From NCBI GenBank assembly GCA_030706635.1, contig JAUZOD010000001.1:1-64000 (forward strand): 64,000 nucleotides of DNA, read 5' to 3'. Shown one piece after another: positions 1 to 64,000 of the stretch (the stretch's first letter is position 1; every line of letters begins with the position of its first letter). Origin of the DNA: Bacteroidota bacterium. Its GTDB lineage: Bacteria; Bacteroidota; Bacteroidia; Chitinophagales; Chitinophagaceae. The notes beneath the pieces are model-generated. The model made no database searches. It was not told where the DNA came from and worked only from the letters and a program-made list of their open reading frames with translations. The position numbers were made by a program, and so were the translations under genes.

Positions 1-41
1 GAATTGAGACAAGCAGTCATAATCCTGCGACCAAATCATTT

Positions 42-749
42 TCACCTGTTTCCGGGATCTACCATCCGGAGCAGGTCATCCTTATAGTGATCGCTTAAAG
101 GAAGTTCCTGGCTGCCCAGAAAAACGGAATTCTTGCGAATGGATGTGATGCGCGAAAGGGCGACAATATAGGATTTGTGAATGCGAAAGAACTTATGGGC
201 GGGAAGTTTTTCCTCAATGGATTTCAGACTCATGCGTATCACCAGCGGCTTGCCATCAGCCATATGAATCTTCAGATAGTCTTTCAGGCCTTCTATCAGC
301 AGGATCTCCGGAATAACAATTTTTATTAACCCATATTCGGCGTTAACAAAAAAATAATCTTGCTCCTGTTCCCCCGCAGCAAAGGCATTCTGCCTGAGCC
401 TGAAAAAATCCTGTGCTTTGTTGCAGGCTTTTAAGAACCTTTCGAGAGGGACCGGTTTAACCAGGTAGTCTATCACATCCAGATTAAATCCCTCCAGGGC
501 ATATTTTTCATAGGCTGTGATCAGAATGATCATAGGCCGTTTGGCAAGAGATTGGAGAAATTGAAGCCCGGTAAGGCCGGGCATCTGAATATCCAGAAAG
601 ATCAGGTCTACTTCCTGTTCCCTTAACACGCTGAGTGCCTCCATGGCACTGCTGCACGAAGCCAGCAGCCTCAGGGAAGGAATCTGCCGGATATTGTCTT
701 CCAGCAATGCCAGAGCCAATGGCTCATCATCTACGGCAACCACTCTCAT
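42..749 (-). CDS. LytTR-family response regulator
   Basis: Two-component response regulator of 235 residues that should bind DNA when phosphorylated by the kinase encoded just upstream. The N-terminal receiver domain (about 1-115) has the acidic pair VDDEP, the phospho-acceptor Asp in FLDIQMPG near residue 54 and the conserved Lys in LVKPV near 98. The C-terminal half (about 130-232) is a LytTR domain with the typical FFRIHKSYIVAL stretch. Its ATG overlaps the kinase stop codon by four bases, so the two genes are translationally coupled. Targets are unknown; autoregulation is suggested by the repeat operator at 1822-1851. Family assignment is firm. Confidence 0.95.
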   Translation of the reverse strand: MRVVAVDDEPLALALLEDNIRQIPSLRLLASCSSAMEALSVLREQEVDLIFLDIQMPGLTGLQFLQSLAKRPMIILITAYEKYALEGFNLDVIDYLVKPVPLERFLKACNKAQDFFRLRQNAFAAGEQEQDYFFVNAEYGLIKIVIPEILLIEGLKDYLKIHMADGKPLVIRMSLKSIEEKLPAHKFFRIHKSYIVALSRITSIRKNSVFLGSQELPLSDHYKDDLLRMVDPGNR

Positions 750-1771
750 TGGCCATGCAGTTTAATCTGCAAAGAAACGGCGAACCATCCATTTTCTTTG
801 TCCATACTGAGCATATGTTTATGGGCATAGAGCAGATTCAACCGTCTTTTCACGTTTGAAAGTCCGATGCCGGAGGTCTTATCCTTGATTTCCCCGGCAT
901 CCGGTATATATTTATTCTTCACCCGGAAATCAATCAGTCCGTCGGCCTGCTTCAGAGAGATTTCAATCACCGGATCTTCGATAACACCGGTTCCATGCTT
1001 AAAAGCATTTTCAATAAAAGGGATCAGGAGCATCGGTTCAATCAGCTCATTGCCACCCGGGTCCATATCTGTTTTTATGGATAAGGATTTGGTATATCGC
1101 ATTTTCTGCAATTCCATATAACTGTTCACATATTCCACTTCTCTGGATAAAGGCACTTTGGCTTCGTCGGATTCGTAAAGCATGTAACGCATAAGGCCGG
1201 AAAGCCGGATCAGCGAGGGCTCCAGGAGTTCTGATTTCAACCGAGCCATGGCCACCATATTGTTCAGCACGTTGAACAGGAAATGCGGGCTAACCTGCGA
1301 TCTCAAAAAAGACAATTCCGTTTTAAGATTCTCATTTTCCCTTTCCTTCAGCAGTTGCTCTGTTTCCACCTGATCCGAAAAGAAACGGTAAGCCGTACTC
1401 ATCGCCCAGATAAACAGAAAAGGGAAAACGAGAAAAAAAGATTCCCGGTGGAAGCCACTTTGCCGGTTTTCAGAAGGGACAAGGGGAAGGATAATCAGAA
1501 CAAAAACAAACAAAATCACTACGGAAGAAATATAAGCCCCAAACCGCTTGCGGTTCAGCAAACGGGGAATCAATACCAGGGAATTCAGATAAAATAAAGA
1601 AACGAAGCAGGCATCGAACACCAGGGCCTTGGGCGTAGTCATGCCTTTCCAGTTGATCCTCGGCTGATCATTCTCCCGGTGAAAAAGAGCTGGCAGGGAA
1701 AATAGCAATACCCAGGCCAGAATATGGAAGCAGATGACAGCGCTTTTAGACTTATACCATTTTTTACTCAT
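746..1771 (-). CDS. LytS/YehU-type sensor histidine kinase
   Basis: Membrane sensor kinase of 341 residues. The N-terminal ~130 residues hold about four hydrophobic segments with no recognisable extracellular ligand domain. The His_kinase domain follows, with the phospho-acceptor in VSPHFLFNVLNN and an HATPase part with PFIENAFKHG and the glycine-rich SGIGLSNVKRRL. An in-frame TTG exists at 1792, but the predicted -7 element (1790-1797) would place transcription start downstream of it, so I take the ATG at 1771. It overlaps the regulator by four bases. The signal sensed cannot be told from sequence. Confidence 0.93.
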   Translation of the reverse strand: MSKKWYKSKSAVICFHILAWVLLFSLPALFHRENDQPRINWKGMTTPKALVFDACFVSLFYLNSLVLIPRLLNRKRFGAYISSVVILFVFVLIILPLVPSENRQSGFHRESFFLVFPFLFIWAMSTAYRFFSDQVETEQLLKERENENLKTELSFLRSQVSPHFLFNVLNNMVAMARLKSELLEPSLIRLSGLMRYMLYESDEAKVPLSREVEYVNSYMELQKMRYTKSLSIKTDMDPGGNELIEPMLLIPFIENAFKHGTGVIEDPVIEISLKQADGLIDFRVKNKYIPDAGEIKDKTSGIGLSNVKRRLNLLYAHKHMLSMDKENGWFAVSLQIKLHGQ

Positions 1772-2100
1772 GGATAACAGAATCGTTCCCAAAGTAAGTA
1801 TATATAAAAATACACGACGGTTTCCTGCGACAAACGGGTTGATTTCTGCGATGAAGAATACCCCCGTTCGTCCCGATGATCACGCCTCCCGATGAACAGG
1901 AGTGTTTCAGGTGAGAATCTACCGTTCGTCACTCATTTTCAAGGAGACCGTCACAGGTTTTGGAGAAGATCGGCAAATTCAAATAGCAGCATTATAACAG
2001 TTACTGCCTGTCTTAAGGTCATCCCCCGGCAGCGCAAACGGGTCCATTTTTGCGGGCTGGCACTATTTTTTAAGCATACGTTTTTGAAAAACATGATTTA
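1772..2100. other. Divergent intergenic region, 329 bases
   Basis: Gap between the minus-strand kinase and the plus-strand small secreted protein. It holds the predicted LytTR operator and promoter (1790-1851) and two extra GTTCGT boxes (1863-1871 and 1921-1929). I see no RNA gene, repeat or credible short ORF in the rest. A TACG plus T-run stretch about 30 bases before the ATG at 2101 could be a poor -7 element. Confidence 0.5.
1790..1851 (-). promoter_or_regulatory. Predicted LytTR operator and promoter of the kinase/regulator operon
   Basis: Read on the minus strand, TCGCAGAAA (1851-1843) recurs as TCGCAGGAA (1830-1822), start-to-start distance exactly 21 bases, with CCCGTTTG directly before the second copy. 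LytTR proteins are known to bind 9-base direct repeats about two helical turns apart. Downstream lies TTACTTTG (1797-1790), one mismatch from the Bacteroidota -7 element TAnnTTTG. Two further boxes on the plus strand, CCCGTTCGT (1863-1871) and ACCGTTCGT (1921-1929), fit the published LytTR site pattern. The operon at 33804 has the same design. Binding by this regulator is inference. Confidence 0.55.
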
Positions 2101-2388
2101 ATGAAGAAAAAAGCAAGTATTGTACTATTCAGCTTATTCATAACGCTGGGTATCCAGGCACAGGTAAAAAAGGAGATTGATACAGCGGCAACGAAAGTGG
2201 GAAATAAGACCGCGGAGGTCGCCTCCAAGGGAAAATCGGCTGTAGTGGATATTAAATACAAGGACAAAGTAGGTCCGGGCGGGGAAACCATCTATATTGA
2301 TCATAGTTCAAAATATTATTATATCGACAGGAAAGGCAAAAAGGTATATGTGCCCAAGGCCAAGCTCAAAGATAAAAAACCAGATTAG
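2101..2388 (+). CDS. Small secreted basic protein, unknown function
   Basis: A 95-residue protein with a Sec signal peptide (residues 1-21, hydrophobic core ending at ALGIQ/AQ-type cleavage in GIQAQ). The mature part is lysine-rich and highly charged, with a short central part (TAATKVGNKTAEVASKG) that looks helical, then a Tyr-rich segment HSSKYYYIDRKGKKVYV. I do not recognise a domain. It stands alone on the plus strand, divergent from the kinase, and the next gene starts about 95 bases later. Similar short Lys-rich periplasmic proteins are common in Bacteroidota; no role can be assigned. ATG start preceded by only a short in-frame stop. Confidence 0.75.
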   Translation: MKKKASIVLFSLFITLGIQAQVKKEIDTAATKVGNKTAEVASKGKSAVVDIKYKDKVGPGGETIYIDHSSKYYYIDRKGKKVYVPKAKLKDKKPD

Positions 2389-2483
2389 GAGCGGCAGGAC
2401 CGGTGGGTCAAAAGCTTAACATTGGGGGGAATTAAATCCATGTTAACTTTATATGATCGGAAAAAATCAAAATCTGGACAGTC

Positions 2484-2753
2484 ATGGCAAAGAAAGTTAA
2501 GCAGCATAAGCAAAAATCGCTGAAAAAAACAATGCTGGAGGAAATCGAGGGGAAACTGGCGGAAACCCTAAAGGAGTATCACAAGAAGGTCAGTGAAAAA
2601 AAATTCAGCAAAAGGCTTCGAAAAGCAGGCAGAATACTCAGCCAATCCCTGGCCGTTGAGCATATTTCCGTAGTTCCGGGCAAGCAACCCAAGCAGAAGA
2701 AAACGAAACTGGTTTCTCAAACCGGATCAGAGGGTAAATCAACAGGTCAATAA
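2484..2753 (+). CDS. Small lysine-rich cytoplasmic protein, unknown function
   Basis: An 89-residue, very basic protein (many Lys/Gln, pI clearly high) without a signal peptide or membrane segment. The middle part (about 14-60) is predicted helical by composition (KKTMLEEIEGKLAETLKEY) and the C-terminal tail is disordered and rich in Lys, Ser and Gln. No family is recognised; a nucleic-acid-binding role would be a guess from charge alone. It is flanked by the small secreted protein (95 bases upstream) and the KAS III-like gene (112 bases downstream), all on the plus strand. Confidence 0.65.
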   Translation: MAKKVKQHKQKSLKKTMLEEIEGKLAETLKEYHKKVSEKKFSKRLRKAGRILSQSLAVEHISVVPGKQPKQKKTKLVSQTGSEGKSTGQ

Positions 2754-2865
2754 CATCCGGACACTGCAGTCATTCTTAAAACGGGACTTGAATTGATGAC
2801 GCATGACTAATTTTATTTACCTTAGCGGCATCAGTCATTTTAATACCTAACCGTCCGGATTGATT

Positions 2866-3939
2866 ATGCTTCGTTCAGTCATTACAGGCTCCGGTTGCTA
2901 CATTCCACCATTCGTTCAGTCAAACCTGGCTTTTGCAAAGCAGGTCTTTTATACTGCAAACGGGAAGCCTTTGCATACCGGACCTGATGAAGTAGTCAGC
3001 AAATTCAAAAAGATTACCGGCATCGAAGAACGGCGTTACGCAACCAACGATCTGAATACCTCAGACCTGGGTTATGAAGCTGCAAGGCTGGCTATCCTGG
3101 ACAGCGGCGTTGATCCCGAAACCATTGATCAGCTTATTGTCGCCCATAACTTCGGCAACGTAATAAAGGATACTATACAAACTGCTGCCGTGCCATCGCT
3201 GGCCAGCCTGATAAAGAATAAACTGGGTATCCGCAATCCCAATTGTGTGGCTTACGATATTCTGTTCGGTTGCCCTGGCTGGTTACAGGGACTTATTCAA
3301 TCAGATGCCTTTTTAAGATCCGGCCTGGCAAAAAAAACCCTGATCATTGGAACGGAAGCGCTTTCCCGGGTAATTGATATGTACGACCGGGACAGCATGA
3401 TCTTTAGTGATGGCGCCGGCGCTGTAATACTGGAACAGCGGACGGGGGATAATGCTTCACCCGGGATTCTGGGTTATTCCGTAGAAACGCATGCGATGGA
3501 AGAGGTGGATTATATCAATATGGGCACTTCCTTTTATCCAGACAGCGACCCGCGTATCCGGTATCTGAAGATGCAGGGAAGAAAAGTATATGAATTTGCC
3601 TTAAAACAGGTTCCCGCGGCAATGAAATTATGCCTGGAAAAGAGCGGAGTTGGCATTCAGGAGCTGAAGAAAATATTCATTCATCAGGCGAATGAAAAAA
3701 TGGATGAGGCCATCGTCAGCAGACTATATCTGCTATATGGAATAAATGAACCACCTGTAAATATCATGCCCATGAGCATCAGCTGGCTGGGCAACAGTTC
3801 CGTGGCCACCGTACCTACTTTGTTTGACCTGGTACGCAAAAATCAGTTACCGCCGCATGAACTGCATCCGGGTGATATAATATTATTCGCCTCCATCGGT
3901 GCAGGAATGAACATCAATGCAGTATGCTACCGCTACTGA
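2866..3939 (+). CDS. 3-oxoacyl-ACP synthase III family protein
   Basis: Thiolase-fold condensing enzyme of 357 residues, related to FabH/KAS III, which joins an acyl-CoA primer to malonyl-ACP or transfers acyl groups. The catalytic triad is visible: Cys136 in LFGCPGW, His273 in IHQANEK and Asn310 in WLGNSSVATVP. The C-terminal GAGMNINAVCYRY is typical of the family. The frame also opens at a TTG at 2860; I chose the ATG at 2866. It is not next to other fatty-acid genes, so a housekeeping FabH role is less likely than a specialised condensation (alkylquinolone, olefin or ester type); substrate unknown. A weak -7 element TACCTTAG lies at 2818-2825. Confidence 0.88.
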   Translation: MLRSVITGSGCYIPPFVQSNLAFAKQVFYTANGKPLHTGPDEVVSKFKKITGIEERRYATNDLNTSDLGYEAARLAILDSGVDPETIDQLIVAHNFGNVIKDTIQTAAVPSLASLIKNKLGIRNPNCVAYDILFGCPGWLQGLIQSDAFLRSGLAKKTLIIGTEALSRVIDMYDRDSMIFSDGAGAVILEQRTGDNASPGILGYSVETHAMEEVDYINMGTSFYPDSDPRIRYLKMQGRKVYEFALKQVPAAMKLCLEKSGVGIQELKKIFIHQANEKMDEAIVSRLYLLYGINEPPVNIMPMSISWLGNSSVATVPTLFDLVRKNQLPPHELHPGDIILFASIGAGMNINAVCYRY

Positions 3940-3957
3940 TAGCGGAATTTAAATGTA

Positions 3958-5076
3958 TTACAAATTCAGATCGACCTTTTTGCCCGTCGAAGCGGCCAGA
4001 TAGATGGCGTCAATGATTTTTAAATCCTTCAGGGCTTCCTCTCCATCCACCGGAACAACGGGTTGTTTTCCCCGCAACAGAATATCAGACATTTCCTCCA
4101 TTTGCACAGTCTGGTGCGTTACGGTAGGTTGGTCTATTTCCCCTTTGTTCGTGTGCCCCCGGATGGGACCGTAGTTGGTAGATGGCATTAATTCAGCAAA
4201 ACCTTTTGTGCCATTCAGGAAAAACCGGTCCAGGTTATTCATGGCATAAGTTGACAAACAGGAAGCGACAGCACCACTGGGGAAACCGAACTGAAACTGG
4301 ATCGTTTCGTCAACACCTTCTTTAAACCGCACCGGGTCTGTCTTGGTTTCTTCCGCTGTTACCCAAATTGGATTTTCTCCTACCATATACCGGGAACCGT
4401 TGATGGCATAAATCCCAATGTCCATCAGCGAGCCACCACCGGATAGTTTTTTATTCAGCCTCCATTGCGTCGGGTCTCCGATATCAAAGCCACATAATCC
4501 CTGGAAGAACATAATTTTTCCGAATTCATCCGCTTTCCGCATGCGGATCACTTCCAGTGTATGGGGTTCAAAATGCATCCGGTACCCCACCAGCAATTTT
4601 ACATTCGCCTTTTTACAGGCGGCAATCATCTCCTCTCCTTCCTTTGCGTTCAATGCCATGGGCTTTTCACAGATGACCTGCTTGCCAGCCTGGGCAACCC
4701 GGATCACCTCGTCGTGATGCAAGGCGTTGGGCGTAATTACATATACCGCATCAATATCCGGATTGTCTTTGATGCGATCGAAATTTTCGTAGTTATAACA
4801 ATTCTTCTCCGGAATATTATAAGTGCCCTGCCAGTTTTTGATTTTAGCGGGTGTACCGCTGATTACGCCCACCAGTTTGGCTTTCTTGCAGTCCCGCATA
4901 GCTTCGGCCACCCGGGTTCCATAACTGCCCAGACCCATGATGGCTACCCGGAGCACAGGTCCGTCATAAGGCATTTCAGTAAATTCTTTGCTGATGGCTG
5001 AAACTGTTCCGGGCAAAACGGATAATGCCAAAGCTGAACCGGTGAGTTTTTGCAGAAATTCGCGGCGTGAGTTCAT
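3958..5076 (-). CDS. Tat-exported Gfo/Idh/MocA family oxidoreductase
   Basis: NAD(P)-dependent sugar oxidoreductase-like protein, 372 residues from the ATG at 5076. An earlier in-frame start at 5121 would overlap the upstream gene and spoil the signal, so I reject it. The N terminus NSRREFLQKLTGSALALSV is a twin-arginine signal, implying export folded with its cofactor, as for glucose-fructose oxidoreductase. The Rossmann motif GLGSYGTRVAEAM follows, then the family signature CEKPMALNAKEGEEM. It lies 25 bases after the LolA-like gene and ends 19 bases from the convergent KAS III-like gene. Substrate unknown. Confidence 0.92.
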   Translation of the reverse strand: MNSRREFLQKLTGSALALSVLPGTVSAISKEFTEMPYDGPVLRVAIMGLGSYGTRVAEAMRDCKKAKLVGVISGTPAKIKNWQGTYNIPEKNCYNYENFDRIKDNPDIDAVYVITPNALHHDEVIRVAQAGKQVICEKPMALNAKEGEEMIAACKKANVKLLVGYRMHFEPHTLEVIRMRKADEFGKIMFFQGLCGFDIGDPTQWRLNKKLSGGGSLMDIGIYAINGSRYMVGENPIWVTAEETKTDPVRFKEGVDETIQFQFGFPSGAVASCLSTYAMNNLDRFFLNGTKGFAELMPSTNYGPIRGHTNKGEIDQPTVTHQTVQMEEMSDILLRGKQPVVPVDGEEALKDLKIIDAIYLAASTGKKVDLNL

Positions 5077-5101
5077 AACCGAATTTTTTGTGTGAAGAGA
5101 T

Positions 5102-5818
5102 TTATGATTTCGGCATCTCAAATATTTTCGGATCCACTTCCTGGTTTATTTCAATCTTATTTGCTTTGGAAGTCAGACTGAACTGACCACCATAACTGAT
5201 TTCAACAGTGAAAGGAAATAAAACACCAAAATCCGTCTTTTTGTAATCGGAAAACGTGCTGGAAACTTCCACGGATTGTCCCATGACCGTAGCCGAGCGG
5301 GATACTTTAGTCATGAAATGCGTAGCGGAATCTATGTAAATAGTTGTTTCCACAGAATCCGGAGAAGTGACCTTTAATTTATAAGCCCCGGCTTCGGTAC
5401 CCTGTAGTTCCACTTTATTGCCTTTGGCTGCATAATTGTACAGGGGACCACCCATGTCGATCTGGTCCCTGCTTTGTTTGTACATTTCGTCCGGAATAAC
5501 CTGCGGTGTAGTCGAGCCCATCATCGGGTTAACAGCCCAGCCTCCCTTATCCGTAATTACCTGAATAATTTTCTTGCCGCTGAACTCAGATTCGAGCCGG
5601 TATCCTTTATCGTTCAGTATCGTAACCGAGCTGGGACCTTCATTGCCCATAACGTCAACTGTATTTTCCGAGTGAAAGGATTTCAACTCGGCGATCTTGT
5701 CCTTCCCCCCGATAGCGTCGAAGTATTTGTTAATAATTTCGTCTGCAGTCTGTGCCCGGATTCCCGAGCATACGGCTAGCGTAAGAATGAGCGCCAGGCA
5801 GCTTTTTACCATTTTCAT
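5102..5818 (-). CDS. Periplasmic LolA-like (outer membrane lipoprotein-sorting-like) protein
   Basis: A 238-residue secreted protein with a clear signal peptide (1-22, ending GIRAQ). The mature part begins TADEIINKYFDAIGGKDKI, the usual start of Bacteroidota LolA-fold proteins that follow a hydrophobic ligand-binding half-barrel; the repeated beta-strand pattern and the segment TTIYIDSATHFMTKV fit this. It is probably not LolA itself. It is the first gene of a two-gene minus-strand operon with the Gfo/Idh/MocA oxidoreductase, and divergent from the porin operon at 5954. Function unknown. Confidence 0.8.
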   Translation of the reverse strand: MKMVKSCLALILTLAVCSGIRAQTADEIINKYFDAIGGKDKIAELKSFHSENTVDVMGNEGPSSVTILNDKGYRLESEFSGKKIIQVITDKGGWAVNPMMGSTTPQVIPDEMYKQSRDQIDMGGPLYNYAAKGNKVELQGTEAGAYKLKVTSPDSVETTIYIDSATHFMTKVSRSATVMGQSVEVSSTFSDYKKTDFGVLFPFTVEISYGGQFSLTSKANKIEINQEVDPKIFEMPKS

Positions 5819-5953
5819 TTTTAGTGTTTTTTATTAATTATTTATAAATATCCCCTTTTTCTGTGAAGCCGCAATTTCAGATTTTTCCGGATTGTATAAA
5901 CCCTTTTTCCAATACCGTAATCCCGATTGACCGATTCTGGTTTCTTTTGCACA

Positions 5954-7201
5954 ATGAAATATCAGTTGGCTTCCGTATTTTTTATTTTCCAGGTATTTAC
6001 ATACATCCAGACTGAAGCTCAAGCTTTTAGAACCGGAGCCCAACAACTGATCCTGAGTAATGAAGATTCCCTGCACGCCGGAACAAATAGCCAGAAGACG
6101 GTCATTTCCGGCTATGGCAGCGCTTTTTATCAACGCAACTTCAATCAGGAACAATCCACGTTAACGCTGGAACGAGCCGTTTTGTTCGTGGGTCACCAGT
6201 TCTCCCAGAAAATTTCCTTTTTCTCCGAACTGGAGATAGAAAATGCAAAAGTAGAGGGCGGAACATCCAATGGCGCGGAGATCTCCATGGAACAGGCTTT
6301 CCTGAAATTTAACCTGAATCCGAAACAATACCTGGTGGCCGGCCTGTTTACTCCGCGCATCGGCATATTAAATGAGAACCATCTGCCGGTTAATTTTAAT
6401 GGCGTCGAAAGACCCCTGGTGGAGCAGCTGATCATTCCGGCTACATGGCGGGAACTGGGCGTGGGGTTTTATGGCTCTATGGACCAGTTGCCGCTAAACT
6501 ACAGTGTGGCTGTTTTGAATGGTCTGAATGCCCAAAATTTTGAACATGGCAACGGTATTGCCGGCGGAAGGGCCGAAGGGAATCTGGCCACAGCCAATAA
6601 TCTGGCTATTACCGCAGCTGTCCAGTATGCATGGAAGGATTTTAAATTCCAGATCTCTGGTTATAACGGGGGAACCATCGGCCTGAGCCCCAGGGGATCA
6701 GACAGTCTGGGTTTGAACAGCGGGGCATTGGGTACGCCCATTTATCTGGGAGAAGCTGATTTGCAGTTCAACCGGGACGGGTTTTCGGCGAAAGCCCTGG
6801 GCGTTTACATCAGTTATCCCGATGCGGGTAAGATCAACAATCGTTTTGGCAAGAATATCGCCAATGGCATGTATGGGGCCTATGCAGAACTAGCGTATGA
6901 CTGGCTGCACAAAAAGAATGCACAAGCCCAGTTCATCAGTTTTGGCCGCCTGGAAATGCTGGATATGAATGCTTCCATTCCAGGTAAAGGAGATGCCCTT
7001 TATGACGGAACGGAAAAGCAAACTCATCTGGTTCTCGGATTTGGATACCTGCCACTGCCCAATGTGGTGATCAAGGCTGATGTTCGCCTGCTGCATACCG
7101 GCCCGCAAAACCCTGATCTGGTCATCAACCCACCACCAAACCAGCTGCCTTACCGTCAGAGCAACCAGTTTTTAAACATAGGCATCGGATATTCTTTCTG
7201 A
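5954..7201 (+). CDS. Porin-like outer membrane beta-barrel protein
   Basis: Outer membrane channel of 415 residues. The signal peptide covers about residues 1-23 (ending TEAQA). Alternating beta strands with Gly and aromatic girdles run to the C terminus, which ends FLNIGIGYSF with the terminal aromatic expected for barrel insertion. Overall look is that of phosphate-selective porin O/P relatives; there is no TonB box or plug domain. The ATG at 5954 is preferred over a TTG at 5927, which would add residues before the signal peptide. First gene of an operon with the Rieske, imelysin and di-heme genes, so it may let the substrate of those proteins through the outer membrane. Confidence 0.85.
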   Translation: MKYQLASVFFIFQVFTYIQTEAQAFRTGAQQLILSNEDSLHAGTNSQKTVISGYGSAFYQRNFNQEQSTLTLERAVLFVGHQFSQKISFFSELEIENAKVEGGTSNGAEISMEQAFLKFNLNPKQYLVAGLFTPRIGILNENHLPVNFNGVERPLVEQLIIPATWRELGVGFYGSMDQLPLNYSVAVLNGLNAQNFEHGNGIAGGRAEGNLATANNLAITAAVQYAWKDFKFQISGYNGGTIGLSPRGSDSLGLNSGALGTPIYLGEADLQFNRDGFSAKALGVYISYPDAGKINNRFGKNIANGMYGAYAELAYDWLHKKNAQAQFISFGRLEMLDMNASIPGKGDALYDGTEKQTHLVLGFGYLPLPNVVIKADVRLLHTGPQNPDLVINPPPNQLPYRQSNQFLNIGIGYSF

Positions 7202-7243
7202 TGATTATTTTCCTTCTTATTTTTTAAAATTTATCCGGAGACC

Positions 7244-7678
7244 ATGAATACGGAACGCAGAAAATTCATTAAATCATCCTGCAATTTCTGCCTGATGGCG
7301 GCGGGAGGATTTTTGCTTTCGGAACTATCGGCCTGCAGCCCGGCTGTGAAAGTGTTGAAAGTGCCTGTATCAGGAAATACGGTTACGATACCCCTGAATG
7401 CTTTTGCTTCCGGACCCCAGTTGATCGTGAGGCCTTCGGGGTGGTACTATGACATCGCCGTCAGGAAAAAAGAAAAGAATACCTACGAAGCACTTTTCCT
7501 GCAGTGCACCCATCAACAGAATCAGCTCGTGGTGGATCCCCATGGTTATAAATGTAACCTCCACGGTAGTCAGTTCGATGAAGACGGGAAAGTAGTAAAG
7601 GGGCCTGCCGGCAGGCCCCTGAAAAGATTTAATACTACAATTGGTCCGGATCAACTCATTATCCAGCTCAAAGACTAA
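7244..7678 (+). CDS. Rieske [2Fe-2S] domain protein, exported
   Basis: A 144-residue iron-sulfur protein. The cluster ligands are visible as Cys88/His90 (QCTHQ) and Cys104/His107 (KCNLHGSQFD). The N terminus has a twin-arginine-like motif (ERRKFIKSSC) and a hydrophobic stretch ending LSACSP, so it may be a Tat-exported lipoprotein anchored at Cys31. It starts 42 bases after the porin and ends four bases before the imelysin ATG. It is too short to be an oxygenase component, so it most likely passes electrons in the periplasm. A 22-base perfect palindrome (7599-7620) lies in the part coding KGPAGRPL. Confidence 0.92.
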   Translation: MNTERRKFIKSSCNFCLMAAGGFLLSELSACSPAVKVLKVPVSGNTVTIPLNAFASGPQLIVRPSGWYYDIAVRKKEKNTYEALFLQCTHQQNQLVVDPHGYKCNLHGSQFDEDGKVVKGPAGRPLKRFNTTIGPDQLIIQLKD

Positions 7679-7682
7679 ACAC

Positions 7683-8738
7683 ATGAAAAGGTCAATATTA
7701 TTTTTTATTTCCTGCGGCTTGTTTTTTGGCGCCTGTCACAAAGCATCGGTGAACAATATCAGCACAGATTTCGCAACACTGGAAACTCAGGTGATCACGG
7801 ATTTCACCAACAACGTTGCGCTGGGTCAATACAGCGCACTCACTAATGCAGCCGTGAGCCTTAACCAGTCCATTACGCAGTTGAATACAGCTACCAATGA
7901 TGTTAACCTTCAGGCTGCCCGAACATCCTGGAAAAATATTCGCGGAACCTGGGAACAATGTGAAGGATTTCTTTTTGGTCCCGTTGAAGACAATGACTAT
8001 GACCCGAATACGGACACCTGGCCGACGGACTATAATCAGATGGATTCGCTGCTGGCCAGCGGCAATGCGCTGCAGACAGATGACATTAAGAATCTTCCGC
8101 AAAGCCTCCGGGGCTACCATCCGCTTGAGTATATTATTTTCGGCAAAGCTGGAAGCAGAACCGCTTCCGGCATCACACCCCGTCAGAAACGATATATGGT
8201 CAGCCTGTCTGCCGATATTTTATACAATAATGTTCAACCCCTTTATAACGACTGGTCTTCTGGTTACAAGAACGAGGTGCTGACGGCAGGAAACGGAAGC
8301 ACACAGTTTCAAACCAAACAGCAGTTGTTTTTAAATATCGTTTCCGGCATGAGCGATATTTGTGACGAAGTGGGTTCCAACAAGATGTTTGAACCCTTTG
8401 TTGCGCGGGACTCCACCATCACCGAATCACCTTATTCGAGCAACACCCTTGATGATTTCCGCAACAACATCGTTGGTTTACAGAATGTGTACCTCGGATT
8501 AAACAATGGAAAAGGAATCCAGGACCTGGTGGCGGCAAAAAATCAGAACCTGAACAACCAGATCAAAACACAAATACAGTCAGCCATCAGTTCCTTCAGC
8601 AATATCACGCTGCGTTATGAACAGGCCATCTATAATCAGCGCACACAGGTGCAGCAGACCATGGATCAGCTGGCAACACTCAAGGACTTACTCGACAATG
8701 AACTAACCCAATACATTACGCAGAACGTAAAAGATTAA
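7683..8738 (+). CDS. Imelysin (M75) family lipoprotein
   Basis: A 351-residue imelysin-like protein. It begins with a lipoprotein signal (FFGACHKAS, lipid anchor on Cys18). The family GxHxxE motif is present as Gly144-Tyr-His146-Pro-Leu-Glu149, within RGYHPLEYIIFG; in EfeO/IrpA relatives this helical-bundle region binds metal, usually iron. The ATG at 7683 is right after the Rieske stop (7678); the frame opens earlier at 7641 inside the Rieske gene. In proteobacteria imelysins are often paired with DHOR-type di-heme proteins, and that pairing is kept here. Peptidase activity is doubtful in this family. Confidence 0.92.
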   Translation: MKRSILFFISCGLFFGACHKASVNNISTDFATLETQVITDFTNNVALGQYSALTNAAVSLNQSITQLNTATNDVNLQAARTSWKNIRGTWEQCEGFLFGPVEDNDYDPNTDTWPTDYNQMDSLLASGNALQTDDIKNLPQSLRGYHPLEYIIFGKAGSRTASGITPRQKRYMVSLSADILYNNVQPLYNDWSSGYKNEVLTAGNGSTQFQTKQQLFLNIVSGMSDICDEVGSNKMFEPFVARDSTITESPYSSNTLDDFRNNIVGLQNVYLGLNNGKGIQDLVAAKNQNLNNQIKTQIQSAISSFSNITLRYEQAIYNQRTQVQQTMDQLATLKDLLDNELTQYITQNVKD

Positions 8739-8772
8739 TGCCGGGAAAAAATAAAGAGCGCGGATCTCATTC

Positions 8773-10152
8773 ATGAAAAAAATCTTTACGATATCAGGTA
8801 TTGTATTGCTCATCACCTGCCTGAGCAGGTGTCACAAAGCAGATCTTTTACCCGCCGAAAGGTATGATGACCGCCTGAGTGCAGGATTAGCTACAAACTT
8901 CGATGCGTCATCCCATGCATTCACCCACGCCATAGACGGATTAAGCGCGCGTGACCAGCGGGTGCATGACCTGGGCGATCAGACTTTTGAATCGAAATTT
9001 GTCGCAGCACCTGCTCCTGTTTTTGGTGGCCTGGGACCGATATTTAATAATGTTTCCTGCATCAACTGTCATCGCAACGATGGTGGTGGTTTGCCTACGA
9101 CAGGTTCCGCCACTTCCGGACTGCTCATGCGCATCAGTCAGGCTGGCACAGATGCATACGGAGGCGCTTTGGCAGTCAGCGGATACGGAACGCAGGTGCA
9201 GGACCTCGCCATCCTTGGCGCAAAGCCGGAAGCCCATGTGAATATCAGTTATACAGAAGTTCCTTTTACTTATCCCGATGGCGTTGTCACCAGTCTCCGT
9301 CATCCGGTCTATGAACTGCAAAACCTGTACACCCCCATATCCGTTCCTTATATGATTTCCCCGCGATTGGCGCCGCGCCTGGTGGGCCTGGGGCTGCTCG
9401 AAAAAGTTCCGGAAAACACCATCCTCGCCTTTGTGGATGACGGTGACAAAAATGACGACGGCATCACAGGGAAAGCCAATTATGTTTACGATGCGTACGC
9501 AAATCAAATCGTTATTGGCCGGTTTGGTCTGAAAGCCAATGCACCCAGCCTCCTGATGCAGATTGCCATGGCTTACCAGCAGGACATGGGCGTTACCTCT
9601 TATCCAACTTCTCAGGAAAGCGCGTTCGGACAGTCGCAATACCAATCTGTAACTGATATCGGTAGTACGGAATTGGCGGACAGCATGCTAAATTATGTGA
9701 CCTTCTATGTAAAAACCCTGGCTGTTCCTGCACGCCGCAATGTAACTGACCCGGATGTTAAAGCCGGTTCCATTTTGTTCAATCAGGTCAACTGCACAGC
9801 CTGTCATCGTGCCACCATATACACCGGAACAGAATCCAGTACGCCGCAGCTCAGCGGTCAGCAGATTCATCCCTACACTGACCTGTTGTTGCATGATATG
9901 GGAGACGGACTTGCGGATGACCGCCCTGATTTTCGGGCGAACGGAAAGGAATGGAGAACACAGCCCTTGTGGGGACTTGGATTAATGCAAAAGACGACCG
10001 GGACAGCATACTATCTGCACGATGGCCGGGCACGGACCATTGAAGAAGCCATACTCTGGCACGATGGCGAAGCAAAAAAATCACGCGACGCCTTCACCCA
10101 GTTAACCAATCAGCAGAGAGACCAGCTGATGAAATTTTTGAATTCTCTCTGA
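8773..10152 (+). CDS. Di-heme oxidoreductase (DHOR, putative thiol oxidoreductase) lipoprotein
   Basis: A 459-residue periplasmic c-type cytochrome. Two heme sites are visible: CINCH (Cys96, Cys99, His100) and CTACH (Cys341, Cys344, His345). The signal region (VLLITCLSRCHKAD) has possible lipid-anchor cysteines at 16 and 20. The layout, with the sequence DGRARTIEEAILWHDGEA near the C terminus, matches the DHOR family related to MauG and di-heme peroxidases. It is the last gene of the porin-Rieske-imelysin operon, 34 bases after imelysin. Likely role: redox step (for instance iron or copper oxidation state change) linked to the metal-binding imelysin. That is inference. Confidence 0.9.
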   Translation: MKKIFTISGIVLLITCLSRCHKADLLPAERYDDRLSAGLATNFDASSHAFTHAIDGLSARDQRVHDLGDQTFESKFVAAPAPVFGGLGPIFNNVSCINCHRNDGGGLPTTGSATSGLLMRISQAGTDAYGGALAVSGYGTQVQDLAILGAKPEAHVNISYTEVPFTYPDGVVTSLRHPVYELQNLYTPISVPYMISPRLAPRLVGLGLLEKVPENTILAFVDDGDKNDDGITGKANYVYDAYANQIVIGRFGLKANAPSLLMQIAMAYQQDMGVTSYPTSQESAFGQSQYQSVTDIGSTELADSMLNYVTFYVKTLAVPARRNVTDPDVKAGSILFNQVNCTACHRATIYTGTESSTPQLSGQQIHPYTDLLLHDMGDGLADDRPDFRANGKEWRTQPLWGLGLMQKTTGTAYYLHDGRARTIEEAILWHDGEAKKSRDAFTQLTNQQRDQLMKFLNSL

Positions 10153-10202
10153 CCATCCTGTTTTCCCCCGGCTTACCTTCGCGAAACAATAAAATGTTTA
10201 TT

Positions 10203-11264
10203 ATGAAAACAGGGGTGATCGGATACGGCGTAGCTGCGCAGGCGATGCATCTTCCTTTTATTACCACCAATCCGAAATTCCAGCTGCTGAGCATTTTGCA
10301 GCGGCATGGCCAATCCGCCAAAGAAAAATATCCCGGCGTAAATCTGGTCAGGAGCCTGGAAGAAATGCTGGCCGATCCAATGTTGGAACTCGTGGTGGTT
10401 ACCACGCCCAACGACACCCATTTTGAATATGCTTCCCGTTCGCTCAATGCCGGAAAACACGTGGTTCTGGAAAAGCCATTCACCATCACCAGCGAAGAAG
10501 CAAAAAAACTCGTGGCGATTGCCGGAGCATCCGGCAAAACGCTCAGTGTATTTCAGAACAGAAGATATGTATCCGATTTTTTAACCATCCGGCAATTACT
10601 GAAAGAAAAAAAACTCGGAGAGATCGTGGAGTTCGAAGCGCATTACGACCGATACCGGCCGGAACAAAAGCCGAATGCCTGGCGCGAAGAAGATGCACCG
10701 GGTACCGGCATATTGTATGATCTCGGTGCTCACCTGATTGACCAGGTTCTCTGCCTTTTCGGATTACCCAAATCCGTAACAGCAGACCTGCGCATGCAGC
10801 GCCCGCATGCACGAACAACCGATTACTTTGATCTTTGGCTGGATTACGGGTTTACCAGGATCACCTTAAAATCGGGTATGCTTGTCCGTGAGCCCGGGCC
10901 ACGGTATATGATCCATGGAACAAAGGGTTCCTTTATCAAGTATGGTGAAGATCCGCAGGAAGCGCTGCTGAGGCAGGGTATGCTTCCGAATACACCGGAC
11001 TGGGGCAGAGAGCCGGAGGAAAATTTTGGCCTGCTGCATACGGAGATCAATGGCCGGGTGGTCAGGGAAAAATATCCTTCCCTTCCAGGTAATTACGGCG
11101 GATATTATGATGACCTCTATGACGCGATTGTCAATGACGGGCCATTGCGGGTAACACCCGAACAAGGATACAATACGGTGAAGCTGATTGAACTGGCTAC
11201 GGAAAGCAATCAGAAAAACTGTACCATAATCTGCCGGGACCTGATGGATGTTCCCTATAATTAA
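10203..11264 (+). CDS. Gfo/Idh/MocA family oxidoreductase
   Basis: Cytoplasmic NAD(P)-dependent oxidoreductase of 353 residues. It begins directly with the Rossmann motif (GVIGYGVAAQAMHLPFI), and has the signature LEKPFTITSEEAKKL near residue 90. The C-terminal alpha/beta domain includes GTGILYDLGAHLIDQVLCLFG, typical of the YdgJ/scyllo-inositol dehydrogenase-like branch. An ATG at 10194 is also possible and adds three residues. A TACCTTCG promoter-like element at 10174-10181 would leave a very short leader. It converges with the LuxE-like gene, their stop codons overlapping within four bases (11261-11264). Sugar substrate unknown. Confidence 0.9.
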   Translation: MKTGVIGYGVAAQAMHLPFITTNPKFQLLSILQRHGQSAKEKYPGVNLVRSLEEMLADPMLELVVVTTPNDTHFEYASRSLNAGKHVVLEKPFTITSEEAKKLVAIAGASGKTLSVFQNRRYVSDFLTIRQLLKEKKLGEIVEFEAHYDRYRPEQKPNAWREEDAPGTGILYDLGAHLIDQVLCLFGLPKSVTADLRMQRPHARTTDYFDLWLDYGFTRITLKSGMLVREPGPRYMIHGTKGSFIKYGEDPQEALLRQGMLPNTPDWGREPEENFGLLHTEINGRVVREKYPSLPGNYGGYYDDLYDAIVNDGPLRVTPEQGYNTVKLIELATESNQKNCTIICRDLMDVPYN

Positions 11265-12253
11265 ACAGCCAGGAGGCTGCATCCGCGGAGATCGCTGTTA
11301 TCCATTCTGCCCAACACTTCAAAAGATCCGTCAGGATAAACCCGGGCCAGATCATCGGTGGCCACGAAAGCGCAGGAGTCCCGGTTCGCGAGATCTATAA
11401 TATTCAGTAACCCCTCGCCAGTCTGCTGCACATCCAGCGGATCATCTTCTTTCCTGATCATCGCTTTCATCCAGGGAACCGGGCGATATATACCATTTCC
11501 ATCGGAATAAGCCTGGGATAAAAGCTCCGTCATGCCATATTCCGAATGAATGGTCTGTAAGCCAAAACCCTCAATCAGCGTATCGTGTAGCTGCGCTCTG
11601 GTGATTTCTTCGCGCCTGCCTTTCATACCTCCGGTTTCCATAACCAGAGTATATTTTAATGGTATGGGAAATCTTTCAACAAAATCCAGAAGCGCAAAAC
11701 TAACCCCGATCAATAGAGATTTTTGTTTCCTTTTTTCCAGATCCGATAGCAGAGCGTGCAACGCTTCAAAGGCATACAAATAAAATCCACTTTCCGGATG
11801 TCTGCTTTCACGGATCAGTTCATCCACCATAAAAACGAGGGAAGACCCTGACCGTTCCAGGTAAGCGGGCAGCAAACCAATGATGCAATAATCCGTAACC
11901 GGACCATAAAACAATTCGAATCCACGCGTAAAACTATCCCGGTACAAGGCAACGGATTTTACTTCGTGACGGCTCACCCGCTGCCCGGTAGTGCCACTGC
12001 TTTCAAAAGTAATCTCCGGAGCGAAAGTGCCTGTTTTTACAGGGTGGGTTTTAAAAAATGAAATCGGCAGGAAGGGAATCTGTTCCGGCGTGGAAACGGA
12101 CGCAGGGTGAACGCGAAACGAGTCGGCAAACTGGCGATACAGTCCGTTTTTAACATACTGGATATTGAAAATCCTGATGGCCTCCGGGGTAAAGTTTTCA
12201 GGCAACCTGTCAGGGATTCCGCCGTATTGATGTAAAGAAGCTCCAGGAGTCAT
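11261..12253 (-). CDS. LuxE-like acyl-protein synthetase family protein
   Basis: A 330-residue member of the LuxE family within the acyl-adenylate (ANL) superfamily, which activates fatty acids as acyl-AMP and transfers them to a protein or thiol. The Ser/Gly-rich adenylate loop FESSGTTGQRVSRHEV lies near residue 85-100, and the motif SEYGMTELLSQAY lies near 240. Bacterial relatives outside Vibrio occur in polysaccharide and lipid gene sets. There is no luxC or luxD nearby, so bioluminescence is not implied. It stands alone on the minus strand, convergent with the oxidoreductase and divergent from the lipoprotein at 12357. Confidence 0.85.
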   Translation of the reverse strand: MTPGASLHQYGGIPDRLPENFTPEAIRIFNIQYVKNGLYRQFADSFRVHPASVSTPEQIPFLPISFFKTHPVKTGTFAPEITFESSGTTGQRVSRHEVKSVALYRDSFTRGFELFYGPVTDYCIIGLLPAYLERSGSSLVFMVDELIRESRHPESGFYLYAFEALHALLSDLEKRKQKSLLIGVSFALLDFVERFPIPLKYTLVMETGGMKGRREEITRAQLHDTLIEGFGLQTIHSEYGMTELLSQAYSDGNGIYRPVPWMKAMIRKEDDPLDVQQTGEGLLNIIDLANRDSCAFVATDDLARVYPDGSFEVLGRMDNSDLRGCSLLAV

Positions 12254-12356
12254 ATTTTATTTCCGGAAAAGGCAATAACCGATGAATTTTAAAAACCAGT
12301 ACAATACTAAAGCTTTTCGCGAAAATCCGTTAATTTGCAACGTTCAATTCACTTCC

Positions 12357-12800
12357 ATGAGGTCCAGGTTCTTATTTCTTTCTTGCGTATTTTTATTAAT
12401 CCTCGGCTGCAGCAAGGATAAGTTCCTGACCAACCCCAGCCTTCGGGTCAAGTCTTTCACCTCGATTGTACCCATTGGCGGAGATTTTAATGCCGTACTG
12501 GAATACAGTCAGAAAAACGGGAAAATCAACGGCGACAGTTTAACGATAATCCGTCATCGCTATAATCAAAAGCCCGTACCGACCAATATTCAGACCACTG
12601 ATACGTTTGCAACCATACTCAATAGCGATCCGGCAATACCGAACTCCAACAGCGCTGAATTCAGCGTTACCCTGGCCTACAATGACATCCAGATTGATAA
12701 CGGGGAAAATGACACGATTGACTTCCGGTTTTTCCTGACTGATCTTTCCGGAAGGAAAAGTGATACGGTCAGCACCGGTCAAATAGTACTTCTCCACTAA
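12357..12800 (+). CDS. Hypothetical lipoprotein
   Basis: A 147-residue protein with a lipoprotein signal: hydrophobic stretch LFLSCVFLLILGCSKDK, lipid anchor on the Cys of LILGCS. The mature part is rich in beta-type sequence and Asn/Asp (for example DIQIDNGENDTIDFRFFLTDLSG) and resembles an Ig-like surface module, but I do not recognise a family. The frame is open from 12282; the ATG at 12357 gives the signal peptide. It ends ten bases before the UbiA-like gene, suggesting co-transcription. Function unknown. Confidence 0.75.
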   Translation: MRSRFLFLSCVFLLILGCSKDKFLTNPSLRVKSFTSIVPIGGDFNAVLEYSQKNGKINGDSLTIIRHRYNQKPVPTNIQTTDTFATILNSDPAIPNSNSAEFSVTLAYNDIQIDNGENDTIDFRFFLTDLSGRKSDTVSTGQIVLLH

Positions 12801-12810
12801 TCTCTACACT

Positions 12811-13656
12811 TTGGACCGGCTCAGGAAGATTTTTAACTTTTTTCTTTTCAGCAGCATTTACATTTCTCTTTGTTCGGTGTTAATGACCTGGCAAACCAGC
12901 TATGTACTTCATCTTCCCTATTCCTATGATTTTTTATGCTTTGTATTTTTTGCAAGTATCTGCAGTTACAATTTTCACTGGTTCCTCACGCCCCAGTCCC
13001 ACAAATCACCGGACCGTGTAAAGTGGACCCATGAACACAAGAACGGGCATCTGATATTTTATTTCGCCGGGGTAGTGGGATCCATTATTTTTTTCATCAG
13101 GCTACGTCATCACTGGTTTGCCCTGTTGTTTGCCACTTTAATTACTTTTCTTTATTCTGCACCAAAGATTCCCCTTCCCTATTTCCGTTTTTTAAAACAG
13201 GTAGCGATTGGGAAAACCACTTTCCTCACCATGGTATGGACCTATGTTACTGCCATCATGCCGGTGTTTGTTGCCGAAGAAAAGCATTTTAATCACGATA
13301 TAAAGCTATTTGCCGCCAGCCGCTTTTTCCTGATTTATGGCATTTGCATTTTGTTTGACTACCGGGATCGGGAAGACGATAAAGAAGACGGTATCCGAAG
13401 CATGATTACTTATTTTGACGAGAAAGGGGTTGACCGTCTTTTTCTGTTTTCCATGATAGCCTTTTTTGTATTCACCCTCGGTTTACTGTTCACAGGACTT
13501 TCCCTGATGAAAGTGTTTGTACTGCTCATACCCGGCATTATACTGATAGCGCTTTATTCTTACGCGAAACGCAATTTTTCGGATTATTTATATTACTTCG
13601 TACTGGATGGATTGATGATGCTTTCCGGGCTGCTGATGCTGTTACTGCCAATTTGA
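12811..13656 (+). CDS. UbiA-like prenyltransferase superfamily membrane protein
   Basis: Integral membrane protein of 281 residues with about eight hydrophobic segments. An acidic loop DYRDREDDKEDGIRS near residue 190 resembles the second Asp-rich Mg-prenyl-diphosphate motif of UbiA enzymes. The first motif (NDxxDxxxD) is replaced by a Tyr-Asn-Phe-His-Trp stretch (SYNFHWF), so prenyl transfer is uncertain. Start is TTG at 12811; the next in-frame ATG (residue 25) would cut the first membrane segment. It follows the lipoprotein closely and overlaps the longest frame of the M42 peptidase. Substrate unknown. Confidence 0.7.
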   Translation: MDRLRKIFNFFLFSSIYISLCSVLMTWQTSYVLHLPYSYDFLCFVFFASICSYNFHWFLTPQSHKSPDRVKWTHEHKNGHLIFYFAGVVGSIIFFIRLRHHWFALLFATLITFLYSAPKIPLPYFRFLKQVAIGKTTFLTMVWTYVTAIMPVFVAEEKHFNHDIKLFAASRFFLIYGICILFDYRDREDDKEDGIRSMITYFDEKGVDRLFLFSMIAFFVFTLGLLFTGLSLMKVFVLLIPGIILIALYSYAKRNFSDYLYYFVLDGLMMLSGLLMLLLPI

Positions 13657-13682
13657 TTATTTTTGGCCTAAAATCACCCGGC

Positions 13683-14804
13683 ATGGCCAAAGGCGCAGCT
13701 TCTTCCTCTTCCAAGAAATCCATTCTCAGCAACGTTTCTTATTCCTTTCTTAAAGATTATCTGAATACCCCCTCACCGGTCGGTTTTGAAAGTGCTGGCC
13801 AGAAGAAATGGATCGAATATCTCAGGCCCTATATTGACAGTTATTTTACCGATGCTTACGGATCTGCAGTTGGAGTGCTAAACGCCAAATCGGACTTCCG
13901 TGTTGTTATTGAAGCACATGCTGACGAAATCAGCTGGTTTGTTAACTACATAAACCCGGAAGGGCTACTATATCTCAAAAGAAACGGGGGGGTGGACCAT
14001 CAGGTTGCACCGGGTCAGCGCGTGATCATTCACAGCAGCAAGGGACCCGTCAAGGCGGTATTCGGATGGCCGGCCATACACACCCGCATGGGGAATCCGG
14101 ACGCCAAGGAAGTGCATCCCAAATTGGACAACCTCTTCCTGGACTGCGGTGCACGCAACCGGAAAGAGGTAGATGATCTGGGCATACATCCGGGCTCCGT
14201 GGTCACGTACCAGGATGGTTACGATGAACTGGCTTATGATTCCCTGATCGCCCGCGCGTTCGATAACCGGATCGGCGGATTTATGATTGCAGAAGTGGCC
14301 CGTTTACTGAAAGAAAATAAAAAGAAGCTACCCTACGGATTGTATATCGTAAACGCTGTTCAGGAAGAAGTAGGCCTGCGGGGCGCAGAAATGATCGCCC
14401 GCAGAATTAAACCGAATGTTGCCATCATTACAGACGTAACCCACGATACCGCAACCCCCATGGTCAATAAACTGGTGGAAGGAGATATAACCTGCGGAAA
14501 AGGACCCTCCCTGGCATTTGGTCCTGCGGTCCACAACAAGCTGCTCGATTTTATCCGGCAAACGGCATCAAGCAAAAATATTCCCGTGCAGCTTCGGGCC
14601 GTTTCGCGCAGTACCGGTACGGATACGGACTCTTTCGCCTACGCCAATGAAGGATGTCCCTCTGTATTGATCTCCATTCCGTTGCGGTATATGCACACCA
14701 CCGTGGAAATGATCCATCGAAAGGACATAGAACAAACCATTTTGCTGATGTATGAAAGCCTTCTGGCGCTAACACCAAAAACAAACTTAAGCTACCATTT
14801 ATAG
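13683..14804 (+). CDS. M42 family metallopeptidase
   Basis: Cytosolic dinuclear-metal aminopeptidase of the M42 (TET/endoglucanase-like FrvX) family, 373 residues. Metal and catalytic residues are visible in order: HADEISW (His and Asp), AFDNRIGG (bridging Asp), QEEVGLRGA (catalytic Glu pair), DVTHDT (Asp) and the final MHTTVEM (His). It should trim N-terminal residues from peptides and probably forms a tetrahedral dodecamer. The ATG at 13683 is chosen over a TTG at 13653 that would overlap the previous stop codon region. Spacing to the UbiA-like gene is 26 bases. Confidence 0.93.
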   Translation: MAKGAASSSSKKSILSNVSYSFLKDYLNTPSPVGFESAGQKKWIEYLRPYIDSYFTDAYGSAVGVLNAKSDFRVVIEAHADEISWFVNYINPEGLLYLKRNGGVDHQVAPGQRVIIHSSKGPVKAVFGWPAIHTRMGNPDAKEVHPKLDNLFLDCGARNRKEVDDLGIHPGSVVTYQDGYDELAYDSLIARAFDNRIGGFMIAEVARLLKENKKKLPYGLYIVNAVQEEVGLRGAEMIARRIKPNVAIITDVTHDTATPMVNKLVEGDITCGKGPSLAFGPAVHNKLLDFIRQTASSKNIPVQLRAVSRSTGTDTDSFAYANEGCPSVLISIPLRYMHTTVEMIHRKDIEQTILLMYESLLALTPKTNLSYHL

Positions 14805-14827
14805 AACCGGTTCACCCTTAAATTCAG

Positions 14828-15838
14828 ATGATCATGATCCGCAATAATTGGACGAAAGAAGAGATACACGAAGTATATCAGCTTCCACTATTGGAGCTCG
14901 TTTACCGGGCAGCAACAGTTCATAGGAAATTCAATAATACGGCCGAGGTTCAGGTATGTACCCTCCTTTCGGTAAAAACCGGGGGGTGTTCGGAAGATTG
15001 TGCTTACTGTCCCCAGGCCGCCCGATATCACACAGGAGTTCAGGTGCACGGACTGCTACCGACCGGGGAAGTGCTGGAATATGCGCAGAAAGCAAAAGAT
15101 GCAGGGTCCACACGTTTCTGTATGGGTGCCGCCTGGCGCGAAGTAAGGGATAACCGCGATTTTGACCGGATCCTGGACATGGTTAAGGGAGTGAATGCCA
15201 TGGGCATGGAAGTTTGCTGCACGCTGGGTATGTTGACGGAATCACAAGCCGGGAAACTGGCTGATGCCGGTCTTTACGCATACAATCACAATCTGGATAC
15301 TTCGCCCGAATATTATGGAGAAATCATTAGCACCCGCACTTACGATGACCGCCTGAACACGCTGGAACGCGTCAGGAAGGCCGGCATCAGCGTTTGCTGC
15401 GGCGGCATTGTGGGTTTGGGCGAGACGCACGAGGACCGCATAAATATGCTCTATACGCTCTGCACCCTGCCACAGCATCCCGGAAGTGTTCCGATTAATG
15501 CATTGGTGAGGATAAAAGGAACTCCATTGGAGAATAATCCTAAAGTCGATATCTGGGATATGGTGCGGATGATCGCCACTGCGCGGATCCTGATGCCGAA
15601 AACCATGGTCAGGCTGAGTGCCGGCCGAACTGAAATGAGCGTTCCCGAACAGGCTTTCTGCTTCATGGCGGGAGCCAATTCCATATTTGCCGGCGACAAG
15701 TTGCTAACTACCGCAAACCCGGGCTTTGAAGAAGACAATGCCATGTTTGCGCTATTGGGTCTTACGCCGATGGAAGCTTTTAAACAGGAAGTTGAAACCG
15801 GAAATTCAAAAATAAAAGCCGAGGAGGTGTTTAAATAA
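14828..15838 (+). CDS. bioB: Biotin synthase
   Basis: Radical SAM enzyme that inserts sulfur into dethiobiotin as the last step of biotin synthesis; 336 residues. The radical-SAM cysteines appear as [10 protein letters not shown] near residue 55-62, and the second-cluster cysteines and Arg are in [17 protein letters not shown] and VRLSAGR. No other bio gene lies in the window, which is common when bioB is separated from bioAFD. A second ATG six bases downstream is possible. A clear hairpin terminator follows the stop codon at once. Confidence 0.97.
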
Positions 15839-15841
15839 GAA

Positions 15842-15871
15842 TTCCTCCATAGACATGGAGGAACTTTTTTT
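15842..15871 (+). terminator. Rho-independent terminator of bioB
   Basis: A perfect 9-bp stem (TTCCTCCAT paired with ATGGAGGAA) closes a four-base loop and is followed by CTTTTTTT. It starts three bases after the bioB stop codon. Classic intrinsic terminator for plus-strand transcription. Confidence 0.88.
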
Positions 15872-15974
15872 AACCCTTAAAACAACCAACATGAAAATCT
15901 TTGTTGATTTAATTATAACGTAAGGGCAATCATTTGGTTTAATCCGGATTTGTGAAGGACCTGTTAATCCTTTC

Positions 15975-18383
15975 TTATTTCTCCACAAGCGCAAGATCCA
16001 GCACCTGCTGCATTGTTTTTACATAATGGAACTTCAATCCCCGGATAAAGCTGGAATCAATTTCCACAATATCTTTTTCATTTTGCCAGCAGAGGATAAT
16101 TTCCTTTAACCCGGCACGTTTTGCAGCCAGTATTTTTTCTTTGATACCGCCCACAGGCAACACCTGCCCGCGGAGGGTAATCTCGCCGGTCATAGCCAGA
16201 TAAGGCTTTACCCTTTTACCGGTCAGTGCGGAAGCCAGTGAACTCATCATGGTAACGCCTGCGCTCGGCCCGTCTTTCGGCGTGGCGCCGTCCGGCACAT
16301 GCACATGGATCGTTTTCTTATTGAATACTTCCGGATCCAACCCGATTTTTTTTGCATTCGATTGCAGGTACGTGAGGGCTGTGGTAGCACTTTCCTTCAT
16401 CACATTTCCCAGATTTCCAGTGAGCTTCATTTCGCCCTTGCCTTCACTAAGACTGGTTTCGACAAATAAAATATCCCCACCCACATAGGTCCAGGCCAGC
16501 CCCACGGCCACACCCGGCATATTCGCCACTTTATACAGATCATTGCTATATCTGGGTTTGCCAAGCACTTTATCGATATCCTTTTCCGTAATGGTCGTTT
16601 TCAATTTTTCCTTGATCGCCAGTTCTTTAGCCTCATAGCGCATGATGGAGGCGAGTTGCCGGTCGAGATCACGAACACCGCTCTCCCGTGTATAATCCGA
16701 AATGATCCTGCTCAATAATTTATCAGAAAGCCTGAGCTTCAGATCTTTCAGACCATGTGCTTCTTTCTGTTTGGGAAGCAGGTGCCTTTTGGCTATTTCA
16801 ACTTTTTCCTCAATTGCATATCCGCTCAGGTCAATGATTTCGATCCTGTCCCGCAAGGCCGGCTGTATATGGGAAATATCGTTGGCGGTAGCCACAAATA
16901 ATACCTTACTCAGATCATATTCCAGTTCCAGGTAATTATCGTAAAAGGAATTGTTTTGTTCGGGGTCAAGCACTTCAAGCAATGCAGAAGAAGGATCTCC
17001 CCGAAAATCTGTTCCCACTTTATCAATTTCATCCAGAATCATAACAGGATTGGAGGATTTCACTTTACGCAGTGACTGCAGGATCCTTCCGGGCATGGCT
17101 CCGATATAGGTTTTACGATGGCCACGTATCTCACTTTCATCGTGTAGCCCGCCGAGGCTGATACGCACGTATTTTCTCCCGATCGCGTTGGCAATGCTGC
17201 GGCCGAGGGAGGTTTTTCCGATACCGGGAGGACCGACAAAGCAAAGGATCGGGCTCTTCATATCCCCTTTTAGTTTCAGCACCGCGAGATATTCCAGAAT
17301 CCGCTCTTTTACCTTTTTCATTCCAAAATGGTCATTGTCAAGCACTTTTGAAGCCTTCTTCAGATCATACTGGTCTTCCGTATGTTCATTCCAGGGAAGA
17401 TCAAGCATCAGGTCCAGATGATTATATACGATGGAATAATCGGGGGTGCTGGGATGCATCCGTTCCAGTTTCTCTATGCCTTTTTTGAAACTGTCTTTTG
17501 CGGCCTGCGGCCACTTCTTCAACTCCGCTTTTTTCTGCATCTCCCGCAGTTCCCGTTCATTGCTGTCACCACCCAGCTCATCTTTAATGCTCTTGAGTTG
17601 CTGTTGCAGAAAATAATCGCGTTGCTGTTTATCCAATTCGGTCTTTGTCTTATTGGTGAGTTTGTTTTTCAGCTCGGCAAACTGCAGCTCGCGCTGAAGG
17701 AGCTGCATCAGCAGATCGGCGCGGGCCTTGATGTGATCGGTTTGAAGAAGCTCCTGTTTTTCAGTTAATTCGGTATTGAGATTGCTGGAAATGAAATGAA
17801 TAAGGAAAGACGGATTCTCAATATTTTTAAGGATAATAGAGGCCTCCGTGGGAATGTTTGGGGAAAGCTGGATGATCTGGCTGGCCAGGTCCTTGATATT
17901 GGACACATAGGCCTCAAAATCCTGGTCCCTGGGCGCTTCTTCCTCCTGCAACAGGACTACCGTAGCCTTGAAATAAGGATCATCGGTGGTCATGGCTCCC
18001 ACCTTAAACCGGCGCTTTCCCTGCAGAATAACGGTTGTGCCGCCATCGGGCATTTTGATTACCTTGATGATCCGGGCAATGGTTCCTACTTCAACCAGTT
18101 CATGAATGGCCGGATCTTCCACACCACTGTCTTTTTGCGCAAGCACGCCAATCAATTTGTCAGTCTTATACGCATCATTGACCGCCTTTATGCTTTTGTC
18201 TCTGCCCACGGTAATGGGCAGCACAACACCTGGGAAAAGAACAGTATTACGCAGCGGCAGAATCGGAAGCTCCTGAGGGATCTCAATATCAGCCAGGTTA
18301 TCATTTTCAGTCTCGTTAATTGGAATAATGGGCATAAAGTCCATTTCCTGTTCGGGACGCTGAAAGAAGGAATGCTCATTCAT
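15975..18383 (-). CDS. lon: Lon protease, ATP-dependent
   Basis: ATP-dependent serine protease of 802 residues that degrades misfolded and regulatory proteins in the cytoplasm. Domains: N-terminal substrate-binding domain (about 36-235, ILPLRNTVLFPG), AAA+ module with Walker A GPPGIGKT (384-391) and Walker B MILDEID (about 448-454), and the C-terminal protease with catalytic Ser707 in KDGPSAGV and the Lys region GIKEK (746-750). I chose the ATG at 18383; a frame-only start at 18410 adds nine non-conserved residues. Length matches the family. Confidence 0.97.
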   Translation of the reverse strand: MNEHSFFQRPEQEMDFMPIIPINETENDNLADIEIPQELPILPLRNTVLFPGVVLPITVGRDKSIKAVNDAYKTDKLIGVLAQKDSGVEDPAIHELVEVGTIARIIKVIKMPDGGTTVILQGKRRFKVGAMTTDDPYFKATVVLLQEEEAPRDQDFEAYVSNIKDLASQIIQLSPNIPTEASIILKNIENPSFLIHFISSNLNTELTEKQELLQTDHIKARADLLMQLLQRELQFAELKNKLTNKTKTELDKQQRDYFLQQQLKSIKDELGGDSNERELREMQKKAELKKWPQAAKDSFKKGIEKLERMHPSTPDYSIVYNHLDLMLDLPWNEHTEDQYDLKKASKVLDNDHFGMKKVKERILEYLAVLKLKGDMKSPILCFVGPPGIGKTSLGRSIANAIGRKYVRISLGGLHDESEIRGHRKTYIGAMPGRILQSLRKVKSSNPVMILDEIDKVGTDFRGDPSSALLEVLDPEQNNSFYDNYLELEYDLSKVLFVATANDISHIQPALRDRIEIIDLSGYAIEEKVEIAKRHLLPKQKEAHGLKDLKLRLSDKLLSRIISDYTRESGVRDLDRQLASIMRYEAKELAIKEKLKTTITEKDIDKVLGKPRYSNDLYKVANMPGVAVGLAWTYVGGDILFVETSLSEGKGEMKLTGNLGNVMKESATTALTYLQSNAKKIGLDPEVFNKKTIHVHVPDGATPKDGPSAGVTMMSSLASALTGKRVKPYLAMTGEITLRGQVLPVGGIKEKILAAKRAGLKEIILCWQNEKDIVEIDSSFIRGLKFHYVKTMQQVLDLALVEK

Positions 18384-18507
18384 AAATACAAAAGGGTGAC
18401 AAAATAACACCTCTTTTGGTATTATCCTATCTTTTTATGGGTGAACCCTTTATGTTCAAGTTTGATGCCAAGGGGGAATTGGTGACAAAGGAAGAGGTAT
18501 TTTGTGT

Positions 18508-18591
18508 GTTGATGGTATATGGTTGATGGTGGATGGATAGAGATGCGAATTTCCACCCAAGTCCATCCACCATCAACCATATACCATTAAC
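18508..18591. repeat. Heptamer-armed palindrome, copy A
   Basis: An 84-base imperfect palindrome. The left arm is a run of seven-base units GTTGATG, GTATATG, GTTGATG, GTGGATG; the right arm runs CATCCAC, CATCAAC, CATATAC, CATTAAC and pairs with it. Between them is an asymmetric core containing GCGAATTTCCACC. It ends two bases before the stop codon of the minus-strand PorT-like gene (18594). Four similar elements lie at 19310, 25080, 46568 and 58697. Confidence 0.85.
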
Positions 18592-18593
18592 CT

Positions 18594-19181
18594 TTATATT
18601 ATCCTAAACCCAACATACAACTGAATCGTCTGAGCCTGCCACTTATAATTATCATTGATATCGTTCAGATTATTTAAGCCGACGATGTACCTGGCCCCTA
18701 CTTTAAATCCGCCCAAATTGAGTTGTGCCCCCCCGACAACCGAAAAATCGCCCGATTTGAAAGCATTCAAAGCAGAGGTGCCGATATTATCACTCAGTTT
18801 TATACCAAACTGAGGGCCGACAAGGATGCTTATCAAAGGAATTGGCCTAATAGACAACAATACAGGAATACTGAGATAATTCATATAAACATCTCTGCCA
18901 GAGTAACCGGACAGCTGATATATCTGATCAAAATTAGTGGCAGTTCGTGTATTTGTCTGGTTGAATAAGAGTTCCGGCTGCAGGCCAATGTGTTTGTTGA
19001 AATTCAATTCAGCAAATGCACCTCCGCTAAGGCCTAATTTAAACCCATTGGAAAAAGACTCTCCGCCTTGCAATTGAGACATATTGACACCACCCTTCAC
19101 ACCCAGATGAAATCCCTGGGCAAAAAGGCTTCCCGAAGAAATAAAAAGCACGGCTAAAAATAAGAACGAGGCTTTTTTCAT
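18594..19181 (-). CDS. PorT-family outer membrane beta-barrel protein
   Basis: A 195-residue outer membrane protein with a signal peptide (1-21, ending GSLFAQ). The mature sequence is a small eight-strand-type barrel of alternating hydrophobic residues with glycines (GVKGGVNMSQL, QPELLFNQ, VGPQFGIKL, QLYVGFRII), typical of the PorT/OMP_b-brl_2 family of Bacteroidota. Such proteins are widespread, usually of unknown role. Flanked on both sides by heptamer palindromes, copy A directly behind its stop codon and copy B upstream of its promoter region. Confidence 0.85.
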   Translation of the reverse strand: MKKASFLFLAVLFISSGSLFAQGFHLGVKGGVNMSQLQGGESFSNGFKLGLSGGAFAELNFNKHIGLQPELLFNQTNTRTATNFDQIYQLSGYSGRDVYMNYLSIPVLLSIRPIPLISILVGPQFGIKLSDNIGTSALNAFKSGDFSVVGGAQLNLGGFKVGARYIVGLNNLNDINDNYKWQAQTIQLYVGFRII

Positions 19182-19309
19182 ATACTATGAATTATGATTT
19201 TAGAAATAAGAACACAATTTATCCCGAACGAAGAAACATCGCGATTCATTTCCTGTTAAAAAAATTTAACAGGTTGTTAAGTTGGATACTAAAACTATAC
19301 CAGGAAAGG

Positions 19310-19391
19310 GTGTATGGTATATTGTGGATAGTGGATGGGGTTTAATTGCGAATTCGCACCTGGAATCCATCCACCATATACCATATACCAT
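19310..19391. repeat. Heptamer-armed palindrome, copy B
   Basis: An 82-base palindrome. Left units GTGTATG, GTATATT, GTGGATA, GTGGATG; right units CATCCAC, CATATAC, CATATAC, CATCCCC. The core has GCGAATTCGCACCTGG. It lies about eight bases beyond the stop codon (19399) of the minus-strand phosphoesterase gene. Confidence 0.85.
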
Positions 19392-19398
19392 CCCCCTT

Positions 19399-20646
19399 TT
19401 ATGCCAATTCAATCAAAGTTATTTCCGGCAGAATCCCCACCCGGCCCGGATAACCGATGAATCCATATCCGCGGTTAACGTACAGCTTCTGTTTTCCCAC
19501 TTCGTACAGGCCCGCCCATTCTTTATAAACATATTGCACAGGACTCCATTTAAACCCCGGTATTTCTACACCGAATTGCATGCCATGGGTATGGCCTGCG
19601 AGGGTTAAATCAATATCGCCGTATTTAGGGCGTACCTCCGCGTCCCAGTGACTGGGGTCGTGACTCATGAGAATTTTAAAAGGATATTTCTCCGTTCCGG
19701 GATAGGCTTCCCCCATCTTACCGTACTTCGGAAACCGCTTTTTGGCACTCCAGTTTTCAATGCCGATCAGGGCGATCTGATCGGTTTCCCTTTCGAGAAT
19801 CACATGTTCATTCATCAGCAACCGCCAGCCCATATCTGTTTCTATTTTTTTCAAATGCTCAATATTCTGCAGGCGCGCCTCAGGGCTCGGCCAGTGCACA
19901 TAATCACCATAGTCGTGATTACCCAGGGTTGAAAAAACTCCCATAGGCGCTTTCAGCCGGCTGAATACGTCGAAATAATCCGCCATTTCCGTTGCCCTGT
20001 CATTGATGAGGTCACCGGTAAATAGAATCAGATCCGGCTTCAGGTCCAGGATCATCTGAACTCCTTTTTCCACTGCTTTTTTATTGGTGAAACTGCCGGA
20101 ATGGATATCGGAAACCTGTGCAATTTTCAAACCCTTAAAGGCCGCCGGTAAATTTTCAAAGCTCAGCGGAACCCGCCGGATATGATAATTGTATTTATTG
20201 CTGAACCCGTATATAAGGGACGTAAACAAACTTCCTCCAACGCCTATGCCCAGCCAGCTCAGAAATAAAGACCGGGAGATACCCTCACTCACCTCGCTCG
20301 CACCTTCCGTATTCCTGAAAAATATTTTTCCGGCGGCCCATTGGATGACCCTTCGCATGTCGTCGATAAGAAAAAAAACTGCAGCCAGCAATTTGGCAAA
20401 AAATAATCCGATAACCGCGGCAAATATATAATTGCGTAGACTTTTCGGCCACCGGTCGGGCTGAATAAAGGGAAGGAGAAGGAACAGGATCACTACGGCA
20501 ATGGAGAGGGTCCAGTAGCCCGTATAAATCAGAGACCGGGTGCGCTGGGAAGCCCCCTGAGTAAGCAATTTCACTACCTGAAATACATACAGATCCAGAA
20601 GCAACATAACAAGGGCGACCAGCCACACAAAACTTGCATTGCGCAT
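19399..20646 (-). CDS. Membrane-anchored calcineurin-like metallophosphoesterase
   Basis: A 415-residue protein with about four membrane segments in the first 125 residues, followed by a metallophosphoesterase domain. The five metal-binding blocks are all present: VSDIHSGSF (DxH), FTGDLIND (GD), LGNHDYGD (GNHD), MSHDPSHW (H) and AGHTHGMQFG (GHxH). It resembles YkuE/YaeI-type enzymes that act on lipid or nucleotide phosphates at the membrane. Substrate unknown. Downstream of the flavin reductase gene by 21 bases on the same strand. Confidence 0.92.
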   Translation of the reverse strand: MRNASFVWLVALVMLLLDLYVFQVVKLLTQGASQRTRSLIYTGYWTLSIAVVILFLLLPFIQPDRWPKSLRNYIFAAVIGLFFAKLLAAVFFLIDDMRRVIQWAAGKIFFRNTEGASEVSEGISRSLFLSWLGIGVGGSLFTSLIYGFSNKYNYHIRRVPLSFENLPAAFKGLKIAQVSDIHSGSFTNKKAVEKGVQMILDLKPDLILFTGDLINDRATEMADYFDVFSRLKAPMGVFSTLGNHDYGDYVHWPSPEARLQNIEHLKKIETDMGWRLLMNEHVILERETDQIALIGIENWSAKKRFPKYGKMGEAYPGTEKYPFKILMSHDPSHWDAEVRPKYGDIDLTLAGHTHGMQFGVEIPGFKWSPVQYVYKEWAGLYEVGKQKLYVNRGYGFIGYPGRVGILPEITLIELA

Positions 20647-20667
20647 GAAATAGATTTAACTGTACTA

Positions 20668-21165
20668 TTAAAAATCGATGAATTCGTCCAGTTGCGTATT
20701 GACCATGCTTAACGTTTCCTCATGACCCATCCCGTCCTGATCAAACAGGGTGTCAACAATGGAAATGGGTAGTTTGTTCGGATGGACCACCATGCGGATA
20801 TAATGCAAGATGCCGGTGAGATGATCCATCCCCCTCAGGTTACCCGCCCTTCCCCGGGAAACGCCGGTGAGCAGAGCCTTTTTCCCCATCCATACTTTTT
20901 TATAATCCGTTATATCGATCAGGCATTTCAGCACCCCGGGAATGCTGCCATTGTATTCAGGACTGATAAAAAGAAACTTAGTGGCAGGTATCAGCAGATC
21001 CTTTTCCAGTTGCAGGATGGATGGGTTTCTTTCCAGCACATTCAGATCCACCAGGGAAAGAACAGGCGCCTGAATATTTTTTTCCCTGAGAAGCGATTGA
21101 TATAGTTCCGCAATCCGCAGGGTATAACTTCCTCTCCGGTTTGTGCCTGATATGATAAGATACAT
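20668..21165 (-). CDS. NAD(P)H-dependent FMN reductase family protein
   Basis: A 165-residue flavodoxin-fold oxidoreductase. The FMN phosphate loop is ISGTNRRGSYT at residues 5-15, and the second flavin-binding loop is SPEYNGSIPGVLK near 69-81, both hallmarks of the NADPH-dependent FMN reductase/azoreductase group. It reduces flavins, quinones or similar acceptors; the natural substrate cannot be told. It precedes the phosphoesterase gene on the minus strand and is divergent from parA. Confidence 0.9.
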   Translation of the reverse strand: MYLIISGTNRRGSYTLRIAELYQSLLREKNIQAPVLSLVDLNVLERNPSILQLEKDLLIPATKFLFISPEYNGSIPGVLKCLIDITDYKKVWMGKKALLTGVSRGRAGNLRGMDHLTGILHYIRMVVHPNKLPISIVDTLFDQDGMGHEETLSMVNTQLDEFIDF

Positions 21166-21342
21166 GTAAGTGCAAGTTAGGTTGAACCGGTATTTTTCTC
21201 AAGTCGCCGGGCAAGTTTGTATTTTTACTGCGGGAATGACCGGGAAAGGCAAACTAAATTTTGTACTTTTCCCGATAGGATACATCTTTACGAGCTTAGC
21301 CGGGTTTCGCAGCCGGGCGGCCGTCTTAAAACTGTGGCTTAT

Positions 21343-22143
21343 ATGGCAAGAATCATTGGGGTGGCAAATCAGAAAGGAGGGGTTGGGAAAACCACTTCTG
21401 CCATTAACTTAGCGGCAAGCCTTGCGGTGCTGGAATTCAGGACGCTGCTGGTGGACGCGGATCCCCAGGCCAACAGCACTACGGGTGTTGGGTTCGACCT
21501 GCATAACATCACGCAGAGCCTTTATGATTGCATGGTAAACCAGACCCCGGCCAAAGATGTCGTCCTGAAATCTGAGGTTCCCCATCTGGATCTGATCCCC
21601 AGCCACATAGATCTGGTGGGCGCAGAAATTGAGATGATCAATTATCCGGAACGGGAAAGCGTGCTGAAGAATATCCTGGAACCTATCCGCGGCAGCTATG
21701 ACTTTATCATCATAGATTGCTCCCCTTCCCTGGGCCTGATTACTGTGAATGCGCTCACGGCAGCCGATTCTGTGATCGTTCCGGTACAAACAGAGTTTTT
21801 TGCCCTGGAAGGCCTTGGTAAACTTCTGAATACCGTCAAGATCGTGCAGAGCCGTCTGAACCCAAATCTGGCCATTGAAGGCATCCTGATGACCATGTAC
21901 GACGGGCGCCTGCGTCTTTGCAATCAGGTGGTGAGTGAGGTGCGTAAGCATTTTGACGAGATCGTTTTCAATACCATAATCCACCGGAATTCCAAGATCA
22001 GTGAAGCGCCAAGTGTGGGCAAACCGGTAATATTATATGATGCCTACAGTAAGGGCGCCATGAATTATCTCAATCTCGCGAAAGAGGTTTTGCAGAAAAA
22101 CAATATGACCCGGATGACCCAGGAAGAACGCATTCTCGAATAG
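21343..22143 (+). CDS. parA: Chromosome partitioning ATPase ParA (Soj)
   Basis: P-loop ATPase of 266 residues that segregates the origin region together with ParB. The deviant Walker A motif [15 protein letters not shown] is at residues 9-23, Walker B in [11 protein letters not shown], and the DADPQANST motif follows strand two. The frame is open from 21217, but the ATG at 21343 starts immediately before the conserved [12 protein letters not shown]. It is followed 25 bases later by parB. I saw no parS-like 16-base palindrome in this window. Confidence 0.95.
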
Positions 22144-22168
22144 CAGCGTGCGAAATACGAAATCAATC

Positions 22169-23089
22169 ATGACCACTCCGAATAAGAAAGATAAAGAAGC
22201 ACTGGGAAAGGGAATCCGTTCTCTTCTTCAACATATTGATACAGATCTGAAAACGGCCGGCGGCGGCCTTCGGCCGGCTGTGGCCGAAAACATAACCGGC
22301 ATCCTTCGTATTCCACTTGATCTCATCGAAACAAATCCAAAACAGCCGCGCCGCGATTTCGATGAAACCGCTTTACAGGAACTCTCTGCTTCTATCCGGA
22401 TGCACGACATCATTCAACCCATTACGGTTTCGAAGTTGGCGGGCGGCAAGTACCGCCTGATTTCCGGCGAACGCCGGCTCCGTGCAGGCAAGCTCGCCGG
22501 AATCAAAGATATCCCGGCCTATATCCGTCAGGCCAATGATCAGCAACTGCTCGAGCTTGCCCTGCTGGAAAATCTCCAGCGCGAAGATCTCAACGCCATG
22601 GAAGTGGCCCTGAGTTATAAACGCATGATGGACGACCTCAACTTTACCCAGGAACAGGTTTCTGAAAGAATGGGTAAAGAAAGAAGCACTGTTGCCAACT
22701 ACGTCCGCCTGCTTAAACTCCCACCCGATATCCAGGTGGCGCTCCGGAACAACGTGATCTCCATGGGTCATGCGCGGGCTCTGATCAATGTGGATACCGT
22801 GGATAAACAACTGTATTTGTTTCAGGAAATAAAACACCGCTCCCTATCTGTTCGCCAGACCGAAGAACTCGTTCGTAAATTATACAAAACAAGCCCCGCT
22901 GTTAAAGAATCTGTAAAAGCTCCATTACCGGAAGCATACAGAAAAATTGAAGATACTTTAGCAACGCATTTCAGCACCCGCGTAAAGCTCAGTCACAACA
23001 GCAAGGGAGAAGGAAGTATCTCCATCGAATACTATTCTGTGCAGGAGCTCAATAAAATTCTTGATCAGCTAGGCGTGGAGATTAATTAA
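22169..23089 (+). CDS. parB: Chromosome partitioning protein ParB
   Basis: Centromere-binding CTPase of 306 residues. The N-terminal ParB/Srx domain holds the CTP-binding motif GERRLRAGK and ENLQREDLNAME; the helix-turn-helix region is QEQVSERMGKERSTVANYVRLL; the C-terminal ~60 residues form the dimer domain. The frame has a GTG start at 22148, but the ATG at 22169 before TTPNKKDKEALGKG is the usual beginning. It loads at parS sites and is driven by ParA. Confidence 0.95.
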   Translation: MTTPNKKDKEALGKGIRSLLQHIDTDLKTAGGGLRPAVAENITGILRIPLDLIETNPKQPRRDFDETALQELSASIRMHDIIQPITVSKLAGGKYRLISGERRLRAGKLAGIKDIPAYIRQANDQQLLELALLENLQREDLNAMEVALSYKRMMDDLNFTQEQVSERMGKERSTVANYVRLLKLPPDIQVALRNNVISMGHARALINVDTVDKQLYLFQEIKHRSLSVRQTEELVRKLYKTSPAVKESVKAPLPEAYRKIEDTLATHFSTRVKLSHNSKGEGSISIEYYSVQELNKILDQLGVEIN

Positions 23090-23098
23090 GCGTTCGGT

Positions 23099-23860
23099 AT
23101 GAGGCAGGTAATTTTCTTTCTCTTTTTATTCACCGGGATTTCTTTCGCACAAACCGTTTACAGTCAGCAGCGGGACAGCATTCCACGAATCGGTTCCGAC
23201 AGCTCCCGGATGCCGAAACCGGTTAGACAACACATAGATTCCGTTCCGCTTAAGAAAGCTTTTCTGCATCAGGACACGCTGCTGGTAAAAGGAGACAGCA
23301 TATCGTCAATTTCCAAAACCGCTATTCAGCAGGAAAAAGATTCTGCTGTACTCAGAAAAAAACACAATCCGAGAAAGGCCACAATTTATTCTGCCATTCT
23401 GCCCGGAGCCGGTCAGGTTTACAACCATAAATTCTGGAAGGTCCCTATCGTGTACGCGGCCATCGGCATTCCTGCTTATACGTTTTTTTATAACAAGAGC
23501 TGGTACCAGAAATGCCAGTACGCCCTGGTGGTAACCATTAATGGGAGTCGGGGGGACAGTCTTTCCAAAGTAGACCCCACCTTGCTTCCGCTGGTTAACA
23601 ATGGCGATGTAAACGATATCATCACCAACCGGGACAGTTTCCGGAAGAACCAGGATTATTCCGTATTATTTTTTATATTATTTTACGGTTTGAATATTGT
23701 GGATGCCACGGTAGATGCCCATCTAAGGGATTTTAACGTGAACAGCGACCTTAGTTTTAAAATAAAACCCCTGCTGATCACCGCTCCCAACCTGATTGCC
23801 GGCGTGAGTTTGGTATTCGATATCCATAAACCCAGGCTCAGGTCCCTGAACATGCACTAA
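23099..23860 (+). CDS. DUF5683 domain protein
   Basis: A 253-residue protein with a signal peptide (1-18, ending SFAQ), a low-complexity Ser/Asp linker to about residue 95, and the DUF5683 domain (RKATIYSAILPGAGQVYNHKFWKVPIVY onward) with two to three hydrophobic segments. The domain is found in Bacteroidota between parB and dapB, as here; its role is not known, though the membrane segments and cell-division-type neighbours suggest an envelope function. It starts nine bases after parB and ends 15 bases before dapB. Confidence 0.9.
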   Translation: MRQVIFFLFLFTGISFAQTVYSQQRDSIPRIGSDSSRMPKPVRQHIDSVPLKKAFLHQDTLLVKGDSISSISKTAIQQEKDSAVLRKKHNPRKATIYSAILPGAGQVYNHKFWKVPIVYAAIGIPAYTFFYNKSWYQKCQYALVVTINGSRGDSLSKVDPTLLPLVNNGDVNDIITNRDSFRKNQDYSVLFFILFYGLNIVDATVDAHLRDFNVNSDLSFKIKPLLITAPNLIAGVSLVFDIHKPRLRSLNMH

Positions 23861-23875
23861 CATCATTGATTACTT

Positions 23876-24592
23876 ATGAAGATAGCATTAATCGGATATG
23901 GGAAAATGGGCAGGACGATAGAAAAAATTGCCCTGCAGAAAGGTCACGAAATCATTCTGAAAATTGACCTGGATAACGGTTATGAATTAACAGCTGAGAA
24001 CTTAACTAAAGCTGATGTGGCCATTGAATTTACCGGGCCCGCCAGCGCGGCAGACAACCTGCGCAGATGCATTGATGCCGGGGTGCCGGTTGTTTGCGGA
24101 TCCACCGGCTGGCTGAATGAATATGAATCCATAAAAAAAGCGGTTGAAAAAAAAGACGGCACTTTTTTATACGCCAGTAATTTCAGCATTGGGGTAAATA
24201 TTTTCTTTGAACTGAACAAAAAACTGGCTTCTTTGATGGCAGCCCATCCGGATTACCGGGTGAGTATCCGGGAAACACATCATACCCAGAAAAAAGACGC
24301 ACCGAGTGGTACTGCCATTACCCTGGCGGAGCAGGTGCTGGAAAACATTTCCAATTTGAAATCCTGGGTTAACCATCCTTCTTCCTCTCCGGAAGAGCTG
24401 CCAATCACCAGCGAACGTCTGGACCCGGCTCCGGGAACCCATGAAGTGATCTACAGGTCTGCCATAGACGATCTGGAGATTAAACATACAGCCCACAGCC
24501 GGGAGGGTTTTGCCAGCGGAGCCGTGCTTGCCGCTGAGTATATCTGCCATAAAAAGGGCATTTTTTCCATGAAGGACGTGTTGGGATTCTGA
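23876..24592 (+). CDS. dapB: 4-hydroxy-tetrahydrodipicolinate reductase
   Basis: NAD(P)H-dependent reductase of the lysine/diaminopimelate pathway, 238 residues. N-terminal Rossmann motif LIGYGKMGRTIEKIA (4-18), the catalytic/substrate region RETHHTQKKDAPSGTA (about 138-153) with the conserved His pair and Lys, and the C-terminal SAIDDLEIKHTAHSREGFASGAVLAAEY. It supplies diaminopimelate for peptidoglycan. Last gene of the parA-parB-DUF5683-dapB run; the lepB that often follows in this phylum is not here. Confidence 0.96.
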   Translation: MKIALIGYGKMGRTIEKIALQKGHEIILKIDLDNGYELTAENLTKADVAIEFTGPASAADNLRRCIDAGVPVVCGSTGWLNEYESIKKAVEKKDGTFLYASNFSIGVNIFFELNKKLASLMAAHPDYRVSIRETHHTQKKDAPSGTAITLAEQVLENISNLKSWVNHPSSSPEELPITSERLDPAPGTHEVIYRSAIDDLEIKHTAHSREGFASGAVLAAEYICHKKGIFSMKDVLGF

Positions 24593-24668
24593 GTTTACAG
24601 GGATATTAAAAACTGTTTTACCCTTAAACTGTTATTAATAAAATATAACTTGTAATCGAAACCGTTCT

Positions 24669-25079
24669 ATGCTGTCCAAAAAAACCCAATACGCTTTTCA
24701 GGCCCTGATGTATCTGTCCGAGAAATCCAATGAGGGGCCGGTATTGATAGCAGAAATCTCCAAAAAGAAAAAGATTCCCCTGAAATTTCTGGAAAACATT
24801 CTGCTGGAATTAAGAAAAGCCGGTATCCTGGAAAGTAAAAAAGGAAAAGGCGGCGGCTATTTTTTTGCCAAAGATCCGAATTCGGTCACCCTGGCTACGG
24901 TTATGCGCCTGATAGATGGCCCCATTTCCCTGCTGCCCTGCGTAAGTCTCTATTTTTACGAAAAATGCTGGAACTGCGATGAAAAACACTGCGGACTGCA
25001 CGAAGTATTGGTGCAGGTGCGGGACGCCAATTTGCGATTGCTGGAAAAGAAGACGATTGCTGATCTGAGGAAGAAATAG
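24669..25079 (+). CDS. Rrf2-family transcriptional regulator
   Basis: Winged-helix regulator of 136 residues. The N-terminal HTH is in MLSKKTQYAFQALMYLSEK through LKFLENILLELRKAGILESKKGKGGGY. The C-terminal part carries four cysteines, Cys91, Cys100, Cys103 and Cys108 (spacing 8-2-4), a likely iron-sulfur site; IscR uses three cysteines with different spacing. So it may sense iron-sulfur, redox or NO status. It ends at the base before palindrome copy D and converges with groEL. Confidence 0.9.
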   Translation: MLSKKTQYAFQALMYLSEKSNEGPVLIAEISKKKKIPLKFLENILLELRKAGILESKKGKGGGYFFAKDPNSVTLATVMRLIDGPISLLPCVSLYFYEKCWNCDEKHCGLHEVLVQVRDANLRLLEKKTIADLRKK

Positions 25080-25165
25080 GTTGACCGTTGACAGTTGACG
25101 GTTGACGGACATTAGTTGCGGATTCGTCCCTGAAGTCGGTCAACGGTCAACCGTCAATCGTCAAC
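25080..25165. repeat. Heptamer-armed palindrome, copy D
   Basis: The cleanest copy. Left arm: four heptamers GTTGACC, GTTGACA, GTTGACG, GTTGACG. Right arm: tandem GTCAAC-type heptamers (GGTCAAC, GGTCAAC, CGTCAAT, CGTCAAC) that pair with the left. Core between them contains TTGCGGATTCGTCCCTGAAG. It begins one base after the Rrf2 stop codon (25077-25079) and abuts the groEL terminator on the other side. Confidence 0.9.
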
Positions 25166-25192
25166 AAAAAAACCCTCCTAAAAAGGAGGGTT
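25166..25192 (-). terminator. Rho-independent terminator of the groESL operon
   Basis: On the minus strand AACCCTCCT pairs perfectly with AGGAGGGTT around a four-base loop, followed by a run of seven T. It lies 24 bases beyond the groEL stop codon. Strong intrinsic terminator. Confidence 0.9.
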
Positions 25193-25215
25193 CTTCTATA
25201 CAACGGATTTTTTTA

Positions 25216-26859
25216 TTAATAATCCATTCCACCCATGCCTGGAGCGCCACCGCCCGGATGAGCATTTGCTTCTTCTTTTTTGGGCCGGTCAGCAACCACA
25301 CATTCTGTGGTCAGCAACATGCCGGCAATAGAAGCTGCATTTTCAAGGGCAATGCGGGTAACCTTAGTAGGGTCAATAACGCCAGCCTTGAGCAGGTTTT
25401 CATAAACTTCCGTACGGGCGTTGAAACCGTAGTCAGCCTTTCCTTCCTTCACCTTCTGCACCACGATACTACCTTCGATTCCGCAATTATGAACGATCTG
25501 GCGAAGCGGCTCTTCGATAGCGCGCTTAACGATCAGAATTCCTGTTGTTTCGTCTTCGTTAGCAGCTCCTTTCAGTTTTTCCAGAGGCTCGATGGCACGG
25601 ATATAAGCAACTCCGCCACCAGGAACGATTCCTTCTTCAACAGCTGCCCTTGTAGCATGTAAGGCGTCGTCAACGCGATCCTTCTTCTCCTTCATCTCCA
25701 TTTCTGTTGCGGCACCAATATACAATACAGCCACACCACCGCTTAATTTTGCGAGGCGTTCCTGCAGTTTTTCCTTATCATAATCTGAAGTAGTTACTTC
25801 AATCTGCGCCTTGATCTGGTTTACACGGGCAGCGATGTCTTCTTTCTTTCCTTTTCCACCAACGATGGTGGTATTGTCTTTATCAATGGTTACGGAAGAG
25901 GCAGAGCCCAGATAGCTGAGGTCGGCATTTTCGAGCTTGTAACCCTGATCTTCACTGATCACCAGACCCTTGGTGAGGGTTGCGATATCCTGGAGCATTT
26001 CTTTTCTGCGGTCGCCAAAGCCGGGAGCCTTAACAGCAGCCACTTTCAACGTGCCACGCAGCTTATTCACCACGAGTGTTGCCAGCGCTTCCCCTTCGAG
26101 GTCTTCGGCAATGATCAGGAGCGGACGTCCGCCCTGTGCCACTTTCTCCAGAATTTGTAAAATATCTTTCATTGCAGAGATCTTCTTATCATAAATGAGA
26201 ATATAGGGGTTCTGCAATTCAGCTTCCATTTTTTCGCTGTTGGTAACGAAATAAGGAGAAATATAACCACGGTCGAACTGCATACCTTCCACTACATCTA
26301 CTGTAGTGTCAGTACCTTTTGCTTCTTCAACGGTAATCACCCCTTCTTTACCCACTTTCGAAAACGCCTCTGCAATCAGCTTGCCGATGTTTTCATCGTT
26401 GTTTGCTGAAATGGAAGCTACCTGCTGAATCTTTTTGCTGTCGTTCCCAATGGTCTGAGACTGTTGTTTCAGGTTGTTTACCACGGCAATCACCGCTTTA
26501 TCAATCCCTCGCTTGAGGTCCATCGGATTAGCGCCTGCAGCTACGTTCTTGAGTCCTTCACTGATGATGGACTGAGCCAGAACCGTGGCCGTGGTCGTTC
26601 CGTCACCGGCAATATCCGCTGTTTTGGAAGCTACTTCTTTCACCATCTGGGCACCCATGTTTTCAATCAGGTCTTCCAGTTCAATTTCTTTTGCCACGGT
26701 AACTCCATCTTTTGTAATCGTGGGAGCTCCGAATTTCTTTTCGATTACCACGTTGCGTCCTTTGGGACCCAGGGTAACTTTTACGGCATTGGCCAGTACG
26801 TCAACGCCTTTTTTCATCTTATTTCTCGCTTCGATGTCGAAGAAAAGTTGTTTAGCCAT
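25216..26859 (-). CDS. groEL: Chaperonin GroEL (60 kDa)
   Basis: Cytoplasmic ATP-dependent folding chaperone, 547 residues, family-standard length. Nucleotide-site motifs [11 protein letters not shown] and [14 protein letters not shown], the equatorial [17 protein letters not shown] and the C-terminal GGM-type tail ([10 protein letters not shown]) are intact. It is the second gene of the operon, 112 bases after groES; that spacer is filled by an octamer-armed palindrome (26869-26970). Terminator at 25166-25192. Confidence 0.98.
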
Positions 26860-26868
26860 TGTTGTTTA

Positions 26869-26970
26869 ATTTGAAGATTTGATAATTTGATGATTTGAAA
26901 ATTGAAGAACTTGAAAATGATTACATGCTTTTATCAACACATTTTCAAATTTTCAAATTTTCAAATTTGC
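26869..26970. repeat. Octamer-armed palindrome between groES and groEL
   Basis: Left arm (plus strand) is tandem 8-base units ATTTGAAG, ATTTGATA, ATTTGATG, ATTTGAAA, then two diverged units; right arm is ATTTTCAA three times plus ATTTGC. A 24-base core (26917-26940) separates them. It begins one base beyond the groES stop codon (26972) and ends nine bases before the groEL start codon, inside an operon. A second copy lies at 53364-53430. Confidence 0.85.
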
Positions 26971-26971
26971 T

Positions 26972-27265
26972 TTAAAATTTTGCGATGATATCAGACTCTC
27001 TCATGCTTAAGAAATCCTGGCCCTCAAAGCTGATTTCGGTTCCGGAATATTTGCCGTAAAGCACAACATCGCCTACTTTAACCACAGGCTTTTTGCCGTC
27101 TTCGTCGATATCGCTGATGGCAACAACTTCGCCTCTTTGCGGCTTTTCCTTTGCTGTATCGGGAATGATGATTCCGCCGGAAGTTTTTTCTTCGGCCGGC
27201 GCAGGTTTTACAAAAACTCTGTTTTTGGTACCTGCGATTGGTGAGATCGCTAACTTTTTAGCCAT
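26972..27265 (-). CDS. groES: Co-chaperonin GroES (10 kDa)
   Basis: GroEL lid protein of 97 residues. The mobile loop region ([19 protein letters not shown]) and the beta-barrel residues [32 protein letters not shown] are present. First gene of the groES-groEL operon. The leader has a predicted -7 element and a GC-rich hairpin, described separately. I found no CIRCE operator (TTAGCACTC inverted repeat). Confidence 0.97.
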
Positions 27266-27303
27266 GACTGTATAAATTTAAAATTTAGTGAAAAGTTTTT
27301 AGA

Positions 27304-27330
27304 GGCCCCACGAAAGGGGCCGCAAAGCTA
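27304..27330 (-). promoter_or_regulatory. Predicted groESL promoter with hairpin at the mRNA 5' end
   Basis: TAGCTTTG (27330-27323 on the minus strand) is a perfect Bacteroidota -7 element; a -33 TTTG is not obvious. Transcription should begin about 27316-27319, so the GC-rich hairpin GGCCCC-TTTCGT-GGGGCC (27321-27304) lies at the very start of the mRNA. A hairpin there could stabilise the message or act in heat control. Only the sequence is observed. Confidence 0.5.
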
Positions 27331-27443
27331 CACTAAATTCTGTACCAATTACTTAAAATAGCCTGAAATGGGCACAGTTGGCAGTTTCGTGTCAGCAGAA
27401 AACGGGCAGATTTAAAGAATGACAGTGGATAAGTGACAGTATT

Positions 27444-28145
27444 TCAGTCGCCGTACAAATCCGGTATAACCCGCCCGCCGCCTATAAAGTGGCTGGCATA
27501 ATAGCCTTCACCCAGATTACTGATCTGGACCCCTGAAACGGATGCGTGGATAAACCGGTTATTATATAAGTAAACGCCCACATGGGTTACCGCATGCCCT
27601 TTGCCAAGGGTATGAAAAAATACAAGATCTCCTTCCCGTAAATGGGTCTTGGGTATGCGGCGGGTTTCTTTATACTGATCTCTGGACATCCGGGGGAGGT
27701 CGCTTATCTGGTATACATCCGCCATCAGGAGGGATGCAAAGGCCGAGCAGTCAATGCCCTCCTTATCCGTTCCACCGTAGTGATAGGGAACTCCGTACCA
27801 TTCATCCATGAAATCCAGCAGTTTCTGATTGGTAAGCAGTTCTACCGGAGTGTTCGTCAGAATGGCATATTTAAACTGAAGCCCGCTGAACCGTTCCCGG
27901 CTTTCGATTTTTTCAGCGGCCTTGGAATCAGAAATGACGCGGTTGACCCGTTCAGCGCTTTTTTCGCCTGTATAGCTGTTATCGCCGGTGGATACGCTAT
28001 TGATAAACTTAACCTGGGATGTGTTGCCTGAAGAAGCCGTAGTATAGTCTGGAGAAGCGGTGTTCGTAGTGACCGTTCCGGGACGGAACACACTGCAGCT
28101 GGACGCGCAGATCAGAATGAATGCGAAAATGAACTGATTTTTCAT
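27444..28145 (-). CDS. NlpC/P60 family lipoprotein (C40 cysteine peptidase)
   Basis: Cell-wall hydrolase-type lipoprotein of 233 residues. Signal II lipobox near Cys17 (CASSCSVF), a linker to about residue 105, then the NlpC/P60 domain with catalytic Cys133 (EGIDCSAFASL), His188 (GHAVTHVGVYL) and a third polar residue near FIHAS. Such enzymes cut gamma-D-Glu-diaminopimelate bonds in peptidoglycan. A perfect -7 element is at 28171-28178. Divergent from dnaE. Confidence 0.93.
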   Translation of the reverse strand: MKNQFIFAFILICASSCSVFRPGTVTTNTASPDYTTASSGNTSQVKFINSVSTGDNSYTGEKSAERVNRVISDSKAAEKIESRERFSGLQFKYAILTNTPVELLTNQKLLDFMDEWYGVPYHYGGTDKEGIDCSAFASLLMADVYQISDLPRMSRDQYKETRRIPKTHLREGDLVFFHTLGKGHAVTHVGVYLYNNRFIHASVSGVQISNLGEGYYASHFIGGGRVIPDLYGD

Positions 28146-28170
28146 TTGTTTGTTAGATACCGGAAGCCTG

Positions 28171-28178
28171 CAAAGATA
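28171..28178 (-). promoter_or_regulatory. Predicted -7 promoter element of the NlpC/P60 gene
   Basis: TATCTTTG on the minus strand matches the TAnnTTTG consensus exactly and lies 26 bases before the ATG. T-rich sequence occurs near -33, but not a full TTTG. Confidence 0.45.
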
Positions 28179-28332
28179 TACTTTTTATCAGAAAATACAG
28201 GGATACTATCCGGGCTGTTATTTATTGATTATCATGTTGTTATGAAAATTGTGGGTTCTATGTGAAGAGATAGATCCCGGGAAAAATATCAAACGGTTTT
28301 TTTCTTTGTTAATTGCAGCAAGTACCAGGCCA

Positions 28333-31300
28333 ATGTCCCCATTTTCACATCTCCATGTTCACACCCAATATTCCCTGCTGGACGGCGCGGCCTCCATTCG
28401 GAATCTGTATAATAAGGCCGTAAAGGATAAAATGCCAGCCCTGGCGATAACCGACCATGGCAATATGTTTGGCGCGTTTTCTTTTGTGGCGGAAGCTTAC
28501 AAACATAAAAATGAAGATGGTACCCTCAAGGTAAAACCCATCGTAGGCTGCGAATTCTATGTGGTGGCAGATCGCTTCCGGAAAACATTCACCAAAGAAC
28601 AAAAGGATCAGCGGTTCCACCAGGTACTCCTGGCAAAAAATAAAAAAGGTTACCAGAATCTTACCCGCCTCACTTCCCTGGGCTATATCGAAGGCATCTA
28701 CAGCAAATACCCGCGCATTGATAAGTCCCTGATTGAAAAATACCACGAGGGCCTGATTGCGACCACCTGCTGCATCGGAGCCTATGTGCCGCAAACCATT
28801 TTAAACGAGGGTGAGGAAAAAGCGGAAAAAGAATTCAAATGGTGGCTGGATATGTTTGGTGAGGATTATTTCATCGAACTACAGCGACACAACATACCGG
28901 AACAGGAAAAAATCAATCTTTTCCTGTTGAAGCTGGCAAAAAAATACCAGGTCCCCGTCATTGCCACCAATGACAGCCACTATACTGACCGGGACGACTA
29001 CAACGCGCACGATATCCTGCTCTGCATCAATACCGGTGAGAAGCAATCCACACCCGGTTACGACGATTTTGTAAATGATGACGTAAATCTGAAGAACCGA
29101 CGCTTTAAATTCCCGAACGACCAGTTTTACCTGAAGACCACGGCCGAGATGACGGAACTCTTTAAGGATATCCCCGAAGCCATACACAATACCGCACTTG
29201 TTGCCGACAAAGTGGAGGTGCTGAACCTGAAAAAGGATATACTGCTGCCGGCTTTTCCGATTCCGGAAGCCTTCCAGATCCATAAAGACAGTAACCTCAA
29301 CCAGTGGGAATATCTGAAAGAAATCACTTTTCAGGGTGCACGGAAAAGATACAGCGAGATCACCGCAGAAATCCAGGAACGTATCGACTTTGAATTGTTC
29401 ACGGTTAAAACCATGGGTTTTGCGGGTTACTTTTTAATTGTGAGCGATTTCATCCGGGCCGGTCGTGAAATGGGCGTTTTTGTGGGTCCTGGCCGCGGTT
29501 CTGCTGCAGGTAGTGTGGTGGCCTATTGTATAGGCATTACCAATATCGATCCCATTAAATACAATTTATTGTTTGAACGGTTCCTGAATCCTGACAGGAA
29601 ATCAATGCCCGACATCGACACGGATTTTGATGACGAGGGCCGTCAGAAAGTGATTGACTACGTGGTTAAGAAATACGGCAAGAACCAGGTTGCCCAAATC
29701 GTCACTTACGGCACCATGGCCGCCAAAATGAGCATTAAAGACGTGGCCCGGGTAATGGATCTTCCATTGTTTGAGGCCAATGCCCTGGCCAAACTCGTTC
29801 CCGATCGCCCGGGTATTACCCTGAAAAGGGTCTTGCACGCGCCTTTAACCCTTAAGGAGGGGGAGAAATCCCTCGAGGAAAAAGAAGGTGTGGGTGGAGA
29901 CGACCGGGAACTCATCAAAAAAATCAGGGAAATCTATTCCGGGGATGACCTGCGCAGTAAAGTATTACATGAAGCCGAACGTTTGGAAGGATCCGTAAGA
30001 AATACGGGATTGCATGCTGCCGGTATTATCATTGCGCCGGAAGACCTGGCCAATATCATTCCGGTTTGCACAGCAAAAGATTCGGATTTGCTTGTCACCC
30101 AGATCGAAGGCAGTATCATTGAAGAAGCTGGTGTACTGAAGATGGACTTTCTCGGATTGCGCACCCTGAATATTTTAAAAACCTCGCTGGAACTCATTGC
30201 GCAAAATCACGGAGTGGTTATTGACATCGACAAAATACCACTGGACGATAAAAAAACCTTCGAACTGTATCAGCGCGGAGAAACCATCGGAACCTTTCAA
30301 TTTGAAAGCCCGGGCATGCAAAAATATCTGCGGGACCTGAAACCGGACAAGTTTGACGATCTCACCGCAATGAACGCCCTGTACCGTCCCGGTCCGATGG
30401 CCTATATACCGGCATTCATTGACCGAAAACATGGCCGCGAACCCATCCGTTATGATCTTCCCATTATGGAAGAATACCTGAAAGACACTTACGGAATTAC
30501 GGTATATCAGGAACAGGTTATGCTGTTGGCCCAACAAATCGCAGGATTCAGCAAAGGAGACGCCGATGTTTTGCGAAAGGCGATGGGTAAAAAACAGAAG
30601 TCTATCCTGGATAAGATGAAAAACCAGTTCATAGCCGGTGCAACCCAGAAAGGACATGCCGCAGAAACTCTGGAAAAGATCTGGACCGACTGGGAGGCTT
30701 TCGCCCAATATGCATTCAATAAGTCACATTCCACCTGTTATGCCTATGTGGCTTATCAGACGGCTTATCTGAAATCCCACTACCCTTCCGAATATATGGC
30801 TGCGGTGCTCAATCACTCGGGCAACATTGAAAAAATAACATTCTTCATGGAAGAGTGTACGCGCATGGGGTTAAGGGTACTCGGCCCGGATGTAAACGAA
30901 TCCAAACAAGGATTTGCCGTCAACGGAAAAGGGGAAATCCGGGTAGGGCTCGGCGGACTGAAGGGCGTGGGTGAGGCCGCCGTGGCAGCCATTATCGAAG
31001 AAAGAGAGAAAGGTACTGCGTTCGCCTCCATATTTGACCTGATCAAACGCATCAACCAGCGAACCGTAAATAAGAAAACTCTGGAAAGCCTGGCCTATGC
31101 CGGCGCATTCGACTGCTTTCCTGAACTGCACCGCGCTCAATATTTTTATATAGCACCCGGGGACAGCAGCACCGGGCTTGAAAAAATCATCCGTTTTGGA
31201 AACGTAGTGCAGGCGCAAAACGTTCAGCACAGCAATACGCTGTTCGGCGATTCCGGGCCAGGATTTGAAGTGCAATCACCAAAGATCCCGGGTTGCGAAC

Positions 31301-31974
31301 ACTGGACCTTAACGGAGTTACTCAATCATGAAAAGGATGTCACCGGCATGTTCATGAGCGGTCATCCACTGGATCATTTCAAGTTCGAAATCAATCATTA
31401 TGGCATCATCAACCTGGCCGATTTTAATGAGATCAAAGAAGCCGTAACCCTGCAATCGAACCCGGGAAAATCTTACCGTCTTGCCGGGTTGGTTGTTGAT
31501 GCCCAACACAGGGTTACCAAAACAGGTAAGCAGTTTGGGTCATTTACACTGGAAGATTATTCCGGGAAAAGCGAATTCATTTTGTGGAGCGAGGATTATG
31601 CGCGTTTCTCCAATTATCTGGAAAAGGGAAAGAATATATTTATGAGCGGTTATTTCAAATCGAGATATAACCGGGCTGAATTTGAGTTCAAAGTAGATAA
31701 AATGATGATGCTGGAAAGCATCAAACCCATCCTGACCAAACAAGTGGTGCTTGATCTGGAAGCCAGGCACCTCAATGAAAGCATGATCAAATTCGTAGAA
31801 AAGAATATGAGGAAGCATCCTGGAAAATCCTCACTGAAATTCAATATTCTGGAGTCAAAAAGCAATCACCGTATCAGTCTGTATACGCTGGAGAATGGAT
31901 TTGAAATGAATGACGAAATGGCTGCTTTTTTGCAAAGCAGTCCGGAGTTTGAGGTTCAGATCGTCTCCTCTTAG
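28333..31974 (+). CDS. dnaE: DNA polymerase III alpha subunit
   Basis: Replicative polymerase of 1213 residues. N-terminal PHP domain (HLHVHTQYSLLDG, ITDHGN), palm domain with catalytic aspartates in PDIDTDFDDEGR and the nucleotide region GPGRGSAAGS, followed by fingers, helix-hairpin-helix segment (NQRTVNKKTLESLAYAGAFDC) and a C-terminal OB-fold (RLAGLVVDAQHRVTKTGKQF). A GTG start at 28249 is possible, but the ATG at 28333 directly precedes the PHP motif. Single dnaE here; whether a second exists is not visible. Confidence 0.97.
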   Translation: MSPFSHLHVHTQYSLLDGAASIRNLYNKAVKDKMPALAITDHGNMFGAFSFVAEAYKHKNEDGTLKVKPIVGCEFYVVADRFRKTFTKEQKDQRFHQVLLAKNKKGYQNLTRLTSLGYIEGIYSKYPRIDKSLIEKYHEGLIATTCCIGAYVPQTILNEGEEKAEKEFKWWLDMFGEDYFIELQRHNIPEQEKINLFLLKLAKKYQVPVIATNDSHYTDRDDYNAHDILLCINTGEKQSTPGYDDFVNDDVNLKNRRFKFPNDQFYLKTTAEMTELFKDIPEAIHNTALVADKVEVLNLKKDILLPAFPIPEAFQIHKDSNLNQWEYLKEITFQGARKRYSEITAEIQERIDFELFTVKTMGFAGYFLIVSDFIRAGREMGVFVGPGRGSAAGSVVAYCIGITNIDPIKYNLLFERFLNPDRKSMPDIDTDFDDEGRQKVIDYVVKKYGKNQVAQIVTYGTMAAKMSIKDVARVMDLPLFEANALAKLVPDRPGITLKRVLHAPLTLKEGEKSLEEKEGVGGDDRELIKKIREIYSGDDLRSKVLHEAERLEGSVRNTGLHAAGIIIAPEDLANIIPVCTAKDSDLLVTQIEGSIIEEAGVLKMDFLGLRTLNILKTSLELIAQNHGVVIDIDKIPLDDKKTFELYQRGETIGTFQFESPGMQKYLRDLKPDKFDDLTAMNALYRPGPMAYIPAFIDRKHGREPIRYDLPIMEEYLKDTYGITVYQEQVMLLAQQIAGFSKGDADVLRKAMGKKQKSILDKMKNQFIAGATQKGHAAETLEKIWTDWEAFAQYAFNKSHSTCYAYVAYQTAYLKSHYPSEYMAAVLNHSGNIEKITFFMEECTRMGLRVLGPDVNESKQGFAVNGKGEIRVGLGGLKGVGEAAVAAIIEEREKGTAFASIFDLIKRINQRTVNKKTLESLAYAGAFDCFPELHRAQYFYIAPGDSSTGLEKIIRFGNVVQAQNVQHSNTLFGDSGPGFEVQSPKIPGCEHWTLTELLNHEKDVTGMFMSGHPLDHFKFEINHYGIINLADFNEIKEAVTLQSNPGKSYRLAGLVVDAQHRVTKTGKQFGSFTLEDYSGKSEFILWSEDYARFSNYLEKGKNIFMSGYFKSRYNRAEFEFKVDKMMMLESIKPILTKQVVLDLEARHLNESMIKFVEKNMRKHPGKSSLKFNILESKSNHRISLYTLENGFEMNDEMAAFLQSSPEFEVQIVSS

Positions 31975-32019
31975 CCGGAAAGTGACAGAATGAATGGGTT
32001 TTACGAAATGGTCGCCTAT

Positions 32020-32042
32020 TTGCAACGATGTCGTTGCAACGA
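32020..32042. promoter_or_regulatory. Perfect palindrome upstream of trxA, possible operator
   Basis: TTGCAACGA and its complement TCGTTGCAA flank a two-base centre (32020-32039), and TTGCAACGA then recurs directly at 32034-32042. It lies about 55 bases before the trxA start, so it could be a regulator site. No regulator is identified. Confidence 0.4.
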
Positions 32043-32094
32043 CAAAAATTCTAAAGAAATAAACTGAATTTTACCTAAAATTAAAACGAATACT

Positions 32095-32412
32095 ATGGCA
32101 CATGAATTCACCGATGCGAACTTTCAGGAAAAGGTGCTTGCTTCTGATAAATTGACCGTAATCGATTTCTGGGCAGAATGGTGTGGACCCTGTCGCGCTA
32201 TCGGACCTGTGATTGAAGAACTTTCCAAAGAATACGATGGCAAGATCAACGTGGGTAAAGTAAATGTGGATCACAATCCGGAATTGTCAGTGAATTATGG
32301 CATAACGTCTATCCCTGCGATTCTGTTTATCAAGGGCGGCAAAGTGGTGGATAAACTGGTTGGCGCTCAACCCAAGAGCAATTTTGTGAAAAAGATCGAA
32401 TCGCATATCTGA
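32095..32412 (+). CDS. trxA: Thioredoxin
   Basis: Small disulfide reductant of 105 residues. The active site is WCGPC (Cys30, Cys33) after DFWAEW, followed by the cis-Pro region ITSIPAILFIKGG. No signal peptide, so it is cytoplasmic. The neighbour across the terminator is a secreted TlpA-type thioredoxin on the opposite strand; the two share one terminator at 32419-32474. Confidence 0.97.
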   Translation: MAHEFTDANFQEKVLASDKLTVIDFWAEWCGPCRAIGPVIEELSKEYDGKINVGKVNVDHNPELSVNYGITSIPAILFIKGGKVVDKLVGAQPKSNFVKKIESHI

Positions 32413-32418
32413 GAATGC

Positions 32419-32474
32419 GAATATTAAAAAGCAAAAGCGTTGCCTCCGGGCGACGCTTTTGCTTTTTAATATTC
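32419..32474. terminator. Bidirectional terminator between trxA and the TlpA-like gene
   Basis: A perfect 22-bp inverted repeat (starts GAATATTAAAAAGC) with a 12-base centre in which a few more bases pair. A- and T-rich tracts on both sides give a T run in either reading direction. It overlaps the stop codon of the minus-strand gene by two bases and starts seven bases after the trxA stop. Confidence 0.85.
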
Positions 32475-33597
32475 ATTTAAGCGACTCCTGGACAGCCCCC
32501 TCCATTTCATCGGAATACCCGTAGCTGACAAAAGAGATTCTACCCCGCTTATCAATAAGCACATATTGCGGGATTGCCCCGACGCTATAGTCCTTCTTTA
32601 GTTGTTCATTCCCCATAAGCATGGGGAAATTAAACCCTCTGTTTTTCACCATCTGCTTCGACGGGGCCAGTTGCTTTGCATCATTTATGATGCCGTAAAC
32701 CTGTAAGCCTTTTTCTTTATAATGATCATATAGTCCCTGCACTTTAGGCATTGACTCAACGCATGGGCCGCACCAGACTTCCCAAAAATCCAGTAGTACC
32801 GGCCTGCCCGTAAAATCTGCAGAAGATATTTTCGCACCGTCAAAAGAAGACAGGCTGAATGCCGGAGCCGGCCGGCCTTTCAGGCCCGGCAAGGGCCTGA
32901 AAGGTTTCGGAACTCGCGCGCTGTATCCTTTCAGAAAATGCTGTGCTGAAGAATCATAGCTGAAATCCGGTTCATTAATATGGATTTCTATTATCTGAAA
33001 GAACAGATCCTGTACTTTCCCCAGGGTCTCCTGATGATTTCTCACCGCTGCAGGCAACCAGGTGGCTCTGTCAATGACAACTGTTTTAGATCTCCTGATT
33101 ACATCGTATTCCTTAAGATCCGGATAACGTACGGTGAGATAAAAGAAACGGTCATCCTGCCGGCATTTAATATCTATAGCTCCGGAAGTATCCAGCCTGA
33201 TCAGGTCGGTTAAGATAATTTGTCCGCCCGGCTGCATCAGCACATAGGAAGGCTTTGCGAGCAGGATATACGTCTTTTTTCCCTCATCCGTTTCATAAGC
33301 GGTTTCCCCGTCATAAATGCTTTTCTCACGGACACCTTCTCTTTCTGCCTCAAATTGAAATCCGAATATGCTGTCGTTTTGATCAACCCGGATTATGGCA
33401 TGCCCCCTCATCGTTCGCGTATCGCCCGTCACCAAAGTATCGGTTCGTTCCAGGGTGTAGTTTATCGTCTTAATGGATTCCTGCGCTTTTTTAACAGACT
33501 GAATAATGCTTCCGGGATCTTGAACAGATTCCGGGTTTTGGGAGACAGCAGCCCAAGGAATGCCATATAGCAGGACAAATAAAACGAAGAATTTCAT
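32473..33597 (-). CDS. Secreted thioredoxin (TlpA-like) with N-terminal LolA-like domain
   Basis: A 374-residue periplasmic protein. Signal peptide 1-19, then a beta-rich domain of about 200 residues with LolA-like pattern (GHAIIRVDQNDSIFGFQF, YDGETAYETDEGKK), a Pro-rich linker and a TlpA/AhpC-fold thioredoxin domain. The redox site is EVWCGPC (Cys276, Cys279), with cis-Pro in VGAIPQYVLIDKRG. An in-frame TTG at 33603 adds only two residues, so the ATG at 33597 is taken. The linker-coding DNA contains a 12-bp hairpin at 32876-32904. Substrate unknown. Confidence 0.9.
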   Translation of the reverse strand: MKFFVLFVLLYGIPWAAVSQNPESVQDPGSIIQSVKKAQESIKTINYTLERTDTLVTGDTRTMRGHAIIRVDQNDSIFGFQFEAEREGVREKSIYDGETAYETDEGKKTYILLAKPSYVLMQPGGQIILTDLIRLDTSGAIDIKCRQDDRFFYLTVRYPDLKEYDVIRRSKTVVIDRATWLPAAVRNHQETLGKVQDLFFQIIEIHINEPDFSYDSSAQHFLKGYSARVPKPFRPLPGLKGRPAPAFSLSSFDGAKISSADFTGRPVLLDFWEVWCGPCVESMPKVQGLYDHYKEKGLQVYGIINDAKQLAPSKQMVKNRGFNFPMLMGNEQLKKDYSVGAIPQYVLIDKRGRISFVSYGYSDEMEGAVQESLK

Positions 33598-33674
33598 ATC
33601 CAAAACTTTAGTTCAGACAAACTTATCCAGTTTAACAGGTAAAAAAAAATGATTTAGACCGGAGTCCGGGTAAG

Positions 33675-33784
33675 TTCGACAAACAGGAAAATGCATTCCC
33701 TGTCGAAAAATGGGACGGGTTTGTCGAAAAAAGGTCAATTCCAATTTGCCCCGCGCCAGAGAATAAAAACTATTCATTACTTTG
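33675..33784 (+). promoter_or_regulatory. Predicted LytTR operator and promoter of the second kinase/regulator operon
   Basis: TCGAAAAAT (33703-33711) recurs as TCGAAAAAA (33724-33732), 21 bases start to start, with GGTTTG before the second copy. A third, inverted copy of GTTTGTCGAA lies at 33675-33684. TTACTTTG, one mismatch from the -7 consensus, is at 33777-33784. This is the same arrangement as at 1790-1851, except that the distance to the promoter is about two helical turns longer. Binding is inferred from the pattern. Confidence 0.55.
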
Positions 33785-33803
33785 AAAGTCTAAGTATCCC
33801 AAA

Positions 33804-34940
33804 GTGATTCTACAACAAAATCCATCTGCCAGCATCTATCATTCATCATCCCGAATTCATCACAGCTCCCATGCAAAAAACAGGTTCATCCGGATCGAAA
33901 TTATTTTTTTCCTGGTTTATTTCTTTCTCTTCAACATACTAACAGACATTGAATACAATCTGTACGAAAATCATAACTATACTCTTTTTTTAAAAGAGAT
34001 TCCAGACAGGCTGATTTATGGTATCGTATATATTATCCCTTTCTGGATCTGCTACAAGACGCTCATTCAGGGCTATTTATTCGAAAAGAAATACTTCAAA
34101 TTTGCTTTACTCCTGATACTTTTCCTGGTATTATTAAACTTCTATTTTCTTTATGCCTATTGGCTGTTGTCAAAATTATCCTTCCTACCGTACGGTATTG
34201 TTTCCGGTGCAAAAACTTTCTATCATGCAAAGGTTCCTGTTCATTTCAGCATAATCTACATTATCCGTGAACTGTTGGTCATTTCATCCCTGGCCTTTTT
34301 CATTAAATCTGTAAAACAGGAACAACTGATGAATACCATCATGCAGGAACAATTACAGTCAGAATTAAGATATTTAAAGGCCCAGCTTCAGCCTCATTTC
34401 TTTTTTAATACGCTGAACAATATCTATGCCCTTAGCTTACAGGGCTCCGCAGCAGCTGCTCCATTGATAGCGAAGCATTCCGACATGATGCGATACATCC
34501 TGTATGACGCAACCCGTCAGCAGGTAAAGCTTATGCAGGAAATAGAATTTTTAAAAAACTATGCGCAGGTTGAGTCCATCCGTTACACGGAAAAAATATC
34601 TGTTGGGTTCGATACCCAGGGAATAAACTGCAACGCTAATATTGAACCATTACTCTTACTACCCTTCGTAGAAAATGCGTTCAAACACGGGGTGCGAGAA
34701 GAAACCGATACCGGATATGTCAAAATCATCATCTGCGTGGCTGATGATGAGCTGACACTGGAGGTTATGAATAGCAAAGCCGCCTGCAAAAACAGTCTTA
34801 CTCCGAAAAAGGGCATAGGCTTGGAGAATGTAACCAAAAGACTGAAGCTGCTCTATCCGCAAAAGCATCAGCTTGTGATAAATGAAAACAATTCGGTTTA
34901 TGAAGTAAGGTTAACCTTAAAACTCGCGTCTGATGGTTAA
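33804..34940 (+). CDS. LytS-type sensor histidine kinase, second copy
   Basis: Membrane sensor kinase of 378 residues, start GTG at 33804 (the next in-frame ATG is far inside). The N-terminal ~170 residues contain about four hydrophobic segments. Kinase motifs: phospho-acceptor in QLQPHFFFNTLNN, then LLPFVENAFKHGV and KKGIGLENVTKRLKLL. It overlaps the regulator gene by eight bases. It differs from the first kinase (746-1771) in the sensor part but has the same domain order and operator. Confidence 0.92.
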   Translation: MILQQNPSASIYHSSSRIHHSSHAKNRFIRIEIIFFLVYFFLFNILTDIEYNLYENHNYTLFLKEIPDRLIYGIVYIIPFWICYKTLIQGYLFEKKYFKFALLLILFLVLLNFYFLYAYWLLSKLSFLPYGIVSGAKTFYHAKVPVHFSIIYIIRELLVISSLAFFIKSVKQEQLMNTIMQEQLQSELRYLKAQLQPHFFFNTLNNIYALSLQGSAAAAPLIAKHSDMMRYILYDATRQQVKLMQEIEFLKNYAQVESIRYTEKISVGFDTQGINCNANIEPLLLLPFVENAFKHGVREETDTGYVKIIICVADDELTLEVMNSKAACKNSLTPKKGIGLENVTKRLKLLYPQKHQLVINENNSVYEVRLTLKLASDG

Positions 34941-35622
34941 ATGTATAGTGGTAGATGACGAACCCCTCGCGCAGCAGGTATTGGAAGCCCATATTTTGAA
35001 AACAAAAGAATTGCACCTGGTCAAAAAATGCGCAAACGCCGTGGAAGCATTCGAAATACTCGGCAAGGAAAAAATTGATCTGATGTTCCTCGATATTAAA
35101 ATGCCCAACCTGAGCGGAACGGATTTTATCCTGTCACTCCGGAATCCCCCCGCTGTCGTTTTCACAACAGCTTTTTCTGAATATGCCGCATTGAGCTATG
35201 AACTGGAAGCCATTGACTATCTGCTGAAGCCTGTGACCCTGGAAAGGTTCAATATGAGCATAGCCAGATTTTTAAAAACGCAAATCAGGCCGGAACAGGA
35301 GCAAACGTATTCCTATTTTAAAGTAGATGGGAAGCTCGTAAAAATCGAACACACCGGTATCCTGTATGCGCAGGCCATCAAGGATTACATCATTTTATGC
35401 ACATTGCATGGAAATTACATTGTGCATATGACGATGAAGGGACTGGAAGATCTTTTGCCGGCCAACCTGTTCGTGCGGATACACCGTTCCTTTATTATAG
35501 GCACTTCACATATCAGGGCCATAGAAAAAAGCGCCGTTGAACTGGGGAAAATGAAAATTCCAATCGGTGGGAATTATAAATTGAATGTGGACCTGCTGAA
35601 GACCCGGATCAGCGGGTTATGA
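34933..35622 (+). CDS. LytTR-family response regulator, second copy
   Basis: DNA-binding regulator of 229 residues. Receiver domain (1-115) with IVVDDEPLAQQ, phospho-acceptor Asp in FLDIKMPNLSG and LLKPV; LytTR domain (about 130-228) with FVRIHRSFII. It is coupled to the kinase by an eight-base overlap. The upstream glutaminyl-cyclase-type gene on the same strand is 104 bases away, probably a separate unit. Targets unknown; autoregulation is suggested by the operator at 33703-33732. Confidence 0.94.
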   Translation: MVKCIVVDDEPLAQQVLEAHILKTKELHLVKKCANAVEAFEILGKEKIDLMFLDIKMPNLSGTDFILSLRNPPAVVFTTAFSEYAALSYELEAIDYLLKPVTLERFNMSIARFLKTQIRPEQEQTYSYFKVDGKLVKIEHTGILYAQAIKDYIILCTLHGNYIVHMTMKGLEDLLPANLFVRIHRSFIIGTSHIRAIEKSAVELGKMKIPIGGNYKLNVDLLKTRISGL

Positions 35623-35725
35623 TTGCAGCATCTTCCCTTCTGCTGGTCAGGAACAGATCTTATTGAATTGCTTATTTAGCAGGATTTTAGGAATTTACCG
35701 GTTATTTTTGCGGACCAACCTTTAT

Positions 35726-36556
35726 ATGCCAAAATTTTTGTTGCCTGTTTTACTCGCCATTTCCCTCGCAGCCTGCAGGGATTCCGGCAATTCCACAGAA
35801 AGTTCTGGTTCTATTGAAGAGCCGGTCGTCAGTAACGAACCCGCCGCCATTTCTTATACCATTATGAATGCCACACCCCACGATACCAATTCCTATACGG
35901 AAGGGCTGCTGGTGCATGATGGAAAACTGTATGAAAGTTCGGGTGCTCCGGAGGATATTCCCAGTACGCGGTCCATTTTCGGAGAGGTGGACCCGAAAAC
36001 AGGAAAGATCGCCGTAAAGGCAGAACTGGACCGCAAGATTTATTTTGGGGAGGGCATAACTTTTCTGAACGGAAAAGTTTATCAGCTTACCTGGCAGAAC
36101 AAGCTGGGATTTATTTACGATGCGAAAACTTTTAAAAAGACCGGCCAGTTCACTATCCCGGGCAAGGAAGGCTGGGGCATGACCACGGATGGCACCGATC
36201 TGATACTGAGCGACGGCACCAGCAATCTCACATTTATGGACCCGACTACTTTTAAGACCGTCAAAATCGTTGGCGTAACGGACAATAACGGCCCGGTGGG
36301 CAATATCAATGAACTGGAATACATCAAGGGAAGCATCTACGCCAATATTTACGAATCCAGCTATATTGTCCGCATTGACCCCGCAAGCGGAAAAATAACC
36401 GGAAAAGCCGACTTCAGTAAACTGAATAAAGAAGTTAAAGAGAAAGATCCCCAGGCCGAATTCATGAATGGAATTGCCTATGATTCAGCAAAAAACAAAA
36501 TCTATGTCACTGGCAAACTCTGGCCGAGCATTTATGAAGTGAGATTTAACAACTGA
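35726..36556 (+). CDS. Glutaminyl-peptide cyclotransferase (plant/bacterial type) lipoprotein
   Basis: A 276-residue lipoprotein that should convert N-terminal glutamine to pyroglutamate. Signal and lipobox LAISLAACRDSG; then a five-bladed beta-propeller of the papaya-type glutaminyl cyclase family (YTEGLLVHDGKLYESSG, FGEGITFLNGKVYQLTWQ, NGIAYDSAKNKIYVTGKLWP). The frame is open from 35663; the ATG at 35726 gives the signal peptide. Convergent with the methyltransferase gene, 24 bases apart. Confidence 0.92.
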   Translation: MPKFLLPVLLAISLAACRDSGNSTESSGSIEEPVVSNEPAAISYTIMNATPHDTNSYTEGLLVHDGKLYESSGAPEDIPSTRSIFGEVDPKTGKIAVKAELDRKIYFGEGITFLNGKVYQLTWQNKLGFIYDAKTFKKTGQFTIPGKEGWGMTTDGTDLILSDGTSNLTFMDPTTFKTVKIVGVTDNNGPVGNINELEYIKGSIYANIYESSYIVRIDPASGKITGKADFSKLNKEVKEKDPQAEFMNGIAYDSAKNKIYVTGKLWPSIYEVRFNN

Positions 36557-36580
36557 TGTCCATCCATCATTAATCCGCCC

Positions 36581-37480
36581 TTACATCCCGGCAACATAAA
36601 TCAGCGAACTGCAACGTTCTTTATCCAAAACGGCTTTCATGTTGGATACAGCGCCGGTTAAAAATCCATTGAAAAGCGGGGCGCGACCCTTCGCATATTT
36701 CTCGCTCAGGAGACTAATATAAAAACTGTCGAACCACATCGGCTCCGTCCTGATCAGTTTAAACCCGTTTGCATTCAGCAGATACTTCATGGAGGCAGGG
36801 GAAAAATGATACAAATGTCTCGGCACATCGTAAGCAGCCCAGTTTTCCCGGTATTTCATTCCGTCGTAGCTGGTATAATTCGGAACGGCAATAAACAATC
36901 TGCCGGAAGGCCTCAACAATTTTTTAATATGTTGCAGGTAAGGATGCAGATCATGCACATGCTCCAGCACATGCCATAGGGTAATGGCGTCCAGCGAGGC
37001 CGAAGGGACGGATGGAAATGCTTCGGCTGGATGCAGATGAGTCTGATGATCAGTCAATGCATTCCGGCGTGCACTTTCATCAGGTTCGATTCCCTGACTG
37101 CGCCAGCCTTTTTCACTCATGAATTTCACAAAAGCTCCCGTGCCTGCACCAATATCCAGATGGTCTCCCTGCTTCAGCCCGGTAGCCGACTGAACAAGCC
37201 TGAATTTTGAGGCCAGGGTAAGGTTACGCACCCGATGATACAAAGTATTCACCAGCCCCTTGTGCGTGTTGCTATGGGAAATATAGTTTTCAGATTGATA
37301 ATACCGGCCAATATTTTCCGGAGGCGGGGCATTGCGGGTAAAACGGAGCGAGCAATGATTACAGGTCCATATTTCGAAAAATTCACCGGATACCGTTTGG
37401 TCCCTGGCACTGAGGGCAAAATGAACTTGTTCACTTTTACACACGGGGCATTGGGACGAAGAAGAAATATCAGCAACCAT
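36581..37480 (-). CDS. Class I SAM-dependent methyltransferase with N-terminal zinc ribbon
   Basis: A 299-residue methyltransferase. Residues 10-45 hold a Cys4 zinc ribbon (CPVCKS and CNHCSLRF), and the SAM-binding motif is DIGAGTGAFVKFMSEKGW near 112. Motif LWHVLEHVHD marks the Rossmann core. Proteins of this layout methylate sugars or small acceptors in polysaccharide and secondary pathways; the acceptor is not known. It follows the HU-CCDC81 gene by 37 bases on the same strand. Confidence 0.92.
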   Translation of the reverse strand: MVADISSSSQCPVCKSEQVHFALSARDQTVSGEFFEIWTCNHCSLRFTRNAPPPENIGRYYQSENYISHSNTHKGLVNTLYHRVRNLTLASKFRLVQSATGLKQGDHLDIGAGTGAFVKFMSEKGWRSQGIEPDESARRNALTDHQTHLHPAEAFPSVPSASLDAITLWHVLEHVHDLHPYLQHIKKLLRPSGRLFIAVPNYTSYDGMKYRENWAAYDVPRHLYHFSPASMKYLLNANGFKLIRTEPMWFDSFYISLLSEKYAKGRAPLFNGFLTGAVSNMKAVLDKERCSSLIYVAGM

Positions 37481-37517
37481 CGGGTTTGATGAGAATTGAT
37501 TCTGCGAAAATGTAAAA

Positions 37518-38138
37518 TTATTTATTCACGTGGATCGCCTGCTGGTTCCCGGTGGATTCCACATTCCAGCCATGAGACGAAAAATGAATGGCTATCAGCA
37601 GCAGTGCTGCCACTCCGGTTATCAGTGCAACCAGCCACCACAGGCGGTTTCCCTGAACGGGCTCCTCGGAAAACCATTTACTCATCTCGTCGCTGGTCCT
37701 TTCTCTATCGCCCACCAGAAGGGTATGCTGGGCATTCGCACGAACCAGTTTTTCCGCAGATACCGGTTGAAGAAAAAAAGGGTTCTGCAGGGTAGAATCA
37801 AATTGGATATTTCCCTCCTGATCTTTCTTTAATTCGCCAACCCCTTCCCATACTGTTTTCTGAAGATGATTTATCCGGTCACGTAAAGCATAAGCAAATT
37901 CGTTGTATTGCCGCATGGCTTCATATTCCGGTATTTGCCGGATGGTGGCCAGATAAGAAAAAAAGTCTTTGTCCGGCGTATCGGAATATTTATCAAACCG
38001 GAAATAATAAACAGGCGGCAGAATGGTTCGCGTAGAAGAATCCAGGCTGGCGGGCTGAGTCTCCAAGCAAATGGTGCCCAAGCCCGGAATACTGATGCTT
38101 TTATGCTGAAAGAGATATTTGTTAAGAATTGAATACAT
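37518..38138 (-). CDS. HU-CCDC81/SPOR-type cell envelope protein with one membrane segment
   Basis: A 206-residue protein whose N terminus (LNKYLFQHKSISIPGLGTICLE) matches the bacterial HU-CCDC81 domain, usually found in Bacteroidota proteins that bind or organise envelope structures. A single transmembrane helix sits near residues 168-187 (WWLVALITGVAALLLIAIHF), leaving a short C-terminal tail; the SPOR domain often found there is missing. It is in a minus-strand operon after the barrel protein gene (24-base gap). Confidence 0.75.
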   Translation of the reverse strand: MYSILNKYLFQHKSISIPGLGTICLETQPASLDSSTRTILPPVYYFRFDKYSDTPDKDFFSYLATIRQIPEYEAMRQYNEFAYALRDRINHLQKTVWEGVGELKKDQEGNIQFDSTLQNPFFLQPVSAEKLVRANAQHTLLVGDRERTSDEMSKWFSEEPVQGNRLWWLVALITGVAALLLIAIHFSSHGWNVESTGNQQAIHVNK

Positions 38139-38161
38139 ATCAGAATCTGTTATCAGAACCC

Positions 38162-39793
38162 CTATTTCCCTCCAAAAGAAAAAATAACACCCCCTAAGAT
38201 ATTGAATCCATAAACAGGATACTGATTCCAGCGCTGATATTTATCATTAAACAGGTTATTCATCTGGAGCCAGAGGTTAAATTGATGGGTTAATCTGAAC
38301 TCCAGACCAGCATTCAGGTCAAATCCTCCCTTTCCGGTCCGAACGGAATTGTCAAGTGCCCGGAAAGAAGCCCCGTCAAATGCCCAGAGATCGCCTTTTA
38401 GCCAAAGGTCCTTCAGGATCTCCCAGCGCAAATTGGCATTAAGTTCCAGAGGCAACATACCCCAGGCCCGGTATTCCTCTTTGCTCTTAAAATTCCGGAG
38501 GGTGAGCCCGGCTGTTGCACTGAACTGTTCTCCCTGAGTATAACTCATCTCGCCGTGCACGTTGAAGGCATCAAGCTTGCTTTCATAAATGACCTTGAAA
38601 TTTTTACCGTCCAGGCTGTCATTCAGGAATAATGGCATGTTGTGGTATTCTGACAAACCGGCTTTTGCCAGGTAAGAAACGTGATTATTGATAGATCCTT
38701 TAAATCCTCCATAGAATTCCTGCACGCGGGTATTCAACAGATCCGAAGGCTGCCATAGCCAGGGATTGATGGTAGCAAATCGCTGATAGCTTCCTTTTTC
38801 ATAATACCCGTTCAACGCGGCAAAAAGCGTAAACTTCTTGTCGTCTGTTGTATAGTCTGCTGAAAAATTCGGAAGCAGATGAAAATCATTTTGGTCCCAG
38901 GAAGGCGTCATTTCCGCATGAATGGAAATATTATCGGAATGATAGACCACGGCCGGCGACACATAAAACAGATTGTTGTTCTCCGTGAAAACATCATTTA
39001 CCTGATAATGGGTCAGGTCTGCCGTTACCCCCAGATTGACTCCAAAATGTTCCCCGATCGATTTTTGCAAAGGCAGGTTAACAACCGTATTGATTTCTGC
39101 GCCGCGGGGAGACTCATTGTCCCCAAACGCCAGCACTTTCAAATTCGGGTTATAAGTGAGGCCGAAATCTGTCGGCACGGTGTTCCGTAGTCCGATCTTG
39201 CCTTCAAAGGTCACAAACTGCTGTTGCAGCTGGCTGTTGACAAAACTCAGCGTTTTGGGCTGAAAGCCGTACAAATAATATCCATCTGCCTGAAATCCCA
39301 GTTTACCATTCCATTCCAGGTTATTCTTTGTCTTCACTGTTCCCAGGATGGATGCGGCCAAAAAGGTATTCTTCTGATAGTCCAGGTCTCCTTTGGAGGA
39401 ATACCCTTCAGCAAATACATTAAAAAAACTGTATCTCTTATCCCCGAAACTCAATCCAGCCTTCACATACGGCAGGTGAACATTCCCTACCCCGACTTTG
39501 ATATAATTATCGTTATTCCAGATTTTCATGGTATCACCGGGAAGGGCTACAGGGTTTAGCCCAACGGGCTGGTATTGCAAGGGCAAATACTGCACCGGCA
39601 GATTATAAGAGAGATTCGGACGGGCTGTATCCATGAGCGGGGCCTCCGCATTGAAATTGATCTTGGCCGTATTTTTCAGCGAGGGTTTGAAGGTGGATGT
39701 GATATTAATGGTTTTACGCTTCGTGGTATCCTGCGCCCTGACGGACGTATTGACCAGCAGCAGCACGATAATTAGAAAGATAATTCCCTTCAT
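38162..39793 (-). CDS. Outer membrane beta-barrel protein
   Basis: A 543-residue outer membrane protein with signal peptide (about 1-22, ending SVRAQ). The rest is a large barrel of alternating strands with aromatic girdles and many Asn/Tyr residues, no plug or TonB box at the N terminus, ending NILGGVIFSFGGK. It follows the TPR gene by 25 bases and is followed by the HU-CCDC81 gene, so all three are probably co-transcribed. An in-frame start at 39829 is discarded because it would precede the signal peptide and overlap the TPR gene. Cargo unknown. Confidence 0.85.
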   Translation of the reverse strand: MKGIIFLIIVLLLVNTSVRAQDTTKRKTINITSTFKPSLKNTAKINFNAEAPLMDTARPNLSYNLPVQYLPLQYQPVGLNPVALPGDTMKIWNNDNYIKVGVGNVHLPYVKAGLSFGDKRYSFFNVFAEGYSSKGDLDYQKNTFLAASILGTVKTKNNLEWNGKLGFQADGYYLYGFQPKTLSFVNSQLQQQFVTFEGKIGLRNTVPTDFGLTYNPNLKVLAFGDNESPRGAEINTVVNLPLQKSIGEHFGVNLGVTADLTHYQVNDVFTENNNLFYVSPAVVYHSDNISIHAEMTPSWDQNDFHLLPNFSADYTTDDKKFTLFAALNGYYEKGSYQRFATINPWLWQPSDLLNTRVQEFYGGFKGSINNHVSYLAKAGLSEYHNMPLFLNDSLDGKNFKVIYESKLDAFNVHGEMSYTQGEQFSATAGLTLRNFKSKEEYRAWGMLPLELNANLRWEILKDLWLKGDLWAFDGASFRALDNSVRTGKGGFDLNAGLEFRLTHQFNLWLQMNNLFNDKYQRWNQYPVYGFNILGGVIFSFGGK

Positions 39794-39818
39794 AAAATTC
39801 AATGGATTAGAACGCATC

Positions 39819-42800
39819 TCAGTTGTCATTGCTGATTTTACTATTCTTAGCTTCTTCTTCTTTTACCTGGCCCAGACGTTGCTCGGCCTGAACCCGCAAT
39901 TCTTCGATCTTTGCATTTTGTGCGAGGCTCTGGAAAGTGGCCCGGGCATTGAAATAATCTTTTTCCTTGAGATAAATATCTCCCAACAACAAATAGGACT
40001 TTGTCACCCATAATTCATAAGAGCCCGATTTGTGAATTACTTCAAAGGCTGATTTCTCCGCTTCTTTTAACCGGTCCTGCCCAAACTGGCATTCCGCAAT
40101 CTGGTATTGCGCTTCCGCACCGTATGTTGCCCGGCTCAGGGATACAACGGCCTTAAAATAAGGCAAAGCCTGATCACATTTGCCATCGGTGAGGTATGAC
40201 TTACCGATGATCATATTGGCTATGATCTTATCATCAGAACCGATGCCTTTCTGGCTGAGCAGGTCCTGTGCATTGCCAACAGCATTGGACCAGTGTTGCA
40301 ATTCATACTGGCTGCGAAGCAAACCGCGCATGGCTTCCACCTTGTTTTCCTGGGAAGAAGCAAAATCTTTCAGTCGCGTATAATAGGTTTCTGCTTTGCC
40401 ATAATCCTTAATATAAAAGAAATTCAACCGCGCCGCCTGCAACAGGGATCTCTCAGCAAATTTATTCGGCGCCTTATCTGCCACGATCTCATAACCGGTC
40501 ACGGCCAGTGTCCAGTTTTTCTGATTGGCATACATCTCGCTCTTATAATAATTGGCTTCGAGAGAATATTTCCCGTCCGGAAACTTCTTCAGATAATCTT
40601 CAAATTTCTGCTGAGCTGCCGAAAAATTACCATTGTTGAACTGTACCTCAGCCTCCTGATAGGCCAACTGATCTTCCTGGCTTGTCGAAATGGAGATGCC
40701 CATGGACTTCGCAAAATTTACATACTCACTGCTGCGGCCTTCTTCCACATAAATGGATTTGGCATTGTCCAGCGCTTCCTGGGCTTCCACGGAATTAGGA
40801 TACTGTTTCAGCAACTGGTTGTATTGATTCAATGCCTCATTATTGTTTTCCAGATTAAAATAAGCAATGCCGGAACGCAGGTAGGCCCTGGGTTTGAGCG
40901 CATCGTGCCCGCTGGAATTCAACACATTTTTCAGGAACGGCAGGGATTCGCGGTATTGTTCATTGGAAAGATAGGTATTGGCAATTTCCATGTTCGCATC
41001 GGCCGTCAGATCGGAAGTTGGAAATTTCCGGATCAGCCCGTTGAGCAGGGAAATTTTTTCGTTGGAAGAACTCACACCTGCTACCATGGCCTTTTGAAAA
41101 GTTGCATAATCCGATGAAGCCCATGAATAATCGAGTACCTTATCATACATCATCACCGCTGTTCTATAGTCCCGGTTCATATAATAACAGTCCGCATCGC
41201 GTATAAAGGCATCCTGCTCCAGCGGGGAGGCGTTGATTCGCGGATTCTTAACCACCTGTTCAAAAAACCCCTGGGCCTCCCGGTAGTTCTCTTTTTTCAG
41301 ATAGCAATATCCCAAAGTATATTTCGCATTGGCTGGATTCACTTCTCCCCGGCTCACCGGCATTTTCAGGTATTCAAAGAAATAGGGAATGGCCTCATCC
41401 AGGTGGTTTAGCCGATAGGCAATTTCTCCTTTCCAGAAATTAATATAGGGCAGGAACGCTGTATTACTCCGCTCCCTGAGAGCCTTGTCCAGCAGCTCAT
41501 TTGCATTCTGCAGATTCCCGTCATTGATAAGTTCCGTCGCCCTTCCGTAAAGCACTTTGGTATGCAATTGCCGCGCGTTCTCTGAAGGATTGGTAAGACT
41601 GTCCATCAATGCCAGGGCGTCTCTATAGTTGCTTGTATTCGCCAGTACACTGAGCAGCAATTCCCTGGCCTCCGAGGCATAGGTCGATTGCGGGTACTGT
41701 GAAAGAAAACTCCGTAAGCCGGTGAGCGCTTCATCGGGATAGCCGAGTTCATAAGAAAGTTTGGCATAATGAAACTGGGAAATCTCTTTCTGCACGGGGT
41801 AACTGCTATTGGAAGCGCAAAACAAAAAAGCATTACGCGCGTTGGCTTTCTGCCCGGTTTTCAGATAGCTATCCCCCAGAAGGTACATGGCGTTCTGGGC
41901 AAGGGAATCTTCTTTTCCGCCCAACTGTTTGAAACCGTCAATGGCTTTTTTATAATTTTTAAGCTCGTAGTAACAATACGACAGTTCAAACATATCCTGC
42001 CGGGTCACCTTCTTTGACTTGCTTACATAGGACTCCAGAAAGGGGAGCGCTTTTTCGAAGTTTTTCTGCTCATAATAGCCGTGCCCCGTCAATTCCCGGA
42101 GCTCCGCATCGTAGTACTGATTGCCGGCATCCAGTTTGGAAGCGGCATAAGCAATGGCCTTGTCCTTCTGTTTTTGTATCAGGTATATGTTCGCGATATA
42201 GTAGGGAACTACAGTGCGGTATTTCGGGCTATTCTCCACTATGGAAAAAGCCGTGGATGCATCGCTGTACTTCTTCTGATAAAAAGAGATGTACCCGTAA
42301 TAGTAATTCGCGTCAATATAATTGGGATCGGCAGGAAGCTGGCGGATAGCATCCAGCAGAGGTTTGGCCCGGTCGAAATCCTTTTTTACAAAATAGGCAT
42401 ATCCCTGGTGAAATTTTGCATTGGCGATTTCTGCATTGCTCAGATTATCGATGCTGGCAGTTTCGTATAAATGAAGCGCGGATTCATAATTTCCCCGGCG
42501 GAATTCATATTCAGCGAGGTGATAACTGAGCATCTGGCCTCTCGCCGCATTATTTTCGGTTGCTATGAACTGCCTTGCCGGCGCCACCGCAGCACTGTCG
42601 TCCTGGTTCAGGGAACACACCAGTGTATAATAATGAACATCCTGGCGTTCAAAAGACTCACTGCCCTGCAATTTATTCTGCTGGTCCTGATCCAACTCCC
42701 TGAAAATCGGATAGGCTAAACTATAGTTCTGCTTCTGAAAATATTCCCGCGCCTGTTTGTAAGCACTTTGCGGATCGTTCAGGTACAGCGTCTGTTGTGC

Positions 42801-42851
42801 ATTTGCCGAATAAAAGAAAAGAAGGAGGGACGGAAAGAGTAATCGTTTCAT
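39819..42851 (-). CDS. Secreted tetratricopeptide-repeat protein
   Basis: A 1010-residue periplasmic or outer membrane associated protein with a signal peptide (1-18, FFYSANAQQ). The rest consists of many TPR units (for example NAEIANAKFHQGYAYFVKKDFDRAKPLLDAIRQLP, then repeated Tyr/Ala/Gly helix pairs) giving a superhelical scaffold for protein binding. The frame is open to 42947, but the signal peptide starts at the ATG at 42851. It heads an operon with an outer membrane barrel, HU-CCDC81 and methyltransferase genes. Reminiscent of gliding/secretion scaffold proteins, but not assignable to a named one. Confidence 0.88.
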   Translation of the reverse strand: MKRLLFPSLLLFFYSANAQQTLYLNDPQSAYKQAREYFQKQNYSLAYPIFRELDQDQQNKLQGSESFERQDVHYYTLVCSLNQDDSAAVAPARQFIATENNAARGQMLSYHLAEYEFRRGNYESALHLYETASIDNLSNAEIANAKFHQGYAYFVKKDFDRAKPLLDAIRQLPADPNYIDANYYYGYISFYQKKYSDASTAFSIVENSPKYRTVVPYYIANIYLIQKQKDKAIAYAASKLDAGNQYYDAELRELTGHGYYEQKNFEKALPFLESYVSKSKKVTRQDMFELSYCYYELKNYKKAIDGFKQLGGKEDSLAQNAMYLLGDSYLKTGQKANARNAFLFCASNSSYPVQKEISQFHYAKLSYELGYPDEALTGLRSFLSQYPQSTYASEARELLLSVLANTSNYRDALALMDSLTNPSENARQLHTKVLYGRATELINDGNLQNANELLDKALRERSNTAFLPYINFWKGEIAYRLNHLDEAIPYFFEYLKMPVSRGEVNPANAKYTLGYCYLKKENYREAQGFFEQVVKNPRINASPLEQDAFIRDADCYYMNRDYRTAVMMYDKVLDYSWASSDYATFQKAMVAGVSSSNEKISLLNGLIRKFPTSDLTADANMEIANTYLSNEQYRESLPFLKNVLNSSGHDALKPRAYLRSGIAYFNLENNNEALNQYNQLLKQYPNSVEAQEALDNAKSIYVEEGRSSEYVNFAKSMGISISTSQEDQLAYQEAEVQFNNGNFSAAQQKFEDYLKKFPDGKYSLEANYYKSEMYANQKNWTLAVTGYEIVADKAPNKFAERSLLQAARLNFFYIKDYGKAETYYTRLKDFASSQENKVEAMRGLLRSQYELQHWSNAVGNAQDLLSQKGIGSDDKIIANMIIGKSYLTDGKCDQALPYFKAVVSLSRATYGAEAQYQIAECQFGQDRLKEAEKSAFEVIHKSGSYELWVTKSYLLLGDIYLKEKDYFNARATFQSLAQNAKIEELRVQAEQRLGQVKEEEAKNSKISNDN

Positions 42852-42982
42852 CCGTATATAGTTATTCACGCGCTCAAGTTTCTGAATATTTTCTTCTAAT
42901 ACCAAAGATTGTTCCAAACAGATGTGGATAACTGGCAGGATTAACATTTCCTTAGAACAACGGCTAAAAAGCTCAAATCCAT

Positions 42983-42990
42983 TACATTTG
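42983..42990 (+). promoter_or_regulatory. Predicted -7 promoter element of the DoxX gene
   Basis: TACATTTG fits TAnnTTTG exactly and lies 16 bases before the ATG at 43006, implying a very short leader. No clear -33 element. Confidence 0.4.
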
Positions 42991-43005
42991 GCTTAAATAT
43001 TCCCG

Positions 43006-43416
43006 ATGAAAAAATTATTGTCCACAGCGTATTCAGATAACGCCTTTAATTTCGCGATGCTGGTGCAGCGGGTGGTGACGGGACTGATGTTGCTCATCGC
43101 CCACGGATTGCTCAAAATCTCCAATTTCAGCGAAATGTCCGGCAGCTTTTTTGACCCCCTGCGTATCGGACACCGGAACACACTGATCCTTTCTATTTTT
43201 GCAGAAGTGTTCTGCTCCATGCTCCTGGTATTGGGACTGTTTACGCGGCTTGCCGCTTTTGTGATCGTGCTTGACCTGTCCTTTGCGGTTTTTATGTACC
43301 ACCGGGGTCAGCCCATCAAAAACATGGATTTGGGCGTTATTTATCTGACGAGCGTATTCTCCATTCTGCTGCTGGGCCCGGGAAGGGTGAGTGTGGATGG
43401 CATGATGGCGAAATAA
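43006..43416 (+). CDS. DoxX family membrane protein
   Basis: A 136-residue integral membrane protein of the DoxX/SURF4-like family, with four hydrophobic segments (for example VQRVVTGLMLLIAHGLLKIS near residue 21, then LSIFAEVFCSMLLVLGLF and YLTSVFSILLLGPG). Relatives take part in thiol/redox or quinone-linked processes; this protein is uncharacterised. It is the first gene of a plus-strand run with the thioesterase, cinA and E2 genes. Confidence 0.88.
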   Translation: MKKLLSTAYSDNAFNFAMLVQRVVTGLMLLIAHGLLKISNFSEMSGSFFDPLRIGHRNTLILSIFAEVFCSMLLVLGLFTRLAAFVIVLDLSFAVFMYHRGQPIKNMDLGVIYLTSVFSILLLGPGRVSVDGMMAK

Positions 43417-43445
43417 AAAAGGGAAATCATTCACAATCCATCAGC

Positions 43446-43859
43446 ATGTTCATTAGCGAAACACAGATACGGGTCAGATATGCGGAGACCGATCAGATGA
43501 ATGTGGTGTATTATGGAAATTACGCTCAGTATTTCGAAGTGGCCCGGGCAGAATCCATCCGTAAGCTGGGATTTACGTACAAGGAAATGGAAGCCCTGGG
43601 TGTTATTATGCCGGTGGTGGAAATGCAAACCAAATTTCTAAGACCCGCCCATTACGATGACCTGCTCATCATTAAAACTATTTTACGTGAACTGCCTGTT
43701 GCGCATCGCATCAGTTTTGAACACGAGGTATATAACCAGGAAAAGAAACTGCTCACCATTGGAAAAGTAATCCTGTATTTTGTCAGCATGGGCAGTTTTG
43801 AAAAAAGCCAGATGCCGGAAGCCCTTCGCCGCATTCTGGAACCCTATTTTCAACAATAA
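43446..43859 (+). CDS. Hotdog-fold acyl-CoA thioesterase (YbgC/FadM-like)
   Basis: A 137-residue 4-hydroxybenzoyl-CoA thioesterase-type hotdog protein. The catalytic Asp is in RYAETDQMNVVYYGNYAQYFEVAR (residues 9-32), the family signature. It should cleave acyl-CoA or acyl-ACP thioesters. The gene is 29 bases after DoxX and 39 bases before cinA. Chain-length preference is not visible. Confidence 0.92.
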   Translation: MFISETQIRVRYAETDQMNVVYYGNYAQYFEVARAESIRKLGFTYKEMEALGVIMPVVEMQTKFLRPAHYDDLLIIKTILRELPVAHRISFEHEVYNQEKKLLTIGKVILYFVSMGSFEKSQMPEALRRILEPYFQQ

Positions 43860-43898
43860 GACCGGCACTTCCCCGGATTTCAGCAAGCACGGTTTCAT

Positions 43899-45164
43899 AT
43901 GAATCATCAGATTATGACAAACGCATCTATTATAACCATCGGTGATGAACTGCTGATTGGTCAGGTGATTGACACCAACAGCGCCTGGATGGCCCAGGAA
44001 CTCAACAAGGCCGGGATATGGGTGAAACGGCGGGTAGCCGTTGGCGACAGCCGGGACGAAATCTGGAGGACGCTGGATGAAGAGGCTGCGGTATCGGAAA
44101 TCATATTGATCACCGGTGGACTGGGACCTACTGCAGACGACATCACCAAACCGCTGCTCTGTGATTATTTTCATACCCGACTGATCGTGAACGAAGATGC
44201 ATTACAAAACGTAAAATATATTTTCGAAACGGTTTTACAACGCCCGATGATTGAACGGAATCTGAAACAGGCCGAAGTCCCCGAATCCTGCCGGGTGATC
44301 CAGAATAAAAGGGGCACGGCGCCCGGTATGCTGTTCGAAAGAGATGGAAAAATATTTGTGTCGATGCCGGGGGTTCCCCACGAAATGAAAGGCATGATGA
44401 CAGATGAGGTAATTCCTTTCCTGCAGCAGAAATTCAAGATGCCTTTTATCGCGCACCGCACTTTGCTTACTGCCGGAGTGGGTGAATCCTACCTGGCGGA
44501 TCATATTCATGCCTTTGAATCGGGATTGCCTCCAGCAATCCGCCTGGCCTATCTTCCGGGATATGCTATGGTTCGGTTAAGGCTGACTGGCCTGAGTGAT
44601 GATGCTGATCTCATTCGGCGGGAAACGGATGTTCAGTTTTCAAAACTGAAGGAACTGGTGAAGGAATGGATGGTAACAGATGAAGACGTTTCCCTGCAGG
44701 AGGCACTGGGGAAATTATTAAAAACCAAAAACAAAACCCTGGCCACGGCAGAAAGTTGCACGGGCGGTTATGTTGCTCATCTCCTGACTTCCATTCCCGG
44801 ATCAAGCGGTTACTTCAGGGGAGGCCTGATACCCTACCACAACGACATCAAGGAAAAAGTTTTACAGGTGCAGGGAGATACTTTGTCTTCCGTAGGTGCC
44901 GTAAGCGAAAAAACCGTCCGGGAAATGATAACAGGCGCATTAAATTTATTCCACAGCGATTATGCACTGGCCACTTCCGGCATCATGGGGCCAGACGGGG
45001 GAACAGAATCAAAACCGGTTGGAACAGTTTGGATTGCGGCCGGGAACCGTCATATAACGGAAACCCGGAAACTCCATTTCCGGTTCGACCGGCAAAGGAA
45101 TATTGAACTTACTGCAACGAATGTGCTCAACTTGTTAAGAAAATTCATTTTGTCGCAGCCCTGA
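43899..45164 (+). CDS. cinA: CinA family protein (competence/damage-inducible, NMN deamidase type)
   Basis: A 421-residue two-domain protein. The N-terminal molybdopterin-binding-like domain (IITIGDELLIGQVIDTN, TGGLGPTADDITK) is followed by the C-terminal CinA domain with AESCTGGYVAHLLTSIPG and the nicotinamide-nucleotide amidase motif (ATSGIMGPDGGT). It probably recycles NMN or ADP-ribose. The start is ATG at 43899, with an alternative ATG 15 bases downstream before TNASIITIG. Name by family; function in competence is not implied. Confidence 0.93.
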   Translation: MNHQIMTNASIITIGDELLIGQVIDTNSAWMAQELNKAGIWVKRRVAVGDSRDEIWRTLDEEAAVSEIILITGGLGPTADDITKPLLCDYFHTRLIVNEDALQNVKYIFETVLQRPMIERNLKQAEVPESCRVIQNKRGTAPGMLFERDGKIFVSMPGVPHEMKGMMTDEVIPFLQQKFKMPFIAHRTLLTAGVGESYLADHIHAFESGLPPAIRLAYLPGYAMVRLRLTGLSDDADLIRRETDVQFSKLKELVKEWMVTDEDVSLQEALGKLLKTKNKTLATAESCTGGYVAHLLTSIPGSSGYFRGGLIPYHNDIKEKVLQVQGDTLSSVGAVSEKTVREMITGALNLFHSDYALATSGIMGPDGGTESKPVGTVWIAAGNRHITETRKLHFRFDRQRNIELTATNVLNLLRKFILSQP

Positions 45165-45201
45165 TCCGTGCTTGCGCGTGACTTAATTAATAATTAATAT
45201 T

Positions 45202-45209
45202 TACTTTTG
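45202..45209 (+). promoter_or_regulatory. Predicted -7 promoter element of the E2 gene
   Basis: TACTTTTG matches TAnnTTTG and lies 22 bases before the ATG at 45231. It also overlaps the possible TTG start at 45207, favouring the ATG. A -33 element is not clear. Confidence 0.4.
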
Positions 45210-45230
45210 ACCGAACCTAAAGTTCATCTC

Positions 45231-46553
45231 ATGGCGATTGTAGATCTGTTAATGCCGAAAATGGGTGAGAGCATTATGGAGGCCACGATTCTCAAGTGGC
45301 ATAAGCATCCCGGAGATACGGTGAAGCAGGATGAATCTTTACTGGATATAGCCACGGATAAGGTTGACAGCGAAGTTCCCTCTACAACGGCCGGTGTTCT
45401 GGAAGAAATTCTTTTCCAGGTAAATGATGTCGTGCCCGTGGGTGCTGTTATAGCCAGAATAAAAACGGAAGTAGCGGAACCCGTGCCGGATGAAGTTAAA
45501 CCGTCAGTTCCGGAAGAAAGAGAGACTCCGGTTATGGCGTCCCATCCGGATCAGGCTCCGGATGCAGTAAAATCGAATGGCAACCGGTTTTATTCTCCCC
45601 TGGTATTGAATATTGCTGGCAATGAGGGCATTTCTGTCGGTGAGCTGGAAAAGATTCCGGGAACGGGTAATGAAGGAAGAGTGACCAAGAGAGACATCCT
45701 GCAATATGTTACACATAAAAAGGAAAGCAACGGATCTTTTGCAGGATCCTTCGGAGAATCTGCGCAATCAGGATTCGATGAAACCCAGCCCTATCCGGGC
45801 GCCGCTCCCGAAACATCCGGAAAAACGCCGGACGCTTTTGAATACAGTGCCGGCGGGAACGTAGAAATCCAGGAAATGGATAGAATGCGCCGGCTCATTG
45901 CCGACCACATGGTGAGAAGTAAGCATACCAGCCCTCATGTAACCAGTTTTTCTGAAGCAGACGTAACGAACCTGGTGACCTGGCGCGAAAAGGAAAAAGC
46001 AGATTTTGAAAAAAGAGAAGGTACCAAACTTACCCTGACCCCCTTATTCATTGAAGCCCTTGTAAAGTGCATTAAAAAATATCCGCTGATCAACAGTTCT
46101 CTGCAGGGAGATAAGATCATCATCCGGAAAGATATCCATATCGGGATGGCTACGGCGTTGCCCTCGGGCAGCCTGATTGTTCCGGTGATCAAATATGCCG
46201 ATAATTTCAATCGTGTAGGCCTTGCGCGGCAGGTGAACATGCTGGCCAACCAGGCCCGCAACAATAAATTAAAGCCGGAAGACATCCAGGATGGCACTTT
46301 TACGCTTACGAACGTAGGTGTTTTCGGCAGCCTGATGGGCACGCCCATTATCAACCAGCCCCAGGTGGCTATTCTTGCCGTGGGTGCCATCAAAAAGCGT
46401 CCTGTGGTGATCGAAACCGAACAGGGCGACGCGATCGGTATCCGTCATATGATGTATCTGTCCATGAGCTATGACCACCGGATTATAGACGGTAGCCTGG
46501 GCGCGACTTTTCTGAGCGCTGTGGCTAAGGAGCTTGAGGCGTTTACAGCTTGA
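45231..46553 (+). CDS. 2-oxo acid dehydrogenase E2 component (dihydrolipoamide acyltransferase)
   Basis: A 440-residue acyltransferase core of a 2-oxo acid dehydrogenase complex. Order of domains: lipoyl domain with Lys44 in IATDKVDSE (about 1-77), Pro/Glu linker, E1/E3-binding domain (FYSPLVLNIAGNEGISVGELEKIPGTG, about 120-165), second linker, and catalytic domain with DHRIIDGSLG (His and Asp of the HxxxDG site). It sits alone, without E1 or E3 genes nearby, so which substrate (pyruvate, branched-chain or 2-oxoglutarate) is used cannot be told; the branched-chain type seems plausible. Starts from ATG at 45231. Confidence 0.93.
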   Translation: MAIVDLLMPKMGESIMEATILKWHKHPGDTVKQDESLLDIATDKVDSEVPSTTAGVLEEILFQVNDVVPVGAVIARIKTEVAEPVPDEVKPSVPEERETPVMASHPDQAPDAVKSNGNRFYSPLVLNIAGNEGISVGELEKIPGTGNEGRVTKRDILQYVTHKKESNGSFAGSFGESAQSGFDETQPYPGAAPETSGKTPDAFEYSAGGNVEIQEMDRMRRLIADHMVRSKHTSPHVTSFSEADVTNLVTWREKEKADFEKREGTKLTLTPLFIEALVKCIKKYPLINSSLQGDKIIIRKDIHIGMATALPSGSLIVPVIKYADNFNRVGLARQVNMLANQARNNKLKPEDIQDGTFTLTNVGVFGSLMGTPIINQPQVAILAVGAIKKRPVVIETEQGDAIGIRHMMYLSMSYDHRIIDGSLGATFLSAVAKELEAFTA

Positions 46554-46567
46554 ATTCATTGTACATA

Positions 46568-46645
46568 GTTATGGTGGATAGTCGATGGATCCTAAGTGCA
46601 AAATCGCTCCTGGGTTCCATCCACTATCCACCATATACCATCTAC
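46568..46645. repeat. Heptamer-armed palindrome, copy C
   Basis: A 78-base palindrome. Left arm has GTGGATA and GTCGATG units; right arm CATCCAC, TATCCAC, CATATAC, CATCTAC. Core contains GCAAAATCGCTCCTGG, matching the other copies. It starts 15 bases after the E2 stop codon. Confidence 0.8.
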
Positions 46646-46739
46646 TGCTTTAAAGAGACCCACAAAACAAATTCCCATCCTCATCGTTCTACATACAGAA
46701 TAGATTTTGTAAATTCAATAACTTACCAAAACCTATACG

Positions 46740-47459
46740 ATGAAAACACTCTCGGAGACCTGGTTTGCCGACGGCTACATCGATTTTGAATTAAAAAAAT
46801 ACACCCTCCTGGCCTATCTGCAGGAAATCAACCGCCATTTCAGGGAAAATAAACTCTATCCGCAACTGGCTGAAGTTATCTTTCACTATAATAATCTCGT
46901 GGCTTTCCGGGAGAACAAAAAATTCCTTCAGGAACAGTTCCCGAAAAAACTATCTGGCGTACAAATTGAAAAACTACAGGTTTTATACGAACAGATGATC
47001 CAGGATGATGAGTTGATGCAGGAACTCGAAGAGATCATTGACTATTCGGCAGCCCACATGAAAACGGCCATCAGCAATGGCACGGAAATTTATGAATTTG
47101 TTGAAGAAAAATTAACTATTCAACCGGTGGGCATTATGCCCCTGAACAGCAAGGAAGGATATTTTTTATTGAGTGAAGGATCCTGTCATGCGACGCGGGC
47201 TTACAGTTACCGGATCAGTTTTTTTGAAAAGCACGACGAGAAATACCGGAGCATGCGCACAGAATACATCGACAGCTGGCAACGAAGCATCAGCAACACG
47301 TACGAACAGATTAAGTCAGAATTGCTTACCCGGAATCCGGATTTTGCTCACCCTGCTGTATATTCCATTGAAACCAGCCTGAAGTTCCCGGTTGACGAAA
47401 CCTTATTGCCCGTAGCCAAACGAAGTCTTGTCCGTTATATCTCCACCAAGGCGGCCTGA
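46740..47459 (+). CDS. Conserved hypothetical protein
   Basis: A 239-residue cytoplasmic protein without signal or membrane segment. It is mostly helical in appearance (charged heptad-like stretches, for example FREHNK-type segments near residue 35-60 and a Glu-rich patch DDELMQELEEIIDY near 92-105), followed by a beta-rich C-terminal half (YFLLSEGSCHATRAYSYRISFF). I do not recognise the family. It converges with the DMT-family transporter gene and overlaps it by 25 bases. Confidence 0.75.
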   Translation: MKTLSETWFADGYIDFELKKYTLLAYLQEINRHFRENKLYPQLAEVIFHYNNLVAFRENKKFLQEQFPKKLSGVQIEKLQVLYEQMIQDDELMQELEEIIDYSAAHMKTAISNGTEIYEFVEEKLTIQPVGIMPLNSKEGYFLLSEGSCHATRAYSYRISFFEKHDEKYRSMRTEYIDSWQRSISNTYEQIKSELLTRNPDFAHPAVYSIETSLKFPVDETLLPVAKRSLVRYISTKAA

Positions 47460-48331
47460 TTATTTTTTCCTGAGATCTTCCAGAGCCTGACCATCTGCAA
47501 AGCAATGGCAGCAACGATCAGGGCGAGTCCATAATAAAATCCCCGGCTGACCGATTTGTCTTCCCGGTAAATAAGAAAAGCCAGTGCAATCCCATAAATG
47601 GGCTCCAGGTTATAGGTGAGGTTTAAGGTAAAAGCGGGAATTTTCTGCTGTGCAGTCATCATCAGCGAATAAGCCAGCACCGTACAAATCAGCGCCAGTA
47701 CCAGCAGCCAAAACCAATCGTTGACGGATGGATAAATCCTCGACGGGAAAAAATGCAGATAAAAAGGAATCAGCAGGGTCAGGAATAAAAAGCCTCCACT
47801 AAGCTGATACCGGGTGGCCGATTCCACATTCATGGTTTGTAACAGTTTCCAGTTAAGCACCGGGAAAATACTCGCAAAAAATGCCGAACACAGGGAAATG
47901 ATGATTCCAGTCTTATACCGGGGATCGAAATGGAATATAATGCCAATGCCGAGGATCACCAGCAAACCCAACAGGAGCTCAATTTTGTCCATCCGCTTGC
48001 GGAGCAGGATGGGCTCCAGGATGGCCGTAAAAAAACCAATGGCGGAAAAACAGACCAGGGCAGTTGAAACAGTTGAATATTTTATACCCGCATAGAAGCT
48101 CACCCAGTGTATAATGAGAATGATCCCGATACCGGCGGCCTTAATCATCTGCGAACGTTCCGGAGAGGCCGTTTTTTTTCTGAATCCTGACAAAATCCAG
48201 AGCACTGTGCAGGTGATCAGCAGGCGATACCACACCAAAAGAGATTCGTTAAGGGTAATCAGTCTTCCCATAATGCCGGTGAATCCGGCAAGGAAAACAG
48301 CAATATGTAACTGGATGAACGCTTTCTTCAT
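47435..48331 (-). CDS. EamA/DMT-family transporter
   Basis: A 298-residue integral membrane protein with about ten hydrophobic segments and two EamA repeats of roughly 135 residues each (first ending near FLTAILEP, second ending near VAAIALQMV). It should move a small metabolite such as an amino acid or drug across the inner membrane; substrate unknown. It follows the polyprenol glycosyltransferase gene by 18 bases, and its C-terminal coding end overlaps the hypothetical gene on the other strand. Confidence 0.9.
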   Translation of the reverse strand: MKKAFIQLHIAVFLAGFTGIMGRLITLNESLLVWYRLLITCTVLWILSGFRKKTASPERSQMIKAAGIGIILIIHWVSFYAGIKYSTVSTALVCFSAIGFFTAILEPILLRKRMDKIELLLGLLVILGIGIIFHFDPRYKTGIIISLCSAFFASIFPVLNWKLLQTMNVESATRYQLSGGFLFLTLLIPFYLHFFPSRIYPSVNDWFWLLVLALICTVLAYSLMMTAQQKIPAFTLNLTYNLEPIYGIALAFLIYREDKSVSRGFYYGLALIVAAIALQMVRLWKISGKNNQAALVEI

Positions 48332-48349
48332 GGAGGAAGCAAAGAAAGA

Positions 48350-49141
48350 TCATTTTCCTTCTACCGCCATGTTCCGGTTGAAGTGATTTACCACCGGGCC
48401 GGTATTTTTTACGCGCTTCCGGTAACTTTTAAAAACAGCATTCCAACGTAGTTTTAATACGCCCAGAATGCCCTCCTTTACGATGCCTTTGTTCATTTTA
48501 GAAACACCCAGCTTCCGGTCCTCAAAAATAATGGGCACTTCTTTTATTTTAAACCCAAGCTTCCAGGCGGCAAATTTCATTTCAATCTGAAAGGCATAAC
48601 CTGCGAAACGGATCTCATCCAGATTAATGGTCTGCAGTACTTCCCGGGTATAACAAACAAAACCAGCGGTGGGATCGTGAATGGGCATCCAGGTTATGAT
48701 ACGGGTATAAATCGATGCCCCCTTGGAAAGCAAAATCCGGTTTCTCGGCCAGTTCACATTCCCCCCTCCCTGAACGTAGCGCGAACCTACGGCCACATCG
48801 GCGCCCTGGTGTTTGCATGCTTCGTATAACCGCTGCAGGTCGTTTGGGTTATGAGAGAAATCAGCATCCATTTCAAAAATATATTGATACTCTTTTTCCG
48901 CGGCCCACTTGAACCCGTGAATATAGGCCGTGCCCAGACCCAGCTTGCCTTTTCTTTCTTCCAGGAATAATTCGTTGGGATATTTTTGTTGCAGATTCCG
49001 CACGATGCCGGCTGTGCCATCCGGAGAACTGTCGTCAATAACCAGTATGTGAAATCCCTGGTTCAAGGCAAATACAGCCTCGACGATCGCGGAAATATTT
49101 TCTTTCTCGTTGTAGGTTGGTATGACTGCAATCTTTTCCAA
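48350..49141 (-). CDS. Polyprenol monophosphomannose synthase-type glycosyltransferase (GT2)
   Basis: A 263-residue GT-A glycosyltransferase. Sequence order: AVIPTYNEKENI, DDSSPDGTAG (sugar nucleotide binding), MDADFSHNPNDL (DxD region), FVCYTREVL and C-terminal FEDRKLGVSKMN. This matches the dolichol/polyprenol-phosphate mannose synthase group, which loads mannose on lipid carriers for protein or glycan modification. TTG start at 49141; no earlier in-frame ATG fits. Next gene downstream is the DMT transporter; upstream the exonuclease. Confidence 0.92.
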   Translation of the reverse strand: MEKIAVIPTYNEKENISAIVEAVFALNQGFHILVIDDSSPDGTAGIVRNLQQKYPNELFLEERKGKLGLGTAYIHGFKWAAEKEYQYIFEMDADFSHNPNDLQRLYEACKHQGADVAVGSRYVQGGGNVNWPRNRILLSKGASIYTRIITWMPIHDPTAGFVCYTREVLQTINLDEIRFAGYAFQIEMKFAAWKLGFKIKEVPIIFEDRKLGVSKMNKGIVKEGILGVLKLRWNAVFKSYRKRVKNTGPVVNHFNRNMAVEGK

Positions 49142-49203
49142 GCCGGAATATTAATCTGTAAAATTAGTTCATTCCATGGTTACGACGGATCACGCGGAAC
49201 AGA

Positions 49204-49983
49204 TTAACCAACCGTTTTGTCCTTTTTTAACATCATGCGGTTAAAGATCTCGGTGAGCTTCTGTTTGGTGTGCATAGGGAAGTCTCCCTTCATCATCCAG
49301 TCGTAATACTGTGGTTCGTTTTTCAATACGTCGGCAACGGCTCTGCCTTTGTGTTTTCCGAAGTTAAAGATTTCAATCCCATTTTCCATAGAAAACCTTC
49401 TTGCAAAATCCACCACCTGGTCATCTCCTGTGAATTTAAGAATGCTGTCCACATCCGCTCCCATTTGGGGATACCTCCCGATTTGAGCCTGTAGGATTTC
49501 CAGTGTTGCTTCTGCATCCGCCTGGGCCCCATGGGCTCCATCATGAACCTTGTCGCAGTAAAACCGGTAAGCCGCGGTAAGCGTTCTTTGCTCCATCAGG
49601 TGAAACACCCTTTGTACATCAATCAGCTTCCTTCCCTTCATGTCGAAATCGATTCCGATCCGCAGGAACTCCTCTACCAGCAGGGGGATGTCGAACCGGT
49701 TGGAATTGTACCCCGCCAGGTCGCTGTGATCCAGGAACTGCTTTAATTCATTGGCTGCCTGCCGGAAACTGGGCGCATCTTTAACCTGCTCGTCGGTAAT
49801 GCCATGAATATCGGATGCCTGTTTCGGAATCGGCATACCCGGATTGATCAGCTTGTGCTTGACCGTTTTACTGCCATCCGGCATCAGTTTTACAATGGCA
49901 ATTTCAACAATTCGATCGGTGGACAGATTGGTTCCCGTGGTTTCCAGGTCAATAACTGCCAGGGGTTTTGTTAATTGTAACAT
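49204..49983 (-). CDS. 3'-5' exonuclease (DnaQ-like, DEDDh)
   Basis: A 259-residue proofreading-type exonuclease. Metal-binding residues in VIDLETTGTNLS (Asp/Glu near residue 10-12), DIPLLVEEF and HGAHGAQADAEATLEIL (His and Asp) form the DEDDh set. A C-terminal segment (FGKHKGRAVADVLKNEPQYYDWMMKGDF) resembles the added region found in Bacteroidota PolC-like/exonuclease proteins. It may proofread for a DNA polymerase; direct link to dnaE not shown. It lies 13 bases from the Mpl-like gene. Confidence 0.93.
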   Translation of the reverse strand: MLQLTKPLAVIDLETTGTNLSTDRIVEIAIVKLMPDGSKTVKHKLINPGMPIPKQASDIHGITDEQVKDAPSFRQAANELKQFLDHSDLAGYNSNRFDIPLLVEEFLRIGIDFDMKGRKLIDVQRVFHLMEQRTLTAAYRFYCDKVHDGAHGAQADAEATLEILQAQIGRYPQMGADVDSILKFTGDDQVVDFARRFSMENGIEIFNFGKHKGRAVADVLKNEPQYYDWMMKGDFPMHTKQKLTEIFNRMMLKKDKTVG

Positions 49984-49996
49984 GAATCTTTATAGG

Positions 49997-51352
49997 TTAT
50001 GCAGTAATTTCTTTGGCAAATGTAGCGATATCCAGTCCATCATAATTGCCGGAACTCATCAGTAGCAAATTACTGTTTTCGTAAGACTGCCTCCTTAACC
50101 AGCGCGACAATTCCTGTGCCGAATTGAGTATTTCCAGCTCCGGGTTGGCAAACCCGTTTCTGATCACTTGCGGATCCAGCGGAGGCAACCGTTTCAGCTC
50201 CAGCGCGTGCGCTGAGTAATAGAGCAGGGCGGCGTCAGCGGGATCCAAAGCTCCTTTGTATTCACTCATGAATCCGGCCTGGAGGCTGCTGTAAGTATGC
50301 AGTTCCAGCACAGCGATCAGCCGCCTATCCGGAAATTGTTCCTTCATTGCCGCAATGGTTGCTTTTACTTTCGAAGGAGCATGGGCAAAATCCCGGTAAA
50401 TCCGGGTGTTGCCCTTTTCTGCCAATAATTCCAGTCGTTTCGAGGCACCGGCAAATCCGGAAATATGCTTCAGAAAATGATCAGCAGGCAGGCCCAGTTC
50501 GCGGCAAACGATCCAGGCAGCGTGAAGGTTCAGCAGATTATGGGTTCCGAAAACCCGGAGTTCCATCTGCATACCGTTCAAAACCACCGTCGTTTGACCA
50601 TCCACTACCTGGTGTTCCGGAATGCCATAAGCCGTTTTGCGGATATTCACCTGCTCGGCGGCTACCAATTCGCGGAGCACCGGATCTGTTTCGTTGTAAA
50701 CCAGCATGCCTCCCGGTTCAATCATCCGGATAAAAAGGCGGAATTGTTCGAGGTAAAAATCGAAGGTTGGGAATACGTTGATATGGTCCCAGGCAATACC
50801 GGTAATCACAGCAATATGCGGAAACAGGAAGTGAAATTTGGGTCTCTTTTCCAGGGCGCTGGCCGGATATTCATCCCCTTCACAAATAATGACCGGCGCG
50901 TCACTGATGCTAACAGCATATTCAAAACCCGGCAACCGGGCGCCCACCATATAATCGAAATCCATGCCCTCCTGCTTTAGAACGTGCATGATCATGGCGG
51001 TGGTGGTGGTTTTCCCATGGCTTCCTCCCACAACAACGCGTTTCTTGTGCCGGCTTTCCTGAAAAATATATTCGGGAAAGGAGTATATTTTCAGTCCAAG
51101 CTCCTGAGCTCTAAGGAGTTCCGGATTATCACCTTTCGCATGCATTCCCAGAATCACAGCATCGAGATCCGGAGTTATCTTTACCGGATCCCAGCCGGTT
51201 GCCGCCGGCAGGATGCCCTCCTTTTCAAGATTGCTGCGCGCCGGCTCAAAGATCTCGTCGTCACTTCCACTAACCAGATACCCTTTTCTTGCCAGGGCAA
51301 TCGCTAACTGATGCATTACGCTGCCTCCAATGGCAATAAAATGAACACGCAA
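49997..51352 (-). CDS. mpl: Mur ligase family protein, Mpl-like (UDP-N-acetylmuramate:tripeptide ligase)
   Basis: A 451-residue Mur ligase related to Mpl/MurC, which attaches recovered tripeptide or L-alanine to UDP-MurNAc. Motifs: HFIAIGGSVMHQLAIALARKGYLVSGSD at the start, P-loop GGSHGKTTTTAMIMHVLKQ, and DFAHAPSKVKATIAAMKEQ of the ligase domain. There is no ATG at the beginning; I take a TTG at 51352 that gives the usual RVHFIAIGGS start (an earlier TTG at 51400 adds 16 residues). MurC itself would lie with other mur genes, so the recycling role (Mpl) is preferred, but the assignment to Mpl is not proven. Confidence 0.85.
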   Translation of the reverse strand: MRVHFIAIGGSVMHQLAIALARKGYLVSGSDDEIFEPARSNLEKEGILPAATGWDPVKITPDLDAVILGMHAKGDNPELLRAQELGLKIYSFPEYIFQESRHKKRVVVGGSHGKTTTTAMIMHVLKQEGMDFDYMVGARLPGFEYAVSISDAPVIICEGDEYPASALEKRPKFHFLFPHIAVITGIAWDHINVFPTFDFYLEQFRLFIRMIEPGGMLVYNETDPVLRELVAAEQVNIRKTAYGIPEHQVVDGQTTVVLNGMQMELRVFGTHNLLNLHAAWIVCRELGLPADHFLKHISGFAGASKRLELLAEKGNTRIYRDFAHAPSKVKATIAAMKEQFPDRRLIAVLELHTYSSLQAGFMSEYKGALDPADAALLYYSAHALELKRLPPLDPQVIRNGFANPELEILNSAQELSRWLRRQSYENSNLLLMSSGNYDGLDIATFAKEITA

Positions 51353-51663
51353 TAAGATGGATTTAGGTTTAAAATTATTCCTAGTGCAGGGGATTAACAA
51401 AAAAAATTGAACCTGGCGGGTATTGCATTTACCAATTTTAATGCTTTATTTTGTTCCGGCTGCCTTCAGACTCTATAATTGGCACGTTTTTCAATAACAT
51501 AAAGCATTTGGCTTTAGCAGTATCCTCTCAAAACTATCGATCTTTTATCATCGTTAACCGCGGGCAGACGATTAACTGTTAATCCATCCCTTCCTCTGAA
51601 TGACCTGGTTAGATTACCCGTAAGTACCAGGCAATTTTTTTTAATTTTAAATACCCAAGGAAA
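51353..51663. other. Intergenic region upstream of the small lipoprotein gene, 311 bases
   Basis: Divergent gap between the Mpl-like gene and the small lipoprotein. It contains no gene I can support. A weak hairpin (CCTGGT at 51604-51609 with ACCAGG at 51626-51631, loop 16) is followed by a run of T and lies about 30 bases before the lipoprotein ATG; it may be a leader structure or chance. No repeat or operator stands out. Confidence 0.4.
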
Positions 51664-51801
51664 ATGAGAAAGACAGTTTTAATCCTCGCCATGATCGCGT
51701 TTTCAGCCTTAATGATCTCTTCATGCGCCAGTTACAGAGGTTCAGAAAGAGGCGGCTGCAAAGCCACGCAAGGTTATGTTGGATATGGATCGGGAAGATA
51801 A
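51664..51801 (+). CDS. Very small lipoprotein, 45 residues
   Basis: A short gene below common length cut-offs. The sequence begins MRKTVLILAMIAFSALMISSC, a lipoprotein signal with the lipobox LMISSC and lipid anchor on Cys21, and ends with a 24-residue Gly/Tyr-rich tail (GCKATQGYVGYGSGR). An RBS-like AAGGAAA precedes the ATG. A rho-independent terminator follows at 51870-51912. The composition suggests a small envelope lipoprotein; I do not recognise the family. Real gene judged from signal, start and terminator. Confidence 0.75.
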   Translation: MRKTVLILAMIAFSALMISSCASYRGSERGGCKATQGYVGYGSGR

Positions 51802-51869
51802 AATCATCCTTCCGGCTTAACGCAGATCCGGGGACATTTTATACCAGAAATTATTTTGACGCACTACAG

Positions 51870-51912
51870 GCCCGGGGTGATTGCATTAGCAATGCCCGGG
51901 CTTGTTTTATTT
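51870..51912 (+). terminator. Rho-independent terminator after the small lipoprotein
   Basis: GCCCGGG and ATTGC pair with GCAAT and CCCGGGC (with a small bulge) around a four-base loop ATTA, then TTGTTTTATTT. It lies 68 bases after the lipoprotein stop codon and 57 bases before the next start codon. Confidence 0.8.
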
Positions 51913-51968
51913 AAACTTGTTTAGATTTGCATTGCCAAACGAATTGTTTAGGTCTTAAAACCCCGATA

Positions 51969-52784
51969 ATGAGAAAACTTCTGCTTTCAGGTGCATTGAC
52001 CATTTTTACCCTGACCATCCTTCATGCCCAGTCCTATAACAGTAACCTTGATTTTCAGAAAAATAAGTATGCTGTTGCAGCCATTCAGATTGCTTTTGAC
52101 CAGGATGTGGTTACAGCAGCCATCAAGGATTATATGTCCAGGAAAGGATTTAAAGACTCCCACTATAAGGATTTCATAATTTTCAGATCGGTACCCCTGG
52201 AAAACGCCGCTGGATTGACCGATACCTATTTCAACATCAGCAGGAAAAGCCGTTCCGAAAAAGACCTCACCGTAGTAAATCTCCTGCCTGTTAAAAGAAA
52301 TCAGACCCTCCTGCCGGGAAGCGTGGAGGATAGTTCATTTATCAACTTGGCGAAGGTATTTCTGGATAGCCTGAAACCTTTTGTTGTACACTATTCATTC
52401 CAGCAGGAAATCATATCCCAGCAGCAGGTGGTTGGGAAAGCGCAGACAAAGCTCACCCGTTTAAAAAATGACTCAGGAGATATCGCCACGAAAATACGTG
52501 GATATGAAAGCGACCTGGTAGAAAATAAAAACGATCAGGATAAACAACAAAAGGAAATTGCCATTACATCCTCCGGAGACCATTCAGCCCTTGCAAAGGC
52601 GCAAAGCAGAATGGATAAATTGCTGAATAAACAGGCGACCCTCGAGAAAAAGCTTAGAAATTCCAGGGAGGACGCCTATAAAAACAAGAAAGAACTGGAA
52701 GCACAGCAGGATCTGCTGAACAAAGAATCTCAATCACTGGACTCCCTGAAAGAGAGACAAAAGAATCAGGGTCTGCCCGGTTAG
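51969..52784 (+). CDS. Secreted coiled-coil protein, unknown function
   Basis: A 271-residue protein with a signal peptide (1-20, ending ILHAQS). The N-terminal half (about 25-140) is mixed and may be a small globular domain; the C-terminal half (about 140-268) is a long charged coiled coil (many Lys, Glu, Gln; NKQATLEKKLRNSREDAYK). I do not recognise a family. The frame is open from 51927; the ATG at 51969 gives the signal peptide. It converges with the dehydrogenase subunit gene, with a four-base overlap. Confidence 0.75.
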   Translation: MRKLLLSGALTIFTLTILHAQSYNSNLDFQKNKYAVAAIQIAFDQDVVTAAIKDYMSRKGFKDSHYKDFIIFRSVPLENAAGLTDTYFNISRKSRSEKDLTVVNLLPVKRNQTLLPGSVEDSSFINLAKVFLDSLKPFVVHYSFQQEIISQQQVVGKAQTKLTRLKNDSGDIATKIRGYESDLVENKNDQDKQQKEIAITSSGDHSALAKAQSRMDKLLNKQATLEKKLRNSREDAYKNKKELEAQQDLLNKESQSLDSLKERQKNQGLPG

Positions 52785-53356
52785 GTTGCCCAGGCCTTAT
52801 CCCCTTTTTTATAGGGAATACAGCCCTCATATCTCCCTGGGACTGCCACATAACGGAGTGCCTGTGTGGCGCCGTCTTTGGAGGTAAAGTAACCCCACAA
52901 GGTGAGTTCTTTCATCATCCGGAAATAGTGGGAAGGATCTTCCTGCTTTTGCTTTGCCGTATATTCCTTCTGCTCTTTGTCGAGCCCAACCAGCAGGTTA
53001 TGCCTTTCTTCAGGCGTGGATTCGAGAAATGCTTTGCCGTTTTTCGATTTGCTGGCCGCATCGAGTTTCTTCATGCCTTCTACAAAGACTTTTTGGTCTT
53101 TGTCTTCATAACAATCACTCACAATGGTTTTCATGAATTCTCCGATTCCCGTTGCCTTGGCACCCGGTGTGCTCGTTGCCGGAATAATGGTTTCTCCCAC
53201 TTCATCCAGAAACGCAATATCGTCGGGAGAAAACTGAAGACCCGCAGCCCCAATGCTTTTATCCGCATTCGTACAGCCGGATAAGAACATCTCTGCGCCT
53301 ATGATTGTGCCGCCCAACAGCAGGGCTACGGAGGAGAGGGCTTCGCGTCTGTTCAT
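52781..53356 (-). CDS. Gluconate 2-dehydrogenase subunit 3 family protein (Tat-exported small subunit)
   Basis: A 191-residue exported subunit. The N terminus has a twin-arginine motif (NRREALSSVALLLGG) followed by a lipobox (FLSGCTN, Cys28). In GMC-type membrane sugar dehydrogenases such a small subunit carries the catalytic subunit through the Tat system, which fits here because the GMC protein has no signal of its own. The gene follows the GMC gene after a 74-base gap that contains an octamer palindrome. Likely a periplasmic partner of the dehydrogenase. Confidence 0.9.
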   Translation of the reverse strand: MNRREALSSVALLLGGTIIGAEMFLSGCTNADKSIGAAGLQFSPDDIAFLDEVGETIIPATSTPGAKATGIGEFMKTIVSDCYEDKDQKVFVEGMKKLDAASKSKNGKAFLESTPEERHNLLVGLDKEQKEYTAKQKQEDPSHYFRMMKELTLWGYFTSKDGATQALRYVAVPGRYEGCIPYKKGDKAWAT

Positions 53357-53363
53357 AGTTTCC

Positions 53364-53430
53364 GATTTGAAAATTTGATGATTTGAGAATTTGAAAATTT
53401 CATTTACACATTACTACATTTTCAAATTGA
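53364..53430. repeat. Octamer-armed palindrome between the GMC and subunit 3 genes
   Basis: Left arm is tandem 8-base units GATTTGAA, AATTTGAT, GATTTGAG, AATTTGAA; right arm begins ATTTTCAA and runs into the stop codon of the GMC gene (53431). Core CATTTACACATTACTAC. It lies inside an operon, between two subunits of one enzyme, like the copy between groES and groEL. Confidence 0.8.
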
Positions 53431-55110
53431 TTAAATGTTTCTTTTTTTCAACTCACTCACCGCGTGGTCTGCAGCTCTTGCCGTAAAGGCCATGTAGGTA
53501 AGCGAGGGGTTCACACAGGATGCAGATACCATGAACGAGCCATCTGTTACAAATACATTGGGTGCGTCCCAGATCTGGTTGTATTTATTTAAAACGGATG
53601 TTTTAGGATCCTTGCCCATACGCGCAGATCCCATTTCATGGATGCCACGGCCCAGTGTCCCGTCACCGTCATGACCCTTTACGTTCTTAACGCCGGCAGC
53701 AGTGAGCATTTCCACGGCATCGTTCTGCATGTCTTTTCTCATCCTGACTTCGTTCTCCTTATACTCAATATCCATGGCCAGCACATTCAGTCCCCACTTG
53801 TCTTTGCGGGTCTTGTCCAGGGTAATCTGGTTTTCGTGATAAGGCAGGGTTTCACCGAAGCCGCCTATACCCAGGGACCATGGACCTGGTTCTGATAATG
53901 CATTCTTCAGGTCCACACCAATGGCCACTTCTTCTGCCGAACGCTGGTATCCTTGACGGCTTCCACCGCCCTGATAGCCAAATCCCCTCAGGTAATCACG
54001 TTTGTCGCCAAAAATATTCCGGAACCGGGGGATATAAATGCCGTTGGCCCTTCTGCCATAATAATACTTATCCTCATATCCTTCCACCGTTCCGCTGGCG
54101 CCTACACCAAGATGATGATCCATGATGTTATGTCCGAGCTCGCCACTGCTGCTGCCTAGTCCGTCTGGCCATACATCGGTTGCCGAATTCATCAGGATCC
54201 AGGCGCTGTTTAACGTGGATGCATTGAGGAAGATGATCTTTGCGTTATAGGTATATGTTTTATTCGTTTCTCCGTCCAGCACTTCTACCCCGGTAGCTCT
54301 TTTTTTATCTTTATCGTACAGGATTTTGGTAACGATCGCCCATGGCCTTACCGTGAGGTTGCCGGTTTTCATGGCTGCCGGCAGCGTGGATGACTGGGTG
54401 CTGAAATAGGCGCCAAAAGGACAACCGAGCCAGCATTTATTCCGGTACTGGCAATTGGTTCTGCCGGGGAGGGGCTCTGTAATATTCGCCGTTCTTCCGA
54501 TGATCACCGGACGAGTGCCCTTGAAATGATCTTTCATCCGCGCAGCAAAATCCTTTTCAACACAGGTCATCTCCATGGGCGGCATGAACTGTCCGTCGGG
54601 CAATACTTCCAGCCCGTCCCGGTTTCCACTGATGCCGGCGAACCGCTCTGCATGATCATACCAGGGTGCTATTTCCTTATAGCGAACGGGCCAGTCTACG
54701 GCATGACCATCTTTTGCATTGGCCTCGAAATCATGATCGCTCCAGCGATAACTCTGACGGCCCCACATCAGCGACCTTCCGCCTACATGATAACCGCGAA
54801 ACCAATCGAACCGTTTGATTTCCGTATACGGACTGTCTTTATCACTGCACCAGTAATCCAGATTGGTTTCATTCAGTGGATAGTCCCTTTTCAGTACCGG
54901 ATAATCTTTAATCATCTGCTGCGTCCGGGTTCCCCGGTGAGGATAATCCCAGGCCTCCTTATTTGCATTCACATAATCTTTTACGTGTTCAATATTACGA
55001 CCGCGTTCCAGCATGATGGTCTTAAGCCCTTTTTCACAAAGCTCTTTTGCGGCCCATCCTCCGCTGATCCCTGAGCCGATCACAATCGCGTCATACACAT
55101 TGTCTGCCAT
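53431..55110 (-). CDS. GMC-type FAD-dependent sugar dehydrogenase, catalytic subunit
   Basis: A 559-residue flavoprotein. N-terminal FAD motif VIGSGISGGWAAKELCEKG (10-28), C-terminal GMC residues GIHEMGSARMG (catalytic His) and CVNPSLTYMAFTAR. A cysteine cluster NCQYRNKCWLGC (Cys220, 226, 230) could hold an iron-sulfur centre as in some FAD-dependent sugar dehydrogenases. Together with the small Tat subunit and the cytochrome c nearby it resembles glucoside 3-dehydrogenase, which makes 3-keto-glycosides in the periplasm. Substrate inferred from context only. Confidence 0.9.
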   Translation of the reverse strand: MADNVYDAIVIGSGISGGWAAKELCEKGLKTIMLERGRNIEHVKDYVNANKEAWDYPHRGTRTQQMIKDYPVLKRDYPLNETNLDYWCSDKDSPYTEIKRFDWFRGYHVGGRSLMWGRQSYRWSDHDFEANAKDGHAVDWPVRYKEIAPWYDHAERFAGISGNRDGLEVLPDGQFMPPMEMTCVEKDFAARMKDHFKGTRPVIIGRTANITEPLPGRTNCQYRNKCWLGCPFGAYFSTQSSTLPAAMKTGNLTVRPWAIVTKILYDKDKKRATGVEVLDGETNKTYTYNAKIIFLNASTLNSAWILMNSATDVWPDGLGSSSGELGHNIMDHHLGVGASGTVEGYEDKYYYGRRANGIYIPRFRNIFGDKRDYLRGFGYQGGGSRQGYQRSAEEVAIGVDLKNALSEPGPWSLGIGGFGETLPYHENQITLDKTRKDKWGLNVLAMDIEYKENEVRMRKDMQNDAVEMLTAAGVKNVKGHDGDGTLGRGIHEMGSARMGKDPKTSVLNKYNQIWDAPNVFVTDGSFMVSASCVNPSLTYMAFTARAADHAVSELKKRNI

Positions 55111-55133
55111 GATAGCTGATTAATAATGATGAA

Positions 55134-56027
55134 TTAAATATCGCAAATCCGTACGGCTTTGCTCAGAGAATCGATCTTATCCTTTGCTTCCGGTATAAAT
55201 TCCTGTGCAACATACCCTTTAAAGCCCGTAGCCAGAATGGCTTTCATGATGGCGGGATAATAAAGTTCCTGGGTTTCATCTATTTCATGACGACCCGGAA
55301 CGCCGCCGGTATGATAGTGTCCCAAGTATTCGTGATTATCCCGTATGGTTCTGATCACATCCCCCTCATCTATCTGCATGTGATAGATATCGTATAAGAG
55401 TTTGAAGTTAGGGCTGCGCAGTCGCTTACACAGCTCCACTCCCCAGGGGGTGTGGTCGCACATATAATCTTTGTGGTCCACACGGCTGTTCAGCAGTTCC
55501 ATGTGCACCGTGATACCCTGCTGCTCGGCAGAGGGCATGATCGCTTTCAAACCCTTCACACAATTGTTCCAACCCGTTTCATTGTCCATCCCGGCCCGGC
55601 TCCCGCTGAAGCAGATCACATCTTTGTACCCGGCTTTCACCATCAGCGGAAATACATCCAGGTACTGCGCGATGAGCTTGCTGTGATTAGCAGTATCGGC
55701 AAAACCCTGGGTCAGACTCACATCTCCGGCCACATAGCACATGGAGCTGTAGAGGCCATATTTCTGTAACAGCGGCCAGTCTTTCGGCGCTACCAGGTCT
55801 ATCGCATTCAAACCGATGGCTTTTACCTGCTGGCAGAAATCCTCAAACGGAATACTGTCATAGCACCAGCGGCATACCGAGTGGTTGATATTTCCTTTCA
55901 GCTTCAATGGACTTTCGGGATTTTGGTTAGGAGAATAAGAAGACAGCACTTGTGAACTGGTTAGCAGCGCTGCGGAACCGGCGATCATATTTTTAATAAC
56001 TTTTCTTCTGGATGATGGATTATCCAT
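55134..56027 (-). CDS. Exported sugar phosphate isomerase/epimerase-like TIM barrel (hydroxypyruvate isomerase-like)
   Basis: A 297-residue xylose-isomerase-like TIM barrel. N terminus has a Tat-type motif (SSRRKVIKNMIAGSAALL), so it acts in the periplasm. Likely metal ligands appear in VHMELLNSRVDH, LYDIYHMQIDEGD, HYHTGGVPGRHE and VAQEFIPEA. Start ATG at 56027; an in-frame TTG at 56033 adds two residues. It sits between the MFS transporter and GMC genes on the same strand. In 3-keto-glycoside pathways such barrels act on the keto sugar; here unproven. Confidence 0.88.
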   Translation of the reverse strand: MDNPSSRRKVIKNMIAGSAALLTSSQVLSSYSPNQNPESPLKLKGNINHSVCRWCYDSIPFEDFCQQVKAIGLNAIDLVAPKDWPLLQKYGLYSSMCYVAGDVSLTQGFADTANHSKLIAQYLDVFPLMVKAGYKDVICFSGSRAGMDNETGWNNCVKGLKAIMPSAEQQGITVHMELLNSRVDHKDYMCDHTPWGVELCKRLRSPNFKLLYDIYHMQIDEGDVIRTIRDNHEYLGHYHTGGVPGRHEIDETQELYYPAIMKAILATGFKGYVAQEFIPEAKDKIDSLSKAVRICDI

Positions 56028-56078
56028 GGGCAATCATTGAAGGTTAATTTACGAACTCCTGGCCTAAAAAAAGCACAA

Positions 56079-57368
56079 TTAATGACCGGCAGCTGCAGAA
56101 ACCAAAAGATCAGGCTTCTTGCGCCCTTTCATATAAATGTTCAACCCGGCAAAGACTATAATCAGGACCAGGGGAATCATCATAGTGAGATTAATGACCT
56201 CGGGACCGGCTGCTTTTTTAGCTTCCGACAGCACATGGGCAAGATCTGATCCTGCCGGTGCTTCATTGTATAGTCTAAAATCGGCGCCCGCTGGAAGTTT
56301 CCCTGCTACCAGGGCATCGTAATGCTTGCCCATGAAAATCATGTAAACAGAAACAGCAAACATGCCCGCTCCCCCCATCAGATTCAAACCCACGGCTCCT
56401 GTTTTTGGAAGATTCTCCGATACAAATCCGATCATGGTTGGCCAGAAATAGCAGACACCCATGCCGAAGACGAGGGCGCCGACGAAAATGGTATTGCCCG
56501 AAGTATGGCCAAGCATATATAGGCCAAGAAAAGCCAGAATAGCAGAAATCAGCAATACGCCCTGGGGAGAAAACCGATGGACCACGGGCCCTGCGAAGGC
56601 ACGTCCGACAACCATAACTCCGGTTTCCAGGGTCAGGATAAGCAGCGCATTATCTGTAACATTTTTCAGGAGCACATCAATCCACTGTCCCGTAAAGAGT
56701 TCGGTAATTGCCGTCCCGAACATGCACAGGATCATAAAAATAAAAAGCCCTGAGAGCACTGATTTATACATCTCTGCATTCGATACGCCGGCAGCCACCC
56801 GTTCGGTAACCGGAAACTTGAGTTTGGAAAAGAGATATCCATAGATCAGGGTGGGAATGAGCATGATGGCCACTTCTACCTGCCAGCTTACACCAATCTT
56901 ATTCAGGAAGAAAACAATCAGCGTCCCGATCACGATACCCGCCGGGAACCACAAATGAAAATGATTCAGTTTGGTGGTTTTATTTTCGGGGAAAAGAGAC
57001 GCTACCAGGGGATTACAGGCTGCCTCAACAGTCCCGTTCGCGATGCCAATTAACAAGGTAGAAAGAAATAAGGTCCAGTATCCGCCTGCAAAAATAGTGA
57101 GCAGGATACCTGCCAGATGAAGGATGAACGCCAGAACGAGCAGTTTTTTCATCCCGATGATATCCACGATAAAACCACCGATGATGATGGCAAGGGGAAA
57201 CCCCCAGAATGCAGTCGCGGTAATGGTTCCCAGCTCAGAAGCATTGAGGTGATACTGAACGCCCAGATCATTGAGTATTCCGGCACGGATTCCAAAAGAA
57301 AGGGAAGTAACAAGAAGGGCTAAACAACTGGCGGTAAAAAGATGGTTGCGGTGGGGGACATTCTGCAT
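56079..57368 (-). CDS. MFS sugar transporter (FucP-like)
   Basis: A 429-residue major facilitator permease with about 12 membrane segments. It begins RNHLFTASCLALLVTSLSFGIRAGILNDLGVQY, with WGFPLAIIIGGFIVDIIGMKKLL typical for the first half. FucP/nucleoside-type MFS proteins move sugars with protons. It is the first gene of the minus-strand sugar operon; the divergent promoter region (57369-57533) separates it from the Gfo/Idh/MocA operon. Substrate unknown. Confidence 0.9.
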   Translation of the reverse strand: MQNVPHRNHLFTASCLALLVTSLSFGIRAGILNDLGVQYHLNASELGTITATAFWGFPLAIIIGGFIVDIIGMKKLLVLAFILHLAGILLTIFAGGYWTLFLSTLLIGIANGTVEAACNPLVASLFPENKTTKLNHFHLWFPAGIVIGTLIVFFLNKIGVSWQVEVAIMLIPTLIYGYLFSKLKFPVTERVAAGVSNAEMYKSVLSGLFIFMILCMFGTAITELFTGQWIDVLLKNVTDNALLILTLETGVMVVGRAFAGPVVHRFSPQGVLLISAILAFLGLYMLGHTSGNTIFVGALVFGMGVCYFWPTMIGFVSENLPKTGAVGLNLMGGAGMFAVSVYMIFMGKHYDALVAGKLPAGADFRLYNEAPAGSDLAHVLSEAKKAAGPEVINLTMMIPLVLIIVFAGLNIYMKGRKKPDLLVSAAAGH

Positions 57369-57533
57369 GGCAATCGTTTTAAGTTTAAATCGTCAGTAAT
57401 ACATTTTTTCGAACAGGCAGTAAATGTAATTTTTTATTTCATAAATAAAAAAAAGCAAACAATTCGCCTTCCTGCCCTGAATTTGTCATTATTATTCTAA
57501 ACTTGCATTGAAAATGATCTAAAAATAAAGGTT
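57369..57533. promoter_or_regulatory. Divergent control region of the sugar-oxidation locus
   Basis: A 165-base AT-rich gap between the two divergent operons. It has a TTTG at 57482-57485 and TAAACTTG at 57498-57505, but their spacing is too short for a standard promoter pair. No operator can be named. Control of both operons from here is inference from layout. Confidence 0.35.
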
Positions 57534-58697
57534 ATGAATAGAAAATTACGAATGGGCATGGTTGGCGGTGGAAAAGATGCTTTTATCGGAGCTATCCATC
57601 GCATTGCCGCCAATATGGACGGACTGATAGAACTTTCCTGCGGCGCCCTCAGCATTCATGCTGATGTGGCAAAAGCATCCGGCGAGATGTTATTCCTCGC
57701 GCCGGAACGCACTTATCTGAATTACGAAGAGATGCTGGAGAAGGAAAGTAAGATGCCGGCAGACAAGCGGATTGACTTTGTAACGATCGTCACGCCCAAT
57801 TTCGCGCACTTTGCCCCGGCCATGCTGGCGCTGGAAAAAGGATTCCATGTGGTGATTGAGAAACCCATCACCTTCACGCTGGAAGAAGCGCAGTTATTAA
57901 AAAAGAAAGTGGAAGAAACAGGGCTGGTATTGTGCCTGACACACACTTATTCCGGCTATCCCATGGTAAAGCAGGCCCGTTACATGGTGCAAAATGGGGT
58001 GCTGGGAAAGGTGCGGAAGATCTGGGTTGAATATCCGCAGGGCTGGCTGAGCCGGAAAACGGAACGCGAAGGCAATGTACAGGCAGCATGGAGAACGGAT
58101 CCGAAGAAGTCTGGCAAAAGCGGGTGTATGGGAGACATCGGAACCCACGCCGCGCACCTGGCTGAATACATCAGCGGATTAAAAATCACCCGGCTCTGTG
58201 CAGACCTGAGTATAATGGTCGAAGGGCGGGCGCTGGAAGACGATGGAAACGTATTGCTAAAGTTTGATAACGGGGCAGCCGGTGTGCTGATGGCATCCCA
58301 GGTTGCGGCAGGTGAAGAGAATTCCCTGAAGATCAGGATCTACGGGGAGAAAGGCGGACTGGAATGGGCACAGCAGGAGCCCAATACGCTGATCGTAAAA
58401 TGGCTTGATCAGCCCACCCAGATCCTGCGGGCGGGCGTCGGATATAAAGAACCCCTCTCCTCTTTTGCCACACATAATCTCAGAACGCCCGGTGGGCATC
58501 CGGAAGGATATCTTGAAGCATTCGGTAATATCTATCACAATTTCGCCCAGACCCTCACGGCCCGCATAGATGGAACGACCCCTTCCGCCGAAAGCCTTGA
58601 TTTCCCCGGCGTGGATGACGGTATCCGCGGAATGAAATTCATCGATAATGTGGTTGCTTCTGCGGCGTCGAAGGAGAAATGGTATGATTGCAAATAG
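57534..58697 (+). CDS. Gfo/Idh/MocA family oxidoreductase
   Basis: A 387-residue cytoplasmic NAD(P)-dependent dehydrogenase. Start LRMGMVGGGKDAFIGAIHRIAANMDG (Rossmann motif), signature IEKPITFTLEEAQLLKKKVEE and the active region GKSGCMGDIGTHAAHLAEYISGL. It opens the plus-strand half of the sugar-oxidation locus, whose other genes point to keto-sugar or glycoside handling. Its stop codon shares its last base with palindrome copy E (58697). Substrate unknown. Confidence 0.92.
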   Translation: MNRKLRMGMVGGGKDAFIGAIHRIAANMDGLIELSCGALSIHADVAKASGEMLFLAPERTYLNYEEMLEKESKMPADKRIDFVTIVTPNFAHFAPAMLALEKGFHVVIEKPITFTLEEAQLLKKKVEETGLVLCLTHTYSGYPMVKQARYMVQNGVLGKVRKIWVEYPQGWLSRKTEREGNVQAAWRTDPKKSGKSGCMGDIGTHAAHLAEYISGLKITRLCADLSIMVEGRALEDDGNVLLKFDNGAAGVLMASQVAAGEENSLKIRIYGEKGGLEWAQQEPNTLIVKWLDQPTQILRAGVGYKEPLSSFATHNLRTPGGHPEGYLEAFGNIYHNFAQTLTARIDGTTPSAESLDFPGVDDGIRGMKFIDNVVASAASKEKWYDCK

Positions 58698-58754
58698 TTG
58701 ACGGTTGACGGGCCCTAGTTTCGGATCCGTACATGATATCGGTCAACGGTCAAC
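58697..58754. repeat. Heptamer-armed palindrome, copy E
   Basis: A 58-base copy with two GTTGACG units on the left and two GGTCAAC units on the right. Core contains TTTCGGATCCGTACATGATA, close to copy D. It overlaps the last base of the oxidoreductase stop codon and precedes the isomerase start by 20 bases, inside the operon. Confidence 0.85.
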
Positions 58755-58774
58755 AATAATTCAAAAACTAAACA

Positions 58775-59830
58775 ATGAAAACAATAAAAGGTCCCGCCAT
58801 CTTCCTCGCGCAATTCATGGGAGACGCGGCGCCGTTCAATAACCTGAAATCCATCTGCCAATGGGCCGCCTCCCTGGGATATAAAGGTGTTCAGATCCCT
58901 TCCTGGGACGGACGTTGCATAGATTTGCAAAAAGCTGCCGAAAGCAAAACCTACGCAGATGAGATCAAAGGCATTGCCCGGGATGCGGGAGTGGAAATTA
59001 CTGAACTCTCTTCGCATCTGCAGGGACAACTGGTTGCAGTCCATCCTGCTTACGACGCATTGTTTGATGGTTTTGCTCCTGAGGCATACCGGAATAATCC
59101 GGCAGCGCGGCAGGAATGGGCCGTTCAGCAATTAAAATATGCCGCCAGGGCCTCGAATAATATGGGTCTGCATGCCCATGGAACATTCAGCGGGGCCTTA
59201 CTATGGCAAACCTTCTACCCATGGCCCCAAAGACCCCCCGGCCTCGTGGATACCGGTTTTAAAGAACTGGCGAAAAGATGGAAACCCATTCTGGATATCT
59301 TTGATGAAAATGGCGTTGATCTGTGTTACGAAATTCATCCGGGAGAAGACCTGCATGACGGCGTGAGCTATGAGAGGTTTTTGAAGGAAGTGAACGATCA
59401 TCCGCGGGCCTGCTTATTATATGATCCATCCCATTTTGTACTGCAGCAACTGGATTACCTGACTTATATTGATTACTATCATGAACGCATCCGCATGTTC
59501 CATGTTAAAGACGCAGAATTCAATCCCACCGGAAAACAGGGTGTATATGGCGGTTATCAAAACTGGATAGACCGTGCGGGCCGGTTTCGTTCCCTGGGAG
59601 ATGGACAAGTTGATTTTAAATCCATCTTCAGCAAACTGACAGCATATGATTACGCTGGCTGGGCGGTATTGGAATGGGAATGCTGTATTAAACATCCGGA
59701 AGATGGTGCAAAAGAAGGAGCGGTTTTCATCAAGGACCACATCATACGGGTAACGGAAAGAGCGTTTGATGATTTTGCGGGAACCGGTTCCGATGAAACA
59801 TTTAACCGGTCTGTACTTGGTATAAATTAA
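58775..59830 (+). CDS. Sugar phosphate isomerase/epimerase family protein
   Basis: A 351-residue xylose-isomerase-like TIM barrel without a signal peptide, so it is cytoplasmic. Metal-binding residues show in YEIHPGEDLHDG, LYDPSHFVLQQLDY, MFHVKDAEFNPTG and VLEWECCIKH. It is in the plus-strand half of the sugar-oxidation locus, between the Gfo/Idh/MocA enzyme and the cytochrome c gene. It could isomerise or epimerise a keto sugar. Substrate not determined. Confidence 0.92.
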   Translation: MKTIKGPAIFLAQFMGDAAPFNNLKSICQWAASLGYKGVQIPSWDGRCIDLQKAAESKTYADEIKGIARDAGVEITELSSHLQGQLVAVHPAYDALFDGFAPEAYRNNPAARQEWAVQQLKYAARASNNMGLHAHGTFSGALLWQTFYPWPQRPPGLVDTGFKELAKRWKPILDIFDENGVDLCYEIHPGEDLHDGVSYERFLKEVNDHPRACLLYDPSHFVLQQLDYLTYIDYYHERIRMFHVKDAEFNPTGKQGVYGGYQNWIDRAGRFRSLGDGQVDFKSIFSKLTAYDYAGWAVLEWECCIKHPEDGAKEGAVFIKDHIIRVTERAFDDFAGTGSDETFNRSVLGIN

Positions 59831-59937
59831 CCCATATCACCCGGCTTTCGCCGGAATTGCCGTTGCTATTCTTGTTTCCAGGACGGAATGAAATTTTTTC
59901 ACGAAATTCGTGGCCTCACTTAATAATTCACTCACAA

Positions 59938-60333
59938 ATGAAAAAAGCAATACTTGTTTTACTCTGCGGTTCAGCTGCCATAATCGCCTGCAATTCCAAT
60001 GGAAGCTCATCATCCAAGGCTGCTGATTCTTCCAAAGCCGTTGCTGCTGCGCCGGCTCCATCCGAAAAAGGACTTGAACTGATCGGCGCCAGTGACTGTA
60101 CGACCTGCCACCGGCTGCACAAAGAGTCTGCGGGCGCAACCATCGGACCGGCTTATAGCGATGTTGCGGCAAAGTACGCGCATGCGGCAGACACCACGGT
60201 AGACCGGCTGGTGCACAAGATCATCACCGGCGGCTCAGGCGTTTGGGGTGTTGTTCCGATGACCCCGCATCCGGCACTCGCAGTGGCCGATGTAAAAGAA
60301 ATGGTGACCTATATTCTCTCGCTCAAAAAATAA
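59938..60333 (+). CDS. Class I c-type cytochrome lipoprotein
   Basis: A 131-residue periplasmic electron carrier. Lipoprotein signal with lipobox IIAC (Cys18), Ser/Ala-rich linker, then one heme site CTTCH (Cys54, Cys57, His58) and a likely axial Met in VPMTPHPAL. It is the natural electron acceptor for the GMC dehydrogenase of this locus; this is inference. The frame is open from 59857; the ATG at 59938 starts the signal. Confidence 0.92.
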   Translation: MKKAILVLLCGSAAIIACNSNGSSSSKAADSSKAVAAAPAPSEKGLELIGASDCTTCHRLHKESAGATIGPAYSDVAAKYAHAADTTVDRLVHKIITGGSGVWGVVPMTPHPALAVADVKEMVTYILSLKK

Positions 60334-60339
60334 ATATAC

Positions 60340-61062
60340 ATGGCAAAACAATTCGGGATCGCTTTGGTTGCCCTGGCGCTCCTGGCAGGATCTGTGCAGG
60401 CACAAACAGCAAACAATCAGCTGACAGCAGCAGAGAAAAGTGCGGGATGGCAACTGCTGTTCGACGGAACCAGTACGAAAGGATGGCATACCTATAACAA
60501 GAAAACCATTTCAGACGCCTGGCGTGTAGATGATGGCACATTACACTTGGACGCTTCCAAAAGAACGTCCGCTGGTGCCGGCGATATTGATACCCGCGAT
60601 GAATTCCGGAATTTCGATTTGAAAATGCAATGGAAAATTTCGAAAGCGGGCAATAGCGGTATTATTTTCCTGGTGCATGAATCCCCTAAATTCGAAGACT
60701 CTTATGAAACCGGTCCCGAAATGCAGGTGCTCGACAACAAGGACGCTGATGACGGGAAAAATTACAAACACCATGCCGGCGATCTCTACGACCTGATCCC
60801 TTCCAATTCAGAATCCATCGTCCATGGCGTTGGTGAATGGAATGATGTTGAAATAAAACTGTATCACGGCAAACTGGACTTCTATATGAATGGAAAACAC
60901 ACGGTGTCAACCACGCTTTGGACTGCCCAATGGAACGCCCTGGTCAAAGGCAGTAAATTTGCGAAAATGCCCGCGTTTGCCACGTTTAAATCAGGCCATA
61001 TTGATCTGCAGGATCACGGCCATGATGTATGGTATCGTAATATCAAGATTAAAAAACTATAA
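60340..61062 (+). CDS. DUF1080 (3-keto-disaccharide hydrolase/lyase-type) secreted protein
   Basis: A 240-residue secreted protein with a signal peptide (1-22, ending SVQAQ). The concanavalin-like DUF1080 domain follows (GWQLLFDGTSTKGWHTY, ISKAGNSGIIFLVHES, NDVEIKLYHGKLDFYMNGK). The family includes enzymes that cut 3-keto-glycosides, which fits the GMC dehydrogenase and isomerases here. It starts six bases after the cytochrome stop codon. Confidence 0.92.
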   Translation: MAKQFGIALVALALLAGSVQAQTANNQLTAAEKSAGWQLLFDGTSTKGWHTYNKKTISDAWRVDDGTLHLDASKRTSAGAGDIDTRDEFRNFDLKMQWKISKAGNSGIIFLVHESPKFEDSYETGPEMQVLDNKDADDGKNYKHHAGDLYDLIPSNSESIVHGVGEWNDVEIKLYHGKLDFYMNGKHTVSTTLWTAQWNALVKGSKFAKMPAFATFKSGHIDLQDHGHDVWYRNIKIKKL

Positions 61063-61065
61063 AAA

Positions 61066-61800
61066 ATGATGAAAAGAATTCTGGCGATTGCCTTTCTGCC
61101 ACTCGCCGTGCTGTTACTTTTGTCTGCGGCACATCGGACAGATAAGAAGCCAAAAGTATTGATCTTCTCAAAAACCAATGGCTTTCGTCATTCCAGTATT
61201 CCCATTGGAATAGAAGCGATAAAAAAACTGGGCGAAGCCAATGGCTTTGATGTGGATGCCACGGAAGATTCTCTGGCTTTTAACCGGAAAAATCTTAAAA
61301 AATATTCAGCCATCGTCTTCCTGAGTACCACCGGCAAGATCTTTGGTCCTGATCAGGAAAAGGCATTACAGGAATACATGCATCATGGCGGCGGCTATGT
61401 GGGCATTCACGCAGCTACCGACTGCGAATACGACTGGCCCTGGTATGGCAAACTTTCCGGCGGTTATTTTAAATCTCATCCCAATCAGCAGGAAGCTAAA
61501 CTGATCATCGTGAACAAGAACCATCCTTCCACGTCCTTCCTTCCCGATACCTGGGTGCGCAAAGACGAATGGTATAATTACAAATACCTGAATCCGGATG
61601 TTACGGTCCTGATCAAAATTGACGAAAGCTCCTATAAAGGCGGCGAAAATGGAAGCAACCATCCTATGGCCTGGTACCATGCCTATGAAGGTGGCCGTGC
61701 ATTCTATACTGAATTGGGCCACACCGACGAATCTTATTCAGATCCCCTTTATCTGAAACATGTTCTGGGGGGCATTGAGTATGCTATCGGGAAGAAATAA
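61066..61800 (+). CDS. ThuA-like domain secreted protein
   Basis: A 244-residue exported protein with N-terminal signal (ILAIAFLPLAVLLLLSAAH). The ThuA fold is shown by VLIFSKTNGFRHSSIPIG, VFLSTTGKIFGPDQEKALQEYM and HGGGYVGIHAATDCEYDWPWYGKLSGGYFKSHP. ThuA proteins occur in trehalose and other disaccharide loci and are thought to act on keto-sugar compounds. Last gene of the plus-strand sugar operon, three bases after the DUF1080 stop codon. Confidence 0.92.
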   Translation: MMKRILAIAFLPLAVLLLLSAAHRTDKKPKVLIFSKTNGFRHSSIPIGIEAIKKLGEANGFDVDATEDSLAFNRKNLKKYSAIVFLSTTGKIFGPDQEKALQEYMHHGGGYVGIHAATDCEYDWPWYGKLSGGYFKSHPNQQEAKLIIVNKNHPSTSFLPDTWVRKDEWYNYKYLNPDVTVLIKIDESSYKGGENGSNHPMAWYHAYEGGRAFYTELGHTDESYSDPLYLKHVLGGIEYAIGKK

Positions 61801-62039
61801 ATTTGTTGACGGATGACCGAAAGACGCTATCATGTGCGTTCCCTCAGCAAAGGATATTGCAGCATTGGATGTAGGTCTTCCGCCACATGGTTTATATCCT
61901 TTCTTTGATGCTGTCTCCATTTTCTGAAAAAGAGATTCCGGAGGAACCGCGCCGGTTTTATAATGTCTGGAAAATATTTTCAGGGATGGATATTCCCAGC
62001 AAAAGTTTTCCAGGAACTGCGACGGCGGTTCCACAAAAA

Positions 62040-62072
62040 GCCCCGTCAGTGACTGACAGGGCTTTATTTTTA
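62040..62072. terminator. Bidirectional terminator between the ThuA and OmpA genes
   Basis: GCCC and GTCAG pair with CTGAC and GGGC around a three-base loop (TGA), with a mismatch in between. TTTATTTTT follows on the plus strand and a run of T on the minus strand. It lies about 15 bases beyond the OmpA stop codon (62087). The 238 bases between the ThuA stop and this hairpin hold no gene or repeat I can support. Confidence 0.8.
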
Positions 62073-62086
62073 TCTGACGGAACAAC

Positions 62087-64000
62087 CTAGTGAAGTTTTA
62101 TACCCTGCTTTTCCTGTTTCTGATCAATATTTCTGATCACTACTTCCACACGACGGTTACATTGTCTTCCTTCATCCGTTTTATTATCACACTTCGGATT
62201 GTCTTTTCCAAACCCTCTGGCAATAACCCTTGACTTGTCAACGCCTGCGTTAACCAGTGCGTCGGCAACGGCCTGGGCTCTTGCTTTTGAGAGTTTCTTA
62301 TTTCTGGCCACACTACCAATATTATCAGTATATCCATCAATATAGAAATTGGAATTGGGTATCTGTTCGTTCATGGTTTTGGCCGCGTGCACCAGAATAT
62401 CGGATGATTCAGGACGGATGCTGGCTTTGCCAAAGTCAAAGAGGATGTTTTTAAAATCAGCGGTAATCTGAACAGCAACCTGTTCTACCGGGCATCCTTT
62501 GGTGGATGCCGGGCCCGGCTGATTCGGGCAAAGATCCTCGTCATCATTTATGCCATCTCCATCCGTATCCGGGATCGGACAGCCCTGGTATTTCGCAACA
62601 CCGGCAACGGTCGGGCATTTATCTTCAGGATCAGGAATGCCGTCTCCATCTGTGTCCGGGCATCCATGGAACTGGGGCAGACCGGGAGTATTGATACAGG
62701 AATCTTCTTCGTCGTTAACCCCGTCTTTATCGGTATCCGGAATCGGACAACCATGATATCTGGGCAATCCGGCCACACTTACACAAGAATCCTCTTCATC
62801 ATTAATACCGTCCCCATCAGAATCGGGAATGGGGCATCCCTGGTATCTTTTCAAACCGGCAACCAAAGGGCACTTATCCACGTCGTCGTAGATGCCATCT
62901 TTATCTGTATCCGGTTTGATCTTTTTCTTGTAAGGAATACCGAAATGGATTCCAACATGCAGGTCAGCCTGCCTGGAATCGTGTACCAGCGCAGATAAAA
63001 CGCTTCCGGAGCCGACAAATAAAGGACCGATGCGGAAGGCCAGACCGGCATTAAACTGGGTTAATTCATTATAACTTAATGGCAGTTCAACACTGAAAAG
63101 CCTGTTCTCCCATCGTGGCGTAAAACTGTAAGCATCGTAACAATACAGCTTCAGACTACTCATTTTATTCGTGGTGAATTGTCCGGCAAAGTTTAATCCA
63201 AACCCCTTCACCAGCATCCAGTCAATATTCGCCTGGATTGTTGTCGGGAGATCCACATTATAGGTCGAATTCTGATTATTGCCCGTTGAAGTGAAAGCGT
63301 TTCCGGGTCCTGAATTCGCATCCAGAATAGCTTTATACTGACTAACCGGTTCCCCTTCGAATTGCGTCAGATCAAAAGGGGTTGCGGAGTTATTGCCGCT
63401 GTACTCACCCGCTGAATTTCCACTCTTGTTGAATTTAATACGTCCAACGTCCAGCAGGGCAACACCGATCTTCAGTTTGTATTTTTCCGCAAACCGGTCA
63501 TCCACATACATCGAATAATCGGTTTTGTTCGGACGGTATTCGTAAACAAACCCGATATCGCCGCCAACGCCGTGTCCGTTGAATTTAAAGAAATCGTTGA
63601 ACTTATAATCGCTGAAATTTGCTGCGGTGGTATTAAATCCCACGGTACCATTGATGTTCGTGAGGCTGGCGGGGGCCGGCGTAAGCGTTGCACCAAAGTT
63701 ATTCGTGTACAGATAGGAATCCGCCGTTCCGGCAAGGTATTTAACGGTAAACCCACCCTTTAAAAAATTATGACTTCCCTTATTGGTAAATACCTGCGCA
63801 ACTGATCCGCCGATCTCCGTCCATCCGGTGGCGTGAACCAACCCTGTGGGCGAACTGAAGGAACCCGGATTATAATTGCTATTCCCAATAACAGATGAAG
63901 CCAGGTCTCCGTTAATGTCCTTGACATCCGAAAAGACCCTGGTTCTCGTGGTCAGCGCAATTGACGTCTTCGGACTCAGGCTAACCATAAATGAAGGTCC
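62087..64000 (-). CDS. OmpA-family protein with thrombospondin type-3 repeats, start outside the window
   Basis: At least 637 residues; the frame stays open to base 64000 (GPSF precedes the first Met), so the N terminus and signal peptide are outside. The N-terminal ~370 residues are a beta-barrel-like region of the DUF5723 type. Five Ca-binding thrombospondin type-3 repeats follow (DTDKDGIYDD, DSDGDGINDEED and similar), each bearing a cysteine pair. The C-terminal OmpA domain has FYIDGYTDNIGSVARNKKLSKARA and CNRRVEVVIRN, which bind peptidoglycan. It links outer membrane and cell wall. Confidence 0.93.
   Translation of the reverse strand, partial: GPSFMVSLSPKTSIALTTRTRVFSDVKDINGDLASSVIGNSNYNPGSFSSPTGLVHATGWTEIGGSVAQVFTNKGSHNFLKGGFTVKYLAGTADSYLYTNNFGATLTPAPASLTNINGTVGFNTTAANFSDYKFNDFFKFNGHGVGGDIGFVYEYRPNKTDYSMYVDDRFAEKYKLKIGVALLDVGRIKFNKSGNSAGEYSGNNSATPFDLTQFEGEPVSQYKAILDANSGPGNAFTSTGNNQNSTYNVDLPTTIQANIDWMLVKGFGLNFAGQFTTNKMSSLKLYCYDAYSFTPRWENRLFSVELPLSYNELTQFNAGLAFRIGPLFVGSGSVLSALVHDSRQADLHVGIHFGIPYKKKIKPDTDKDGIYDDVDKCPLVAGLKRYQGCPIPDSDGDGINDEEDSCVSVAGLPRYHGCPIPDTDKDGVNDEEDSCINTPGLPQFHGCPDTDGDGIPDPEDKCPTVAGVAKYQGCPIPDTDGDGINDDEDLCPNQPGPASTKGCPVEQVAVQITADFKNILFDFGKASIRPESSDILVHAAKTMNEQIPNSNFYIDGYTDNIGSVARNKKLSKARAQAVADALVNAGVDKSRVIARGFGKDNPKCDNKTDEGRQCNRRVEVVIRNIDQKQEKQGIKLH

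Follow-up and report, generated by a model that had tools for sequence, protein, structure and literature searches.

Dispersed palindromes with tandem-heptamer arms and an asymmetric core behind the stop codons of a Bacteroidota genome

A dispersed family of palindromes occupies at least 92 sites in a 4.58 Mb Bacteroidota genome, each built from an asymmetric core of about 22–30 bp flanked by two mirror-image arms, each usually made up of four tandem heptamers. This number is a lower bound, since scoring covered 150 of the 2,307 candidates from a first look. Copies were 58–118 bp long by pairing (mostly 72–90 bp), and the consensus of the 82 gapless copies among the 92 covered 58 bp before the outer arms. 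The reading we favour, with confidence and doubt in about equal measure, is that these are dispersed, non-coding REP-like palindromes of a new architecture, located just 3' of stop codons and kept palindromic by fold-back copying of their arms.

Five copies lie in the window, i.e. the whole 64,000-nucleotide stretch of DNA analysed here. All had been described in an earlier note on this sequence and were present at the positions it gave. Element A (18508–18591, plus strand) has arms of GTTGATG-GTATATG-GTTGATG-GTGGATG and their complement around ATGCGAATTTCCACCCAAGTC, a variant of the core; the stop of a minus-strand ORF ending at 18594 is 2 nt away. Element B (19310–19391, plus strand) combines GTGGAT/GTATAT arms with the core TTGCGAATTCGCACCTGGAATC at 19346–19367 and lies 7 nt from the stop of a minus-strand ORF ending at 19399. 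Four GTTGACN heptamers per side flank the core TTGCGGATTCGTCCCTGAAGTC (25116–25137) of element C (25080–25165, plus strand), which is directly 3' of the stop at 25079 and convergent with an ORF ending at 25216. Element D (46568–46645, plus strand), 14 nt 3' of the stop at 46553, has GTGGAT/GTATAT arms and a diverged core, GTGCAAAATCGCTCCTGGGTTC. Two GTTGAC heptamers per side enclose TTTCGGATCCGTACATGATATC in element E (58697–58754, plus strand), which starts on the final base of a TAG stop, that of the ORF ending at 58697. GTTGAC units are shared by C and E, and GTGGAT/GTATAT units by A, B and D; the earlier note had exchanged the units of C and D.

DNA folding gave −30, −20, −23.1, −17.8 and −10.1 kcal/mol for elements A, B, C, D and E, and 0, 0, 1, 0 and 9 of 200 shuffles, respectively, folded as well, so element E is weak if taken alone. 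The proposed period of seven was real. The best lag was 7 in four of the six window palindromes with arms of at least 18 (A, B, C and D) compared to 1/24 with shuffled arm letters; one of the remaining two had lag 8 and the other had no lag. An octamer palindrome of like build but other sequence, with ATTTGANN arms of period 8, was found at 26860–26970 (no strand assigned), 3' of one minus-strand ORF (26972–27265) and before another (25216–26859), which we take to be groES and groEL, respectively. A second ATTTGANN octamer palindrome (53350–53440, no strand assigned) lies between minus-strand ORFs, one ending at 53431 and one starting at 53356. No Rfam model matched anywhere in the window at gathering score.

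The shared core was likewise borne out. A pattern drawn from the core as first described matched nine places in the genome and a sharpened 22-mer (≤3 mismatches) matched 35, with no match to the reversed pattern in either case. The earlier note had specified that there is no family if the core is not conserved in further copies or the arms lack period 7; the core recurred with period-7 arms in this genome and, in many copies, in two relatives of the genus (G103 and G115), confirming a family that is larger than the five copies first counted. The pattern TGCGRAYYCGCACCTGAAGTC matched no stretch in the genome contig collection, where G103 and G115 carry variant cores. Covariance model R1 was not specific to the core, as palindromes with such arms and other centres reach ~48 bits. 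A single core orientation held for the five window copies but not genome-wide, where 49 copies were plus and 43 minus by best R1 strand, a call that is itself unreliable. Core orientation had no link with GC skew (P = 0.13).

No copy was located inside a called gene (0/92). In total, 110 gene ends faced a copy, at a median distance of 6 nt from the stop. Neighbouring genes were convergent at 28 copies, codirectional at 54 and divergent at 10, and 48/54 codirectional copies were closer to the stop than to the next gene (P = 3e−9). These counts rest on a codon-usage caller trained on the window, with approximate starts, which missed the ORF at 18594–19181 and so gave element A the wrong neighbours. 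The same placement was seen in G103, where none of 23 loci was in a gene and the median stop distance was 11 nt. The copies are thus REPs in the broad sense of high-copy intergenic palindromes downstream of genes.

Read inward, 130/184 arms closed all three reading frames compared to 3.7% when shuffled, and read outward only 1/184 did so. Three units are enough because a unit such as GTTGACN carries TGA and seven is not a multiple of three. Palindromes with other units lacked this asymmetry, closing the frames inward in 8 and outward in 7 of 22 arms (one of these 11 palindromes, L318, is actually a copy of the heptamer family). Inward stop asymmetry thus found no support as a general property of palindromes with repeat arms, and its absence there counts against the favoured reading. 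Under the favoured reading, copies would survive at gene ends since three units close all frames from either side. A strong hairpin that stands in for a terminator or protects 3' ends may be a second reason for survival.

Taken further, such a role would mean that selection keeps the elements chiefly for a function at 3' ends, as bidirectional terminators or as barriers to RNase, with the core as a putative binding site and spread as incidental, which we consider unlikely. Placement at gene ends fits this explanation and the favoured reading alike, as does the site of element A, where 15/18 relatives have a terminator-like hairpin behind the gene and our genome has none, carrying the element instead. 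Canonical terminators were also rare at convergent ends with an element (2/52 versus 13/42, the two ends of one spacer being counted separately), but this deficit may just reflect lack of room, as the element-side convergent spacer had a median of 16.5 nt and no terminator occurred in 34 element-free convergent spacers of <40 nt. Codirectional ends had no deficit (6/51 versus 12/86). Intrinsic terminators were rejected, since the hairpin has no T tract on its exit side (2.84 T in 8 nt at 110 ends, compared to 3.22 on the other side at 74 ends). Furthermore, the sense RNA strand showed no surplus of G-U pairs (47 versus 41), and the core was randomly oriented relative to the same genes. The doubtful terminator deficit, the missing T tract and the G-U result weigh against the favoured reading too.

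The two arms of a copy change in concert. Across the 82 gapless copies, 86 cells had changed on both sides compared to 33.5 when shuffled (0/1000), and arms matched better within a copy than between copies (0.771 versus 0.687, 0/2000; 75 copies). At the fourth heptamer, the within- and between-copy values were nearly equal (0.537 versus 0.513), and the numbers of left and right heptamers showed no significant correlation (Spearman 0.11, P = 0.28); both findings speak against a tight copying of length from arm to arm. Conservation of the core is at the sequence level, with no pair covariation among the 82 copies (inner hairpin, 4 versus 2.9; core-side stem, 9 versus 12.3). On the core strand, G-T exceeded A-C irrespective of gene direction (98 versus 51; sites 36 versus 19, P = 0.03), an excess that the favoured reading does not predict. 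We propose that arm units may be gained and lost by slippage in unit-sized steps, that the arms would stay complementary because, in a folded-back strand, one arm serves as template for the other, and that the same fold-back, or recombination between the arms, could invert or replace the core.

Slippage might also act with no dispersal mechanism at all, the palindromes being neutral by-products whose arms grow and persist only where harmless. Period 7 does occur in long palindromes with unrelated units, and heptanucleotide repeats are reported to be the commonest class in the majority of genomes (Mrazek et al. 2007, cited in the part of PMC4679880 available to us). However, the 22-base core matches (35 versus 0 in the control) and the coexistence of occupied and empty sites contradict this explanation for the heptamer family, and dispersal of the core makes slippage alone insufficient. 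We regard it as improbable here; it could hold for palindromes with no shared core.

Comparison with relatives revealed both occupied and empty sites, as the earlier note had proposed to look for. The same gene ends were empty in relatives, or carried other repeat-armed hairpins, ordinary terminators, or like arms with another core, and at 4/6 of our sites that were followed the element was absent from at least two relatives. At C35:50697, the family is present in G115, four relatives lack any palindrome, and in G103 GTTGATG arms enclose a different core. Fifty G103/G115 elements were compared, several of them chosen through synteny or close spacing; 7 of the 25 top-scoring G103 loci shared their position with our genome. 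In seven other matching relatives the best loci were alike in the arms only. The core was not found in the best loci of G121, G122, G110, G118, G102, G111 and G116 (7–9 mismatches), and the best G113 locus has it at 6 mismatches.

Core orientation at shared sites was close to random. Among 16 comparisons (14 two-flank sites and two one-flank pairs, with C35:60212 counted twice, the additional G103 copy found at one site being left out along with the remaining one-flank or ‘other’ rows), eight were the same, seven inverted and one unclear. Orientation was redone against the core consensus, with margins of 6–9 in nine of the 16 pairs; margins above 6 alone gave five same and six inverted. Repeated insertion at hot spots could imitate core inversion. 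At the junctions C141:85276 and C35:63427, where the flanks have diverged, no consistent target-site duplication was found.

In four other phyla there are palindromes that combine GTTGAC arms with different cores. Phage and plasmid records gave no match to element C (E 0.01) and viral contigs none to the exact 3+3 heptamer pattern. Tentatively, the palindromes may represent a distinct class of gene-end hairpin cassettes, whose stop-carrying non-triplet units (7, sometimes 8) would close all frames whichever side they are read from. The core would be invertible or swappable within standing arms, the design would recur in five or more phyla, each lineage with cores of its own, and a non-Y1 enzyme would spread it. 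A quite improbable alternative is that the copies bind a nucleoid, gyrase-like or partition protein where transcription builds torsion. This would suit a core kept as sequence, the many dispersed copies and the convergent sites, but the lack of orientation bias with GC skew, the restriction to lineages and the different cores between lineages with the same arms argue against it.

The REP-associated Y1 transposase suggested previously was not detected: Pfam PF01797 had no match in our genome (99.93% complete), G103 (86% complete) or G115 (80% complete). As it was present in 23/33 genomes of the genus and not in the carriers, the family does not follow Y1. Between the neighbouring copies examined no mobilising gene was found, the genes being ordinary-looking except for one ORF with a NUMOD4 match between close copies, and no Y1-type gene lay between the inverted copies examined. 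Spread may have relied on some enzyme, or on a recombination route, that does not involve a present-day Y1/RAYT transposase. RAYT-mobilised REPs or decayed IS200/IS605 ends, to which palindromic form, about 100 intergenic copies and a position 3' of genes (common to RAYT-REP systems in the accounts available to us) would be suited, are the least credible explanation given these missing matches and a consensus of 82 copies with no GTAG end motif, even if a transposase may be lost after spread and the relatives' genomes are incomplete.

Cyanobacterial STRR heptanucleotide repeats also have period 7 and many copies; we know of no description of these with paired arms round a conserved core. The intergenic TAACTGA heptamer direct repeats of Beggiatoaceae, Cyanobacteria and Bacteroidetes (PMC4679880) share with our family seven-base tandem units, three-frame stops when read forward and a patchy distribution over phyla. 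As far as the available part of that description goes, they are reported as direct repeats, most of which, in the main genome, lie a short way upstream of start codons, and have no paired arms round a core. A direct array of this type was excluded by the paired, covarying arms and the stop-side placement.

REPs of the GTAG and CGTC superfamilies, in the available portion of PMC3733652, are short many-copy palindromes of 20–40 bp downstream of coding regions, between convergent or codirectional genes, which sometimes supply the stop codon. GTAG members carry an unpaired GTAG-like motif at one hairpin end and go with a RAYT (Y1) gene flanked by two inverted REPs; CGTC stems are 8–9 bp with loops of 4–5, an unpaired CGTC at one end and a CCA-like tail. 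The present elements resemble REPs in palindromic form, copy number, gene-end placement and the occasional supply of a stop codon, but differ in their greater length (58–118 bp), tandem-heptamer arms, lack of a GTAG tag and core in either orientation. The GTAG superfamily was rejected on the consensus and the lack of a Y1 match in the three carriers, and the CGTC superfamily, by that definition, because CGTC sits inside the paired right arms and four-heptamer arms surround a centre of about 20–30 nt. RAYT-REP systems (PMC2817692) and REPINs (PMC3116915) are, in the excerpts available, non-autonomous, species-specific, high-copy palindromes; the heptamer family shares these traits, but its three carriers have no Y1 match.

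The REP-like repeats in the literature compared here, as far as those sources were available, are either linked to RAYT transposases or lack a known mover. With ~90 copies, sites that are empty in close relatives, and no match to Y1, this family offers a clean system for another route by which palindromes spread. It poses the testable question of how two tandem arms that pair with each other remain complementary as their letters change, together with the linked question of whether the fold-back that maintains the arms also inverts the core.

The five palindromes that an earlier note had placed at 18508-18591 (A), 19310-19391 (B), 25080-25165 (C), 46568-46645 (D) and 58697-58754 (E) are all present there, each with an asymmetric centre inside an outer stem of seven-base units. 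The unit letters assigned to the copies were right for E (GTTGAC) and for A and B (GTGGAT type), but C and D had been exchanged: the units of C and E are GTTGAC and those of A, B and D are GTGGAT and GTATAT. The claim that a shared core marks a dispersed family held up, as TTGCGAATTCGCACCTGAAGTC with up to three mismatches gave 35 matches across the genome of 4.58 Mb, 15 of them forward and 20 reverse, and the same pattern read backwards gave none. From 30 copies we built a 58-position covariance model, which returned 147 matches over both strands of the genome. These merged into at least 92 sites (49 plus and 43 minus by the model's best strand), a lower bound with 150 of 2,307 candidates scored. 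Seven is not the sole period. Two palindromes of the window with ATTTGANN octamer arms (26860-26970 and 53350-53440) have period 8, other centres and a stop codon close in front; the genes around the first are presumably groES and groEL. Among 18 long palindromes in relatives, the best lag was 7 in five and 8 in two.

Four heptamers per arm were usual (left 53/92, right 52/92), with no significant correlation between left and right counts per copy. One arm can combine several units, which the other mirrors; a left arm reading GTTGATG-GTATATG-GTTGATG, for example, is paired with a right arm of the complementary units in mirror order. Across 75 copies, the two arms of a copy fitted each other better (0.771) than they fitted the arms of other copies (0.687; 0/2000), which was true of heptamers 1-3 and hardly of the fourth. 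Covariation in the outer arms was strong, with both sides changed in 86 cells versus 33.5 when shuffled (82 gapless copies, 0/1000), and was absent in the same copies from the five core-adjacent pairs and the inner TGCG/CGCA pairs. The arms are thus maintained for pairing and the core for its sequence. Among core-strand arm mismatches in these copies, G-T outnumbered A-C about twofold (98 versus 51), independent of gene direction.

By our own gene calls, none of the 92 copies lies inside a gene; 28 sites have convergent, 54 codirectional and 10 divergent neighbours. The 110 gene ends facing an element are a median of 6 nt away, with the stop codon inside an arm at 29 and within 15 nt of one at 55 more. 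In codirectional spacers, the copy was closer to the stop than to the start in 48/54 cases (P = 3e-9). Placement was alike in the carrier relative G103 of the same genus (23 loci, none in genes, median stop distance 11 nt). Read inward, 130/184 arms closed all three frames within 28 nt, compared to 3.7% in shuffles, versus 1/184 read outward. The inward closure arises because GTTGACN contains TGA and seven is not a multiple of three, and the asymmetry did not hold in palindromes built of other units. A passage of PMC4679880 already makes this frame-closing argument for TAACTGA repeats.

Within the genus, 11/30 genomes matched the model at 0.01, including G103 (at least 150 matches), our genome (147), a second carrier G115 (102), G122 (26) and others with fewer. 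The core was missing from the best loci of the other matching members, with the exception of G113, where it had diverged. In the family-level sample, 5/98 genomes matched at 1e-5, our own included; the other four had repeat arms around other centres. In G021, from another genus of the family, GATGAC/GATGTT heptamer arms surround several different centres (L070, L074, L075, L077-L082); the arm pattern occurred 31 times per strand, overlapping registers counted apart.

Occupied and empty sites, a comparison the earlier note had proposed, were both found: six own sites were traced in as many as six relatives, and four of these sites lacked the element in at least two of them. At position 50697 of contig C35, the palindrome is absent from four relatives and G115 has a family copy; the G103 counterpart (contig C125, L302 2459-2566) carries GTTGATG arms around a centre that is unrelated and has an inner hairpin of its own. 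At site B, GTTATGA-type heptamers form a palindrome in G103 and apparently also in G115, where it lies at a contig end. A gene junction was common to the G103 locus and an own copy in 7/25 G103 loci. Core orientation in 16 shared-site pairs was the same in 8, inverted in 7 and unclear in 1, with small margins in about half. Downstream of the G113 gene matching window 18594-19181 (L215), AGCCTAA-type heptamer arms flank an ordinary GC-rich terminator-like hairpin. The REP-associated Y1 transposase suggested earlier was not found, PF01797 having no match in our genome, G103 or G115; 23/33 genomes of the genus have one. Element C had no match in phage or plasmid records at E 0.01, and the exact 3+3 heptamer pattern had none in viral contigs. 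The genes read between neighbouring copies were ordinary, aside from a single NUMOD4-matching ORF (L320 1699-2259, own contig C98) between two inverted elements 0.7 kb apart, whose HNH_3 match fell below its cut-off.

Scanning genome_contigs for a 14-44 nt centre flanked on both sides by three GTTGAC heptamers gave 46 stretches, with centres varying by lineage. The hosts were Chitinophagaceae MAGs, Parabacteroides, Muribaculaceae, MAGs of Steroidobacter and Lysobacteraceae, one Acidobacteria MAG, Desulfobacterales HSG2, Microcoleus, Tychonema and Nostoc. Because the unit was set by the query, its recurrence cannot count as evidence for shared ancestry; the placement of the elements does not depend on it. 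For the loci of Steroidobacter, Lysobacteraceae, Acidobacteria and Desulfobacterales, 18/22 distances to a stop were within 30 nt, and one of 22 elements (Lysobacteraceae) fell inside a called gene; none of the 12 distances for the Microcoleus group was within 30 nt. Ten Microcoleus loci away from stop codons (L098, L106, L111, L118, L120, L121, L124, L136, L139, L140) resemble one another in their outer flanks, as though each were embedded in a longer repeat. By eye, several Steroidobacter/Lysobacteraceae centres (among L099-L101, L110, L112, L126, L128, L132, L134, L141, L142) look related, with CAGAAG near one end and CTGACC/CTGGCC near the other.

The family is REP-like in placement and copy number but departs from the traits published for GTAG and CGTC REPs and lacks the RAYT link of RAYT-REP systems. 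Our searches of open-licence PMC papers listed no described family of heptamer-armed palindromes; one may be in print elsewhere.

At convergent ends, canonical terminators occurred in 2/52 with an element versus 13/42 without (gap of at least 40, P = 4e-4). This deficit may be a lack of room, as spacers beside the element are short (median 16.5 nt) and short element-free convergent spacers had a terminator in 0/34. Codirectional ends did not differ (6/51 with versus 12/86 without, P = 0.80), and there was neither a T tract on the exit side nor a sense-strand G-U excess (47 versus 41); the elements are therefore not called intrinsic terminators. For E. coli, a passage of PMC12306157 reports that REPs lying no more than 15 nt from a stop codon stall ribosomes; here 84/110 ends overlap or lie within 15 nt of an element. 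A hairpin role at 3' ends is plausible, and its best single case is site A, where a terminator-like hairpin follows the gene in 15/18 relatives and our genome has none besides the element.
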